Part shown: piece after piece, positions 1 through 64,000 of the stretch | Layout: each line of letters opens with the position of its first letter | How positions within the stretch are numbered: position 1 is the first letter of the stretch | From: Phorcus lineatus | Lineage: Eukaryota > Mollusca > Gastropoda > Trochida > Trochidae | Length of the DNA: 64,000 nt | Direction: 5' to 3' | NCBI GenBank assembly: GCA_921293015.1 | Contig: OV121093.1 | Span: 24,624,622-24,688,621 of the forward strand | Made by a program: the position numbers and the translations under genes | Notes under the pieces: generated by a model | The model's input: the letters and a program-made list of their open reading frames with translations, nothing else | Database searches by the model: none | What the model was told of the DNA's origin: nothing

Positions 1-126
1 GAAAGACATATATACCCATAGACCCTACCCTACTACTATATAAAATCCTTTTATATAGTAGTAGGGTAGGGTCTATGGGTATATATGTCTTTCTAAAGCT
101 ATTTCTAAGCGATACACGCCCCTGTG
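1..126. mobile_element. hAT-type hairpin MITE, second copy, cut by window edge
   Basis: Positions 1-93 are a hairpin with arms GAAAGACATATATACCCATA, and the right end continues through the same CGATACACGCCCCTGTG terminus as the copy at 10715-10857. The left outer arm lies outside the window. The loop differs slightly (extra TATAAAATCC), so the two copies are not identical. Confidence 0.88.
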
Positions 127-527
127 TACTCAGCGGTGTTTTTTTCTGCGCTGCATCCTACGCGCGCGGTTTCCTTACACGCGCGAATTACCCAACCGGA
201 TACGCGCGTGAGAATGTCGTTTTTAAAAAATCGTTCTACACCTGAACTGCCATATGAGATATGAGATATAAAAAAATATATTAATCTTTGTAAAGTGAAA
301 TCTTTTTTAGTTTTTTTTTAGATTTCCCTCACCTTCTACAAAATTAGATAAACAATTCTGGTACTCTGGTATTATACAGTTGTTTACATTTAACTTGTAA
401 GCTTGGACACTACAAACTTCACAATATTTCTGTCGATATTTTTAAAAGTTAGGTTTTGACTTGTGTGGATATTTTTTGAATTTTCTTCACTATTACTCAA
501 TTCCTAACTATTTGAAATTTCTTATAG
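127..527. other. No feature recognised
   Basis: AT-rich sequence following the MITE; a few T-runs, no coding pattern. Confidence 0.5.
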
Positions 528-1071
528 GGCGAAACCGCATTAGTGGTGGGTTGCCGTTTTTCAAGGGAAGTAACTCCAAAGTCGAATCCAGTATGCAGAG
601 CTATCGGTTTGTTTACGTATTCGCGCTCGCGTGGTCGGGAGGTATGTTGTCTCAAAGCTTTGACGCATTTTTTTTTTTGAAAATCAATAAATAAACAGGT
701 ACGTTCCGATAATTGTTAGTTTGTCAAAGAATATCGGCTTCATATTAGAAGACTGTAGTGTACGTGGACCCACTGACTTCATATGCATATCATTGTACTA
801 TAATGATGACAAGCCCCGGGGCCCTCATTTCAAGAAATCAAACAAATGTAATTTTAATATTAAACTGGAAGTCAAAACGTGGTCAACACTAGTATAAGAG
901 AAATACTAATGAACAGGTGCCCTTAAGTTTTATTTTTTAAAATTAATTTAAACATTTTCTTCCTGTCGTTATAAATATTTTCCCATCAACATTTAAGAAG
1001 GAAGATCTGCATCTTTTGGACTAGGCTTGTATGAATTAGATTCTAATATTTATGTTTTAGTGTAATATATC

Positions 1072-1130
1072 AAATGTGGGCCCTCTGTTGTCAATCTCCT
1101 ATAAGCGACAAACTAAGAGGGCCCACATTT
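1072..1130. repeat. Hairpin with AAATGTGGGCCCTC arms
   Basis: AAATGTGGGCCCTCT at the left is matched by AGAGGGCCCACATTT at the right, about 30 bp apart. This is the first of four similar hairpins (also 1202-1262, 1559-1617, 2208-2265) within the TIR element. Confidence 0.85.
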
Positions 1131-1201
1131 TAAAAACCCATGAAATCATGTACTGATATTAATTAACAGATTTTAATCTTGATGTTTTTGTGTAATATTT
1201 C

Positions 1202-1262
1202 AATGTACGTGGTCCCTCTTGTCACTCTACTATAAAAAAAAAAAAATAGGGGGACCACATTT
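1202..1262. repeat. Hairpin, GTGGTCCCTC variant
   Basis: The left arm ACGTGGTCCCTC pairs with GGGGGACCACAT; the loop contains a 13-A run. The arm core changed from GGGCCC to GGTCCC with compensation on both sides. Confidence 0.75.
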
Positions 1263-1558
1263 TTAAAAAAGCATCAAATGATGATGTAAATAGAGAAAAT
1301 ATGAATTCTAAAATGTTGAGAATTTTAAATTTTTATTTTTGATTTTGAGGGGAACAAAACTGTTAAATTATAATTGAATTTAAGAAAACAAGAAAGGTAT
1401 TTGAGAACTTATATTAAATGATTAGTTCGATGAAATCTTACCTGCTTGATTTTATTGAGATATTTCCATCAACAATTAAAAAATCCTTCACTGCATTTTC
1501 TTATATAATGGGGAACACTGGTATTTATAAACAGCTAGTGCGTTTTGTTTAATATCTT

Positions 1559-1617
1559 AAATGTGGGCCCTCTTTTATCAGTCACCTACATGCCACAAAA
1601 TTAGGGGGCCCACATTT
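1559..1617. repeat. Hairpin with AAATGTGGGCCCTC arms
   Basis: AAATGTGGGCCCTCT pairs with AGGGGGCCCACATTT. It has the same design and spacing as the copy at 1072. Confidence 0.85.
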
Positions 1618-2207
1618 TTAAAAACTATAAAATCATGATTTTGATACAGAAAATGTGGATTCTAACATGTTAAGATAAAAAAAAATTTATTTTCATATTG
1701 AGGGGAACAAAACAATTAAATCAATTGAATTTTAAGAAAACATGATAGCATGGTTTTGGATTTTATTGAGATGTTTCCATCAACACTTTAAAAAGTCCTG
1801 AACTGCATTTTCTTTTACACTGGTAGAAACAGATTCTGATGGTTTTTGTTTCATATTTGAAATGTGGGCGAACTTTTGTCTAGTCTCAATCGTAGATGGA
1901 AACCACGCTCCATCGCAACTTTGTCCTGACCTTGTATCAAATGCATCAACCAATGAACGTACACGGATGACCCATGATCCCTGACCTTCTTTTGACCAAT
2001 GAGAAAGCCCTGATCGTTGCTATGGCTGTGTACACGATCGTCCTTCTCTCAGTCGGCCAAAAATAACTTGGATCCACATTACTTCGTAGAATAGTTCCCA
2101 TAGTGTACTTATTTATTTAAATAATGTCGTACTTGATCCTCAAATACAATGTGGGGGCATTACATAATACGTTTAAAGTTATTAAGCTTCAAAAACTGTC
2201 TCGTAAG

Positions 2208-2265
2208 AAATGTGGTCCCCCTCGTTACGGCCTCTATAAGGAGCGAAAGAAGGGGGACCACATTT
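2208..2265. repeat. Hairpin, GTGGTCCCCC variant
   Basis: AAATGTGGTCCCCCTCGTT pairs with GAAGGGGGACCACATTT. The GGTCCC/GGGACC core is again changed on both arms, like the copy at 1202. Confidence 0.85.
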
Positions 2266-2787
2266 GAGATAATCTTATCTTGATGGGAAATCATCATGAA
2301 AATTATTTACACCAAAAAGGAATTCCTTAGTAATATTTTATGAAAAGATCGGCAAATTAGAATCATAGATATCGGACTTTACAGCAGGGATTCGAAACCA
2401 AATTGGTTAGCTTCTAGATGAACCGCACGAGTTATTTCCCTTGCAAAAGGGCCAACCACCACTAATGCGGTTTCGCCGCAGATAGGGGTTTGAGGGTTGT
2501 TTTTTTAATATTTGGCAGTAAATTGAATCTGGATTAAACAACTGTAAAATCAATGCACTTTTAATATTGATACAATTCACATATAGTTATCCAACTTTTT
2601 AAGAGCATAATTGAACACCAAGTTGACATTTAACAAAGACACTATGTGCACTATATTTCCTAGCTGTCACTGACCTCGCGGTAAAGTATCAGTGCGCAAT
2701 GACCTAGTTTCTACTTCATCGGTTTCGTATGCTCAATTCATGGTTTTCGGGGCAATTCTTACAAAACTTAAATGGATAATAAAGAAA

Positions 2788-2928
2788 TTATTACACTCGC
2801 AAGAGTGCCATATGATATATACGAAACTCGTGTCAAAATGTTGTATTACCCTCGCTCTCGCTCGGGTAATACAACATTTGACACTCGTTTCGTATATATC
2901 ATATGACACACTTGGTCGTGTAATAAGT
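2788..2928. repeat. Foldback repeat with CTCGCTCTCGCTCG loop
   Basis: Arms of about 60 bp (TTATTACACTCGC..., CATATGATATATACGAAAC, ATGTTGTATTACCC) are inverted around the loop CTCGCTCTCGCTCGGG. First of a cluster of four foldbacks between 2.8 and 4.0 kb. Confidence 0.85.
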
Positions 2929-3166
2929 AGAGGTTATTACCCGTATGGTTCATCATAAGCGGGTGACATATTTTCAATATGAGCACATGTGCACATATCA
3001 CTTTTGCCTAGCAACGATTGTTTCAGTGCGAGTTACCGTATTCCGTCGTCTGTGACGTCATGAAACCATTGTTCAAAACGTCACTAGCGCGCCGTCGCAA
3101 GTGAAGGAGGCCGTTTTCTGAATATTTCAATGCGTTTTAGTTGGAATAGAATCGGTAATAAAGAAA

Positions 3167-3304
3167 TTATTACACTCGGAAGTGTGTCATATGACTTTAA
3201 CGGAACACGTGCGACATTTGTGTATAACCCTCGCTCTCGCTCGGGTAATAAAAAAATTCACACTCGTTGCATAAAAGCCAAATGACACACTTCCTCGGGT
3301 AATA
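3167..3304. repeat. Foldback repeat, second copy
   Basis: It begins with the same TTATTACACTCGGAAGTGTG arm as 2788-2928 and has the same CTCGCTCTCGCTCGGGTAATA loop, with more diverged arms. Confidence 0.8.
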
Positions 3305-3560
3305 TTCTCTATTGCACTTTATAACTTGCCCGTGTAAGATACGACATTATTACTCGCCCGTGTAAGATACCGCAGTGTAATATTTATACGGCGATATTAA
3401 ACTAGTGTAATACCGCTACCCATATGACGTCATAATATTGTATGGTTGTGACGTCACAATCTTGGCACCGACGTCTCAATGGCGGCTTAGTCGCGAAAAT
3501 GCTTCGTTCAGTACACTTTCGGTAATAATGCTTGATAACTGAGGTCAAGTAATAAACAGA

Positions 3561-3700
3561 ATACTAAACTTCCTTCCATTTTATACTATTTTTTATTAAA
3601 CTCGTTAATGATTTGGTATCAAACTCGCTTTCGCTCGTTTTATACTTAATCATTAACTCGTTTAATAAAAATAGTATTAAATGGAAGGTCGTTTAGTATC
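3561..3700. repeat. Foldback repeat, ATACTAAAC arms
   Basis: ATACTAAACTTCCTTCCATT pairs with the block ending ATGGAAGGTCGTTTAGTAT; the inner arm is TTAATGATTTGGTAT/ATACTTAATCATTAA around CAAACTCGCTTTCGCTCG. Its left flank (GCTTGATAACTGAGGTCAAG) recurs before the next copy. Confidence 0.85.
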
Positions 3701-3841
3701 CTCTATGTGTAAGATTTATACTAGTGTAATACCGCTGCGCGTATGACGTCATAATAGTGTGTGGTTGTGACGTCACAATGATAGCACCGCCGTACACTTT
3801 CGGCAATAAAGCTTGATTACTGAGGTCAAGTAATAAACAGA

Positions 3842-3976
3842 ACGTTAAACTTCCTTAAATATTGAATACTATTTTTAATCGTAAATGATTTGGTATCAAA
3901 CTCGCTTTCGCTCTTTTAATACCTAATCATTAACTCGTTAAATACAAATATTATTAATTGGAAGGTCGTTTAGTAT
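3842..3976. repeat. Foldback repeat, ATACTAAAC type, second copy
   Basis: Same arms and CTCGCTTTCGCTC loop as 3561-3700. Including the preceding block (TATGACGTCATAATA, GTGACGTCACAAT) this makes a ~290-bp direct duplication from about 3390-3700 to 3725-3976. Confidence 0.8.
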
Positions 3977-3989
3977 TTTCTACGTATCT

Positions 3990-4865
3990 TACACGGTCTC
4001 TTACAAATTAAAAGATGACGTTTATTCAACGTTTTTGTTTCCGGAAATAGTCATGTGGATTCATCAAATCTACTAACGCATTATGTTTATGTATACAGAT
4101 ATTGGTACGAAAGATAACATCATAGCTTTCGATTAGGCCTAGACTTATTTGACCAACATACCAAGCCAGTGCAAATTCGTAGCAACGTTTCATACATTCA
4201 TTCGGTTATGGTAGCTCGCAATACAGAAAACGGTCGGAAATATTCGTTTTCCCGTACAACCCTTACCATCAGTTATTGCCTCAACAGCCCAACCACCATA
4301 CAAACGAGAGATCTTACCCCGAACTTTATTTTAAAGCGTAGGATAATCTATGATATGAAGCTTCTATATTAACGCAAGTTATAGATTTAATTACCGATCG
4401 CCTAAATTGATATCGTTTGAGGTTTCCTAGATTAACAATTATCTATTGCGCGGAAAACAGTGTTACATAAATCCCGGAAGTGGACCGAGCGTCTGTCGTC
4501 TATATTTAGTCATTCGAAGCCTTTTGGTTATTGCAATCTTACGAAAAGGAAAAATGCGTGAGACACTGATAGAATATCATTTAATAATATTATAGTTTAT
4601 TGACAAGGATAATGAAGTCGAGAACACATATACCCAATTATATAAATTACGGATGTTGACAAATTAATAGGCCTACGTACCAGCGTTGCACGCTTCTTTT
4701 GGTTATTCATCTATTCAATGATCTTTATGCTGTTAGCCTTTTTATGTTGTTCCAAAATCGCTGTCCTCTTTATTAGATAATTATATAATGTTTCTATCAA
4801 ACAAACTGTCGGTACTAGTTTACGTGTGCTTCTCACAGATCATTGTTACCCTAGCTGTTTGAGGT
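3990..4865. other. No feature recognised
   Basis: Unique-looking AT-rich DNA; short open frames without family resemblance. Confidence 0.5.
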
Positions 4866-5345
4866 GTGGATGTTAAAAAGGAGGCGTAACGCATACTTTT
4901 GATTATTACTCTACAGAGCCATAAAATTAGACAAATATAAGCTTTAGTTTGACTACTAGGAGACCTTTTACCCCTCTTTTGAAAAACCGCCTAAACAGAC
5001 TGGCGCAAGCTAAGACAAAATCATCGAAGCATCAGTTGAATCCACGCCCAGTGTGTGACGTGTTAGTAGTTCCAACTCTTTGATTTTCTCTGTATTTTTA
5101 AAGATCGACTGAAATGACCAATGGCAACTTTCGTGATTCATTAAAATGTATTCGAATTTGCCATTGACTTAAATTTGAATTTTCGAAACCGGCCGTTAAA
5201 ACAGCTTAAATACGGCTTTTTCGAAACACTAGCTACATTAGCACCAGTGAACAGAACTGAAAGAGCCCATGGTCACAGAAGCGTGAGTCCTGCCGCGTAA
5301 CGTGATAGTAGTCGCCCCTATAACCTCCTTATTGAAAAAGGGACA
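4866..5345. repeat. Interspersed repeat shared with 27.7-28.0 kb, 24.1 kb and 14.0 kb
   Basis: The left part (GGAGGCGTAACGCAT, CACGCCCAGTGTGTGACGTG) recurs inverted at 27680-27965. The right part (AAAGATCGACTGAAATGACC, CAGCTTAAATACGGCTTTTT, GAAGCGTGAGTCC) recurs directly at 24133-24288 and inverted at 14018-14120. It is a moderately diverged repeat family without coding content. Confidence 0.75.
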
Positions 5346-5464
5346 GCAAATCTCACTCTTTTAACAAGTGTTTAAACATATTAAAAGTCATCCAAACAAT
5401 TCCAACCTTCGATAAATTGATATTCAATATATGTTTAGTTATTTGTATTAAATTAACTATTTAG

Positions 5465-5755
5465 GATGTGGCATTGACCTGGATGGACGGCTGGTTAGTT
5501 GACTTTTATATGCAGATGACATTGCTCTGCTTGCTGGTGACGAAAATTCATTACAGTGTATGCTTAACTGTGTCTTTTCCTGGTGCAGAAAATGGTGCCT
5601 AAAAATTATCAGTAACAAAACTAAAGTTGTCCATTACAGACCAAATTCTACGGCCAAATCACGTTTCGATTCACATGTGGCTCTGAATCAATTGAAACAA
5701 GAAAAGCCTTTAAAAAGGCAAAGTTGGAGGCACCCTAATTGGGCTAGGAAATAAT
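5465..5755 (+). pseudogene. LINE reverse transcriptase fragment (YADD box)
   Basis: The frame reads LLYADDIALLAGDENSLQCM, then WCRKWCLKIISNKTKVVHY, the palm YADD catalytic box followed by the N-K-T-K strand of non-LTR reverse transcriptases. Only about 70 residues remain; the thumb is lost and the rest is noncoding. Plus orientation, clade uncertain (CR1/L2-like). Confidence 0.85.
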
Positions 5756-5926
5756 GCGAAATAATAGGGTACAAATAGGATAGGATTTGCATGACGGCAA
5801 ATGAGTAGATTAAGGCCAACAAAAGAAAAAGAACAAAAGACCTACATGCTATCCTCTATTTAGAAAAGGTTATATAGTCATTTCTTCATTGCATCAAATA
5901 AAATAGAGTAGTGGGGCAAATATGCT

Positions 5927-5927
5927 G

Positions 5928-5987
<60 letters not shown>
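5927..5987. repeat. (TA)n microsatellite
   Basis: About 30 uninterrupted TA units. Confidence 0.97.
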
Positions 5988-5989
<2 letters not shown>

Positions 5990-5991
<2 letters not shown>

Positions 5992-6700
5992 CAACACTGA
6001 ACAGTCAGTCAGTCACCGATTTATCCCTTGGAGAAAGGCGAAAGGGATCTATTTTCTATTTTTAGGATATAGATCACAATTGATAGCGTCCAGCACCGCT
6101 CAAGATGTTCGATGGTTTTGCAAATTAATATGTCCACATGCATCAGTTATAAATTCATTGTTTTTAAACTCTCAAGGATTGCCAGGACATGATATATTGA
6201 AGTCTGAAGCGTGTTTCACTACCTCTATCTCTGTCACTTAGTGATATTACACTATTTGACTCGCCTTTTCACATTCTCTACTTATCGACTTATCGATAGC
6301 TGCTTGTTTCTCGCGTGTACCGTTGTAAAGGAAGGGTTTTTACTAATAGGGAACAGATATTTCCAATCTTTCATGAGAAATCTATGTGTCTAATTTAGTT
6401 CACGTGCATTCATGAAGAATTGTACTGCCGTTTTGACTCTTAAACACCATTAATTGCCCTTCACGTTGAGATTTGCATAAACAATCGTTTTTCCTATTAA
6501 AGGTTGCCAATTATTTCGGAATACCCACATGGTCACGTGGTTCTAAATTTAATACAGATGTGTTCATTGGTTTACGATATTGCCGAAATACAAAGAGGCT
6601 AAGTATGATTGGTTGAAAGTTCCTTTGAAAATTCCAAGTGTAATATAGAGAGACATATCAGCTGTTAAGTTTTTGGAAGCCTTTGGGCCTCCAACCAATA
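5990..6700. other. No feature recognised
   Basis: No coding or repeat pattern found; a few short open frames only. Confidence 0.5.
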
Positions 6701-6714
6701 ATACATGCATATAA

Positions 6715-7770
6715 GACTACTTGGGTATTTGGTTACATGAACGCCTGAATTTAAATATTACAGCTGAGAAAAATTGCAATCAGCAATCCTATATAAGGCT
6801 GTCCTGTATCTCCAAACAACAAATTGAAATTATCCGCTTTTGGAGGAAATTAAATATTGCTGAACCATCAAGACTGACAAGTTGTATTAAAACCTGGGCC
6901 TGTATTTTCGAAGCTCTCTTAGCACTAAGATAGTAGTAAATACCATACATTATCATTGGCATACGACTATCTTAGCGCTAACAGAGCTTCGAAAATCCAA
7001 GCCCTGGTCGTTAAAATTTAGAAAGTCCTGGGATAATTCAGTTCTACGTTTCATTAGACTTGTTAATTCTCCAATTCATAATGTGTTTTCTGTTACCTAT
7101 AGGGAGTTTCTAACAATTAGAGAGAAGGTAATTAGCATAGATCAGGAAAACTGATTACGTGGTCTATGGAATAATAGACAGACTAATGGTAATAAGCTTA
7201 GAACATTTAGATTGTTTAAAAACACTTTGAAAGTTTCACCTTATGTTCGCTCAGTTTCTGACCGCTCTCAGCGAAGCATTTTAGCAAAAGTAAGATGTGA
7301 TTCTCTCCCGTTAGAAATAGAATTAGGTCGCTTTTTTCGCCCGAAAAACCCATTAGATCAACTCATGAAGTAGAGGATGAGACACACTTTCTAACTACAT
7401 GTAGTTTTTATTCTGATACCAGATAATCTTTATGGTTAAAAGCCCAAGCTATTTATAGTCAATCTATTAATCTGTCTCATACAGACCAAGTCATTTTTCT
7501 CATGCATTCCCCCAAACTCTCCCAACCACTTGCCGCTACAAGAAACGCTATGTTTAGACGAAGAAGGGTTCTCATAAAATAATGAATTTTAATTATTTTA
7601 GCGCTGAAGCGCTGTTAGCTATTGTTAATGTGATTCATAATGTGATTTAGTGTCTCATAGGCCATTCCTGGCCGGACAGCGTACCTTTAACATATTATTA
7701 TTATAACTCGCTCCGTGAATGTACGCTGTGTGGCACTTAAATAAAATATTTTTCTTCTTCTTCTTCTTTT
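6715..7770 (+). mobile_element. LINE 3' part, degenerate, with AATAAA and (TTC)n tail
   Basis: The translation gives YLGIWLHERLNLN, then after an insertion WDNSVLRFIRLVNSPIHNVF, LFKNTLKVSPYVRSVS and ILAKVRCDSLPLEIELGRFF, the C-terminal region of LINE ORF2, with VEDETHFL-like remnants of the Cys/His knuckle in a shifted frame. After the frame dies come a GGCC stem-loop (7659-7674), AATAAA (7740) and (TTC)n. At least two frameshifts and a MITE insertion at 6896-7006 inactivate it. Confidence 0.85.
6896..7006. mobile_element. Hairpin MITE inside LINE (TTTTCGAAGCTCT arms)
   Basis: GGGCCTGTATTTTCGAAGCT at the left is matched inverted by AGCTTCGAAAATCCAAGCCC at the right, then TTAGCACTAAGATAG against CTATCTTAGCGCTAA. 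It interrupts the LINE frame between CIKTW and the WDNSVL segment. A diverged copy is at 28577-28690. Confidence 0.85.
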
Positions 7771-7787
7771 ATATTTTTCAAACTTAC

Positions 7788-9045
7788 TTACTTAGGTTGA
7801 GAGGTTTACGAGAGCTTTCCAGCGAAAGCTGATGTCACGACCGGGCCGCAGCCTTTAAAAAGAGGCCGGAAGTTTCCGAAAAGTGGGGAGACAAATTTTG
7901 AAGCCTGGTCTAATAGGTGGGGGAAATAATTTTTGAAATTTGGAAATTTTGAATAGTAAATATGCCTAAGGTTGGGGAGATGGGAAGGGAAGGAGAGGGG
8001 AGGGAGGTGTGGTATGTTGTGGTTTTAGTTTTTTTTAGAATTTTGGATGTTTAGATACGGGCCAGAAGGCCCGTGTCTTTTAAGTATGTGCCTAGGGCGT
8101 GGTGTATTTGTGGTTTGTTTAGAGGGTTTAGGATTTGATGAATGTTTGTTGGGTTTAAGCCACTTGTTGCGATTGTGGTATTGAGTGTGTTGCGTAGTGT
8201 GTGCACTGAGTAAGTATGTGTTGTATAGTTTCTGGGTGTGGGCAGTGTGGGCAGTTTGGGATGCAATATGTTTCTGTTTGTGTTTTTGTGTGTTGAGGCG
8301 TGTGTGTCCTGTTTGTAATTTGATGATTGCCCTGTCTATGTTGGTGTTTTTGGAGTATATTATTTGTTTGCTGTTAGCCTGTAGGGCTGATGGCCATAAA
8401 GACAGATTGGTCATTTGGAAGCCTGTGGTAGTATGTGTGTTGCTCGGGTTGCCGCATGTCCGAGTCCGAGTCCTGTGGTGCGTGCCTCGGGGTCCTTGGA
8501 CCCGTCGGTGTATACATGGCACCAGTCGGGCCAGTTGTCCTGTATATATTGTAGTGCGGTGGTTTGTGCATGTTGTGGGCTTTGATTGTTTGTGATTTTG
8601 GTGAGATGCGTTGATTTTTGGTGTGTGTGTGGGGGGGGGGGGGGGGGGGGTCGTATGGGGTGGTGTATGGTGTTTTGTGCGGGTAGGTTGATGTGGTGCA
8701 TGTCTGCCTGTTGTATGAGTGTTTGTATGCGTGTTGCGATGGGTTGATAGAGTTGGCATTTTTTAGATGTTACGTATCTTGTTTTAGTTTTTACGAGTTG
8801 TTGTATGAGGGGATCCTCCGAAGATGCGGCCCAGAAGCTTAAGGTGAGTTGATCCCTTCTGATTAGGAGGGAAATTTCACCAGTTAGTGCCAGCAGTGCT
8901 TCGAGGGATGTGATGCTTTGTGCGCGTGTAGCTGTTTTGAGTGCTTGGTATTATATGCTGTTTAGAGTTTTGATTAATTTAGGTTTTAGATTGTTGTATA
9001 TTGGTGCGCCATAGTCCATTTTTTCCAAACGAAAGACAGGGTTTT
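7788..9045 (-). mobile_element. LINE with RNase H domain (3' part, degenerate)
   Basis: Read from 9045 down: EKMDYGAPIYNNLKPKLIKT, ITSLEALLALTGEISLLIRR and DQLTLSFWAAS are the RT C-terminal/connection region, then ALQYIQDNWPDWCHVYTDGS is the first strand of RNase H with its D-G-S catalytic motif. The RT part has an in-frame stop and the stretch after RNase H is low complexity (TH-rich, with a 20-G run at 8631-8650). The 3' end ACTTACTTAGGTTGAG (plus strand) is shared with the copy at 24719. Confidence 0.85.
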
Positions 9046-9179
9046 AATACAATGCCATGCGCACTATCACATACGTCGACGTCTGCCCTATGTTGTCACA
9101 ACAATCAGACTGGATTAACAACTCTCAATTTTATGACAAGCAGGTGCCATTGGGACCGTGCCATTATGTAGTACAGACG

Positions 9180-9365
9180 TATTAAAATTCAAATCTTAAT
9201 TTAATGGTCTCTTATTTGACCTATTGGATTTTCACACCTTGGACCCATCAAAAGGATTATTTGTCAAACGTCCTGTCCTAATGGCGTAACTCTTGGCATT
9301 CGACTGCTACTTAGTTTGTTGTACGACGTCCAATTATATATTCAACCAGTAAATTAAGAGAAGGA
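9180..9365. repeat. Interspersed repeat shared with 26955-27110
   Basis: TGTCAAACGTCCTGTCCTAA, TGGCGTAACTCTTGGCATTC and GACTGCTAC are shared nearly base for base with 26.96 kb, followed by ATTCAACCARTARATTAAGAG in both. No coding content. Confidence 0.75.
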
Positions 9366-10077
9366 GATCTACAACAGCCAAATTAAGGCAATAGCATTAG
9401 ATTTCATAAATACGGTATGTTACTGCTGCATGGTTTCAACTGGGTCATTCCATTTAAAATTGACCAAAATCTGGGGATCGCCCCAGTTGATATAATAGAT
9501 TTTGGAATTTTCAATTTGAATAGATGCTACTGTATCTTCAGAGACGGGAAATACAAATATTTTGTTCATATTCAAAATACTTTGCGTTTGGCATAGCGTG
9601 TTAGGATACGTGGGTCTTCAAAATGTTACGTTTTTGAGAAAATCCCTCAATAGCTTTAAATGTCTCTTACGTGGACAGTTCTACACTTAGAGGCTTACAG
9701 TTGTTATATTAGATAGAATTTGGAAAGAGTTATCCATAAATATAATATTCGTTTTAAATTTTTTAAATGTATTTGGTATTAATAGCTTTGCAAAAAAAGT
9801 TTAAAATCTGCAAAGTTTAGTATTAACGTTTTTTTACCGTTTTCTTGTCACTTTTTTTGGAAGTCGAAGGAATAAAGTGCACCAAACATGCTTCGATTCA
9901 AGCTGACTGTAGAAAAAGGCGCGTGAGGCAAGTGATTTACTAAAGCAAACCTCAGATGATTTTACCGACGCTTTCATAGTATGACATCTCTATGTTTGAG
10001 ATATTCAGGAGGTTGTCGATCAGTGAAGTCATAACAAATCACTTTATTTGAAATTCCTTGGGGATCAACTTACCTTG
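9366..10077. other. No feature recognised
   Basis: Unique sequence downstream of the QYKN/SHGK pseudogene's stop; could include its 3' UTR. No repeat or coding pattern recognised. Confidence 0.4.
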
Positions 10078-10400
10078 TTATTTGCTACCGAAAAGCCCGA
10101 GAGCAAACTCTTTAAATTTTTGGCAAATTGACCTGTAGCTCTCCAGAGAAAGCTTGAAGTATCTCAGTCTGATGTCAACATCAACTTTGCAGATAACATG
10201 ATCAAAAGGCAGTGTCACCTTTGCCTTTCGTCTTGGCGTGTTGAACGTTTGGGGATCGATTCTATTTGGAATCAGAACATCAATGATCATGTCTTGCTTG
10301 TCATCATCTACAGTCATTACGTTTCCTATTGTCCAATCATGATCGATCACGACAGCAAGGGTAAGATCCTGGTGTTATCTTAGTTTTTCCCTGTTCATTT
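10078..10400 (-). pseudogene. C-terminal part of a transposase-like invertebrate gene (QYKN/SHGK family)
   Basis: The frame DLTLAVVIDHDWTIGNVMT, then PNRIDPQTFNTPRRK and FDHVICKVD ends at a natural stop at 10078. It matches, as I remember them, the C-terminal (Y)D-xx-W-xIG-x-V / PRR / IICKV block of uncharacterised invertebrate proteins that also contain QYKN and ATSHGKG motifs. The matching upstream half lies at 12636-13041, on the other side of the 10423-12635 element. A stop (TAA) lies in frame shortly upstream. This is likely a decayed gene or transposase relic. The RNase H-fold assignment is inference. Confidence 0.6.
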
Positions 10401-10439
10401 CTTTCTTAACGTTTCTGTTGTTCACTGTAAACAATTACC

Positions 10440-11100
10440 GTATTTTAAAACGGTATATTGCCTGGCAGCTGGTTGCCAGCAAGTTACCGTTTTAAGAAAC
10501 TGTGACCCCGTAGATACGGTACAATCCTGTAGTTACGGTAACTTGCTGGCAACCAGCTGCCAGGCAATATACCGTAGATACGGTACAACCCTGTAGTTAA
10601 GGTAACTTGCTGGCAACCAGCTGCCAGGCAATATACCGTAGATACGGTACAACCCTGTAGTTACGGTAACTTGCTGGCAACCAGCTGCCAGGCAATATAC
10701 CTTAGATACGGTACCACAGGGGCGTGTATCGCTTAGAAATAGCTTTAGAAAGACATATATACCCATAGACCCTACCCTACTATATATAGTAGTAGGGTAG
10801 GGTCTATGGGTATATATGTCTTTCTAAAGCTATTTCTAAGCGATACACGCCCCTGTGTACGGTACAACCCTGTAGTCACGGTAACTTGCTGGCAAACAGC
10901 TGCCATGTAATTTACCGTAGGTACGGTACAATCCTCCAACTGCCAAGCAGTATACCGTACTAAGATACATAGATACGGTACAAACACTGTATAGATACAG
11001 TAACATGCTGGCAACCAGCTGCCAGGTTATCTGTCGTACATGTAGATACAGTAAAGCCCTGTATGTACATGATTCTGTTGCCAAGCAGATGCAATATACC
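10440..11100. repeat. ~64-bp minisatellite (CAGCTGCCAGGCAATATACC)
   Basis: Several tandem units of about 64 bp contain GATACGGTACAACCCTGTAG, TTACGGTAACTTGCTGGCAA and CCAGCTGCCAGGCAATATAC. The first three after 10500 are nearly identical, later ones are diverged. An inverted unit lies at 10441-10490, so the left part can fold back. The array is interrupted by the MITE at 10715-10857. Confidence 0.85.
10715..10857. mobile_element. Full-length hAT-type hairpin MITE, 143 bp, 8-bp TSD
   Basis: This is an almost perfect palindrome with outer ends CACAGGGGCGTGTATCGC and centre TATATAG. It is flanked by the direct repeat TACGGTAC at 10707-10714 and 10858-10865. The neighbouring minisatellite units show the empty site (gatacggtacaaccc), so the 8-bp duplication is real. 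TIRs starting CA(CA)GGGGCG with 8-bp duplications point to hAT. A second copy lies at the window's left edge. Confidence 0.9.
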
Positions 11101-12635
11101 ATTGGTACAGCACAGGGATGAGAATAGAAATAACTGAAGGTTTCCCAGGGATCTACAAATTCAATCAGTCTGTCTTAACTTGACAAAAATGCCAATAGAA
11201 CATGCAACAGTGAAAATAGTTAACATTAACTTGTCTCAAAAAACAACATACCAATTGAGTTAAACATAAGATATTTATTCGGAAAAGACAATCTTTAGTA
11301 ACCCAAAAATCACAAAAGATATGTAAATAAATCATCAGAGCAGGAGTTTTTGCATCAACTTAAAGATATAAATTTTGTCTGCAGACTAGAATGTGCAAAA
11401 ACTCTCTCAAACATTCTTGGTACACCTCATTTAAAAATCCAACATCAAGCTAAAATTTCGCAAAATGGTCAAAACTCTTATGTTAGCTTTATCAACGGAA
11501 ATTTATGCTGGTATTTTAAAACTATCTTAAAAAATAAATCTGAGTAACAATGGAAATATGACAATACAAAGGGACTATTTTCTTTGTCATGTATCTCATG
11601 TTGAAGAACCAAGTTTTTGGTGAAATTAGAGTCAAAAGTAAAACTCGGTACTTAACCTGAATAACCTCACTGAGCTTTCGTTATAACATCGTAAAAACCA
11701 GAGTCATAAAAAAATGAGATCCAATAGATGAGCCAGCTTTCACTGACAAAAATTTACATTAGAAATATAGGTTGCAAACTAAATAAAATCAATCAAAATT
11801 GATATGCCAATAACACTTGAATAATAGAATATTGCTATTTAACTAAACATATACTATACGTATAAATCAATACAGTCAAAAGTTATGGCCAAGATGTTTG
11901 GAACTCAATAAAATTATGTTATACTGATATTCAAACATGATTATTTTTCACAGAGTGTCATTGGGGATACTTATATAAAACTGGACGTTCACAGAAGTGT
12001 CACTAGGGCTCTACTCGAACCTGGAAAAAGAAGTTGCAATGCCATTGATCATTCCAGCAAAATGCTTAAATATTTCCCAAAAGGCAAAACTAACAATAAA
12101 ATCTCTGATAAGAAGCTAAAAGGACTTCAACAGACTTTCATCATTTATGATGTATCCAAAGGTAAAACAATGAGACACAAAATAAAAACTTTGACAGTTG
12201 ACAGCAGCATGAATATAAACAACTACATAATACCAAATGTAAATAATCTAAAAATCCGTAAACAAAATAAAATACCCTTTCAAACACCACACAGTGCCAA
12301 ATATGTGGCCTATCGCTGGATAAAAACGTGGTTCCGAAAAATGGCGCCCATCAACTACATACCCGGATTATATCCCATGATGCAATTCGAAACGGTACTT
12401 TACCGTATTATATCCCACAATTTACTAAAACAAACATGCATTACCGTCTTTATGCTATTGAAACAGTATTTCGCCGGTAAAGTAAATCACAGTTTCGCCC
12501 TGTATGGGAATAACGGTAGATCGACAGTAGGACAATTTTCTTTACAGTGATGCACCGTAAAAAAGAACAACGGTATTTTACCGTATTGAAAAAACGGTAC
12601 ATGGATTGTTAATTCAACGGTAATTGTTTACAGTG

Positions 12636-13041
12636 TTGATATATTGCTTTGTGACACACGATATATGGCCAGTTTTGTTACATTTTTTTGAATGAATGAA
12701 TGGTGACTTTTTGTCCCGGGAAAAGTTCAGCATGATGAAAAGCGCATGTCTTGGTTTTCAATTTCCGATTCAATCTCTTCATTTTTCACGAACACAATTT
12801 TTGTAGCAGGAATGGCAATCACTGCCCAATCAAACAGTTGTTTTGGAGTTGCAATTTGGTTCTGGAAAGTCGCATGGAGACTGGCTGTTGCTGCAAGTCT
12901 CTTGATTGTCCCTCTTATCCAGTCACAAGCATTTTTGCCATGACTAGTTTCTTTTAGTTCAAAGTTCTCTTCGTGACACAGAGATTGACAGTTTTTGTAG
13001 TTTTTATATTGACTTTCAATCTTCATACAGATTATTATCAC
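12636..13041 (-). pseudogene. Central part of the same QYKN/SHGK gene, broken
   Basis: The frame carries ESQYKNYKNCQSLCHEENF, ETSHGKNACDWIRGTIKRLA and TPKQLFDWAVIAIP, the QYKN - SHGKxxCD - GTIKRLAA - TPxxLFxWA order of the family. After MRFSSC an in-frame TGA appears, yet the same frame continues with family-like TFPGTKSHHSF up to the border of the inserted element. One nonsense codon plus an insertion therefore mark it as a pseudogene. The usual D-G before QYKN is not recognisable. Confidence 0.65.
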
Positions 13042-13859
13042 TCAAGCTTTCACATTTCGTTGATACTGCTTACAGAAAATGGACCATATCCTGAAATCGC
13101 TTACAATTTTACCGAATTTGAAATTTGCATATCTCAGGGTATTTCTTATATATCTGCAAAATGAAAACGTATGCCGCTTTGGAATTATATGAACAACCTA
13201 TAAACAAAAAAATAACAATGAACAGCAAAATTTTAATTTTTAGCGAAATTTTTTCTGCAAGTGGTGTATTTTATAGAATTGCGTTACATGTCACAATTAA
13301 ACAACCTTTACAGCAAAACCAATGCGAATATGCAAACAATATTTTGTTTTTGTAATGACATTGAATTTACTCTGGTTGGTGTGAAAATGATAGAAATGGT
13401 GACATCAACTGGGAGGCTTTGGTCGAATTGAGCTGGAATGACCCAACTTTCATTCTCAGTCGTCATATCCACTTTGATTGGACGGTGACCATCCTTGGAC
13501 GCGGTTTTCGTAGGCGGGTTTATTTAAAGAAAACGTTTATAACTTCGGCGTTGAGAGATCCACCACTATTGGATAACACGTATTGTTATATAAGGTACTT
13601 CTCGATGTAAAGTTTTAAATTGTCTCGAAAAAATCAATGATTTTTTTTATGAACGGGAGACATGTTGTATATCTTTTTTGTAATGACATTTGTATCATAT
13701 TTCCCAGAAAAAATTCTTTTCTTTCACTTCACTTTCATGACAACGTAGTACTTAAGTGGAAGATTCGTTTGTTGTGAACTAACATATATTGTTAACTTAT
13801 ATAACAATATGTATATGCAAGCGTATTCTATTTTATTCATATGTATACATTTAACCATT
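13042..13859. other. Upstream side of the pseudogene; no exon recognised
   Basis: The N-terminal half of the QYKN/SHGK family would be expected here on the minus strand, but no frame continues the similarity. Several short open frames are not convincing. Confidence 0.4.
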
Positions 13860-14000
13860 TCAGATGCAAATGTTTTAATGTGCCTGGTGGGCCAAATGGC
13901 CGGATGCTATGTGATATTGTTTTAAAATGCCATGCAAACGAAAATTAGCATGTGACACAAAAATAAAATATCGTTCTCGTTCTCTCTATGCTCACGTCAC
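13860..14000 (+). mobile_element. LINE 3' end: GGCC stem-loop, AATAAA, (GTTCTC)-type tail
   Basis: GGGCCAAATGGCC forms a small stem-loop, followed about 80 bp later by AAATAAAATATCGTTCTCGTTCTC. The layout is the same as in the LINE ends at 7660-7770 and 54111-54150, but no coding remnant is attached. Confidence 0.45.
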
Positions 14001-14017
14001 GCGGCAAAACTCAATCT

Positions 14018-14120
14018 TCAGTGACCACAGGCCCTTTCAGTTCTGTTGACAGGCAAATTTGAATACATTTTAATGAATCACGAAAAGTGCCATGGGTCAT
14101 TTCAGTCGATCTTCAAGGCG
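14018..14120. repeat. Interspersed repeat, inverted copy
   Basis: GGTCATTTCAGTCGATCTT and ATACATTTTAATGAATCACGA are the complement of the block at 5098-5250. Confidence 0.8.
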
Positions 14121-15070
14121 TAAGAGGTAATACATTCATTAAATGTAATAACTGCGGTAAATTGTAATGAAAACGCGAGAAGATGTCATACTGCGGTAAA
14201 ATGTAATAAGCTACGGTAAAATGTAATACAAACTAGCGTGGAAAATTGTAAAATAAGTGTGAGGTAAAATTCAGTAAAATGTGCTCTAAATTCTAAAACA
14301 ATATGCGGTAAAATATAAAACTCTACCTACATCTTTTATAAATTTATTTGTGCCATCACTGTCAATTTTACGTATTTGATTAAATTTGTAATACTATATT
14401 TTATTCTTTTGGCTAATATTCGAGTTTACCAAGATATTGATACCCAGTTACTTAATTATATTAAAAATACCCTGTAAAAGAATTAATCTGAGATAGATTA
14501 ATACCAATTTCTTAAACTGTATTATTAAAACTAAATTCTTAAATTTAATTGCTTTGCTAATACGTTTGTAAAGATATACCTCCTGTTGATTATAAACAGA
14601 TTTTTAAAAATCATTTTTAAAATGTATATAAATTTGAACACGCTACATATTGTATTCTAAAAATGGCTTGTGATTCTATTAGCTATCGACATGATCTAAT
14701 GTATGTAGATTATCTCAAGTCCCTTTAGTTATGTACTGAGCAACAATCAAATCATTCAATAATTTACCTTTATAGATGTTAACATGCTTTGTTATGTTCA
14801 CTTGTACAACTTTATATACAATGTCTATAATTTGACGTGAAATTTATCGTCGAAAATCATTAAAACTTTCCGTATCTCGCTTTCATTCTCTCTAATTTTC
14901 TCGCTCTGTATCTCGCATCTGCAACGAGAATTGTGCAGGGATAGAAAATAGAAAAATCTTGATGAAACGAATGTTATCAAAAATAATTGTACCAGTCGCG
15001 GTGGATATAGCTCGACCATTTCAGCTGCTTATTAGAAGTTTGTGATAAAAGACCTCTTAAAAAAAAGAAA
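14121..15070. other. Short CGGTAAAATGTAATA repeats, otherwise nothing
   Basis: From 14150 to 14310 the motif CGGTAAAATGTAATA appears several times with drift. The rest is AT-rich without a pattern. Confidence 0.5.
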
Positions 15071-15076
15071 TTTATT
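15071..15076 (-). terminator. Poly(A) signal of gene 1
   Basis: The plus strand reads tttatt, that is AATAAA on the coding strand, 24 nt after the stop codon of gene 1. It is the first such hexamer downstream, so the 3' UTR may be very short; the cleavage site itself cannot be seen. Confidence 0.5.
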
Positions 15077-15100
15077 CAAAAGGTAAAGGCATCATGTTGA

Positions 15101-15225
15101 TCACGTCATCTCGTATCCCTGGCTGTGTGGCGTGCTGGTACCAAACTTTGTGCCCAGGAAGATGGCAGCGAAACACACAAGGAATCCCAGCACCACCATC
15201 CCCATAGCGATTCCGGCAAGTGATC
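15101..15225 (-). CDS. Gene 1 exon 14: transmembrane helix and tail
   Basis: The acceptor TATGTCTGCAG|GA completes a Gly codon, then SLAGIAMGMVVLGFLVCFAA and IFLGTKFGTSTPHSQGYEMT end at TGA (15101-15103). One clear transmembrane helix of about 24 residues with GxxxG-like spacing is followed by a 15-16 residue tail with a tyrosine near the end. The reading frame is fixed by exon 13. Confidence 0.88.
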
Positions 15226-18200
15226 CTGCAGACATACAGGCAGACAGACACTCAGAGCACCTGTGAGTACTGCAAAGCATTGTTAATCCCTGTCCAATTC
15301 ATTTAGGGAATTGAAAATCGATTTCACTTCTTATTTCTTTGAAAATGTAGATTTGGAAATCTCGAAACGCAATATGTTCATACTGCATTGCTCAATTCCT
15401 TACCAGAACATAATGTATTTTATGAATCTTTTTCTCACTGCCTAAGTCCGGACTTGCTGAATGAGTATCTAGACTGTACTCCAGGTTCACAGTCACGGAG
15501 CAGGACCGGTGAAGCACCTGGGAGGGAGGGGGGGGGGGGGGGGGGGTGTGAATAATATTGCTTACATACGTTGTCTTGTTATTCATTGTTTTTACCAAAA
15601 GAGCCTAACAGACAGAGTTTTTCAATAATGTTGGCCTAATGGCCTAAATTGCAGTTACATAATTTCAGATATAGGTGGACAGTGGGCTACCTGAAGGAGA
15701 ATATTCGATGTTGACAGCATTTATAATCATAAATATGAGACGTTGATGCCTAGAGATAAGAATGATTTTGAGTAAAAGTGGGCCAATTTAGATTGTACCT
15801 AAGCTGTAGGTTAATGCGGGTATAAACATATACATAGCCTATTGAGAGTGAACCTAAGCTCCATGTTAATGCGGGTACATACATAAACATAGCCTATTGA
15901 GAGTGTACCTAAGCTCCATGTTAATGCGGGTACATACATATACATAGCCTATTGAGAGTGTACCAAAGCTCTACGTTAATGCGGGTACATACATATACAT
16001 AGCCTATTGAGAGTGTAACAAAGCTCCATGTTATTGCGGATATAAACATTTACATAGCCTATTGAGAGTGTACCTAAGCTCCATGTTAATGCGGGTATAA
16101 AGATATACATAGCCTATTGAGAGTGTAACAAAGCTCCATGTTAATGCGGGTACATACATATACATAGCCTTTTGAGAGTGTACCTAAGCTCCATGTTAAT
16201 GCGGGTATAAACATTTACATAGCCTATTGAGAGTGTACCTAAGCTCCATGTTATTGCGGGTACATACATATACATAGTCTATTGAGAGTGTACCTAGGCT
16301 CCATGATAATGCGGGTACATACATAAACATAGCCTATTGAGAGTGTACCTTAGCTTCATGTTAATGCGGGTACATACATATACATAGCCTATTGAGAGTG
16401 TACCTAAGCTTCATGTTAATTCGAGTACATACATATACATAGCCTATTGAGAGTGTACCTAAGCTCCATGTTAATGCGGGTACGTACATATACATAGCCT
16501 ATTGAGAGTGTACCTAAGCTCCATGTTAAGCGGGTATAAACATATACATAGCTTATTGAGAGTGTACCAAAGCTCCATGTTAATGCATCTTCCTACGCAA
16601 AGCTTAACTATTGCCAGTCTCGAACTGTCCAAGTTAACCCTTGCTGCCGATACACGACTTTCCTGTGCTAGCTCTCTAGCTCACTGCAAAGGAATTTGAT
16701 GGTCCAATCAGAAAGCTCCTAGCAAAAGCTACATCCGGGGACTCGAACAAACATGGCTGCGCCCATGTCGCAGTCCGTCGACTGTACGATTTGTAAAGAG
16801 AAAGTGTTGCCTCCAAAGCGATAAACAATATATTCAAGTTCATTTATGTTTATAGTCAATTTGCGTCATTATTTTTCTACAACCCTGTATCGGACAGCGG
16901 CCTGTCAAAGAATTTATTCTTAAATTGCTTCGGTAAACTAATCAAGCTCGATAAAATTGACCATGATTTGAAGCACCGACTCGATGCACTACGCCCGGCA
17001 AGACTTTATTTCCTGTCATCGTACAATTGTTTTATCTTTTGTGCTTGCAAAACTTAATTGAATATCCGTTGAACCGAAATATTGATTAAATTTTACATAA
17101 ATTAACCGATAAAATTTGAACATCTCTCGATGTCATAACACTCGAAATGTAGTAGCCTGCGACCTCGTTGTATCGCGGTAGTAAACGTTACTCTCAACAA
17201 ACTTTACTTCTTGCAGTCAAAAACCAGGTATGTTGACGTGTACCATTTAAATATCATGTCGTCAATAAAAAAAAATTAAAAAAGTAAAACAATTGTTATA
17301 TTTACTTCCATTTTCACTGATTTTACTGGGTCATTTTCATGTTTGAAAATATTACTTTGGTACTTGGTATGTGCTTTGATATAAAAATTATTCTCTCTCC
17401 GTGAAATATTTACGTTTGGCTTGTACGTCTGTTTGTGAACAGTTGAATAATAAAAAATGAGACTTGGACACATGATAAAGATAGACAATCGTTATTTTCT
17501 TGATATGGTGTCAAAGCTTACCAACTAAAAAGGTGTGCCCGGTAAAACTAAGACAAGTTAAGACCATTTTTGTAGTAATTGTGCCAGAATATTTTTCGTA
17601 GTTTTGCAAATGCTTTTATCTAATCTTAATATCAACTAAAATTAAATTAAATTTATTGTAATGATAATATTACTTTGTTTCGTTCACAGATATTAATTTA
17701 TCAATTAAATCATAATTGCCCTGAAAATAGGGCACCTCTGTTAATATACATTCCATAAACAATATATACTATTCATTGTATGTCTAAAAATATTTTCTCC
17801 CCTATAAATTTGATTTTCACATATTTTCCAGGATAATTTTTCAGCTATTTAAAAATAAACAATGTGTAAACTGTACTTTTTTGATGATAAAATACAATTA
17901 TATAATGGTAACGACCACGATAAATGGGCCTACGTACTTCCCTTTGAAAAATATAAGGGGCGCAGTCATATGTTATTTATTTACCAATACCGATCCTAAT
18001 AACAACAAAAACTTCTTTTCCGTCCATCAATACATTTATAACCTGAATCTTCTTGTTTGAAAGGTTTGCAATGCCAACTTCTTTGTAACCTGAACAAACA
18101 GGTCACTTTCAATGGGCGTGGCCATTTTGATTATATCCCAAATGACACGGCGTCGCCGATTGGCCATAGTAAGGGAGGTAACCTAGATAACTAAAACTCG

Positions 18201-21200
18201 CCAGTGAGGGCGCTGGTATCAAGCCAGAAAAGTCTTGTGTCGGCAGCAAGGGTTAACTTGGACAGATCGAGACTGGCAATAGTTAAGCTTTGCGTAGGAA
18301 GATGCATGTTAATGCGTGTATAAACATATACATACCCTATTGAGAGTGTACCTAAGCTCCATGTTAATGCTGGTATAAACATATACATAGCCTATTGAGA
18401 GTGTACCTAAGCTCCATGTTAATGCGGGTATAAACATATACATAGCCTATTGAGAGTCTACCTAAGCTCCATGTTAATGCGGTTACATACATATACATAG
18501 CCTATTGAGAGTGTACCTAAGCTCCATGTTAATGCGGGTATAAACATATACATAGCCTATTGAGAGTGTACCTAAGCTCCATGTTATTGCGGGTACATAC
18601 ATATACATAGCCTATTGAGAGTGTACCTAAGCTCCATGTTAATGCGGGTACATACATATACATAGCCTATTGAGAGTGTACCTAAGCTCCATGTTAATGC
18701 GGGTACATACATATACATAGCCTATTGAGAGTGTACCTAAGCTCCATGTTAATGCGGTTACATACATATACATAGCCTATTGAGAGTGTACCTAAGCTCC
18801 ATGTTAATGCGGGTATATACATCTACATAGCCTAATGGGAGTGCACCAAAGCTCCATGTTAATGCGGGTACATACATATACACATAGCATCGAATTAAAA
18901 CACTGTCTTTTACATGGAAAGACACAACTACTAAAGATATATTAAATATCAATTGATCGCAGGTTGGAGTTGTTTGGATGACTTTTAATATGTTTAAACG
19001 GTGGTTAAAACAGTGACATGGAAGTGGAAATATCAGTTATAGGACACATTCTTAGGAATGAGATATTTCTTATATTGTGCATGCTTATTATTGATATAAA
19101 TTTGGAAATTTCAGTGAGTGAAAGGGATTTCAAGTTATCCCTTAAAATCAGTGATTTCATGAAAACCCTAGTTTCATCATCTAACTGTAACATATACATA
19201 GCCTTTTGAGTGTACCAATGACACCCGTTACCTGCGCTGAAGCCTGACCCGGCGCCCTGACACTGAGTAAGGGCACTGAGCTGCAACCCGTCTGCCTCGG
19301 TCCTAATCACGAACCCCGGCAGTTCTTCATGTGACTCCATATGCCTCCACTGTCCTTCCCCTTTGTGTTGCACATCCTCTGTTTCTTTACTCTTCTTCTC
19401 CCAACCGGTGTCGTCTTCCTTTTCGGTCGTAATAGACGGACCACGAGTCGTTGCTTTATAACCCCAAAGTTGGTCGGAGTAAGGTACTGCTGTAAGATTG
19501 GTGACCTGAAAGCATGCAGTTTTAGTCCTGGCATAAAATTTTAGGAAATGTATAAGAATGATATGCAAAATGCAAAAGATATCTAATTATATAAGTAACA
19601 TCTAATTACTTTACCAGCAGGTTAATGTCATTCTTCAACATATTAATTTCTATCAATTAAAATTAGCAGAAAAAGGAATAGATTGTTTGGCCTCTGAAGT
19701 AAAGGTAATATTATTCAGCATTGACTTTGGGCTCTCTTGGGTTGTGCAAGGTGTCGAAAATGTCGAAGGATTTCGTCATATGTTCAAACAACGATGTAGG
19801 GATGTTGAAAAACAGCCATGGATTTAAATTCTTGGGAAGTATTCTGAGCTGACGTTTTATCAACAGATTAATGAATCCAACATGTATGAAACGTATCTAT
19901 AATCGGTTAATGTTTATGCTTTTCGCATTGCTCTTAATAAATTCCGTTGCTCGTATCATAATTTGATGATTGAAGTAGGTGTAATATTAAACCAGAAGAT
20001 AGATTATGCCCTTTGTGTATAGTACATGTGCAAGAAGCTGAATTTCACTTTTAATTACAATGTCTGTTTTATTCAGATTTAAGGAGAAGTATTCTCCTAT
20101 ACTATTATTGTGCAGCACGCATCTCTGAAAAAATCTATCTCACTTTGTAAAAGAGATAATAACTTGATCATGAACAGTCTTGAAAAGTGTATTTTCCATG
20201 AACGTGCCAAGTAAGTTTACTCCCGCCTATTGCTTATTGGTCCTCCATTCACTGTATTATTTGTTTTTGTATGATTGGTAATATGGGCCGGTGGCCTTAT
20301 TTACTTTTTGAATTAACCTTTCATCAGTAACATTATGCATAAGTTCACATTAGATCGACATGTAAATCATAAATTCATGTTTCATGAAAAATCAAGCGAA
20401 AAAGCATTTTTTTAAGTATGCCATAGCAGCACAATATATTAGGATATGGTCACCAGTTCTTCTACGACAGCATTCATTGTGGTTACCAGGTCTAATTATC
20501 GACATATGGATATGAATTTAAATATGATTTTTGATAGAAATTGATAAAATAACATTTAATCGAAAAGGTTATTGTCAGTATGTGCGATTAGTAGTAAATA
20601 TGTGCCTTATTTAAGTAAATGAAAAATAGTTTACCCATTACCCACCTTTTTTGTGGGTGAATGAATGCCTGCCAAAATACTCATTAAAACGGTAATTGAC
20701 GTTCTTTTAGAAATATATAGTACGTTCAAGGAAGTTTTTACTGATTAAACGGTACATTGTTACTGTTTGCGGGGGCGACTTGGACGACGAGTTTTCCTTG
20801 CTTCACGGCCGTGGTGAGGTGGGAGGCTGCTGTGGCTAGCGGGGTCTGGGCCGGGAAATTGGGCACATCGCCGTGGAATGGGGCCACGTCCAGTAGCTTG
20901 AAAGTGACCAGGATGTAGGCGTCGTTGTGGTCAACCTTGTGGACAATACCAGTCAGGTTTTTTTATTACACAGCAACATTTTTATTTTTGAGAGAAGCTC
21001 ATTAAGTAACTCATTTAGAACACATATTCTAGATAAAGTGAACAAAATGAAAACACTGAAAGTGAGCATCATGTAAACCAATTGAGAATATTCCTGCTTT
21101 CATAAAAGTGAATTTTGAAAACCTGTCACAGTTACAATGTAGTGTTAGAACATAACACTAGCCACTCGTGTCCATTCCATCAATGTGCCACACTAGGTAG

Positions 21201-24200
21201 TAATCACAGTCACATCTAGTTGGTTTGTCTGAGTACTGGCACGTCTAAGTTATGGGGGTAAAAAGGTTAAGCATCCCTCTGATTTTTCTCAGAGAGGTTA
21301 ACTTTACGGAAGTTTGGGGGTTGCTTAATGTTTTTGCTGTTTATATTATAATTCATAAATTGATGAAATCATATATTTATCATATATTTTCTTAATTCAT
21401 GTAAAATCATAGTTCAGCAACTTTCACAGAAAAATCTGTCAAATACTGTTTTTTGTGAGAACAAATCAAGTAAGTGTAAATTTCTTTATTTCTTCTATTT
21501 TATTTTTATTATGATATTGAAACTAATTCCTGTGTTTTTGCAAACATGAACGTTTTATCTTTTGATCATCAGGCTTTCAGTTAAGTTTTGTTAAGTTAAG
21601 TCCGATTGGATTTCACCATGAATTGTCACTGTTGATTTGGTGTCACAGATGGCTCATTTGTTTTCGGTTTTTGTAGATACTGACGAGAAGTTTACCTGAT
21701 GTACGAGTGTCCACAAAATGTATGTTGTAGACCCTACCCTGAGGGTTTTGATCTGATTTGGTTCCGCCCATTGTCGGAGATTTTGGATTAGGTAGAGAAG
21801 GTGGTGGCTTCGTCAGCTTTATGTTTCGGGAGCCTGCTGATTGTGACAGGTAATCAGGAGTTCGTCTTGCACTTGGAATGAAGTGAATGAATCCAGGCAG
21901 GGTGTCCAGCGAGCTGACCACTGCATACACACTGATATCCAAGTGCGCCCGTAACGCCGAGACTGCATTGAAGTGTTTGACGGCCGTATCGGAAAAATCG
22001 TGTGAGCAGTGTGATCATCGACATAACCAGTTACTGCTTATCTTACAAGCACAGATAGCATATCTTCAGGGTGAATATACGGCTCTGACGGTCCAGCCGC
22101 AGTTCGACCCTACCGTATGAAGATTTCTTAGATCTCTGCAACGGAACACGTCATCGTTTTCTCCACAAGCTCTGGATAACCCGAGGAATGCTGCAGGACT
22201 TTGAGCCGTGTACCGCCGGTCGAGAGGCCGTGGAGGCTCTTTGCGATTAAAGATCGTCGGTCCGGGGACGTTAGGATATCTTCAGCTAGTTTTCTGGTGG
22301 GAAGCGTTAGGAATGTTGATAATAGACGACAAACGCGTCTCTTTGGGTCCGTGACATCAGCATTTAATGACGTCATCAGTCTGTGTGTACAGGTTGCCAT
22401 GAACAGGCAAGTCGTATTCAGACAATGTCGTTACAACTTATGAAGCGCTCGTATAATATCAATTACAATACTGGCAGATATACGGGCGGTGCTATCCAGT
22501 CTCGTTACCAGGAGATGTATTCATAGTTAATATATTCTGCTTCACTATGACAGATATATAAAATATCGTACATCGTCGGGTTCACCTATTACTCGTTATC
22601 TTCACTTGATTAAACATTTGGAATTTTCGAATGCTGACTATCGGCTTCACTTAGAATCAATATTCGAAAATTCCAAATGTAGCATGGTTTTCTGAACTAG
22701 ATAAAAAAAACTACCTCCAAATAACTTCCTTCATCGATGCTTAAAGTGACACAGAGTATATTTTATGATTTTTCATATTGCTTAAATAATACCCCCATAG
22801 ACCATTGGTCCTTGGTGAAGTTCAAATCGCCTACCTACACTTCCATCTTTATCTCTGAAAATGACAAAATCACGATATTTTTCGGTTTTAATGAAAATTT
22901 GGACTCGACCACATAATTGTTCAAAAGACCAAATTCTGGGCCCAATTTACATGACAAACGATTGAACAGCTCAAATGTTTAACTTATATCATATTCGTTC
23001 AAAAAGATCTTGAAATTAATCCGACCATGGCAATTGGTTGGATTTATGATCCGTGACTAATGATTGTATTACAGAGATTGTACAATATTTACAGGTAAGA
23101 GCGGTTGAATGACGTACTGTTAGCTCTGCGACACGCAGGGGAGAGACGAAGGCGGTAGTGACGAGGGACCAGACCACGACCGACTTGAAGTACATTTCGT
23201 CCGATAATACGTGAAGGGTGAAGTTACCTGAAACACAATCTCATTAAAAGCTGGTCTTACGTATAAGCTATCTAGGTATAGCTCGGCATGATCTCCGTGA
23301 CCTTCCACTTCAATTGGTCAAATCTCGGCTCTAACGAGTGTTTCTATACAGTTGTTTTGATAGCAAATGGACTCATTACTTGTGTGTAGGTTTATGATAT
23401 GATTTCCCATAAACACAACTAAGGCACCTGTGAGAAGGAGTTTGAAGAATAATCTGTGTTGGGCAGTGTAGCAGGGACTCATGTCGTAGTTCAGGATACT
23501 GCCATATTGCGTCTCCTCATAGTCGTAGAAGTTGTAGTGGAAATGTTCAACCTAGTCATCAAACCAAACAATAGGACAAAGGTCTGTGAATAGAGGCAAA
23601 TAAGTTACTCGCCTTGTGGAGTATCAAAAGAGAGCCAGAAACAAAAGACAAACGGACGCACATGGAGACACGATGACGGAAAGTTTGAGAAGGAAGTAAT
23701 TAGACATTACCGGGTTGGTGTGTATGGTGACGATAATACCGACCGGCATCTGGGACTGTTGCTTGTAGCCTGCGTTGGACTGCCATTTCGTCTGTAACAT
23801 CACTCATTAAGAGTCATTCGAGCAACATGTGTTGATACGTTGCATAATAATAAATAATTATCATGCATTCTTCACTGACAGTGACATTATGTAGATTTGT
23901 AACTACAATAAAATACGTCGTCTACAATTCCTTTTGACTGATTAAGATACAAAAGAAATATTATAAAGTCAAGAGTGGTATGACGTTTATAAAATTATTT
24001 CACAACTGCGTTTTAAGACCATTAACTGCTTTTGTCATATTGTAGTGAATATGAGTCAGTCTGTTTCAAATCCACCTTGTTCCGAGGTCTAAAGCTTTAA
24101 AATTTGACTCTGATAACAGCTTGGTGGCATTTAAAGATCGACTGAAATGACCCATTTCAACTTTCAAAATTCAACTTTGACAGTGACTTCACTTTAAATT

Positions 24201-24315
24201 CCTAAAATCGGCCAATAAACAACTTAAATACAGCTTTTTCATAACACCATTGTACAGAACCGAAAGCTTCAACTGAAGCGTGAGTCCGCAGGGGCGTAGG
24301 AGCGAATTTGAAAGT

Positions 24316-24348
<33 letters not shown>

Positions 24349-24607
24349 CTTGAATTAAAATTTTGTAACCAAAAAAAATTAGGACATAATACTGAAGTCA
24401 GTTTAATTCCTTGTTTGATTGAATGTTTTAGTTCTACCCTCAGAGTAGTTTTAGAACTACCCTCAAAGTAGTGCATAGTAACTGTTTTGTAACAATACTA
24501 GACCAGTTATTGGGAAATATGTAATAGAAAGGGGAAAATAGTCATTTTGAAAAAAAAAAACATTTCGAAAAAAGGTGTGGGGGGGGGGGGATGCTAAGCC
24601 CATCCAA

Positions 24608-24638
<31 letters not shown>

Positions 24639-27600
24639 TTTCCTACGCCCCTTGTCCGCGTGACGTCATAGGAGTTGTCCTGCTCATTGAAAAAAACAGC
24701 AAATCGCGCTGTTGTACCTACTTACTTATATTGGAGATTTTACAAGCGCTTCCAGCGTAGCTGATTTCGCACTTGTAACGCAGGTAAAATAAAACGAAGA
24801 ATTTTGATTCCGTTGTTGTAATTTGTAATTAGACATTTTGAGATTTGAAATGAATTCAGTTAAAAGGAGAAGAAAGGGAGAGAGAAGGAGGAAGAGAAGA
24901 GTTTTGTTTGTGGTAACGGTGTTTTGTGGAGGATTAAGGTACTGTTTGTGCCATATGACACTTGTATGTAGTTAAGCGATGCTTTTAGCCTCTTGTTTAG
25001 AATGTGATATTTTTTTGTAATTGTTTGTATTTGTAAGCCCTATTTCGTTGCTTGGTCCGCCTTTTTCGTTGCCGAAGACGCCGACATGAGCAGGTAAGGT
25101 ACTTAGAGGAACTTAAATTTAATTTTAGATTGGTAGTTTAAATGTGTTGAAGAATTTGGGAGATGATGCCTGAACGGTTTTTAGTGGATTTGTATTTTAG
25201 AGCTTCCAGCCCGCTGCGTCTGAAAGCATTAAGATTTGAGAGTGTCGTTGTATGAGTGGATTATGAAGTACTACAATAAGAGCAATACGCTCTGCTGTAA
25301 ATACAGACTAGTCATTTGGTAGTTTGTGTGATGTTGGTGGGTGTTTTATGAGGTGAATGTGATAACGGAAACTCTGGTTTGGGCCTCAGGATCTTGTATG
25401 TACTGTAATAATGTTGCTTTAACGTGTTCAGGGTTTTGTTTGTCTGTGGTTTTGGTGAGGTGAAGGTTTATGCGTGTTTCTGGGAGTTGAGGTGTGAAGA
25501 TTTGTATGTTGTTGTTTTGTGGTAGTGAGATGTGTTTGAGGTTGTCTTGTGTTATGAGCTTGTTTATGCGAAAAGAGATTGGAGAGATCAGTGGGTCTTT
25601 GTTTCCTAGTGCTGTGTCGCGAAAGGATAATGTTAGGTTTAGGCTGGTAGAACTTACAATTTCCGTACCGTGCACGTGTTGCGATTTTTAGAAATTTATA
25701 TTGGATATAATTTGATTTTGCATTTAGTGATGTATTGAGTTTATTATATATAGGGGCGCCATAGTCCAATTTGGACCTAATCAAGGATATTTATAGTTGA
25801 ATAAAGGTTTGTTTGATGGCTTCCCAATGCCGGAGATCGCACGCAGGACAATTAGTTTGGTTTTGGAAGCTGATTTTGCTAGTTTTAAGGTATAGGTTGG
25901 GGAAGATAGGGCGCATTTTAAGTTTAAATACTACTCCGGTGTATTTAATTTGAATCCCCATTTGTTAGCACATTTGTCGACTTTCTTAGAGGTTATTACA
26001 ACTAACACAGAGGGCGCCGTTTTCTGCAAATTTGTAAGTACTAACTGCTTTGGAGATTCCCTCGAAAGGGTTATTAACCATGTTGTTGAAAGTGTGGGAC
26101 TTCTTGATCGAGGCAAACAAGATTATTTAGTATGGAGGGGGCAGGGGTAAAGCCACTCTAGTCCTCGTTAAAGTCATAGTCTCATTTTTGCAAGGCAAAT
26201 TTTCATAAATGCCGGACAAATAGTTCACCACTCACAGAAATCTTTCCCCTGACGTTTGCAACAATTTTCAGAACTCTGCAGGCATTATAGCCCTCAATAA
26301 TGAAGTTCAAACTACCCTATCCTATCCGAATATTATGTTTTTTGCGAGCGTTAGTCCTTACCACGTCATTTCGCTAAGGCCGTGACGAAGAACACATAAA
26401 ATTTACCAGCTGAATATCCAATGAAAATAGCTAATAGCTTACGCTTTTTCAAATACAGTAATAACAAAAAGGTGGTAAACTCAGTGAAGAATGCGTCTGT
26501 CATAAGTATCGGCGCTGCGATGACTAGATTTCCGGTGTTTCGTACTCGCGATGGGATTGCACTTGATTCGGTACCTCATCGGTCTGAAACGGCATACGCC
26601 AATAAGCTGCTTCATCCAAAACTGTAAAATGGGCATAAAAATGAAAATCTTTGCAAATGCGACAGGAAATATTTGTGTTAGTGATCAGATTTTGTTCGTG
26701 AAGAATAATTGGTTTAGTTTAGTTGCCTTACAAAAATGAGACTATGACTTTAAGGGGATTATTTTAAGGTGGTGTTGTGGGCGATTTTTTACCATCGCCT
26801 CAATTACCTTACGTAAGTTAGAAGTTAAGGACATCGCTTTTGTAACCATCGTTTAAACATATTTAAAGTCATCCAGTAGTCAAAGTCAAACCTTCCATCA
26901 ATTGATATTAAATGTAATTGGTATTGTTCAAAGCGATCATACGATACGATAACTAGCGGTATATGTCAAACGCCCCGTCATAATGGCGTAACTCTTAGCA
27001 TTCGACTGCTACATTATATTGTCACGTATATTGTCACGACGTCCAATCTTTATGAACCAATGGACTTGTAGAATATACATTCAACCAATAGATTAAGAGG
27101 AGTTGGAATCATGCTTTTCTACTGATATAGACAATCATTTGAAAACGTAGATTCTTTGGAATGATTACAAAATTTCTTTAGGATTATATAGGATGTTTCT
27201 AACGCTGGCGCCAGGAATGTTAGTATATCATTGATTGTTATATTCAAAGACATCGCCACACGGTGTGAGATGTACATGTAATATTAGACAACAAGATATT
27301 TCTGATAACCACAAACGAATCATCCACTTTAGCACTAAGTTGTCCCGAAAGATAAGTGAAAGAAAAGAAAACTTTCTACGCGATATGATACAACTGTCAC
27401 TGCAGTAATGTTACATTGTCTATTTTCGATACATTTTACATTTGATATCGATAAATACCCGGCATTATATAAAAATACGTGTTATTCAATAGTGGTGCAT
27501 CTCTCACCACTAAAGTCCAAAAACGTTTATCACATAAATCCAATGAGAAAACCGCGTCCACACTCCAATCAAATTGCAAATGACGATTGAAAAGGAAAGT

Positions 27601-30600
27601 TGATATCATTAGGCAGTATAGTATATCGTTTTTGTAATTTCTTTCAGTAATGTTATTACCCCACTTGACTGTTGATTTAGCTTAAAATACAGAGAAAAAC
27701 AACTAACTCGAGTTTCAGCTGACTCCTAACACGTCGTACACTGGGCGTGGCTTCGAGTCATGCTTCGATAATTATGTCAAAGGTCTCCCCAATCTGATTA
27801 GACGTTATCCTAAACCAGAGTATGAAAGGTCTCTTAGTAATCGTATAAAAGTGTATATTTTCTGAGTTTTTTTGCTCTTTTGATTCGTATAAGTGAAACG
27901 AATACAGATAATAATTTCAAATAATTGGAATTATGCGTTACGCCTCCTCTTTAAGTTTAACGAAGGTTACTTGCCCCTGGCTACTGACACCGAAGGCTTT
28001 TGTAGGAGTCTTTGCGACTGGCTAGCTGAGGCTGCGTCCGAATGATGCGAGTTGCGGGACTTCTTTCAGGCCAATTCAATCCCTTATAAAATGAGTTCTA
28101 ATCACGATAGAGTCGAAATTTAAAGCTATTATCTTTCGGAAGACAGACTGGGATGTGAGTTTATAGCTATGAGATCAGTATTTAGTCTTAGGACAGCTTA
28201 GGGCTACTAACGTACCGTGGCGAAGTACCACTCCCAGGTTGTGTTGAGCGGGTTCCCCACCGGCCAATCCTGCTTGTCCGCGATCCACACGTCACACTCT
28301 ATACCGCGCACTGTTCTCTGTAGCAATCATCAAACTGATACATTACACCCTTGAGAGCAGTTTAAACCGGTGGTTCTTCAACAGCATGTGTATCATCCGT
28401 GAGCATTGAATGCCAAATTGGCTCTGATGTCGCTACGGACACATCCTTAGAAAAACTAACCTGATCTAACCCAGATTTTGTTTGTTGGCGCTAATGGATC
28501 AAACAAACTGTAACTTTTTTCAGCAAACTGCAGTTGAGAATTAATTGTTAATTCTGTTGTATATAAGCGATTTATAACCCTGAACTCATATTTTCGAAGT
28601 TTTCTTAGTGCTAAGATATAGGCCTATTGTCTTTAGCCAATGTTAATGTATGGTATTTACGACTATCTTAGCACCAAGAAGGTATAAGATTGATCAAAAT
28701 AAAACCATCCGAAGTTTACTTGTTCTTGTTTACAATCTTCGTGAGAAATCAATTCTCCTTCAATATATTTATGAAATATAATCTCATTAAAATAAAAGAC
28801 GGAAGATGAATCTTTGCATATCAGTTCATTACCAACCGGTTTCCCACAAATGTGACCATCAGGGCATTATTGATGTTGTGCTTTGCAAGTAGCGTAATTT
28901 ATGACGTTATTTGCATACCACTGAAAAAAATAAACAGAAAGGTACAGGTCCCAGTTACTCAGGTTTTGTTCGTGGAGAATGTAGACTTTCAATGCCCTGG
29001 TACTCAGAATGTGGGGTATTGTCCATGCATAATGTACATTCAATTTTCCCTGATACACACAAGGTGACGATTGATTGTGATGTGAACTTACCGTGCCCTG
29101 GTACTCAATAGGCGAGGTTTTGTTGGTGAAGAAGAACTCGGAGCTTGTTCTCATCCGGACTCCGCTGCCAGCCCCTTCCACATCGAAGCCCGTAGCGCTG
29201 ATGGTCGACACCCGGCAACTGCTGTTCTTATCCGTTATGATGTACGCCAGGCCTGCTCAATAACGAACTCTCACACTATGTACAATAACATATGATCACT
29301 CTGTAGTGAATGCTCCACTATTTACATTTACTGAAATGAAGTCATTGGCCATACAGTTACCATGAACGTTTCCGTCATTGCAATATCCGTAAAAAGGTCA
29401 TGGAACTTCACAAGCCATTACTCGTCATAATAATGTACTGCATTGTATTATTTCAACGGAAATATTAAACTTGTGCACTACTCCTAAAACTCCTAAGTTA
29501 CGTATTTTTCGTCCACATGATAACACTTTGATTATACACGTGAACTCGCTTTAGCTCGTTTTACACCGAACCATTAATTCGTTGAGGTATTATCAAGGAG
29601 TTTAGAATCATTTGTATACCGAGAGTGACCGACCTGTGTTAAAATCATGTATCTCCGTGGTTCTCACGTTCTGGCTCTGACCGAATGTGCTTGGCCTGTA
29701 GTCTATCTTTACTAGGTGCACGTCCTCGTTGAACGTCTCCTGTAGACGATAGGCAGTTTGTTAAATAGTACATTCACAAACTGATCACATACACATAGGA
29801 AAACTATAGGCCTCCGGAGTGATTTTGTTGAGGGGCAATGATGAAACATTCCTTGACAATGCTGAAAGCGGTGACATAATCAAACATATGCACCCTTATT
29901 TTGATCGATCTTACACAGTGACACGTTATGACAGAATAGAAAACTGAATCATTCACTGTTATACTTGGGAGGGAATTGCTTTTATAAAAGTGAATAAAAG
30001 TGTGACACTATTGAGCACTTAATTCGATTGGTGAAAGTGAGTTTTTGAATATGGAATTAGTTCATGAATGGACCTATGTGTCCACAAAACGTTTCTAAAA
30101 AAACGGTTTTAATCCTTTGGAGTATTCCCGTAATAAGATTGATTTAGAAAGATAGCTCTGTAATCCATGTTTCATGTCTTGCTGCCTGCAATTCCCTCAG
30201 GTTATATATACACTATAAGTATTTCTTGTTCTTTCTTTTGGAACAAGAGAATTAGTGAGCACCGCTTTTTCATATAACCACGCTTCCCACAGTGATCAAA
30301 GAGGCGTAAACTTATGTAAGATTCCATCAAAGTTTATAATCATATAGGTCTAACCTACATCATGTACATGTATGGATTATATAGGTCTAACCTACATCAT
30401 GTACATATATGGATTATGGTTTACCCGCCCGTATCATGAGGTTGGTGAAGGAAGCATATTACGCTTAACAAAAAGATTTCCTTATTTACTCACTGTTTCA
30501 GTAATGCTTCTTGGAAAACCCAAAATATTAACATTCTTTGATGGTTTCAAGGACCTTGGTTGACATGGGATATCGCATTTGGTGATGCAGGCATGAATAT

Positions 30601-33600
30601 TTGGGGAGGTAAGCTCTGGACAAAATGATCTTCTCATAGTCAGTGGTTTTAAAAGAGGTTGAAAATCTAAAAAATAGTTTGAGAATACAAGACCGAAATA
30701 TTCACAGGGCTAATCTACACATCACAGTAGAATTATCAAAAATTATCAAATTCTTTACACACTTAGTGTCAAAATTATGTTTGGAACAATCATGACTTCT
30801 TCATACAGCCAATTGTAGAAATAAGAAGTCGAAAATCTAAAAACATATTGTAATGACTTCGTTGTATTCTCGCCTAACGCCGACTGTTTTAAACTAAATT
30901 TGCGGGTGTTGAAATGAATCCCGGAAATTTTACAAACGCACCTATTTATCTTCTAATTAGAGGTACACGACCAAATCATCTAGGGTTAATTGGGATAACA
31001 CACGTCAAGCTTCGTAACATTGGAATAATTAGTGTAGAATTTAGAAGAGAAACAAAAAAACCCTGACAGACGGACATACGGATGGACAGACGAGCTAACA
31101 GCTAGACTAGATATTAGAAACGAACCTATAATTTCTAATATAGACATTGGAATTCATTTTCATTAGTTTCCTGTTTCATAATTCTTTTTAGAACACGATC
31201 TATATATAATAGAAACAAAAAAACATACAAAGTAATTTTAAAATGTTGATCCAGTTTTTAGATTTCATAAATATCAATCATATCGTAAACAATGTTACTG
31301 AAATAAGTGATATTAACTCATCGAAGTGTTAATATTATACTGGCTGTTATAGCTGTTTAAAGGTCGATAAAGTAGCTTAAATGCATTTACATTGTATCAT
31401 AATATGAAGGAATGCCATTTTCGTTGTACTTGTCGCGTAGACTGTAAAGAGTACCTTCATGTAGGTGATGGTGTCTCGCTCGGGCACTTGTACCTCGGCC
31501 CCGAACGTGAAGGACTTGGCCGGCACTGGGGGCTTCACGTGACTTCTCATTCCTTGGCAGTAACTGCCAGACGGAGTCTAGTGAAAACATAACGTGAGAA
31601 GAATTAAGTCATGAGCATTCACGCAATGCCATATCTTCTTGAAAAGTTTGGGGAAAAAGTTGAGTTTATTCATCAATAGAAGGTACTTTACCTCAAATCT
31701 GGAAGACTGTCCGTCAAGCTCATGGGTGAAGTCAGTGAACTCGTACACGTGGTGGAAGCTGGTTGATTCGCCATCCTGCCATCGCCTGCCCCGCACCTCA
31801 CAGCGAACGGGTACTTGACTCAGATCCTTGGGGGTCACGTACGCCGGGCCTGCAACGACACATCCAATCACAAAACATCCAGTATATGTACTAGTCCTAA
31901 GTGAACCAGAAGTCTTCTAGCAGCAGATTAGATTACCAAAACATTAGTTAAACATTTTGAGAAAGTTTGAGCAAAAACTCATTTACATTGTGGCACGTGA
32001 TCCTGAGCATAGCTCAGTTGACGTGAAGTTCAGCAACATCAGCAGCAACTCCCTGGATCAGTAAGTCACTTCTCCTTGTCTGTAGTGTGTGTAGAGTATA
32101 CGTCTAATATTGCATCTCAACTGCTGCAAGTGTTTAACCCGAATGAAATGTTGAGATGAAGACAACACAAAATGGCCAGCGCAACCATTAATTGAGACTG
32201 TTCACTTGGAGATGTGGGAGTACATCAGAAACTATGACTCTGTTTCTATGGTATAATATAGAGGATATTTTACATTTATTGTCGAATACTCTATATAACT
32301 CATCGAGGGAAGTTGAAATTTATATTTCACGATTGGCGAAGAAATGAGTGTAAATATATTATTTTCTACTTCACGGGATGAGATGAACATGGTATTCGAC
32401 GAGAAATGTCTGTTTATTATGCTTCATAGATGTCAAATAAGACAAACTGGTAGAGGATACGGGCAAGGCCATTTGGGGTGGCGTTTGCATTTAAGTGAAT
32501 GAGCGATGTTGCAAGAACATGTTATCAGACATAGAACTTTCTCAGTGTCGTAAGACCCTCGTCCTTACCTCGCGAATTCGGACACATATTTCTTGTGTAC
32601 GTTCCTCCAAGTGCTAACTACATGAATGCTGCTTCAATTGTTCAACATCATATCCAGAAACTCGATTCTGTCACTCCCGATGACCCAAAATTTGTTCTTG
32701 GTGACTTTAACACCTAAACGTTGAGTTGTGTTTTGCTGACCTATGAGCAATATTAAAGTGTGGAATTAATTTGTTAATTACTGTTTAAATTTACAGTTCA
32801 AGTCGCTATCTGGCATTTATGTTTTATTGCCTTATTGTTGGTCACCTCTCTTTGACCGTAAAGTTATCAGCCGGCCTAGGTCAAGCAGCACCATTCCCAG
32901 GGTTCAGGGGTATGGAATCTACCCCCCCCCCCCCCCCCCCCCCCCCCTTCTTGGGGGGGCAAGAAGTGATGGCGGGAAAAGACTGACCAATAGCAGGCTC
33001 CCTTTTGGTACCAGAGTTTCTCACTACAGTCAGTCGTCGCATTACAAAACATACTTGCAAATGGACATTGAATTGAAGAATATTAGAGTAAAGTTTTGAA
33101 TTAAGCTTTGGCTTAAGTTTATTAATGAAAAATAATTCCTTTTCCGCCAAGCAATTAGATTCAGTGGAATCAACTTTGTATATCGGGAAAACAGAATACA
33201 TATTTTTTCCACATGTTTCTAGATGCGCACTTAGAGGGATTGTGCGATTATGCTTTTGTTTAATTTGTGAAAGATGAAGATTCATTCTTCTTTTTAACTT
33301 TAGCTCTGTTTTCTCGATATATATTTCCTGACATATATATATACATCGCTTTAAAAGCTTACTTTTATTTAGTTGTAGTTAGTATAGGAGCTTTGTTACA
33401 TTATATTACAAAACTACATTTCATTATTATTGTATAATTGGCAATTGATATTTATCTAATAATATCTCATTATTATTAATTACTCGCCTAATTTGGCATT
33501 GCTTCATGTTATGTAATAAAAGCTCTCATTTGTCCCAAAACCTATTGCTTATGTCTTTTCTTGTAAAGGTATAATTTAAAGTGTTGTACTCGGAAAGAAA

Positions 33601-36600
33601 GAACAGTTGACCTTGTGACGGAAACATGAAACAGGCGTACACAGCGATTGTCAAACCTCCAGATGGATTATTTTATCTGTTTTTTTTTTATACCAACGAA
33701 ATCTCCGACACTTTCACTTAGGAGATAAATCTGGTGTGTTTGAAAGTCAGAGACATGTTATACTGGATTGATAGCGCAGCGGGAGGTTTCAATTAAAAAT
33801 TTACGCGCCATCCAGTATAATCCGATCATAATTATGAAAATGTTTCCAACCTCGCCTTCTATTTTGCCTAATGATCACATCTGCTTCCCAAATAACTCTC
33901 CTTTTTAGGTCGATTTATAGCTTCTTTAGGGAGACCAAAGGGTTGCGTAAATAAATTAATAAATTAATAACACATTTCAAGATTTAAAATTCTTATAAGT
34001 TTAGAATGAATTTAATAAGCCAATTGAACGATTTACAAAGTAATCGAATTTAATATCGAAATCTATTAAAGGCCTACGTACATGATTCCTAATATTTCAA
34101 ACACTATTTTATTATCATAATGGATTATTATTGCTGAATAATTCAAATGAATCATGTCAAGTCTAATCGATTATTATTATTATCTTATCAAGGAACTGAT
34201 AAATTAAAGGTAAAAAGTCTTTTCATTTCTATACTTGCCAAGAACAAAACACTTTTCGTTACGTGACAAAAACATGCCGCTGTTTACAAAAAATCATATG
34301 TTCTATTGACGGAACTTTGAAATCAAGGACTAATATCAAACTCAGATTTTATTAAGCAGCATGAGATTTATTTAAGCGATCTAAAGAAGATAACTGTGTT
34401 TGTTTCCGAGGGAACATCATTGAAGAACATCTAATTATTAAGCTTTACGTTTTACGACTCAATTAGGCTTTCATGATAGGTATGTAAAATTATGCAGAGT
34501 TTTAATTCTATAAACATCGTTAGATTGAACACAACTGGGTTGAATCAAGCAGAGACTTATACCAAACGGTTTAACAATTTGGAAAACAATCTGACTGTGA
34601 TTATGAAAATTATTTTTGCAATTTACGATTAAAAAGCAATATCGGTCAAACCCACCGGGCTTGTTCAAACATTCGTTCAATTATATTTCAGCCACTAAAA
34701 GACTTGGAATGACTGCAACTGTTTCTTCCAAAATTGTTCCTTTAAATAATTCATATAAGTTATATGATTTAATTTAAAGGCCATAAGGGATAGCTTGTAA
34801 CATTTGAAAAAATCTTCTCGGGGAGGTAGATTTAACGATTAAAGAAAGCGCCAAAATACCTCAGACATCTCCTAATTTATACTCTTATAAATATTTTTGC
34901 ACTTTCATGGTTTGATAAAAATGATTTAAATGTTTCTCGGGCATCGGCGCATCACATTTATGTATTTGCAAGTTATACTTTTGTATCGGAAACGTCCCAA
35001 AACTTAGACAGCCATATCTTAGACAGCTGAAAACAACAACATTTATGGTAGAGTGCACGGCAAATCCTTCGGCTGTTACCTATATCTGATAATGGACCAG
35101 TCCATGTTATCAGGAAAAAGAAAGATATCATAGAATTAAATTCAAATTTATTCACAAGTATTTCAAACATTTATCATGGATTCAATATTTTACCAAAACA
35201 AATAAAGTACTTTTCCTCTGTGGTTTCATTTCAATAACATTCAAATACAGAAAATAAATATAGAACTATTTGCTCTGTTGTAACAGTATTTTAAACAGAT
35301 TAAATAGATTTATCTTTAGAATATTGATTTAAACATTCAAATATCAACATTAATTGATATTAACTCACAGATCCAGTTCAACAAATTTGATTCTTTCTGT
35401 ACAGTTTCTACAATATTTAACCAATGTGGAGCAAAGTGTCCGACTGCATCTAAGAACTCGACTTCGGTCTTCTGCCCTTGTTTTCATTATCATGGAATAT
35501 TATATTTTCAAATAAAAATATCTCATTATTTCAAAATTAATCTCCCTTTTGATCATTGTAAGCTAGGGGAGCACTAATTAGGACTGTTCCATTTCAGCCA
35601 TGGGTGTTAATTAACCACTTACTCAAGTGTCTAAGATTTGGCTGTCTAAGATATGGCTGTCTAAGTTTTGGGACATAATCTTTGTATCGCATATAACAAA
35701 ATAATTACCACATTGTTACTGCTAATTCAAATCTCTTTTTTCTCAACAAAAAGATAAAGTCAAGAACGACGATTATGATGTCTTGTATGCTGAACAACTG
35801 TAAATATTATGAGAAAGTTAAAAAAAAAAGTATTCAATTGAAAAGCCACGATTTCAAGTTAGAAGTATTGTAAAATAAAATGAATCATCTGCGTTTTTAT
35901 TTTTTAAAATGAATTTTTAATGAATCAGTTTCCGAGATGTATCTAATTATTTGTAATGTATTACAGTAATATCAATATCGAGATTTTGAAAATTCTAAAT
36001 ATCTAAGCCAGGAGTTTACACGGTAAGATTTACTGTCAGTACTGGAGTTAGGTCAATAAACGGTTAAAACTGTCCGAACCTTTGGGAGTCTATGGGTCTA
36101 CTTCAATTCTTATGTAGGTTAATATTTAAACAATTTTGCTAAGGTGGATCGAAATCATATTACTTAAATTTGACAGATTAGTTCACTGATCAATATTCAT
36201 TTCATATTCAAAAATACATATCTTATCTAAAAAAAATTCAGTTACCCAAGACCTTGTATTGCTTATTTAACAGTTGTAGGGATACGGTAAGCTGATGTCC
36301 CAGTGATCTATTTTCTTTATTGAAATAAGATTAAAAACATGAAATAATTTGATTTTATGATCCACTGCTTATTCTACTTAACTATGCACTGAGTGCAGTG
36401 CTGTAGACAATAACGTTGCGCCGCTATGTCGATAGCTTTGTTTGCGATCCAAGCCTCGTTCTCGTTATCAAAATTGCGTCGCGTGAATAAGGTCTATTGT
36501 GTGAAATTTTTAACATTAGACCTCAGTTTGGAAAGCTTAATTCCGCCATGTCTTCTATTTGTATACAAATACCGGATCCCCTCAAGGTTGTGTCCTTTCA

Positions 36601-39600
36601 CCTGTTTTATTCACTTTCTACATATATATCATGTATAACAAGTTCCAACTTGAGATTGTAGATGAATACAAGTACCTTGGTACAATAATAGATATAGAAC
36701 ATTAAATTGGAATGCTAATTCAAATTCAAATTCATTTATTCTCAAAAACGCCACCGACGGTGGTACATGAGCATAAAAATATATAACAAAGAAATATACA
36801 TAGTTTCCAAGATGAACAAATGAAATTTTCATTTAACGAGTAACAAGAAACTGAAGATGGGTAAAAGCATTGAATAAAACATTCATGGTCACAGTTATTG
36901 TACAAGCAATGTAAATCAGGATTTAGTTAAGATGATCTTTATAAATTTCGATAGTTTTTTCAATTTTTTGGTATCCTTATTGGACATTAGTTGTTTGAAT
37001 TCGAAAAGGTCTGCCCAAATAAAATAATAATTGTCAATGAGCTGTACCCGATGGTGGTGAAGAGCCTCACACCTCAGTAGGTAGTGAAACTCATCACCAA
37101 TAGCGGGCGAGTTACACAGATTGCACGTAAGTTCTGTTTTAGGAAATTGCTTTCCTGTTTCAATTGGTAGTTTGTGGTTGCTGGTTCTGAATTGTAATAA
37201 TGGCATGTATATCGATTTATCAAGATAGAGATATTCGTCAAAAGCAGGGTTTTCCTTAAATAATTTGTAGTAAAAACCTTTTGAGCTGGTAGTTATTTCT
37301 GATCTCCATATTTGGGTGAATTGATCTTTTAGGATTGAATTTACCATTGAAACAAGCCATGGTGTCGAGCAACTAGATGAGTTATAAAACATATGAAAGG
37401 CCGCAGTTATCGAGGATATATTTTATCGAGGATAACCAGGGGTTGAACTCTTAGGTTCAGTGCCATAAAAGAATACATAATCTCGGAGAGCTTACGATTC
37501 GAGGAAGATGAAGCTAATTTATGCCAAAAAGATAACATTCTCTTGTAGATGGTTATGTACAGTGGAAACCTTCCGAACTCGCCATACCGCATAAATGAAG
37601 GCGTAGGCACTCTAAGACATGCTGCTAACTTAAGAAATGTTAAATGAACCTTTTCAATAATATTCAGTTTTTCATAGCCCCACACAACCGTTGCAACCGT
37701 AGCAACCGTAGATCATGATAGGAACAACCATAATGTCAAAAGCAGTTAGAAGGCAATCTAAAGGGATACTCATATTTCGAGCTTTCTTAAGTAATACAAA
37801 CATGGCTTTTGTTGCACTTTCCAATAATTTTTTATAGCTTTTACTAGTCGCCTATTTCTATGAAAAATAATACCAAGGTATGTGTAATCATAAACTACAG
37901 TAATAGGATTGTCTCCGATTGTAAAAGAAGACTTTGATCTGTCTGCAGGACCGCTTCCAAATATTACAATTTTTGTTTTCGAGATATTTATATTTAGTTT
38001 CCATTTTCTGCAGTATTCGTGAAAATTGTTTAATGAAGATTGTACATAAGCTGGGTTATCATTTACTAGGACAGTGACATAAAGAAGCGATATAAACTTA
38101 ATTATAAAGACAACTTTTCACTAGTGATTGACTCAATACTCAACCCTTTGAACCTCGCTCTTCTAAGAAAGTATCAAGATCATTTATGAATAAAGAAAAC
38201 AACATAGGGGAGAGGTTTTCTCCTTGGCGAACACCTGAGTTACAAGGAAAAAGTCTGATATATCATTATCAATCTCAACAGCCGATTTTAATTTGCAGGT
38301 ACATACTTTTGACGAGTTGGAGGAACCTCCCTTTTATTCCGTTTTGTATAAGTTTAAACCACAGACCTGCTCTCCAGACAGTATCAAACGCCTTAGTAAA
38401 GTCTATAAAAACACAATATATTTTCTTTTTCACCTTTTTGAGGATTTGATTTAGCATATGCTAAACAAAGATATTATCATTAGTTGAGAAACCTTTTCGA
38501 AATCCAGTTTTAGCAGAGTGAATGATATCATTTTCCTAGAGGAAGTTAGTAAGTCTAATGTTCTTTATACTAGTAAATAGCTTACCAAAGCAACTCAATA
38601 TAGTGATAGGGCGGTAAGAGTTTGGATCCTTACGATCCCCTTTACCCTTATAAATTGGCTTTATGACACCCTTAAGCCATGCATCTGGTAATTTTCCGGG
38701 GCTTAATATTAAATTAAAATATTGTTCAAGAAAAGGGAGTAGAATATCAATCAATTCAAATCAATCAAATAATCATTTTCAATCAGATCTGGACCAGCAG
38801 CTTTGGTCCTCTTTAACAATTTAATCGCCTTAGTAATTTCATCTTTTGTGATATCGGCATTTAGTGTAGTACGTAGTATCGTAGTTGACAGTTTCAGCGC
38901 ATTCGTCCGAGGGAATATCATCTCCTTGGTTGTTTTCATTCAAATCCCTGTAATAGTTCGAAGGTTTCGGCATTAGGTTTAACAGAGTTTTTCAGAATTT
39001 GTGTTAAGCAGTTTCCAAAAGTCTTTTGGTGAATGATTATTTTTCTTCCTGAAGGTCATGTAAAGCCCAACTCACACTACGCACGAACATTACAATTTGA
39101 TCGTACTGGTATCGTATTGTGTTTTTTACGATCTGTTATGTGAAAACGGTTTCTGTGCGTGAGGTACACGATGTGAGTACAACCAATGCACGAAAGGTCA
39201 CGATTCTAACACGATCAGAACACAATCGACACAAACTTGACACAACGCTTTCACGATGCAATTACGAATGGTGTAAGAATAATGCACGATTTTAAATAAT
39301 TTGTGCAAAGGCAAAACAAGGTTAATCATTGCTTTTAATGATCAATGTAGAATCGTTATTCATCCTCATCATGAGGGACTGCATCTATGAAAGACAATGT
39401 CATCGCGATAAAGACATGAGGGAATATATTACTAATTGTAACATTATCTTCGGACAATCTTCCTGAGTTTTTCGCTCATCTTCTGGCTTCATGCGAATAA
39501 CTACGGATGGTGTTTCAAAGGCATTCCTTCTGATTCAAAGCAGTTGAATTTCCAAACCACGAAGTTTACATCTTGACATCGAGAAATTTGCCAAGTCGAT

Positions 39601-42600
39601 CGATAATTGAGTACATGTTCATTATAATTCGCTTCCTACCAAATTATGAAACATCCGCATTTCTACATGGTGATCATCACATTTCCTAGAACTATATATG
39701 AATATTGAGCGCCCAAATTACCATTTTGGACTTCTAGGTCATTAATTGTTATTCCAAAAACGTGAGTCTGTGGTAGAAACTTTACAATTGGCCTGAGAGA
39801 GCAATATCCAGCGCAATATAAGTATCCCAATTGTTATCATTTGTTCAAAATCATTCAGTTTAATTTCTAATTGATAACAAGTACTTATGTGATTCATTCG
39901 AACAGAGAACAAATAAAAGCATTTACCACTGAAATAACTTTTTCTTTATCTAATGTGTTCGGGAGTTGATTTCTATTTACTATTTTCTATCATACGATTG
40001 CGTATGAAAATTACACATAAATTTTATAACTCCTATGCACATAATCTTCAGAATAGCATGAAGATCTTAAGCACTAATTTGTCTGATATGCGATTTTGCA
40101 GTATACAGTTTATAGGTCTTTGAGCTACCACATAATTTTGCTTTTATTGCTTTTATAATAATTGTCGCATTTTATCATACTTTGAATCAAACTTTTGCGG
40201 GGGATATTCGTAACTTTTTTCTTCCCTATCATTTAAAGGTATACTTTCGTGTCGAAAATCAATTGTTAGTTTTCACAAATATTGCCCATTAATGTATCTT
40301 TAAACTTTGTATTTTGCACTCAAAACTCAAAAGTACACAAATATATCATATCTAATTGCGCTTTGCACTTCTTTACACAGCAAAGCATCTTTGCATAGGC
40401 TTGTGTGAAAACAAATATGTTATCCATGCATGCAGCGTTTCCACTGGCTGAAATATTGCATTGAAGTTTATGTTGCAACATTTTGCCGTTAGGGGAACCT
40501 GTTGGAAGCCCTAGAATAGCGTGTATTAGAACTTTGGTTTTGTCGGAATTATTCACGAACTACAACTGAACAAAACAGTCGGTATGCACGGAAAGAGAAT
40601 TGTCGGCAGTAACGTGGCGATTCGCTCGTCTCCCTCGCTTACCATCAATACCTTACCTTCGTTTATGCTGACATGTTGACTAAAAGTAAGACACGCGAAG
40701 CACACGTGATGTAAACGTTTTGATGGGCAACGCTCTTATTGGTGCAAGTTCAATCCAATATCGTGTAACGATTGTATTCTGATCTTACAGTAATCGTGTG
40801 ACTCCGTGTTCTGTAAGAGCTGTCATCGTGGTCCTAATGTTTAGCACTATAAGGGTTAATTTAACATGGGTACGATAATAGTACGACTGCAAGAGAGACA
40901 ATTTTTCGATTGTGTTGTGGTTGTGTTGTGATCGTGCTGTTATCGTGTCCTACGGCTAACGCACGATCAACACAATCACAACACATACACGTACACCACA
41001 CAATCACTACAACACGATTTTCTGAAATCAGGAACATGTTTGCGATTTGAACCAATCGTGTTGGAAAAATAGCACGATCAGTTCAATCACTGTACGATAA
41101 CCACACAATAACTCCACAAAAACAACAAGATGACTACACGACACTTTCGTACAGCGATCGTAGTCGATCGTACGTAATGTGAGTTGGGCTCAAGTGATTT
41201 CTATGACTTTTCATAAATTTGTTCATACATTGTTTACAGGCTTTGGAAATTAGTCGTAGTTAATCTTATGCATTTCAGACTTAGTTTTCTTGAATTTTGT
41301 TTTCGCCTTGCGAAATCTTTTACGCATTCTTTTACATTCATAGTGATGCATTTGTACAAAAAAACGGAGTTTCTTTTACAAATTTATCGTATCTTTATGA
41401 AAAAAAAAGAATTATAATCCCTAAAGATTTAAGGTTTAAGCTTCCTTCAGACAGAAGATATGTTTTACCCCGTTTGAAAAGCAATAGATGTTAAATAACA
41501 TTCATTCCGTCTGTCTGTTGAATGATCTTTGAATTAAGAGAATGTGTTTGTTTATACATCACATGTAAGCTGTGTTGTTTTTCCTGTATGTTCACCAGCT
41601 CTGTAAAGATACAACATGAATTTCTTTCGGGGTAATAAAGTATTATTATTATTATTATCAAAAATACCTAACCTAATACTCAAATACATAACCTTTTTCA
41701 TAAATGTTCATTTTTAAAGTTAACTCGATGTCCTGGTTGCTGAAAGGTATGATGTTTATCTTCTGTTTCTAGCAAAGTGACAATCACTCATAGCTGACAA
41801 ACTGCCCAATGGTTGAATTTTGAAACCCGTCAAAACTTGCTTGCGCATGGCCGTTGGCGTATGATACGTGAAGATGCTTAAACCAACTCGACCAAACCTA
41901 TAGGTTCCATCTCCCCTTAATCTGCAGGGTAATATAGATTGATAATAGGAGTACCTCGAGGCTCCGAAGTCCTATTCCACACCAGACAAGCTTCGAGGGT
42001 CTTTCGTAACTGTCACTATCTCCATGGCGATGTGAGCAACACAAACTTCATCGGGTGTCGAATGTGTATGCTTGATATGAGATACTAGACTGTTCTAAAC
42101 GATAAAACACAAATAGTAGGCTTTTATTTGACCTATTATGCAAACTTTAGTTGATAATCATATACCACATAGTTGTGTCCTGTCATATTCTTATCCAACG
42201 GGCATAAATATGCCGGGTATTAAAGTTTTCATAATGGTCATGGGAATTACAGTTTTTCTAAAAATAACTCGAGATCTGATTGGCTGACAGAACTATTCCT
42301 ATTCACTCTTTTCAGTGAGTCTACACGTGTCAAAGAGACTTCAAAACAAACATCGTTTTAATTTCGTATGGAATAATATGAAACGTAGAATTTTTTTATA
42401 TGTGGTTGTTTACTTTTTCGTTCATTTAGGATTGTCTTCCTCAATATATCATCCACAAACATGTTTTGAATTGCTGAGACTACATGTAACTGCGCCATGA
42501 CATAATCGTTGGTCGTCGCGCATGAATTCAGTAACCTAGTTCACTTGCAACTCACCTTCACGATGATATTTTCCAAAAATACCCTAAATATTCTTAGATT

Positions 42601-45600
42601 TGACTTGGGTAAGAAAAAGGATTACCAACTCGAAGCTCTTAAAATACAGCAGTGACGTCATTGTATTGTTTCAATCATACATTATCCTACAAGAATCTAC
42701 TGCTTCTATGTGGACAATTGAGCAATAATAATTTTGAGATGGTCCCCGGAAGGGAATTGGTTTCATTATTTGATAACACAACATCATCCTCTGAAGAAAT
42801 GTCTTCGAAGTGTGGATACTCGGCCATGTCTTCCCACTCAACAACAAAATTGCCATACATAATGTCTAAGTTGAATTAAGACCACCTTCCTTTTATACCA
42901 AATCCCAAGCTGATTGCGGTTTCAAACGTCTTGCACGTGAATTAAGCTGGTAACGTTGCACGTGCATTAAGAATGTACTAGCTAGATGGATACATTGCAC
43001 GTGCATTAAGAATGTACTGGCGAAATGGTAACGTTGCACGTGCATTAAGAATGTACCGGCAAGATGGTTACGTTGCACGTGCATTAAGAATGACCGGTGA
43101 ACGAGTTGGGACCATCTCAAATTTTGTTAAAGGATTTTGTTTTATTGAAAAACGTTTTTTGTGTTATAATTATGCAATGAAATACGAATGTTATTATCAT
43201 AAACCAAAGCAGGTCATACAAAAAACACTTTAAACTAGGCTGTATTTTAAGTCAGATAACATACTCGTAACCGTACATTCGTGAAAACAATGTCCTCGCC
43301 GCTTCGCGGCTCGTACATTCTTTTTCACGAATGTACGGTTACTTGTATGTTATCCTTAACGGAATTACGGTTTATCTGTCCCTCGTGAATAATTGTGATA
43401 AATTCCTCGCTAAAGCCCGAAACAATAATCCACTCAGGACAGATAAACCGTTATACCTCGCATCTTGTTGATTATTCTTTCAATATCGTCGATCTCGAAT
43501 AAAGCCTTAGGAAAAAGTTCTAAGTTTCCCTGATAAGGAAAGATATTCTTAACAAGGGCAAGATAAATTTACAACTTTCCTTATAGTCTTAGATGTATTT
43601 TGGTTCCATATTTGGAACTTATCTTCCACTTTTTACGAACAAAAAACATTGTGTGTACCTGAGATCTGTTTGAAGGAGTGCTGCTGTCAGCGCTGTGTAG
43701 TTGAATGTTTTGTGAAATAACAAAAGACACCTATTCAACTAATATTTGGGATACTTGGATACTGAATGATAAAAGGGCTGATGATTGTGATGAAATGAAA
43801 TTTGTACAAGATTTATTTGTCAAGTTTATTTTTTTACTTAAAATGAAACCAATTACAGTTAATAGCATTCCTAGTGTACACAAGCCAACAGGTGAAAGTT
43901 AATAGCATTCCTAGTGTACACAAGCCAACAGGTGAAAGCGACTACAGAGGCTATTTTTTAATGTAAAGAGCCGAAAACTTTATTTAACTTGGTGTTTTTT
44001 TGATCAGTAATGTAATAGGTAAATAGGTGAGTCGAGATATAGTCAAAGTTGATAATCTATAATGTTCTCCTACTAAAAAGAGGGCTAACTGAGGCGGCCA
44101 GTTTATCTTTAGATTTTGAGTGTTTAATTTTTTACCTCTGTATTCAGTTCACCCATAATAAGCACTCCAAAGACATGGTCGTTAAGAATTGTTATTGGAT
44201 ACTATTAGGCACAAACACTATTTTACTTTATACTATTGTGAAGGTTTACAATCCTTTCTTTAGCTTGTGTTTGCATAGTCAGACCCTTTGAAATAGGTTA
44301 TATAATCTGGTTATTAAATCCTACTAAAATGGTTCTTGCTTTATTTTTAACATCAATTTGTTCTATTTCATCAGTGTAATATGATTGCTTCATTTGCATT
44401 TAGCAAAATAATGATTTAACTTCACATTATATTTGTTCTAATTTACCGTGCCAAATCAGTAGTAAGATTAAGTGGTCGATTACGTTTCAGTTAGCTACAT
44501 GTACTCATTATAAGACAATTCAACAACTGAACAAAGGACTTGGCCATAAGCTTCATAAGGTGCAGCGGTGTATAAGTGAACTCTGCTTTACGTCAACATG
44601 AGTGTTCTTGGTGTGCGGACAACTTACGTGAAAAGTACCAGTGCACCGTCATGGTAGCATCCATATCTTGCCAGTATAAACAGGAGCTCCACTCGTCACA
44701 CTGGATACCGCGCACTGTCTGCACCCCCAGGTACTTCTCGGGCTGGGAGCCGCCGAACCGCAGCGCGCCTGCCGCCGTGTACATTCGGTCTGTCCCGTTC
44801 GGAGACATCTTTGACCCAAAAATAAACCGGTTCGGCGCCTTTGTAATGTCATTAACCGTGCATTGGTAAGCTGAATCTGAAAAGAAATGTCGTAAAGCGT
44901 CTTTTATCTGGTTGATAAATACAGGATGTCTATGTTTTCTAGATTTTCTATGAAACGAAAGTAGAAACGACAAAAGGTCTGCATCCCCCTATCACGGCAC
45001 TAACCGATTTAGTTTTTCATTTTACGAGGTTCTATACTTTTTTTAATCTGTTTGATGAATTACCAGGCGATTCTACATGGTCTGCTCTTATTGACTTACT
45101 TTTTTCAAACACACTTAGTACCTTTTCAGATTTGCAAACTTTGACTCTCCATTGTGACAGGAAATGACTGTTTATTCTGAATGACCGTATTCCTGTCTAA
45201 CTGTCATGCACAAAACAGGATATTGGGTTGAATTCTATGACCTGTATGTATGAAACATATCATGCAGAGACAAAAAACTCAAGCGTCCATATAACTCAAG
45301 CGATACAGGGGTCATGATATATAGTATAATCGTCACAAACGAAGGAGATAAAACAACTATCCTACAACACATGAAAACTACCGGTCGCCTTCTGTGTTAT
45401 ACAAAAACCCTGTCCAATCATCAGATGTACTAGACTTAAGTTTGGTGAACTGATCATAAAGGAAGAATATAACACAAAAATTTCGAATGGAACAAGAACA
45501 GTCGTGATCGTACTGGTTAGCGGTGTAACAACGACGAGTTGGTTGATGTTGTAGTCGTAGAAGCCGTACACCTTGACCCCGCTGTCGTACTGCTCCAGGG

Positions 45601-46728
45601 AGCCTCTGTTGTCCGTCTCGTCGTACCACTCTTTGATGTCCGTCGTGAAGTTCTTGTCCACGATGTTGGCCTCCACGCGCACACTGAACTGTTTAGGCAG
45701 GTACGGCCGCTTGTGTGTCAGATCTGAACGAGTATCGATACGCTTGATAATGTATAAATGGCTTTATAGTCAGGAAAGGGATCTTTCTGTAAGTAAAATC
45801 AACATCCGGCTAGCTACGTTAACCCGCAGTTGTGATATTTCAGTTAATTCAGTTTCTTGTATACTCATTTATCCATGGCAATATTGCAGCTTTCCTATCA
45901 AAACTTACCCCACCCATTTACAATCATTGCGTGATTTACTCTTTTTACACATCTTGTGAAAACTCCATTTCCCAATCACACTACAGTGCTGATTTTGAAT
46001 TACACAAATTACATTAACATTTTACGGTTTTATTCCTCATCAAAAACAAGAAAATGTAAAAATTTGGCATTTAGAGATAAAAATTAAAGTTAAGGAAAGC
46101 AATTTGAACATATGCACAACATATTTTATGAAATTTGGTTCTTGTTTAAGCCACATACAGACATCATAAAACATATGTCACTTTACGGGCAATGAGGGTA
46201 AAGAATGTCGTGCCAATATTTGAGCTGGTTTCGGACCAAATGTACAAGTTTTGGTCCTGTAAGTTACACTGCAAGGTACGAGATATCTCCCCACAGCGTT
46301 GAGAGTTCCAAAGTTCTGGTGCAGCATTGATGGTTGACGCTTAACGCTCAACGCCGGCCGCCGAATGACGCCATGGGCCCTTCTTTACTTACAGGCCTGA
46401 TTTCAATTTGTAAGTTTCATGATTGAATATATTGACCAATATGTTTTGCCATTCGTAGAAAGAAAAAGTACGCATTTTAAAAACAAGATAAATGCATAAT
46501 TCTCTGTTATAGATATGTATACTGTCAAGGAATTAACCAGGCCAACAAAAATCATAAGCGTGAAAGTTTAATCACTTTACGAACTGCAAAGTCTATATTG
46601 ACAAATAAAGTTAACCCACCGTTCTCACTCATCGACAGTTGTTCACAGACGTCCTTATCCCATCCGTGCATTCCAAGTGTTACCCTTATGTTCGTTGCTA
46701 TGGCAACCAAGAAAACAGCGCCCTTCAT
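15101..46728 (-). CDS. Type I membrane protein, two LolA-like units plus DUF7959-like module (14 exons)
   Basis: Fourteen coding exons, all with GT/AG borders and compatible phases, join to 2112 nt (703 residues). Residues 1-19 are a signal peptide; 37-242 form ectodomain unit 1 and ~250-475 unit 2. The repeat is shown by TVRGIQCDEW (from ~160) and TVRGIECDVW (from ~374). Residues 476-571 form a further beta-rich module, 572-662 a charged linker, ~664-689 one transmembrane helix, followed by a 15-16 residue cytosolic tail ending GYEMT. Several N-x-S/T sites and paired cysteines fit an exported ectodomain. From memory the pattern (PSGSYCQG, YDYN, TVRGIxCD) matches metazoan proteins annotated as LolA-like and DUF7959; the LolA fold suggests a lipid-binding cavity, but a function is not established. 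Introns range from ~110 nt to 12.8 kb and are full of transposons. The only ambiguous junction is exon 12/13, where an alternative pair of splice sites gives 695 residues. Confidence 0.85.
15524..15547. repeat. Poly-G tract
   Basis: Interrupted then pure G-run of about 20 bases; one of several long G or C homopolymers in the window (8631, 24316, 24609, 32922). Length is likely variable and error-prone. Confidence 0.9.
15794..16584. repeat. 55-bp satellite, left half of a split array
   Basis: About 14 tandem units of 55 bp: CCTAAGCTCCATGTTAATGC, GGGTACATACATATACATAG, CCTATTGAGAGTGTA. Units differ by a few bases and TACATA/TATAAA variants alternate. The array lies in intron 13 of gene 1 and stops abruptly at a TIR element; it resumes in the same orientation at 18306. 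Confidence 0.95.
16585..18305. mobile_element. 1.7-kb TIR element inserted in the 55-bp satellite
   Basis: Ends GCATCTTCCTACGCAAAGCT and its complement extend as ~80-bp inverted repeats with few mismatches (to about 16665 and 18225). ATGTTAAT is duplicated at 16577-16584 and 18306-18313; because the TIR is flanked by GCATGC the duplication may be read as 8 to 10 bp. Long TIRs with 8-10 bp duplications suggest Mutator-like or hAT. A CCAAT box near the left end precedes a 23-codon frame at 16753-16824 (MAAPMSQSVDCTICKEKV, a CxxC), perhaps a remnant of a transposase start; nothing else is coding. Confidence 0.85.
18306..18890. repeat. 55-bp satellite, right half of the split array
   Basis: Ten to eleven further units, same strand and phase as 15794-16584, including the duplicated ATGTTAAT at the junction. 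A last fragment (CATATACATAGCCTTTTGAG) sits at 19189-19216 next to exon 13. Confidence 0.95.
19232..19505 (-). CDS. Gene 1 exon 13: charged juxtamembrane linker
   Basis: 274 nt, ending in phase 1 with donor GCGCAG|GTAACG. The acceptor is TTTCAG|GTC at 19505 or CTTACAG|CA at 19489, see exon 12. It encodes PYSDQLWGYKATT, then a strongly charged stretch (EKEDDTGWEKKSKETED) and a Gly/Ser-rich run (QCQGAGSGFSA) leading into the membrane helix. It looks like an extended, poorly conserved stalk. A degenerate piece of the 55-bp satellite (19189-19216) ends just 15 bp beyond the donor. Confidence 0.85.
19880..20330 (+). pseudogene. LINE ORF2 C-terminus, degenerate
   Basis: The frame gives VYAFRIALNKFRCSYHNLMI EVG, then in shifted frames LCPLCIV and EAEFHFLLQC, the R-x-x-L-x-K-F-R / IExG / CxxC...H...C signature of LINE C-termini. 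A GGCC-GGT-GGCC stem-loop at 20284-20294 follows. Several stops; inactive. It lies in intron 12 of gene 1. Confidence 0.75.
20756..20935 (-). CDS. Gene 1 exon 12: DUF7959-like module
   Basis: 180 nt in phase 0 (residues 512-571). The acceptor is TTGTCCACAAG|GTT, with a weak pyrimidine tract. The peptide VDHNDAYILVTFKLLDVAPF then ATAASHLTTAVKQGKLVVQV is a beta-alpha-beta pattern that I associate with DUF7959. The donor is either AACAAT|GTACCG (20756) or the stronger AACA|GTAACA (exon from 20764). The latter must pair with the acceptor ending exon 13 at 19489; both pairs keep the frame. Confidence 0.82.
21887..22260 (+). pseudogene. Possible retroelement ORF1/gag-like fragment
   Basis: The frame from 21887 ends QAQIAYLQGEYTALTVQPQF; a shifted frame continues FLRSLQRNTSSFSPQALDN and YRRSRGRGG. 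A coiled-coil-like stretch (residues 30-60), then an RG-rich end resembles the ORF1 of some tyrosine-recombinase or other retroelements as I remember them. Two frames and a stop separate the pieces. It lies in intron 11 of gene 1. The assignment is tentative. Confidence 0.35.
22614..22680. repeat. Hairpin ACATTTGGAATTTTCGAAT
   Basis: A 19-bp arm ACATTTGGAATTTTCGAAT pairs perfectly (one extra A) with ATTCGAAAATTCCAAATGT, loop about 28 bp. Confidence 0.85.
23118..23227 (-). CDS. Gene 1 exon 11: third ectodomain module begins
   Basis: 110 nt, phase 1 in, phase 0 out, residues 475-511. The acceptor is TGTGTTTCAG|GT and the donor CTAACA|GTACGT. The correct frame reads NFTLHVLSDEMYFKSVVVWS then VSPLRVAELT; another frame is open for longer but reads as low-complexity Ser/Pro and does not fit the phases. 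NFT is a possible glycosylation site. Confidence 0.82.
23428..23551 (-). CDS. Gene 1 exon 10: end of unit 2
   Basis: 124 nt, phase 0 to phase 1, residues 434-474 plus one base. The acceptor is GATGACTAG|GTT and the donor CTCACAG|GTGCCT. The peptide VEHFHYNFYDYEETQYG parallels HHVYEFTDFTHEL of exon 4, and YDMSPCYTAQHRLFFKLLL closes the unit with a cysteine. Confidence 0.86.
23711..23791 (-). CDS. Gene 1 exon 9: ectodomain unit 2
   Basis: 81 nt, phase 0 to phase 0, residues 407-433 (TKWQSNAGYKQQSQMPVGII then VTIHTNP). The acceptor is ATGTTACAG|ACG and the donor AACCCG|GTAATG. The MPVGIIVTI strand parallels SQVPVRCEV of exon 4. Confidence 0.84.
24133..24288. repeat. Interspersed repeat, copy of 5098-5290
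   Basis: AAAGATCGACTGAAATGACC, CAACTTAAATACAGCTTTTT and GAAGCGTGAGTCC match the 5.1-kb copy. It is interrupted right after GAGTCCG by the element at 24289-24654 and resumes TCCGCGTGACGTCATAG. Confidence 0.8.
24289..24654. mobile_element. Small element with CAGGGGCGTAGGA ends and G/C homopolymers
   Basis: The left end CAGGGGCGTAGGA is inverted at the right as TCCTACGCCCCTTG. The left arm runs into 33 G (24316-24348) and the right arm into 29 C (24609-24637), so the two homopolymers are part of the inverted arms. CAGGGGCGTAG ends are common in hAT non-autonomous elements; TCCG flanks both sides, but an exact 8-bp duplication is not clear. Confidence 0.65.
24719..26140 (-). mobile_element. LINE with RNase H, second copy, degenerate
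   Basis: From 26140 down: NNMVNNPFEGISKAVSTYKF then AENGALC, where FAEN stands in place of the catalytic YADD; KWGFKLNTPE; LIRSKLDYGAPIYNKLNTSL (as in the 9-kb copy); and ATLLQYIQDPEAQT. Compared with the 8.0-9.0 kb copy, the RNase H strand WCHVYTDGSK is deleted between QD and DPEA. The 3' end (24719-24768) matches 7788-7835. It lies in intron 8 of gene 1. Confidence 0.85.
26172..26749. mobile_element. 578-bp TIR element with TTAA duplication
   Basis: AGTCATAGTCTCATTTTTGC at the left pairs with the complement CAAAAATGAGACTATGACT at the right (about 25 bp, one mismatch), with TTAA directly outside on both sides (26168-26171 and 26750-26753). TTAA duplications are typical of piggyBac and Kolobok; the terminal bases are not the usual CCC of piggyBac. 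Confidence 0.75.
26955..27110. repeat. Interspersed repeat, copy of 9180-9365
   Basis: TAATGGCGTAACTCTTAGCA and ATTCGACTGCTAC match the 9.3-kb copy; here a small local duplication (TATTGTCACG twice) is present. Confidence 0.75.
27680..27965. repeat. Interspersed repeat, inverted copy of 4866-5095
   Basis: CACGTCGTACACTGGGCGTG and ATGCGTTACGCCTCCT are the complement of phrases at 5050 and 4880. Confidence 0.7.
28216..28317 (-). CDS. Gene 1 exon 8: TVRGIECDVW repeat signature
   Basis: 102 nt, phase 0 to phase 0, residues 373-406. The acceptor is ATTGCTACAG|AGA and the donor GCCACG|GTACGT. The peptide RTVRGIECDVWIADKQDWPV and NTTWEWYFAT aligns with TVRGIQCDEW...HWYFS in exon 3. This is the clearest evidence that the ectodomain is an internal duplication. 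Confidence 0.87.
28577..28690. mobile_element. Hairpin MITE, diverged copy of 6896-7006
   Basis: ATATTTTCGAAGTTTTCTTA, GTGCTAAGATA and at the other side ACGACTATCTTAGCACCAAG reproduce the 6.9-kb element, with a more decayed right end. It lies in intron 7 of gene 1. Confidence 0.7.
28800..28920. repeat. Repeat shared with 56700-56835
   Basis: ATCAGTTCATTACCAACCGG, ACAAATGTGACCATCAGG and the closing TTATTTGCATACCAC match the 56.7-kb copy in order and spacing. Confidence 0.7.
29092..29252 (-). CDS. Gene 1 exon 7: ectodomain unit 2
   Basis: 161 nt, phase 1 in, phase 0 out, residues 319-372. The acceptor is ATTGAGCAG|GC and the donor GGCACG|GTAAGT. It encodes LAYIITDKNSSCRVSTISAT and a Gly-rich stretch, then FFFTNKTSPIEYQGT with a possible N-glycosylation site (NKT). 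It precedes the TVRGIECDVW exon, as exon 3's first half precedes TVRGIQCDEW. Confidence 0.86.
29490..29612. repeat. Foldback repeat of the CTCGCTTTxGCTCG type
   Basis: AAACTCCTAAG pairs with the block AAGGAGTTTAG, with GAACTCGCTTTAGCTCGTTT and CCATTAATTCGTTGAG inside, the same plan as 3561-3700. It sits in intron 6 of gene 1, just below exon 6. Confidence 0.65.
29634..29739 (-). CDS. Gene 1 exon 6: ectodomain unit 2
   Basis: 106 nt, phase 0 to phase 1, residues 284-318 plus one base. The acceptor is TCGTCTACAG|GAG and the donor AACACAG|GTCGGT. The peptide ETFNEDVHLVKIDYRPSTFG and the closing EIHDFNT continue the beta-strands of the second LolA-like unit. Confidence 0.83.
30345..30418. repeat. 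37-bp tandem duplication
   Basis: ATAGGTCTAACCTACATCAT followed by GTACATGTATGGATTAT occurs twice, with one base difference. Confidence 0.9.
30420..31454. other. Intron 5 of gene 1, upper part; nothing recognised
   Basis: AT-rich DNA with a short GACGGACATACGGATGGACAG stretch (31070-31090) of the kind seen in many repeats; no coding pattern. Confidence 0.4.
31455..31577 (-). CDS. Gene 1 exon 5: PSGSYCQG hinge and start of unit 2
   Basis: 123 nt, phase 0 to phase 0, residues 243-283. The acceptor is TTTTCACTAG|ACT and the donor ATGAAG|GTACTC; the intron between exons 4 and 5 is only 114 nt. TPSGSYCQGMRSHVKPPVPA is a Cys/Pro-rich hinge between the two ectodomain units, and SFTFGAEVQVPERDTITYMK begins the second unit, aligning with QFSVRVEANIVDKN of exon 2. 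Confidence 0.87.
31692..31849 (-). CDS. Gene 1 exon 4: end of ectodomain unit 1
   Basis: 158 nt, two bases completing a split codon plus 52 codons, ending in phase 0 (residues 190-242). The acceptor is TGTCGTTGCAG|GC and the donor GAG|GTAAAGT. The peptide (PAYVTPKDLSQVPVRCEV, HHVYEFTDFTHEL) has the YEFTDF strand comparable with YNFYDYEE in exon 10. The intron upstream of it (31850-44627) is the longest in the gene at 12.8 kb. Confidence 0.85.
31850..32552. other. Intron 3 of gene 1, lower end; nothing recognised
   Basis: No coding or repeat pattern seen before the LINE endonuclease fragment. Confidence 0.4.
32553..32717 (+). pseudogene. LINE AP-endonuclease fragment
   Basis: One open frame reads PSSLPREFGHIFLVYVPPSA, NYMNAASIVQHHIQKLDSVT and PDDPKFVLGDFNT. 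The VY(V/I)PPxAN and the GDFN motif belong to the exonuclease-endonuclease-phosphatase domain of non-LTR retrotransposons. It ends at a TAA directly after GDFNT; about 55 residues remain. Confidence 0.85.
32881..33310 (-). pseudogene. Penelope-like/GIY-YIG endonuclease C-terminal fragment
   Basis: The minus frame MNLHLSQIKQKHNRTIPLS, AHLETCGKNMYSVFPIYKV and ELFFINKLKPKLNS shows the H-L...C, FPI.K and E..FI.KLKP.LN pattern of GIY-YIG endonucleases in Penelope-like elements. Downstream the frame runs into Ala/Gly-rich translation of a C homopolymer (32922-32947) and is not real there. 5'-truncated, no reverse transcriptase left. Some LINEs carry similar tails, so the class is not certain. Confidence 0.65.
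32922..32947. repeat. Poly-C tract
   Basis: 26 consecutive C, followed by TTCTTGGGGGGG. Confidence 0.95.
33311..34979. other. Nothing recognised
   Basis: Very AT-rich sequence of intron 3; neither repeats nor coding frames recognised. Confidence 0.5.
34989..35680. mobile_element. 0.7-kb TIR element with 9-bp flanking duplication
   Basis: GTCCCAAAACTTAGACAGCC with ATATCTTAGACAGC at the left is inverted at the right (35640-35674). TTTGTATCG is repeated directly outside at 34980-34988 and 35681-35689. CTTAGACAGC repeats inside each arm. A 9-bp duplication is typical of Mutator-like elements. No coding content. Confidence 0.75.
35690..36557. other. Nothing recognised
   Basis: AT-rich intron sequence. 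Confidence 0.5.
36558..36712 (+). pseudogene. LINE reverse transcriptase fragment with internal deletion
   Basis: NTGSPQGCVLSPVLFTFYIY is the RT motif around QGxxLSP; right after it, in another frame, FQLEIVDEYKYLGTIID is the YLG thumb motif that normally lies about 80-100 residues later and beyond YADD. The catalytic box has therefore been deleted. Confidence 0.85.
36718..39063 (-). mobile_element. LINE, RT to 3' end (3' piece of a split copy)
   Basis: Read from 39063 down: RKKNNHSPKDFWKLLN, DEITKAIKLLKRTKAAGPD, FNLILSPGKLPDAWLKGVIK, PIYKGKGDRKDPNSYRPIT, CVFIDFTKAFDTVWRAGLW, FHEYCRKWKLNISKTKIVIF, WGYEKLNIIEKVHLTFLKLA, and LTCNLCNSPAIGDEFHYLLRC before a stop at 36916. RT motifs 0-2a and the C-terminal CCHC knuckle are clear; the YADD region is corrupted and at least four frameshifts exist. 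The 3' end has a CCACC-GTC-GGTGG hairpin, AATAAA and (AATTTG)n. It continues at 41191 beyond the inserted element. Confidence 0.9.
39064..41190. mobile_element. 2.1-kb TIR element splitting the LINE
   Basis: AGCCCAACTCACACTACGCA (left) and the complement of AGCCCAACTCACATTACGTA (right) are ~23-bp inverted ends. Both subterminal 150-250 bp are crowded with CACGAT/ATCGTG and ACACAATC motifs in opposite orientation. The LINE frame breaks at 39063 and resumes at 41191. No clear target duplication; no transposase, only a 78-codon frame (40320-40556) without resemblance. Confidence 0.8.
41191..41345 (-). mobile_element. LINE, 5' piece of the split copy
   Basis: The minus strand reads YECKRMRKRFRKAKTKFKKT and KACKQCMNKFMKSHRNHL, the basic linker before the RT domain (cf. 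R-K-x-Y-x-x-A-K / KEYK). It joins directly to RKKNNHSPKDFW at 39060 when the TIR element is removed. Confidence 0.75.
41560..41658 (+). repeat. Retroposon 3' end with (ATT)n tail
   Basis: CAGCTCTGTAAAGATACAAC, then GGGGTAATAAAGTATTATTA with (TTA)n. This is typical of a LINE or SINE 3' end in plus orientation; no coding remnant. Confidence 0.5.
41660..42929. other. Intron 3, nothing recognised
   Basis: No coding frame or repeat recognised. Confidence 0.4.
42930..43104. repeat. 39-bp minisatellite (GTTGCACGTGCATTAAGAAT)
   Basis: Four to five tandem 39-bp units containing TTGCACGTGCATTAAGAATG then TAC(T/C)GGC(A/G)A(G/A)ATGG; the first and last are truncated. GCACGTGC is a palindrome in each unit. 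Confidence 0.9.
43253..43453. repeat. Two adjacent foldback hairpins
   Basis: ATAACATACTCGTAACCGTA and CATTCGTGAAAA pair with TTTTCACGAATG and TACGGTTACTTGTATGTTAT around the loop TCGCCGCTTCGCGGCTCG. Directly next, ACGGTTTATCTGTCC (43369) pairs with GGACAGATAAACCGT (43453) around a CTCGTGAA/CCTCGC loop. Similar in plan to the 2.8-4.0 kb foldbacks. Confidence 0.85.
43858..43937. repeat. Perfect 40-bp tandem duplication
   Basis: GTTAATAGCATTCCTAGTGT followed by ACACAAGCCAACAGGTGAAA occurs twice without a difference, so it is a very recent duplication. Confidence 0.95.
43938..44627. other. Intron 3, upper end; nothing recognised
   Basis: No repeat or coding pattern before exon 3. Confidence 0.4.
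44628..44876 (-). CDS. Gene 1 exon 3: ectodomain unit 1, TVRGIQCDEW
   Basis: 249 nt, phase 1 to phase 1, residues 107-189. The acceptor is TTTTCAG|AT and the donor TTTTCAC|GTAAGT. It carries cysteines in AYQCTVND, IQCDEWSSCLYW and the repeat signature TVRGIQCDEW, which recurs in exon 8. SPNGTD is a possible N-glycosylation site. It closes with MTVHWYFS, parallel to TWEWYFAT of exon 8, so the two ectodomain units align over this stretch. Confidence 0.88.
45514..45723 (-). CDS. Gene 1 exon 2: start of ectodomain unit 1
   Basis: 210 nt, phase 1 to phase 1, encoding residues 37-106. The acceptor is CTCGTTCAG|AT and the donor is CTAACCA|GTACGA. The peptide reads KQFSVRVEANIVDKNFTTD followed by KEWYDETDNRGSLEQYDSG and ends near YDYNINQLVVV. 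The alternating beta-strand pattern, the EWYD...R turn and the FYDYN motif are the typical opening of a metazoan LolA-like domain. NFT at about residue 61 is a possible N-glycosylation site. Confidence 0.88.
45724..46619. other. Intron 1 of gene 1; nothing recognised
   Basis: AT-rich except a GC-rich patch at 46330-46380 (CTCAACGCCGGCCGCCGAAT); no coding frame. Confidence 0.4.
46620..46728 (-). CDS. Gene 1 exon 1: start, signal peptide, GWDKDVCEQL motif
   Basis: The ATG at 46728 gives MKGAVFLVAIATNI, a hydrophobic signal peptide, then HGWDKDVCEQLSMSENG. The frame stays open upstream to 46890 but those residues do not look like a signal peptide, so this start is preferred. The donor is AACG|GTGGGT, phase 1. 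The mature N-terminus matches exon 1 of the plus-strand gene at 63680 (GWDTDVCVQLPTSQNG), which also ends with a phase-1 donor. Confidence 0.85.
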
Positions 46729-49700
46729 GCTGTTGTTTCTGGAATATAATACCAACACCAAAAAAAGATTTAGTTCACAGTGTGCCACTGTTACTGTGCA
46801 GGCTACGGTGAATGCATGCAGGCACATGGTGGGATTACTCTTAGAAGAACAAGGAAAGAGCATGCGAGGCAGCGTGCGAGGAGACATCAATTATGAGTTC
46901 AAGAACCATGACGAGTTCGAAGATCTACCGTTAGCAATCATAACCAATACAAAGCCTTTTATCCCCGATACGTGTGTAGGGGTGTACTATCAAATTAAGT
47001 AACTGGCTGATGATCTTGAATGAAATCTCGCAAGAATAATAACTCTGGATCCATTAAATTAAAGTCACTCAATTGCAGTCTTTTTAACAGGACATAAACA
47101 ATAGAAAGCCTCTATAGAGAGAATAAGGTCAAATCAAACAATCAGATAATTTGCATTATTTAAATTGTTAAGTAAATAGAACATGTACCGCAGTGTAATT
47201 CATATTGAAAGAAGCCTCTGTAAAAATTTTAAAGTAACACAAACCGTATATAGTGAACACCTTGAGGGCGATTCTTTTTCGAGTCCTTCTGTATTATGGT
47301 GCTATGTTAATCAAGAATACTGTCAATTGTTGGGATATCATATTGTGAGTGTACGTAGTGCTCATGATGTACGGAATTTTACATTCCTTGTTTTCATGAT
47401 CTTCCTGGTGTTGCTTCGATCATTTACCGCATTTGTGGCACCTGCTAGGTGTAAACCGACTGCCGAGAATCTTTCCTGTGAAGGCTCACTTGAGCTGGAG
47501 CAGAGGTCCTTGTCCTCCTTGTTGCGTCTGCAGTGATACCAGTGTATGGTCTCCGTCAATTATGAACACAGGTTCCCTCCTGCTTGATGTCTCCTAGCAT
47601 CCGTAGAGGAACCTGTTTTCATAACTATATCCTGCAGTATACTGGACTTTAACATTATGGCTAACCCATTCTGTACTTGGCATTTCCTGACTTAAAAATA
47701 ATGTGTAGCTAGCTATCATTGTTTAAAAAATACTGGTGCCGTTCTGCAGATTGATCCTCAACATGTTATTACTGTGTTATGTATACGCAATATCTATTTC
47801 ATAACGTTACATGTTACTACTACCTGAATAATTACTAAATACGTTGGTTAACAAAACTTAGGCCAATTCAGATGCCAATTCCCTGCCAATTCTATCAACA
47901 TCCTAATGTCCAAAATACCTGTCCAACCGCTAACCTCGACTTTATCACGTCTCGATTTTCGTTTAAAGATTTTTCAACAAAATAAGAACTGGGCATGATT
48001 TTTTTTAATTTGTCCAATAAGCACATTTAATTAGCCTTTCATTAAGACAGCGTAATTATCGGCTGTGAAAAACCCACCTGGGCTGGTATGTTCCCAATGT
48101 GCCTACAGCCCAGTTTGCCTACACTGCTATCAAAACAAATCCATGCATGGGTGGTTTGTGTATTGGGTTCCTCCAACCTATGTTTGATAATGGACTCTTC
48201 CACTTGATCCATTTGAAGTAAGTAAAACGAAATTTGTGGGCTAGGGCCATGAAATTCGTGTGTGGCGTAATAAACAGACCGGACAGAGTGGCGCATCATT
48301 ATTTCAAGTGCAAGTCCGCCTTAAATAATTGTTTAATTACCATTGATGTGGATATCTTTTTTACACCAAAACGCTTAATAGTGTTATATCGTTAAATGAT
48401 TTATCTAACTGACTTGAAAATATTCGTTAATTATCGCTTTTTCTGTGATATTGTTACGATAGATGTTTAGATCACGAAGCAATGATTCTGTTTATGACGT
48501 CACAAAAGGGCGTGTGACCAGGCATGCATTCACTGGTTTGTGGCCAGATAGATCTAAGTGGCCACAAAGTGGCATTCAAAAACGGCTTTCATTACCAAAC
48601 TGAACACATTTGAGTATCGACGCACTATATACAATTTTGTAGTGAAATATGTTTGTGGATATGTAAACGTTAAACTGATGAGACTATTCACCACGTAAGT
48701 GTAAATGTTCCTAATTTATAAAATGTTTTGATAAGTATGAAATGCCGTTTGATCTGTGTGCCATTATATGTGATTTCGAGAATTACTTGTTTGTCATCTT
48801 CCGTTCACTGAAAGAATAAAACCACTCGCATGAACCCACCAATACCCACGTCGATCATGCAGTGAAGGGGACATGCAATCTTTACATGGATGCAGTTAAA
48901 GAAGAAATGTAATGTATTATTTTTAAGAATGATATATATATATATATATATATGAACCAATTCAACTTTTCATATATATATATATATGTATGTACATTAG
49001 CTATCGGAGCGAAATTGGTACAAAACCGAGACAATAGAAACGTTAATGAGGCTATTATTCGATCTATTTACATCCCGTTTTAAGAATACCCTCGAATTGG
49101 AAAGGCGAACGGTTTGAAAAATCATTGAAGCTTGACTGACACGCGCACCGCTGGTCTGGTTGTGTCGTGAGGGTTGTGTCCCAAGAACCAGACACTCATT
49201 TCGCCGACGCAGTAATTCGCCGACAATTAATGAGGGCTCAATTAACATCAACCCCACAGACATAATAGAATGGTCCTCAAAGCCGGAAGAGAGTATACAG
49301 AGACATTGACAAATCGATGTCATCAACTAGAAAAGCAAAAGACTAGTGCTAACAACGCCAAAGTTGTTAATCACAAATATTTATTAATGTTATAAAATAA
49401 TTATATCTATACCACTCATGTTGTTATCGAATAAATATATTGGGTCTATCCCACTATTCTAGTAGGGGTCACAGGAGCTAATTAAGTTGTTTAATGAACC
49501 TATAAAGTGTCTGCGAAATGAAACGTCGGCGTGTTGGGAGCCGACCGTCGTGAGACGGCGTAGAAGGCAGATTTTAATTTCTCTGTAGGTTAGGTTATAT
49601 CAATATAATAGCCAAAAAGCAGGGACAACGTCATCCAAATAATAGAAAGTTAACATCTTGACGATATTTACTTTGAAGTTCACAGCTGGTAGGGTAGTTA

Positions 49701-50107
49701 CAAGCCTTGATGTTCCGTCGGCGAGTGTACACGGGGAAAGAATTTTGACTCTGTAGCTATCAAACCGTTGCTTTCAGTCAAATAAACGGAAAATCATCCC
49801 TTGATTATAATTTTGACTGCATAAATTTGGAAATCGTGAAATGTTTTAATAAATACTTACCTTATATACTGTTTACTGTCGAATATGTCAGGATGTTTCC
49901 GCCGACCCGATCCACATGATAACAAACTGATAGCCCTTCTGAGGACCTCAAACAGCGTTATCTCTGTATACACGTATCTATAAGTGTTATCACATTGCTC
50001 GCTTTACAGGGTACGGTCAGAACAGTCAAAAAGTCAACATATCAGCTGGAACAAACTGCTTAACAATTTAATGGTACAAATTGCAAGATAGGAATCATTA
50101 TAAATCA
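46729..50107. other. 5' flank of gene 1 and intergenic DNA
   Basis: It must hold the promoter of gene 1, but no TATA or initiator could be placed with confidence. It contains (TA)n tracts at 48933-48985 forming a hairpin around GAACCAATTCAACTTTTC. Open frames at 47183-47536, 48042-48299 and 48997-49326 have no recognisable domains. Confidence 0.4.
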
Positions 50108-50490
50108 CCTATTTTAACCATGGATAAGTATACAACACCTAGATTAACCATGGATAAGTATACAACACCTAGATTAACCATGGATAAGTATACAACACCT
50201 AGATTAACCATGGATAAGTTCAAAACACTAGATTAATCATGGATAAGTATACAACACCTAGATTAACTAAGGATAAGTATAAAGCACCTAGATTAACCAT
50301 GGATAAGTATACAGCACCTAGATTAACTAAGGATAAGTATAAAGCACCCAGGTTAACCATGGCTAAGTATACAACACCTAGATTAACTAAGGATAAGTAT
50401 AAAGCACCTAGATTAACCATGGATAAGTATACAGCACCTAGATTAACCATGGATAAGTATACAGCACCTAGATTAACCATGGATTACAAC
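50108..50490. repeat. 30-bp satellite, subfamily 1
   Basis: About 12 units of ATTAACCATGGATAAGTATA + CARCACCTAG, each with a CCATGG palindrome. A 60-bp higher-order pattern (CCATGG unit alternating with CTAAGG/AAAGC unit) appears from 50240 on. Confidence 0.95.
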
Positions 50491-50660
50491 GGATATCTGC
50501 TGTCCTTGACGCATTGCACTGGCTACCTGTGAAAAACAGAATCGAGTACAAAATCTCTCTCCTAACATTCTATACAGTGCGAGGATACTTTCAAGAGAAA
50601 GCTGAAAACTTTCCTTTTCCCAAAATAAACTTATGAAAGCACGAACCGCCCCATGGTTAA
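50490..50660 (+). pseudogene. LINE ORF2 C-terminal snippet within the satellite
   Basis: ISAVLDALHWLPVKNRIEYK and ISLLTFYTVRG, then in another frame TFKRKLKTFLFPK. LHWLPVxxRIxYK...LLTF is a hallmark of CR1/Rex-like RT C-termini; FKxKLKTxLF normally lies much further downstream, so an internal deletion joins the two. Confidence 0.8.
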
Positions 50661-50703
50661 TCTAAATCTAAACCTAGATTAACCATGGGGCGGTTCGTGC
50701 TTT
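50636..50703. repeat. Perfect palindrome joining LINE end and satellite unit
   Basis: GCACGAACCGCCCCATGGTT + AATCTA pairs exactly with TAGATT + AACCATGGGGCGGTTCGTGC with a ~10-bp spacer. The inner part is a satellite unit (TAGATTAACCATGG) in both orientations. Confidence 0.92.
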
Positions 50704-50759
50704 GTATCATCAATAAAACGTTTGATGATTATTTAGCTAATCTAATTTTCGTCCAGCAT

Positions 50760-51880
50760 TAAAAAGTCCATTTTAACAATGGTTCAATATTCAGCACCTT
50801 ATCTCATTATAGCTCAGCAGTTAGCACCACGTCTGACTATGGTTCAATATTCAGCATCTGTTTTCACCATGATTCAATATTCTGTACCTATTGTAACCAT
50901 GGTTCAATATTCTGCCCATATTTTAACCATGGTTCAATATTCTGCACTTCTTTTAACCATAGTTCAATATTCAGCATGTAGTTAAACCTTCTTAGTATTC
51001 AGAACCCATTTTAACCTTGGTTCCGTATTTATCAACTCGTTGAATCACGGCCAAATATTCAACCATAGTCTAAAATTAGTTCAATTTTCAACATCTATCG
51101 TAACTCAGTATTCAGCACCTAGTTTAACTCTAGTTCACAAATCAGCACCTAGCGTAACCCTACTTCAATATTCAGCACCTAGTGTAACCCTAGTTCAATA
51201 TTAAGCACCTAATGTAACCCTAGTTCAATATTCAGCATCAAGTGTAACCATGGTTTAATATTCAGCACCTAGTGTAACCCTAGTTCAATATTAAGCACCC
51301 AATGTAACCCTAGTTCAATATTAAGCATCAAGTGTAACCATGGTTTAATATTCAGCACCTAGTGTAACCCTAGTTCAATATTCAGCACCTAATGTAACCC
51401 TAGTTCAATATTCAGCGCCAAGTGTAACCATGGTTCAATATTCAGCACTTAGTGTAACCATGGTTCAGCACCTAGTCTACCTTAGTAAAGCTCTTTGTGT
51501 AACCACAGTTAAGTGTTCAACATCAAGCTTTGTTTAGTATTAGCCATGGTTCAGTATTTGCACCTAGTTTAACCTTTGTTCAGTATTCCGTACCTAATCT
51601 AACCATGGATATATAAGCACCTTGTTTAACCTTGGCTAAGTATTTAGAACGTATTTTAACCTTGGTTCTGTATTCAGATCCTAGTTAAACCATGGTTCTT
51701 TATTCACCACCAAGTTAAACTTGAGTTGAGTGTTTTCCGCCTATTTGAACTATGAATAAGTATTCAGCACCTAGTATAACCTTGGTTCAGTATTCAGCAC
51801 CAAGTTTAACAATGGTTTCCTATTTACCACCTCCTTTAACCATGTTTCAGTATTCAGAACCTAGTTTAACCTAGTAATCA
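50760..51880. repeat. 30-bp satellite, diverged subfamily 2
   Basis: About 37 positions of a diverged unit TTCAATATTCAGCACCTAGT + GTAACCNTAG/CCATGG. It is more homogeneous at 51110-51470 and strongly diverged elsewhere, with insertions and deletions. Confidence 0.9.
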
Positions 51881-52735
51881 GCACTAACTACTCTAACCAT
51901 GGATCAGTAATCAGCACCTACTCTAACCATAGATCAGTAATCAGCACCTACTCTAACCATGGATCAGTAATCAGCACGTACTCTAACCATGGATCAGTAA
52001 TCAGCACGTACTCTAACCATGGATCAGTAATCAGCACCTACTCTAACCATGGATCAGTAATCAGAACCTACTCTAACCATGGATCAGTAATCAGAACCTA
52101 CTCTAACCATGGATCAGTAATCAGCACGTACTCTAACCATGGATCAGTAATCAGCACCTACTCTAACCATGGATCAGTAATCAGAACCTACTCTAACCAT
52201 GGATCAGTAATCAGAACCTACTCTAACCATAGATCAGTAATCAGCACCTACTCTAACCATGGATCAGTATGCAGCACCTACTCTAACCATGGTTCAGTAA
52301 TCAGCACGTACTCTAACCATGGATCAGTAATCAGAACCTACTCTAACCATGGATCAGTAATCAGAACCTACTCTAACCATAGATCAGTAATCAGCACCTA
52401 CTCTAACCATAGATCAGTAATCAGCACCTACTCTCACTATGGATCAGTAATCAGCACCTACTCTAACCATGGATCAGTAATCAGAACCTACTCTAACCAT
52501 AGATCAGTAATCAGCACGTACCCTAACCATGGATCAGTAATCAGCACGTACCCTAACCATGGATCAGTAATCAGCACCTACTCTAACCATGGATCAGTAA
52601 TCAGCACGTACTCTAACCATGGATCAGTATTCAGCACCTACTCTAACCATGGATCAGTAATCAGCACGTACCCTAACCATGGATCAGTAATCAGCACGTA
52701 CTCTAACCAGGGATCAGTATTCAGGACATAGTTTA
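51881..52735. repeat. 30-bp satellite, homogeneous subfamily 3
   Basis: About 28 units ATCAGTAATCAGCACCTACT + CTAACCATGG with only a few recurrent variants (CACGTA, GAACCTA, CATAG). The shared variant patterns between distant units indicate recent amplification of blocks. Confidence 0.95.
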
Positions 52736-53379
52736 ACCATTGTTTATATTCTTGAAAACAATCGACATTCCAATTTTGTTTCGAGACATTTTTGGAACTT
52801 AAAACATGTCAATATACACTATCCGATGATAGGAATTAAACCTATTTCATATCAGCATCTTATATTCAAAGAATAAAACAATTAATAGTCTTCAATAAAA
52901 ATCAAAGAACAGCTCAATACATATGTACATGTACACGTTTTGGCAGAAGTAGAGGTCTTAAGTAAAATAAAAATGAGTTTTAGTGATAAAACTTGGTAAA
53001 CAGCATCAACTCATATCTGTCCTTTTGTCTGTTTTTCACTTATTTCGATATCACGCTTGAGTGATCGGCACAACACATCAGTAACATATTGTCCGCTTTT
53101 TGATCAAAATCGCGACTTTATACCTTTTCTTCATTAACCAAAACTTTATTGTCTCAATACAAAACCAACTAACTTCAATGTTATACTTTATTCCGACAGT
53201 TATTAGTTTTCGATCAAACGACACTATTAATAGTGTTTGGCATATTTGACACTAACAACAGTACTTTGCATGGCCTTACGTAATTGAGTAAATATTCAAG
53301 AAAAAGAAAATCAAGCTAATTTCTTTCAATGAAACATCAAGCTAAGTGTTACTGTTTTGAGAAAATATTTAACTGTCTA
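52736..53379. other. Nothing recognised
   Basis: AT-rich spacer between the satellite and the TIR element. Confidence 0.5.
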
Positions 53380-54110
53380 TGTATCATCCCAACTTGGGAT
53401 CGCGTCCCATCTTAAGTTGGGACGTCCCATCTTGAGATGGGACGGCGGATACTTTAACATGTTTATAATATTCTTATTCTAATGTTGAATTTAGTAATAA
53501 CATGATAACATGTATCATTTAAATAAGCGCTTTAAGGCCCTGGAGAGATATTTTGATTTTATGTTGATTTTCATGACTTATTGGCTATATCTATCTCTCA
53601 TCGCATACGAGTCTTTCATCATAGTACAATACGATTTCAAAAGTAATTCTTATACAAAATTTTATAAATTATTTCATTATATTCTTAAATATTTTTAATT
53701 GTGACAGCATGTTAAGCAAATAAAAAAATAAATATACACTCAAAACCCACTCTTAGTGAATACCAAGAATGCTAATGCGTTGTAATCAGTTCAATTTCTT
53801 ACACATAAACCGTTCCGTTAAGCAAGATTTCAATGTACTCATTGTGTTTGATAGTCGAAACTAAGACTTTATGTTTCTTAAACATAATTCACAAACACTA
53901 ACCTATAAGTGGTGTTCCGTCAATGCTTACAAGATGTCCAGTAAATAAATCCAGTTATGCCTCCTCATATTTCCGGTCGAACCTGATCTGATCAGTGTCG
54001 TGGTGCAAATGGCAAACATACCTGTTTGGTAGTTCAGAGAAGGGTGTGGGGTGGGTGGAGGGGGGAGGGGGGTCCGAAAGAAGGGATTTTGGTAAACATC
54101 CGGTTCGGTT

Positions 54111-55253
54111 CAATCAATCTTTATTCAGTACTGAAGAGGCCACAGGCCTGTAGTACATTACATGTATAATGAGTATAAAGTCACTTATCAGTTATTTTCT
54201 AATACAATCTTTCTTCTTAACGCCATTGCAAAATATATGTACATCGCCAAATTCTGTAATAATAATGTGTTATTAGCTGTTAACAATAAAATTAAATTTC
54301 GTTCACTAGGATTTCTATAATAATACGGTTTGAGATACTTTTTTCGTAGATCCGCATAGACAGGGCATATAAGTAGGAAATGTAATTCATTTTCTATCTC
54401 ATTTCTGTTACAAAGTTGACATATTCTATTTTCTCTTGGCACACCTGAATATCTACCAGTTTCAATGTATAATTCATGGGATGAGCAACGAAATCGGGTT
54501 AGGGCTACTCGAAAATTTTTTACATTAACTTTTGATAAGTAGTTTTCAAAACATATATCAGATTTCCATTGATTGTAAAATAAACATTTAGTTGACAGAT
54601 GCAATGATTCGGACCATGATTGTAAATACATATCTTTCAATCTTTGGGTAAATGATGAAATAAATTGGGTAGGGAATTGAATATTATCATCGTTCCATAT
54701 ATAACCATATCCCGTTTTGTTCAGCAATTCTTTTATGTCCGTCACCCAATTTCGTTTCCCATTTTCGTCGTACAGTTTCATCATTTCATAACACATTTTT
54801 GGGAATCTATGACATGGCATTTTCTGTAATTTTAACCAGTATTTTATGGCTCTAATAGAGGAATATATAAATAAGGGATATCTACCTAATTCTCCATAAA
54901 TCATAGTACTACAAGTACTCTGTTTTACCCCAAGAAATCTTTTGCATGCATATAGATGAACTCGTTCGATACTTTCATAATGTCTTAATCCCCATATTTC
55001 AGATCCATAAAGAAGATTTGGGCTAATCTTGGTATCGAAAATTTTGAAAAATGTATTTGAAGACATATCACCCAAATATCTCATATATTTATAAACTCCA
55101 ATTAAAACTTTGACTGCTTGCGCTGATGTAAGTTTTGTGTGCTTTGACCAGGCAAGAGTGTTAGAGAAATTTATGCCGAGGTATTTATAGACATTAGTTG
55201 TTTGAAGTAGGTTCCCTTGATAATACCATTTTTCCATTTTAGATAATTGCCCA
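54111..55253 (-). mobile_element. 5'-truncated CR1/L2-like LINE with 10-bp TSD
   Basis: The element is flanked by CGGTTCGGTT at 54101-54110 and 55254-55263, a perfect 10-bp target duplication. It is in minus orientation, truncated in the RT thumb, and ends with AATAAAGATTGATTG, a short (GATT)n-type tail. An AGGCC-TGT-GGCCT hairpin lies close to the 3' end (54130-54142). Its reading frame is intact, so the insertion is young; it lies inside the 53380-56495 element. Confidence 0.93.
54188..55237 (-). CDS. LINE ORF2 C-terminal region, intact frame (349 codons)
   Basis: From the first Met: KYLGINFSNTLAWSKHTKL (RT thumb YLG motif), then SPNLLYGSEIWGLRHYESIE, CKRFLGVKQSTCSTMIYGEL (the LLYGxExWG and xFLGV motifs), LTRFRCSSHELYIETGRYSG, and the Cys/His knuckle CQLCNRNEIENELHFLLIC. 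No stop interrupts 349 codons. The N-terminal endonuclease and the catalytic RT palm are absent because of 5' truncation, so it cannot be active and any Met start is an accident; the open frame only reflects recent insertion. Confidence 0.85.
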   Translation of the reverse strand: MEKWYYQGNLLQTTNVYKYLGINFSNTLAWSKHTKLTSAQAVKVLIGVYKYMRYLGDMSSNTFFKIFDTKISPNLLYGSEIWGLRHYESIERVHLYACKRFLGVKQSTCSTMIYGELGRYPLFIYSSIRAIKYWLKLQKMPCHRFPKMCYEMMKLYDENGKRNWVTDIKELLNKTGYGYIWNDDNIQFPTQFISSFTQRLKDMYLQSWSESLHLSTKCLFYNQWKSDICFENYLSKVNVKNFRVALTRFRCSSHELYIETGRYSGVPRENRICQLCNRNEIENELHFLLICPVYADLRKKYLKPYYYRNPSERNLILLLTANNTLLLQNLAMYIYFAMALRRKIVLENN

Positions 55254-56699
55254 CGGTTCGGTTATGACACCAATACCTGTGTGTCACCTTCCAATTAGTG
55301 ACAAGAATAGGTACCAATTGTACATGAGCATGCTTGTAACACTACAAAGGTACACGCCAAGCGTTTGTTGTTTTAGTCAATGATTATCATTTATATTTAT
55401 CAAGGCATTGGCCCCTATCGGCAATATCACTGATAGGAAGCAGACGTGATCAAACCCTAACCAAAAACAACAACAAATGTTTATGTTTATTGTTATTGCA
55501 TTGTTATTCGATGGAAGTTTTTTGACCAAACTGAATATATTCAAAATATTTTTTTCATAAACAGAACGATTATGATGTAAAGTAACCAAAATGAAATCTA
55601 ACATCATCCATTGATTATTTATGGGGAAAAAGCAGGCTTTTTTCATAGAATTTTAAAAAATTTAGAACATAGTTTCCAAGATTTACAAAAGAAGATTATG
55701 GTTTAAACATATTTAGCCTTACACTACCTACGGTGGGCAAATTGGTGCCCAATCATTCGTCCTCTGTCATGCCAAGCTGTAACATTAACATATTCAGTCT
55801 ATTCAGTGCTGGATTGTAACGGTGGAGAGTACCTTAATTTCTGCTTATAGAAGGTTTTTGCATGGATTATTCATTTCTTTGTATCAGGTACGTTTTTTAA
55901 ATATATATTTAAAAAAAAAGCGATTTATCACTAGTGTTGTAAAACTTTGATCTGTATTAGAATAACTTCATATCTTTGATTGTTAAAAGTTTATACCACC
56001 TCTTTGTAAATAAACTAAGATACAAAGATGTCTCTGTGAAATGTGGAGCCGTTTGGTTTCTCTCTGTTTACAGATGTTTGATCTACGCATGTATTGGTCG
56101 TTTGAAAAATGCTGAAAACTATTATCTAAATATAAATCTATATATTGATCTGATTTTGTTATGTCGCTTAACAAATGTGATTCAATCAGTAATCAAATGG
56201 GACTTTAAATAATTGTTTGAGTAGTGTTGAATCGTTCGTACTCGATATTAGATAAAACCGAGTCAGAAAGTGAAGTAAATGAACATCAAATCAAATTTTC
56301 TCCGTAGACGTGAAAAGAATATAACAGAATTATCTAAAACATGTTTTACTGACACAATTCATTATAAAATATGAATATTATTAACATGTTTTAGTATCCC
56401 CCGACCCATCTCAAGATGGGACGTCCCAACTTGGAATCCCAAGTTGGGACGCGTCCCATCTTAAGATCGGGCGGATCCGCAGTTGGGATGATACATCTAT
56501 ACCTCGATTAATTAAATGACTGAAACATAAGAAAGTTTAACCTTCAAGACAATTATAGAGGTGATGCTTCTGTGGAAATGAAAAATAATATGATTTGGGT
56601 GACGTCATGATCAAATTATTTTGATTTTTGATTGATTAAATCAGTCTAAAATATACATTACATAAATATATCTTAGTTTAACTTAAGAATTACAGACTG

Positions 56700-56835
56700 A
56701 CAAGGAAATCTTTTACATCAGTTCATTACCAATCGATTTTAAACAAATGTGATCATCAGGTTAGCTGTTGTTGCTACGATTGTAGCGTTAACAATGACAA
56801 GGAACGTTATTAATGATGTTATATGCATGCCACTT
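56700..56835. repeat. Repeat shared with 28800-28920
   Basis: ATCAGTTCATTACCAATCGA, ACAAATGTGATCATCAGG and TTATATGCATGCCAC follow in the same order as in the 28.8-kb copy. Confidence 0.7.
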
Positions 56836-56839
56836 TTAT

Positions 56840-57554
56840 AAGATATACAGCAAATGCGACGTCAACCTTATTTAGTATAATGTACAGTTCAGCTTGGGCA
56901 TATATCATTTATAAAAGATAGTTCTTTGATTTCCCTTAGCTCTTCAGCCTTTGTGCATATTCAATATATTGGACAGATTGCAAACTAGGGATGTAAGTTT
57001 CATATTCATCTATATGCGCAATAATTACTTAACATCTATACTTTGGAGTTTTAATTCGAGGTTTATTTACCCGCACTCTAGTCCTACGTTTTCACTGAAT
57101 AAAATGACGACACGCGTGATGAGGCACTATTGTGGGCGGAGCTACGGGACTGTGACATAGAAAAAGTCTTGTTCTCCATTATATCGATCTATAAGTGTCA
57201 GGATCCCTTATGTTTCATCTCATAATTTGTTTAACCACTGACTGGCTCATACATGGTTTGAAAGTTCACCTATAAACTGTAGTATAGATGTCGTCGACAA
57301 GGTCTTAGGTTTATACAATTTTAATCGTACCATTCCAACCGTTTATCAGCCAGTGAACAAAGACATTAGGAAATGTATCTCTTATATAAGCCATCTAGAT
57401 TTATATGCATTTATTTATACCAGTAAATACTTTTTGGTCAGCATTGCTTTCCTTGAACACACACTTGTAGTACAGTTATAAAGACGTGTGTTCTTTCTAT
57501 CTAGTCAGTCAATCACCATTATGTAGCCTACATTTTGTTGTTCCCAGGACACTG
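56840..57554. other. Nothing recognised
   Basis: AT-rich sequence without repeat or coding pattern. Confidence 0.45.
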
Positions 57555-58870
57555 AACGATTACGGCCTAATCCGTCGAATTTTCAAAAATGAACTGTACC
57601 TATCCGTCGAATAATGCTTGAGTGATTTTGTACCGATCGGTCGAACCTTGGCGAACAAGAGACACTCGGAGAATCTAAGTTAATTAATGAAGGGGTGTAG
57701 GGATTGTTACAATCATTACGATCGCTTGTTTACATGAGAAGGTCTTATTTTCTTTCATATTTTTATATTTATAGAAATATTATTGATAGCTGTACACTGC
57801 AATATTATCTTAGTAAATCAGTCCCCTACTTATATAGAAAGTATTTAGCGAAATTTCGACTAAGCTCACACAATCTTGCAATTGAAACTGGCAGATACTA
57901 CAATGTAACACTAATGAAAGAAAATGTACATTTTGTAAAGATACTGTTGAAGATGAATTCGATTTCATATTATTATATAATTATGTCCATGTTATATTGA
58001 TTTTAGACGAGTTTATATTAAACCTTATTATTATCTACGTCCTTCCGTATTTAAGCTTATCCAATTATTAAGTGTTAAAAATGTAAAAGAACTCTGTAAC
58101 CTAGGGAAATATTTGTATAAAGCCAGTTGCTTAAGGAATGAATTGATTGTTAGAGTTTCGTGATTTTTTGTACATTCTCCACAACATAAACCTATTATTA
58201 TCATTGTTTAGTCATTATCCACCTGTACCAATCCCCGTCTTTATTATGAACTGATTATCTGTAAAGATAAAAGTGATAAAGAATCTGAATCTGAATCTGA
58301 ATCTTATTTTCTTAGACGGATAACGGATATATTACCGAGTAATCATCATGCTGTAAAACTCATTTCTGTTTATGTAGACTGTAAACTTCATACTTTGAGT
58401 AAGGTTATCAGTCGAATGTTTTATTGTTCCTTTGTGTCCCTGATATTCAAATACATGTATGACATATGCATCATCGCCTATTTGGATTTTGTCGGACAAT
58501 TACTCGGAGTGTGGTAGATTTGGACTGGTCGATAAGTCTGTCACATGTAATGTATAGAATGTTTATAATGTATGAAATGTTTATATGATCATGTATTCAT
58601 TCATAAAATACATAATACAAATGAAGATGATATATGTCATATACATCGACGGCACGTTCGTTTATATGGATAATGTATTCACTCATCAAATACAACGAAT
58701 ACATCGTAACATCAAATGATCAGAATGGTCAGTCTTAACACCCCTTTTGTCTTATTTTGGAACGTTCCAACATTATGTAAGCCAATCAACAATTTAAATC
58801 ACAGTACCGATCCGTCGAACGGATTTTTCTATCCTAAAACTAGAAATTCGACGATTAGGTATGCGACCCA
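57555..58870. mobile_element. Possible TIR element (CTAATCCGTCGAATTTTC ends) hosting a LINE
   Basis: ACTGAACGATTACGGCCTAA + TCCGTCGAATTT at the left resembles the complement of 58830-58880 (GTTCAGTGG..., CCTAATCGTCGAATTTC), and both subterminal parts carry GTACCGATC(G/C)GTCGAAC in opposite orientation. The ends are diverged and no target duplication is clear, so borders are approximate. Confidence 0.5.
57690..58312 (+). mobile_element. LINE 3' end, degenerate, (AATCTG)n tail
   Basis: YRKYLAKFRLSSHNLAIETG RYYNVT is the RT C-terminal signature; ENVHF/CKDTVEDEFHF-like residues follow in shifted frames, then RRVYIKPYYYLRPS and LGKYLYKASCLRNELIVRVS before the stop. The element ends GATAAAGAATCTGAATCTGA, a 6-bp repeat tail. 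At least two frameshifts. Confidence 0.8.
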
Positions 58871-59439
58871 CTGAACGAGTCTCTTAAACATGGTTTTCTC
58901 TGATTCCCGGATCCCACAACGTGTTATTAAAGTACACAAATTGTTATAAGCTTCTTATGTGACTTGTAGCCCACGCGCTTACCTTAAATGAACATCAGTT
59001 CGGCAAAGAAAACGAAATCTGAATGATCAGTCTTTTACAGTTTTTTCGTAAATTCTAAATTCAACTTTCGAGATTGTTTTTACACAGAATTATTTACTGT
59101 TTCTATTATAATTTTCAATAGTAATATATAATTATCATTCTCTTCAAGACAAAGCATCTATTAGAAACATAATCAATTAGCTTTTTTTTATCGTAATCGC
59201 TCAGCTGAAGTAACCAAACTGATTCTAACACGAAAATCCGACCTAATGGACTTGACTTGCATCTTGAAGAAGGGGTTACGCGGATGGGGGATATGTGTAA
59301 ATATATTTATATCATATATGCTTAAAACATGATTGTATATCAAAAAGACGGCCGCGGCCTTCGGGGATCGTTGATTATTTTACAATATTTATACAATGCT
59401 ATCCATGTTTGCTACGAAGTACCCGTCAAATGAGACGCA
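58871..59439. other. Nothing recognised
   Basis: AT-rich; a small GCGGCC-rich patch at 59350-59370. Confidence 0.45.
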
Positions 59440-59573
59440 GGTAATAGAGCTGTGGTCTAACAATCAAGGTTTCTTGACTCTCATACTATCAGAAGTTTCT
59501 TTTCATACGTGGGACGTTTTTGGCATTTATCATGCCTGAAGCAAAAGACCACGCTATGTATTATGAAAGAAGG
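59440..59573. repeat. Repeat shared with 62875-62960
   Basis: GTGGGACGTTTTTGGCATTT and ATCATGCCTGAAGCAAAAG also occur at 62909-62950 in the same orientation. Confidence 0.75.
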
Positions 59574-61599
59574 CAGCAGGCACATATACGTCTACGCCTA
59601 TCCTAGACGTCTAAGGATAGACGTGTAAAAGACGTCTTAATATAGTATAATCTGTGGGACTAGAAAGACGTCTAAGCCTAGACGTTGCTAAGAAGTCTAC
59701 AGGTAGACACCTGTAGACGTCTATCAGACGTTTATTAGACGTTTATTCGACATATATTAAACCTCTATTAATAGTTTAAATACCTCCCAAAATATTTAAC
59801 AGACGTCTAAAAAAGGTTTAACATGTGTCCTATAGTTTTTGTGTTATACCCCAGTATAATAATATTATGCAGTGGGAACTTCATAAGGATTCAGGGCTTC
59901 AAACAAAAACCTGTTTTTTGTAAGGCACAATTGCATATTCTACATGTAAATGGATACATTTAAGTCCATTATTCCAATAATTAAAACAACATAATGACTT
60001 ATAATGGATACCATTTTAGAATTTGATATGGTAACTAAATTTGAGGTTTGGGTTTAAATTTTCAAAATTTTCAGGCGAAGTGATGAGCAATTTTGCCTTG
60101 AAAAAAAACAAGAAACAAGCTCAAATAAGATCAAATATTTATTCAATATAAAAATCTATTTCATTCAATCAACATATTTAATTATACTGTAGAAATAACA
60201 CAAAATTCAAACTTTACTTAGAATCAGATTTGTCAAATCTTCAGATCATTGTCCCAAGCTGAAACGTAAAGGGTAAGGTCCAGATTCAAGGCTATTTTCT
60301 TCCTGCATTTTCTAAGAGCAAGTTAAAAGACTTCCGCCGTTCTTGAGAATTGTATCCTTGATCGCGTCCTTGTAAAAGATTGGTGAAAGTATCTGAAAAT
60401 AAATTGAAACCTTAATTGTTATCTCGACTCATAATCATGATCAACATCTGTACCTATAAATTCAGAAAATCAAAATATAAGTAAACACTGTTAAATATTT
60501 GGTAACCTACGTGTCCGGAAAAAATCAATTTGATAAAAAAATAAATGTACATAGACACCAAACAAAACTTATATTACTAACTTGAAACTAGTAATAGAAG
60601 CACCTATACATAAGTCAACTATTATAAAAAGGTTACTTACGCAGTGAATTAAAATGACAGACTGTTAATGAAAATGTTCCACACTGAATCAGTTTCTCTG
60701 CATTTATTAAGGGTGTATTGATAATATTCCACTATGAAAGGTCGGGATATAAAAAATCTATATATATAAAGAATTATTTGGTTTAGAATAAAATAGAGAA
60801 AGCTAAATATGTTTCAAATATGTGTACGAATAAAACACTACACACATATTTTGAAGTAATTACGAGCTGAAAGCTGGAAGAAGGGGCTCTACCATTAGCT
60901 GCACGACCATTGTAGACAAATGAAAGATACCGACGAATGAGCATCTTAATTACTGACAAGGTAAAACTAGTTAGCGTGTCCTTTATACAGAAAACAAAAT
61001 CTTACCGTAAATAATAGAAGAAAAAACCGTAAGGAACATTACCCCAGATGCAATGATATAGCAAAATCCCATCTCTTTTGAGAACAAAGAAATTGAAAAT
61101 GGCGCCTATTTAACAGCGCATGCGTTAGGGTCGCAACTCTGCATGGAAAAATTATATGTGCATTGCATTGACTACAATATCGATCCGGATTGAAGTTCAA
61201 ATCTCTTCGCCTAGAACATTTCATTTTTTTCTTATAAATTTGTACTTTTGACAGATCTGTAGGATGTAATATGAATTACATTTGAGTGTTATATATCATT
61301 TGATGCAAATATTGTCTTTACCTACAAAACATCTATCATGTTAGTAAAAGAAATCTTTCAATATTTAATTCTTTTTTTTTAGAAAGGTTTGTTTATATAC
61401 AATAAGCAAAGGAAACATCTTTCAATCTGAAATATCAAGGCATTATAATAAAATTGTATGAAAGTGCAGGTCTACCTTAAGACGTCCTTTAGACGGTCTC
61501 TTCAACGTCTACGCTTTCACGTCTAAATGGGTACGTTGAATAGAATCTAACCAGATCTAGACCTAATTTAGACGTCTAATAGACGTCTTGTCTCTGCTG
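59574..61599. mobile_element. 2.0-kb element with AGACGTCT-rich ends
   Basis: The outer ends CAGCAGGCACATATACGTCT and the complement CAGCAGAGACAAGACGTCT are inverted. Within 250 bp of the left end and 150 bp of the right end AGACGTCT/TAGACGT-type motifs occur more than a dozen times. The middle is AT-rich without coding frames. It lies directly against the shared repeat at 59440-59573. No target duplication recognised. Confidence 0.65.
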
Positions 61600-61601
61600 G
61601 G

Positions 61602-61722
61602 ATACTTATACTTATACTTATACTTATACTTATACTTATACTATACTTATACTATACTTATACTATACTTATACTTATACTATACTTATACTTATACTAT
61701 ACTTATACTTATACTATACTTA
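61602..61722. repeat. (ACTTAT)n / ACTATACTTAT microsatellite
   Basis: Units of TATACTTATACT in 6-bp and 11-bp steps over 120 bp. Confidence 0.95.
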
Positions 61723-61740
61723 TCAACACATGGGACTTAG

Positions 61741-61968
61741 TTATTCATTACTAAGAATCCAATTCCTCCAGATGCTCTTGTGGCTATTTGTGTAGAGAAA
61801 ACCAATTTTGTCCGTACCATTTGTAATTTTGCAGTTATATTGTTTCGTCTTTATGTAAAATGTCCCACATAAACCTAAAATATCACAGTCTAGAACATCA
61901 ACAAAATCACACTTAAAATTAAAATTGACTATGTTTTTGTCATTTTTCTTAAAACTCTGGATTTCCAT
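61741..61968 (-). pseudogene. Probable LINE ORF2 N-terminus (endonuclease start)
   Basis: The minus frame NIVNFNFKCDFVDVLDCDIL and GLCGTFYIKTKQYNCK resembles the first strands of LINE endonucleases (F...D.DI..L.ET). It lies just downstream of the ORF1 remnant at 62046-62800 on the same strand, as expected for ORF2. It stops at 61741, next to the microsatellite. Weak similarity, judged mainly by context. Confidence 0.5.
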
Positions 61969-62045
61969 ATACCAAGCCGAAGACCCTATCTACGCTTCAC
62001 ATGTGCGCCCTCATTTGCTGTTCTTAGTTTTCCATTTCTGGTAAG

Positions 62046-62800
62046 TCAAAGATTATTGTCCTTGTCTAGTGTTTTCATCATTAGTCTCATATTACCTTCC
62101 ATTTTCAGTTCCTTTCTGCTTTTAAAGGAGTCAATGTTAACCTTGTCCATACCTTTCATGGTTTTCAGTTTATATTTGGGTTTTGATACATTAATCTTTT
62201 GCTCTTCATTTTCAAGTACACATTTAACATGTCCAGGGTTGATTTTGTCTATCACATTTCACAATTTTCACCTCTTTTGAATCAAGGACCTTGTGAATTA
62301 AAGCTTGTACATCTTTGGTCAGGTCTTGCTGTGATTCTTTCTCACCTTCAGGCTTCAACCCTTTTTATCACAATCATCTTATTTTCATTTAGGTCCCCTG
62401 TTTCTTAACGATTTCTGCGTAAGAGTTTTCAATGATGTCCCTCTTAAATTCTTCCCTGACTTTGCCAACTTCAGATTCAATGATCTGACTTTTTAAAGAC
62501 ACTAGCCTTGTTTCTAGATTAATTTTAAGATCACCCATACGTATGTTTACAGATTGAACTGCCCCTCAAAGGTCTGTTGATAGTTCAGAAACAGCATTTA
62601 ATATCAAAAGTTCAGTGTTCTGGGTTTTTTTTGTTCAGAAATTCCTTCGGCATGTTTAGAGTTCTCCCTCTTTCCAGTATACACTTCAGTTCCCTCTACT
62701 AGCACGGGCGTCACGGCGGTGGCCATTGCCACTTCAACAAAACCTGCCTCACTGTTCATGTTCTTACTCAGTACACCACTATTTATCTCTCTGAAGTGCG
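62046..62800 (-). pseudogene. LINE ORF1 protein: coiled coil, RRM, C-terminal domain (broken)
   Basis: Read from 62800 down: NTELLILNAVSELSTDL, stop, GAVQSVNIRMGDLKINLETR and VGKVREEFKRDIIENSYAEI form a heptad coiled coil. In another frame KGLKPEGEKESQQDLTKDVQ and SKEVKIVKCDRQN are the RRM, then PGHVKCVLENEEQKINVSKP and KSRKELKMEGNMRLMMKTL are the end of the RRM and the basic C-terminal domain. This is the layout of LINE ORF1 RNA-binding proteins. One stop and at least two frameshifts inactivate it. Confidence 0.8.
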
Positions 62801-62874
62801 AGTTTCAGCAAATGTATATTGTATAAGTTCTAAGTGTGTTGTTGTCTAGCAGTTTGTGATTGCAAATGCGCACT

Positions 62875-62960
62875 TACACACACTTTGAGCAAAACTATTC
62901 TTTTCATAAGTGGGACGTTTTTGTCATTTATCATGATTGAAGCAAAAGTACCACAGTCTG
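62875..62960. repeat. Repeat shared with 59505-59573
   Basis: GTGGGACGTTTTTGTCATTT and ATCATGATTGAAGCAAAAG match the 59.5-kb copy; this one is not interrupted by the AGACGTCT element. Confidence 0.75.
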
Positions 62961-63679
62961 TATTATTAAAAAATATACTAACAGCCATCCTGGCCGGGAC
63001 AGATAAAGAGCACTGGATTCTTGAAAATAAACCATTGTTAACACAATAGAGTGATGTCATCACAATGAATTAATAATAGTTATTCCACTGAATGAAGATA
63101 AGTGCAGGTCCCGTCCCGTCCTGTTTGTGATAACAGTTATCTCAGTTTATCTGATTCACGGACTGCTCGCTCGTTGTACCAGACCGCCATATTGAATCGC
63201 CACAAGGTAGGTCGCTCACATCCAACACGCGATTTAGTCATATAGTCCTCACTCTCAACCAGCCTTTTAAAATGATAGACAAATAATATCCTTATAAATC
63301 TTTAAATTTGATATTGATCGATTTACCTTCCCGAAATTTAGAAGAAAATGTTTGAATAGAAACTGTTTAACGTAGGGAATGACATTAATGATATATTCAG
63401 ATATCACCCGAATATACTTTTACATATGTAAAACAAACACTATCTAAGTTCACACCATCAGGTTTATCAACAGGAAAAAACGTGGTTGATCTCTATTTGA
63501 TAGTAATATCTACCATGAAGTCATAATCCTTGGAGCGGTTTATTTATTTCAACACCAAAGACCAAAAATCGAACTAACAGTAAATGTATAGGTCACTCAA
63601 ACTATTTTGACTGATAAAGTGTCAACCAAAATTTGAAAGCAGACGAATACAGGCTACACGGCGATCACTGTCAGCCACA
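62961..63679. other. 5' flank of gene 2
   Basis: It should contain the promoter and 5' UTR of the plus-strand paralogue. No TATA box could be assigned with confidence. Confidence 0.4.
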
Positions 63680-63815
63680 ATGCCGATGCGGTGGATCAGC
63701 CCTGCCATGGACATCGTGCTATTCACTCTTTTGTTAACACTCTATGCGCCGTGTGCAGCGGATAAGAAGGGATGGGACACGGATGTGTGTGTGCAGCTCC
63801 CCACCAGTCAGAATG
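63680..63815 (+). CDS. Gene 2 exon 1: signal peptide of divergent paralogue (partial)
   Basis: ATG at 63680 opens MPMRWISPAMDIVLFTLLLT with a strong hydrophobic core and a probable cleavage after CAA, then DKKGWDTDVCVQLPTSQNG. A donor follows at CAGAATG|GTGAGA, phase 1. The motif GWDxDVCxQLxxSxNG and the intron phase are the same as in exon 1 of the minus-strand gene, so this is probably the first exon of a paralogue that continues beyond the window. A second Met (63707) could also serve as start and would shorten the leader. Nothing further of this gene was found in the remaining 185 bp. Confidence 0.75.
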
Positions 63816-64000
63816 GTGAGATAATATGCTGGTTTCACAACTCGTTTCAGATCACTATATCAGCAAAGCTTAACCCTTCTCCTTTGTTTGTTTTCTCTTC
63901 ACGACCAACGTTGGTACAAAATCATTTACACATACATGTATAAAGATAACTGAAGTATACACATTGAACTAAATATTGAAACAACTGCAGTGTTATGAAA

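Follow-up and report, generated by a model that had tools for sequence, protein, structure and literature searches.

Two predicted genes on contig C25 of Phorcus lineatus, here termed A and B, are paralogues in inverted orientation, 17 kb apart, and their exons 2 and 3 appear to have been homogenised by recent gene conversion in a pair that is otherwise saturated at silent sites. Gene A lies wholly within the stretch of 64,000 nucleotides that was analysed (the window; coordinates given without a contig name are window positions). A spliced model from the A/B alignment gave gene A 14 exons on the minus strand, extending from 46728 to 15101, with an open frame throughout, 703 residues and a TGA stop at 15103-15101. 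All of its exons are given here on that strand. Exon 1 (46620..46728) of the spliced model encodes a hydrophobic leader and GWDKDVCEQLSMSEN. The first domain is encoded by exon 2 (45514..45723), which is homogenised except for its last 8 bp, by exon 3 (44628..44876), which reads YLGVQTVRGIQCDEW...WYFS, and at its end by exon 4 (31692..31849). The second domain starts in exon 5 (31455..31577) and ends in exon 10 (23428..23551), with exons 6 (29634..29739), 7 (29092..29252), 8 (28216..28317) and 9 (23711..23791) between them; exon 8 carries the second-domain sequence RTVRGIECDVW...WYF and has 85% amino acid identity with B. Exon 11 (23118..23227) and exon 12 (20756..20935, with weak splice sites in the model) belong to the third domain, exon 13 (19232..19505) holds the end of this domain and an acidic linker, and exon 14 (15101..15225) encodes the predicted transmembrane helix, the tail SQGYEMT and the TGA stop. 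An earlier note on the window had described a complete 14-exon minus-strand gene of 703 residues; its exon count was reached independently, and the same count and length were obtained in the spliced model.

Exon 1 of gene B (63680..63815, plus strand) encodes a hydrophobic leader and GWDTDVCVQLPTSQN. It had correctly been recognised as the first exon of a plus-strand gene, and when about 100 kb beyond the window was examined it was found to continue as a complete gene. Downstream of 63815 lie 13 gene B exons in the same order as in gene A (exons 2-14, plus strand, 64989-81723 in window numbering, C25:24689610-24706344, past the window end), giving 14 exons and 705 residues, with a TGA stop, ending at 81723. 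The two genes diverge, and their start-to-start spacer is 16,951 bp (46729..63679). A and B gave a full-length alignment, in opposite orientation and with introns at matching positions. The model builder imposed equal intron phases on A and B, and phase identity is therefore not independent evidence; independent of this rule are the open frames and the frame-consistent GT-AG sites at aligned positions, found for all 14 exons. A shared motif, GWDxDVCxQLxxSxNG, had been noted at the start of both genes. It is present in both first exons, but its final G is intron read-through: the spliced motif in A and B is GWDxDVCxQLxxSxND, in which the split codon G|AT encodes D. The exon-1 motif alone is weak evidence of homology, because the DNA pattern for GWDxDxC matched the genome 20 times and a reversed control 12 times. 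The homology of A and B follows from the 14 colinear exons, and the predicted genes are inverted paralogues because they align over their whole length with matching intron positions. Paralogy by inverted duplication and a receptor-type layout, which the earlier note had proposed together with the advice to extend the sequence beyond 64000, predict the second gene and align the proteins, are thus borne out: the exons past 63815 give a protein of the same type, and the 705-residue B aligns end to end with A.

The domain limits in the A protein were set by eye. Residues ~41-252 and 255-465 are two copies of one domain of ~210 residues, and comparison of domain 1 with domain 2 by hhalign gave a probability of 96.9% and an E-value of 1.5e-10 over 174 columns. 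Both contain YxGxxTVRGIxCDxW and WYF. A third domain (~466-590) is followed by the acidic linker, which is 25-29% D/E. The third domain is reminiscent of SEA domains; it matched no Pfam family at E<=10. Each protein has one strong C-terminal hydrophobic helix, with best 19-residue Kyte-Doolittle means of 2.75 (A) and 2.84 (B), and the tail SQGYEMT is identical in the two. At the N-terminus the best means were 1.36 (A) and 1.81 (B), a measure of hydropathy only, by which the leader of A is weakly hydrophobic. By eye, each of the 11 cysteines of A has a counterpart in B, whose leader contains an extra cysteine, and five sequons are shared among the eight in A and the seven in B. A and B belong to one multigene family, whose products, judged from these predicted features, are probably type I membrane glycoproteins.

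The homogenisation of exons 2-3 had been overlooked in the earlier note. In these exons, four-fold sites are identical between A and B at 57 of 62 positions (92%) and amino acids at 141 of 153 (92%), compared to 35 of 129 (27%) and 282 of 541 (52%) outside them. The four-fold sites outside exons 2-3 are at chance level, that is, saturated. The longest identical coding run is 140 nt, and the maximum in 10,000 codon permutations was 47. The similarity falls into two tracts. Tract 1 (45522..45938, minus strand) matches B 64773-65190 with 98.6% identity in 418 columns. Its intron part is the terminal 215 bp of intron 1, with three mismatches and one gap, and its coding part is 202 bp of exon 2, stopping 8 bp short of the exon end. 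Tract 2 (44599..44835, minus strand) matches B 65386-65622 with 97.0% identity in 237 columns; it begins at base 42 of exon 3 and runs 29 bp into intron 3, and six of its seven mismatches lie in the first third (by eye). The homogenised part falls in the first domain, within roughly its first 150 residues. Intron 2, which separates the tracts, measures 637 bp in A and 146 bp in B, and blastn found no similarity between the two at E 1e-3. Since intron 2 was not homogenised, either two conversion events or one interrupted event would be needed. A search of the animal's own genome, in which the best candidates were scored, revealed no third locus with similar exons 2-3, the next best exon-3 match being 54%. 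What is found in this diverged pair is a bounded tract of high identity that includes silent and intron sites, the pattern by which conversion is recognised. Since coding constraint cannot preserve similarity in an intron and at silent sites, and no third similar locus was seen, the comparison points to recent interlocus gene conversion between A and B as the simplest account.

Three other explanations bear on these exons or on gene A itself. Purifying selection on the first domain could in principle keep exons 2-3 similar, and these exons are the strongest matches in other relatives too. Seven relatives, however, hold only ~34-56% amino acid identity to A or B there, and selection on the protein does not account for a four-fold identity of 92% against 27% elsewhere or for the near-identical stretch of intron 1. 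These silent and intron sites already refute the reading unless the assembly is wrong, and we consider it extremely improbable. An assembly or polishing artefact, in which one copy was built from reads of the other, would also yield a homogenised tract. Together, though, the two tracts differ by 12 substitutions and one gap and are set in divergent flanks, and identical copies would be the likelier outcome of a consensus error; this explanation is very unlikely. It is also unlikely, to a slightly lesser degree, that gene A is a non-functional copy with damaged splice sites. Three sites in the predicted model have negative splice scores, namely the exon 2 donor, which lies just 3′ of the tract end, and the acceptor and donor of exon 12. 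Against decay, the 14 modelled exons contain no stop or frameshift, the protein identity to B far exceeds the silent-site identity, and the cysteines and tail are retained.

The earlier note had called the gene products LolA-like and named DUF7959, a label that is not established for A and B. Metazoan proteins bear the names 'LolA-like' and 'DUF7959' in UniProt and Pfam, and could be the A/B family if those models describe it. The accessions PF25898 and PF25899, taken to be those of such families, are absent from the Pfam copy searched, and in that copy the 703-residue product had no LolA-like or DUF7959 match. The earlier note had named just this outcome as refuting its label, but with those accessions absent the result does not disprove it. 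The whole A and B proteins matched no Pfam family at E<=1. Among 10 domain pieces searched at E<=10, eight had no match and two had one chance-level match each to unrelated families. Neither protein matched ependymin (PF00811) above the curated Pfam cut-off. Searches of the PDB gave nothing significant by sequence for the gene A protein (best E 1.5) or by domain profile (best E 0.85). In the open-licence literature we found no mention of 'DUF7959' and no mollusc protein of the A/B type under 'LolA-like', and among the matches listed there was no description of a membrane-anchored tandem LolA-like protein.

The LolA/ependymin fold is an open half-barrel of ~11 strands with a hydrophobic groove. 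A profile was built from the ependymin genes of this genome and PDB chains and compared with the A/B domains. Domain 2 gave a probability of 7.6% and an E-value of 0.0046 over 21 columns by hhalign, and its score of 23.7 was above those of 100 of 100 column shuffles. The score of a merged domain profile was equalled or beaten by three of 100 shuffles, and domain 1 gave nothing (E 0.41). The possible match to ependymin consists of one strand pair with its cysteine. A structure of exon 3 alone, predicted from nine sequences, had a pLDDT of 61, and its better half is a three-stranded meander. None of the 274 Foldseek matches to this model reached E 0.001. Seven of the best 50 of these matches, at E 1.2-2.7, were VioE (three), LprG (two), LprF and LppX; the last two have the LolA fold. 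GH11 xylanases rank above the LolA-fold entries among the same best 50. VioE and LprG are described as LolA-fold proteins in excerpts of a study of EPDR1 (PMC6363788). Judged from these profile and model comparisons, the chance that domains 1 and 2 have a LolA-type fold is somewhat better than even. It is nonetheless quite possible, if less than probable, that the same converted pair carries another extracellular beta fold in domains 1 and 2 and serves adhesion or recognition rather than the holding of a lipid or pigment. Such a fold would fit the lack of matches to LolA or ependymin in Pfam, among PDB sequences and, at a significant level, among structures, and recognition families are clustered and diverging as well, like this one with its dozen or so relatives; the LolA-fold hints, weak but concordant, and a similar domain-end pattern (by eye) argue against it.

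The history that we favour, with fair confidence, joins an old inverted duplication and a later partial conversion to repeated domains that are LolA/ependymin half-barrels holding a hydrophobic ligand at the cell surface. The old duplication would have produced A and B, and both would have been kept as coding genes while, outside exons 2-3, amino acid identity fell to 52% and silent sites became saturated. At a much later date, exon 2 together with the 3′ end of intron 1, and the greater part of exon 3, would have been transferred from one copy to the other by conversion, so that the first extracellular domain became near-identical again over most of its length. The two repeated domains would be half-barrels of the LolA/ependymin type, each presumed to hold a hydrophobic ligand; a single helix, followed by a short conserved tail, would anchor them at the cell surface. 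If this fold is right, each protein would have two hydrophobic extracellular grooves, and A and B may be membrane-bound carriers of, or receptors for, lipids or pigments. Lipid binding by A and B is an inference, as is the view that the short tail makes intracellular signalling by either protein alone unlikely. That most of the first domain has been kept common by conversion may be chance, or it may have been retained for a shared ligand, two outcomes that one pair cannot tell apart. In a more elaborate form, which we consider rather unlikely, the conversion is not random but retained because the first domain binds one ligand or partner common to A and B: a single module would evolve in concert and the other two domains would diversify, amounting to modular concerted evolution of a family of cell-surface lipid or pigment receptors. 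Were that true, it would be a receptor family for which our searches found no description.

Ependymins offer both likenesses and differences. In EPDR1/MERP (PF00811), which has the LolA/VioE/LprG fold, the ependymin domain is secreted, has ~200 residues and contains disulphides, as a likeness to A and B. In contrast, A and B match no ependymin model in Pfam and combine two tandem domains with a third one and a membrane anchor, and the ependymin genes above the Pfam cut-off sit on C7 and C17, apart from A and B. Excerpts of the literature report that ependymin-related proteins have expanded in molluscs, partly via tandem duplication (PMC6280359), that the groove seen in EPDR1 crystals is occupied by an unidentified ligand, which was modelled as PEG, and that the protein binds membranes with anionic lipids (PMC6363788), and that a sponge ependymin carries carotenoids at its dimer interface (PMC10470211). 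For inverted gene pairs of Caenorhabditis, conversion has been proposed to homogenise divergent paralogues, and in the example described in an excerpt of that study two nearly identical arms flank a spacer of 126 bp (PMC1803023). In A and B, by contrast, the starts are 17 kb apart, silent sites are saturated and only ~0.65 kb is homogenised. The processes involved, inverted duplication and conversion between inverted paralogues, are already known, and A and B look like a new case of them. The pair provides complete models of two genes from a clustered family of animal membrane proteins that had no model in the Pfam copy searched, and a clear candidate case in which conversion would have rewritten one domain of an otherwise saturated pair; trees of exons 2-3 would misdate the A/B duplication as recent. 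If a LolA-type fold is confirmed, A and B would add a membrane-anchored tandem form to a fold whose known animal examples are mainly ependymins, secreted or lysosomal.

The search of the genome with A gave 65 places. Sixteen of these stop at query residues 189-193, where exon 3 ends, with A and B included and a weakest E of 0.019; 12 are on C25, two on C5, one on C13 and one on C37. Nine of the 16 cluster at C25:11.89-12.16 Mb, where weaker second- and third-domain matches were also found. The genome has about a dozen relatives, most of them in one cluster on the contig of A and B. Six of the seven relatives examined have, as do A and B, a phase-1 donor one base past the exon 3 WYFS/WYFT codons; L042 does not. 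Nothing similar to the exon-1 motif was seen at the loci of the seven relatives, within short flanks. Viral contigs and phages contained no relatives, with five pattern matches and none confirmed. A second divergent pair of the family lies at 12.144 and 12.150 Mb (C25:12144001-12154000, L055), and by eye its exon-3 translations are plainly different, without homogenisation like that of A and B. A further B-like copy, C (C25:24787604-24794933), 81 kb past B, consists of four pieces, 83-97% identical to B, that comprise exons 12-14 and a portion of exon 11; it lacks intron 12 and the initial 79 nt of exon 13. As a donor for the homogenised exons this copy (C25:24.7876-24.7949 Mb) was ruled out, being a 3′ fragment only. 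The ependymin genes of the same genome (PF00811) are at C7:35.13-35.15 Mb and C17:15.17-15.18 Mb, with seven of 19 matches above the cut-off. A 19,115-base contig bears the mitochondrial cox1 gene (PF00115, E 8.6e-132), with TGA in its frame as a tryptophan codon. Under table 5 its frames read, on one strand, as nad3, nad2, cox1, cox2, atp8 and atp6 in that sequence, the names other than cox1 being assigned by eye; early-branching gastropods and some other molluscs share this gene order, and the host is thus likely to be a lophotrochozoan, probably a gastropod.

The intergenic region (46729..63679) contains a minisatellite (50099-52751) and a retroelement-like ORF (54188-55261). Shared inverted arms were sought by self-comparison, and only short inverted matches were found between A and B, the longest of 105 columns at 81% identity (53387-53491 with 56356-56449). 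The minisatellite is large, with a 30-bp period, and one of its frames is open for 288 codons (51865-52731), as is allowed because the period is a multiple of three. A 55-bp minisatellite occurs twice within intron 13 of gene A (15782-16586 and 18305-18882). Five pieces of the minus-strand ORFs 8025-8950, 25346-25790, 36916-38117 and 54188-55261 had no Pfam match at E<=0.01; by eye these ORFs have the look of retrotransposon reverse transcriptase/RNase H remnants. An ORF on the minus strand at 32881-33378 has a GIY-YIG domain (PF01541, E 3.1e-6) and resembles a plus-strand ORF past the window (115829-117166); it is possibly a remnant of a Penelope-like element.
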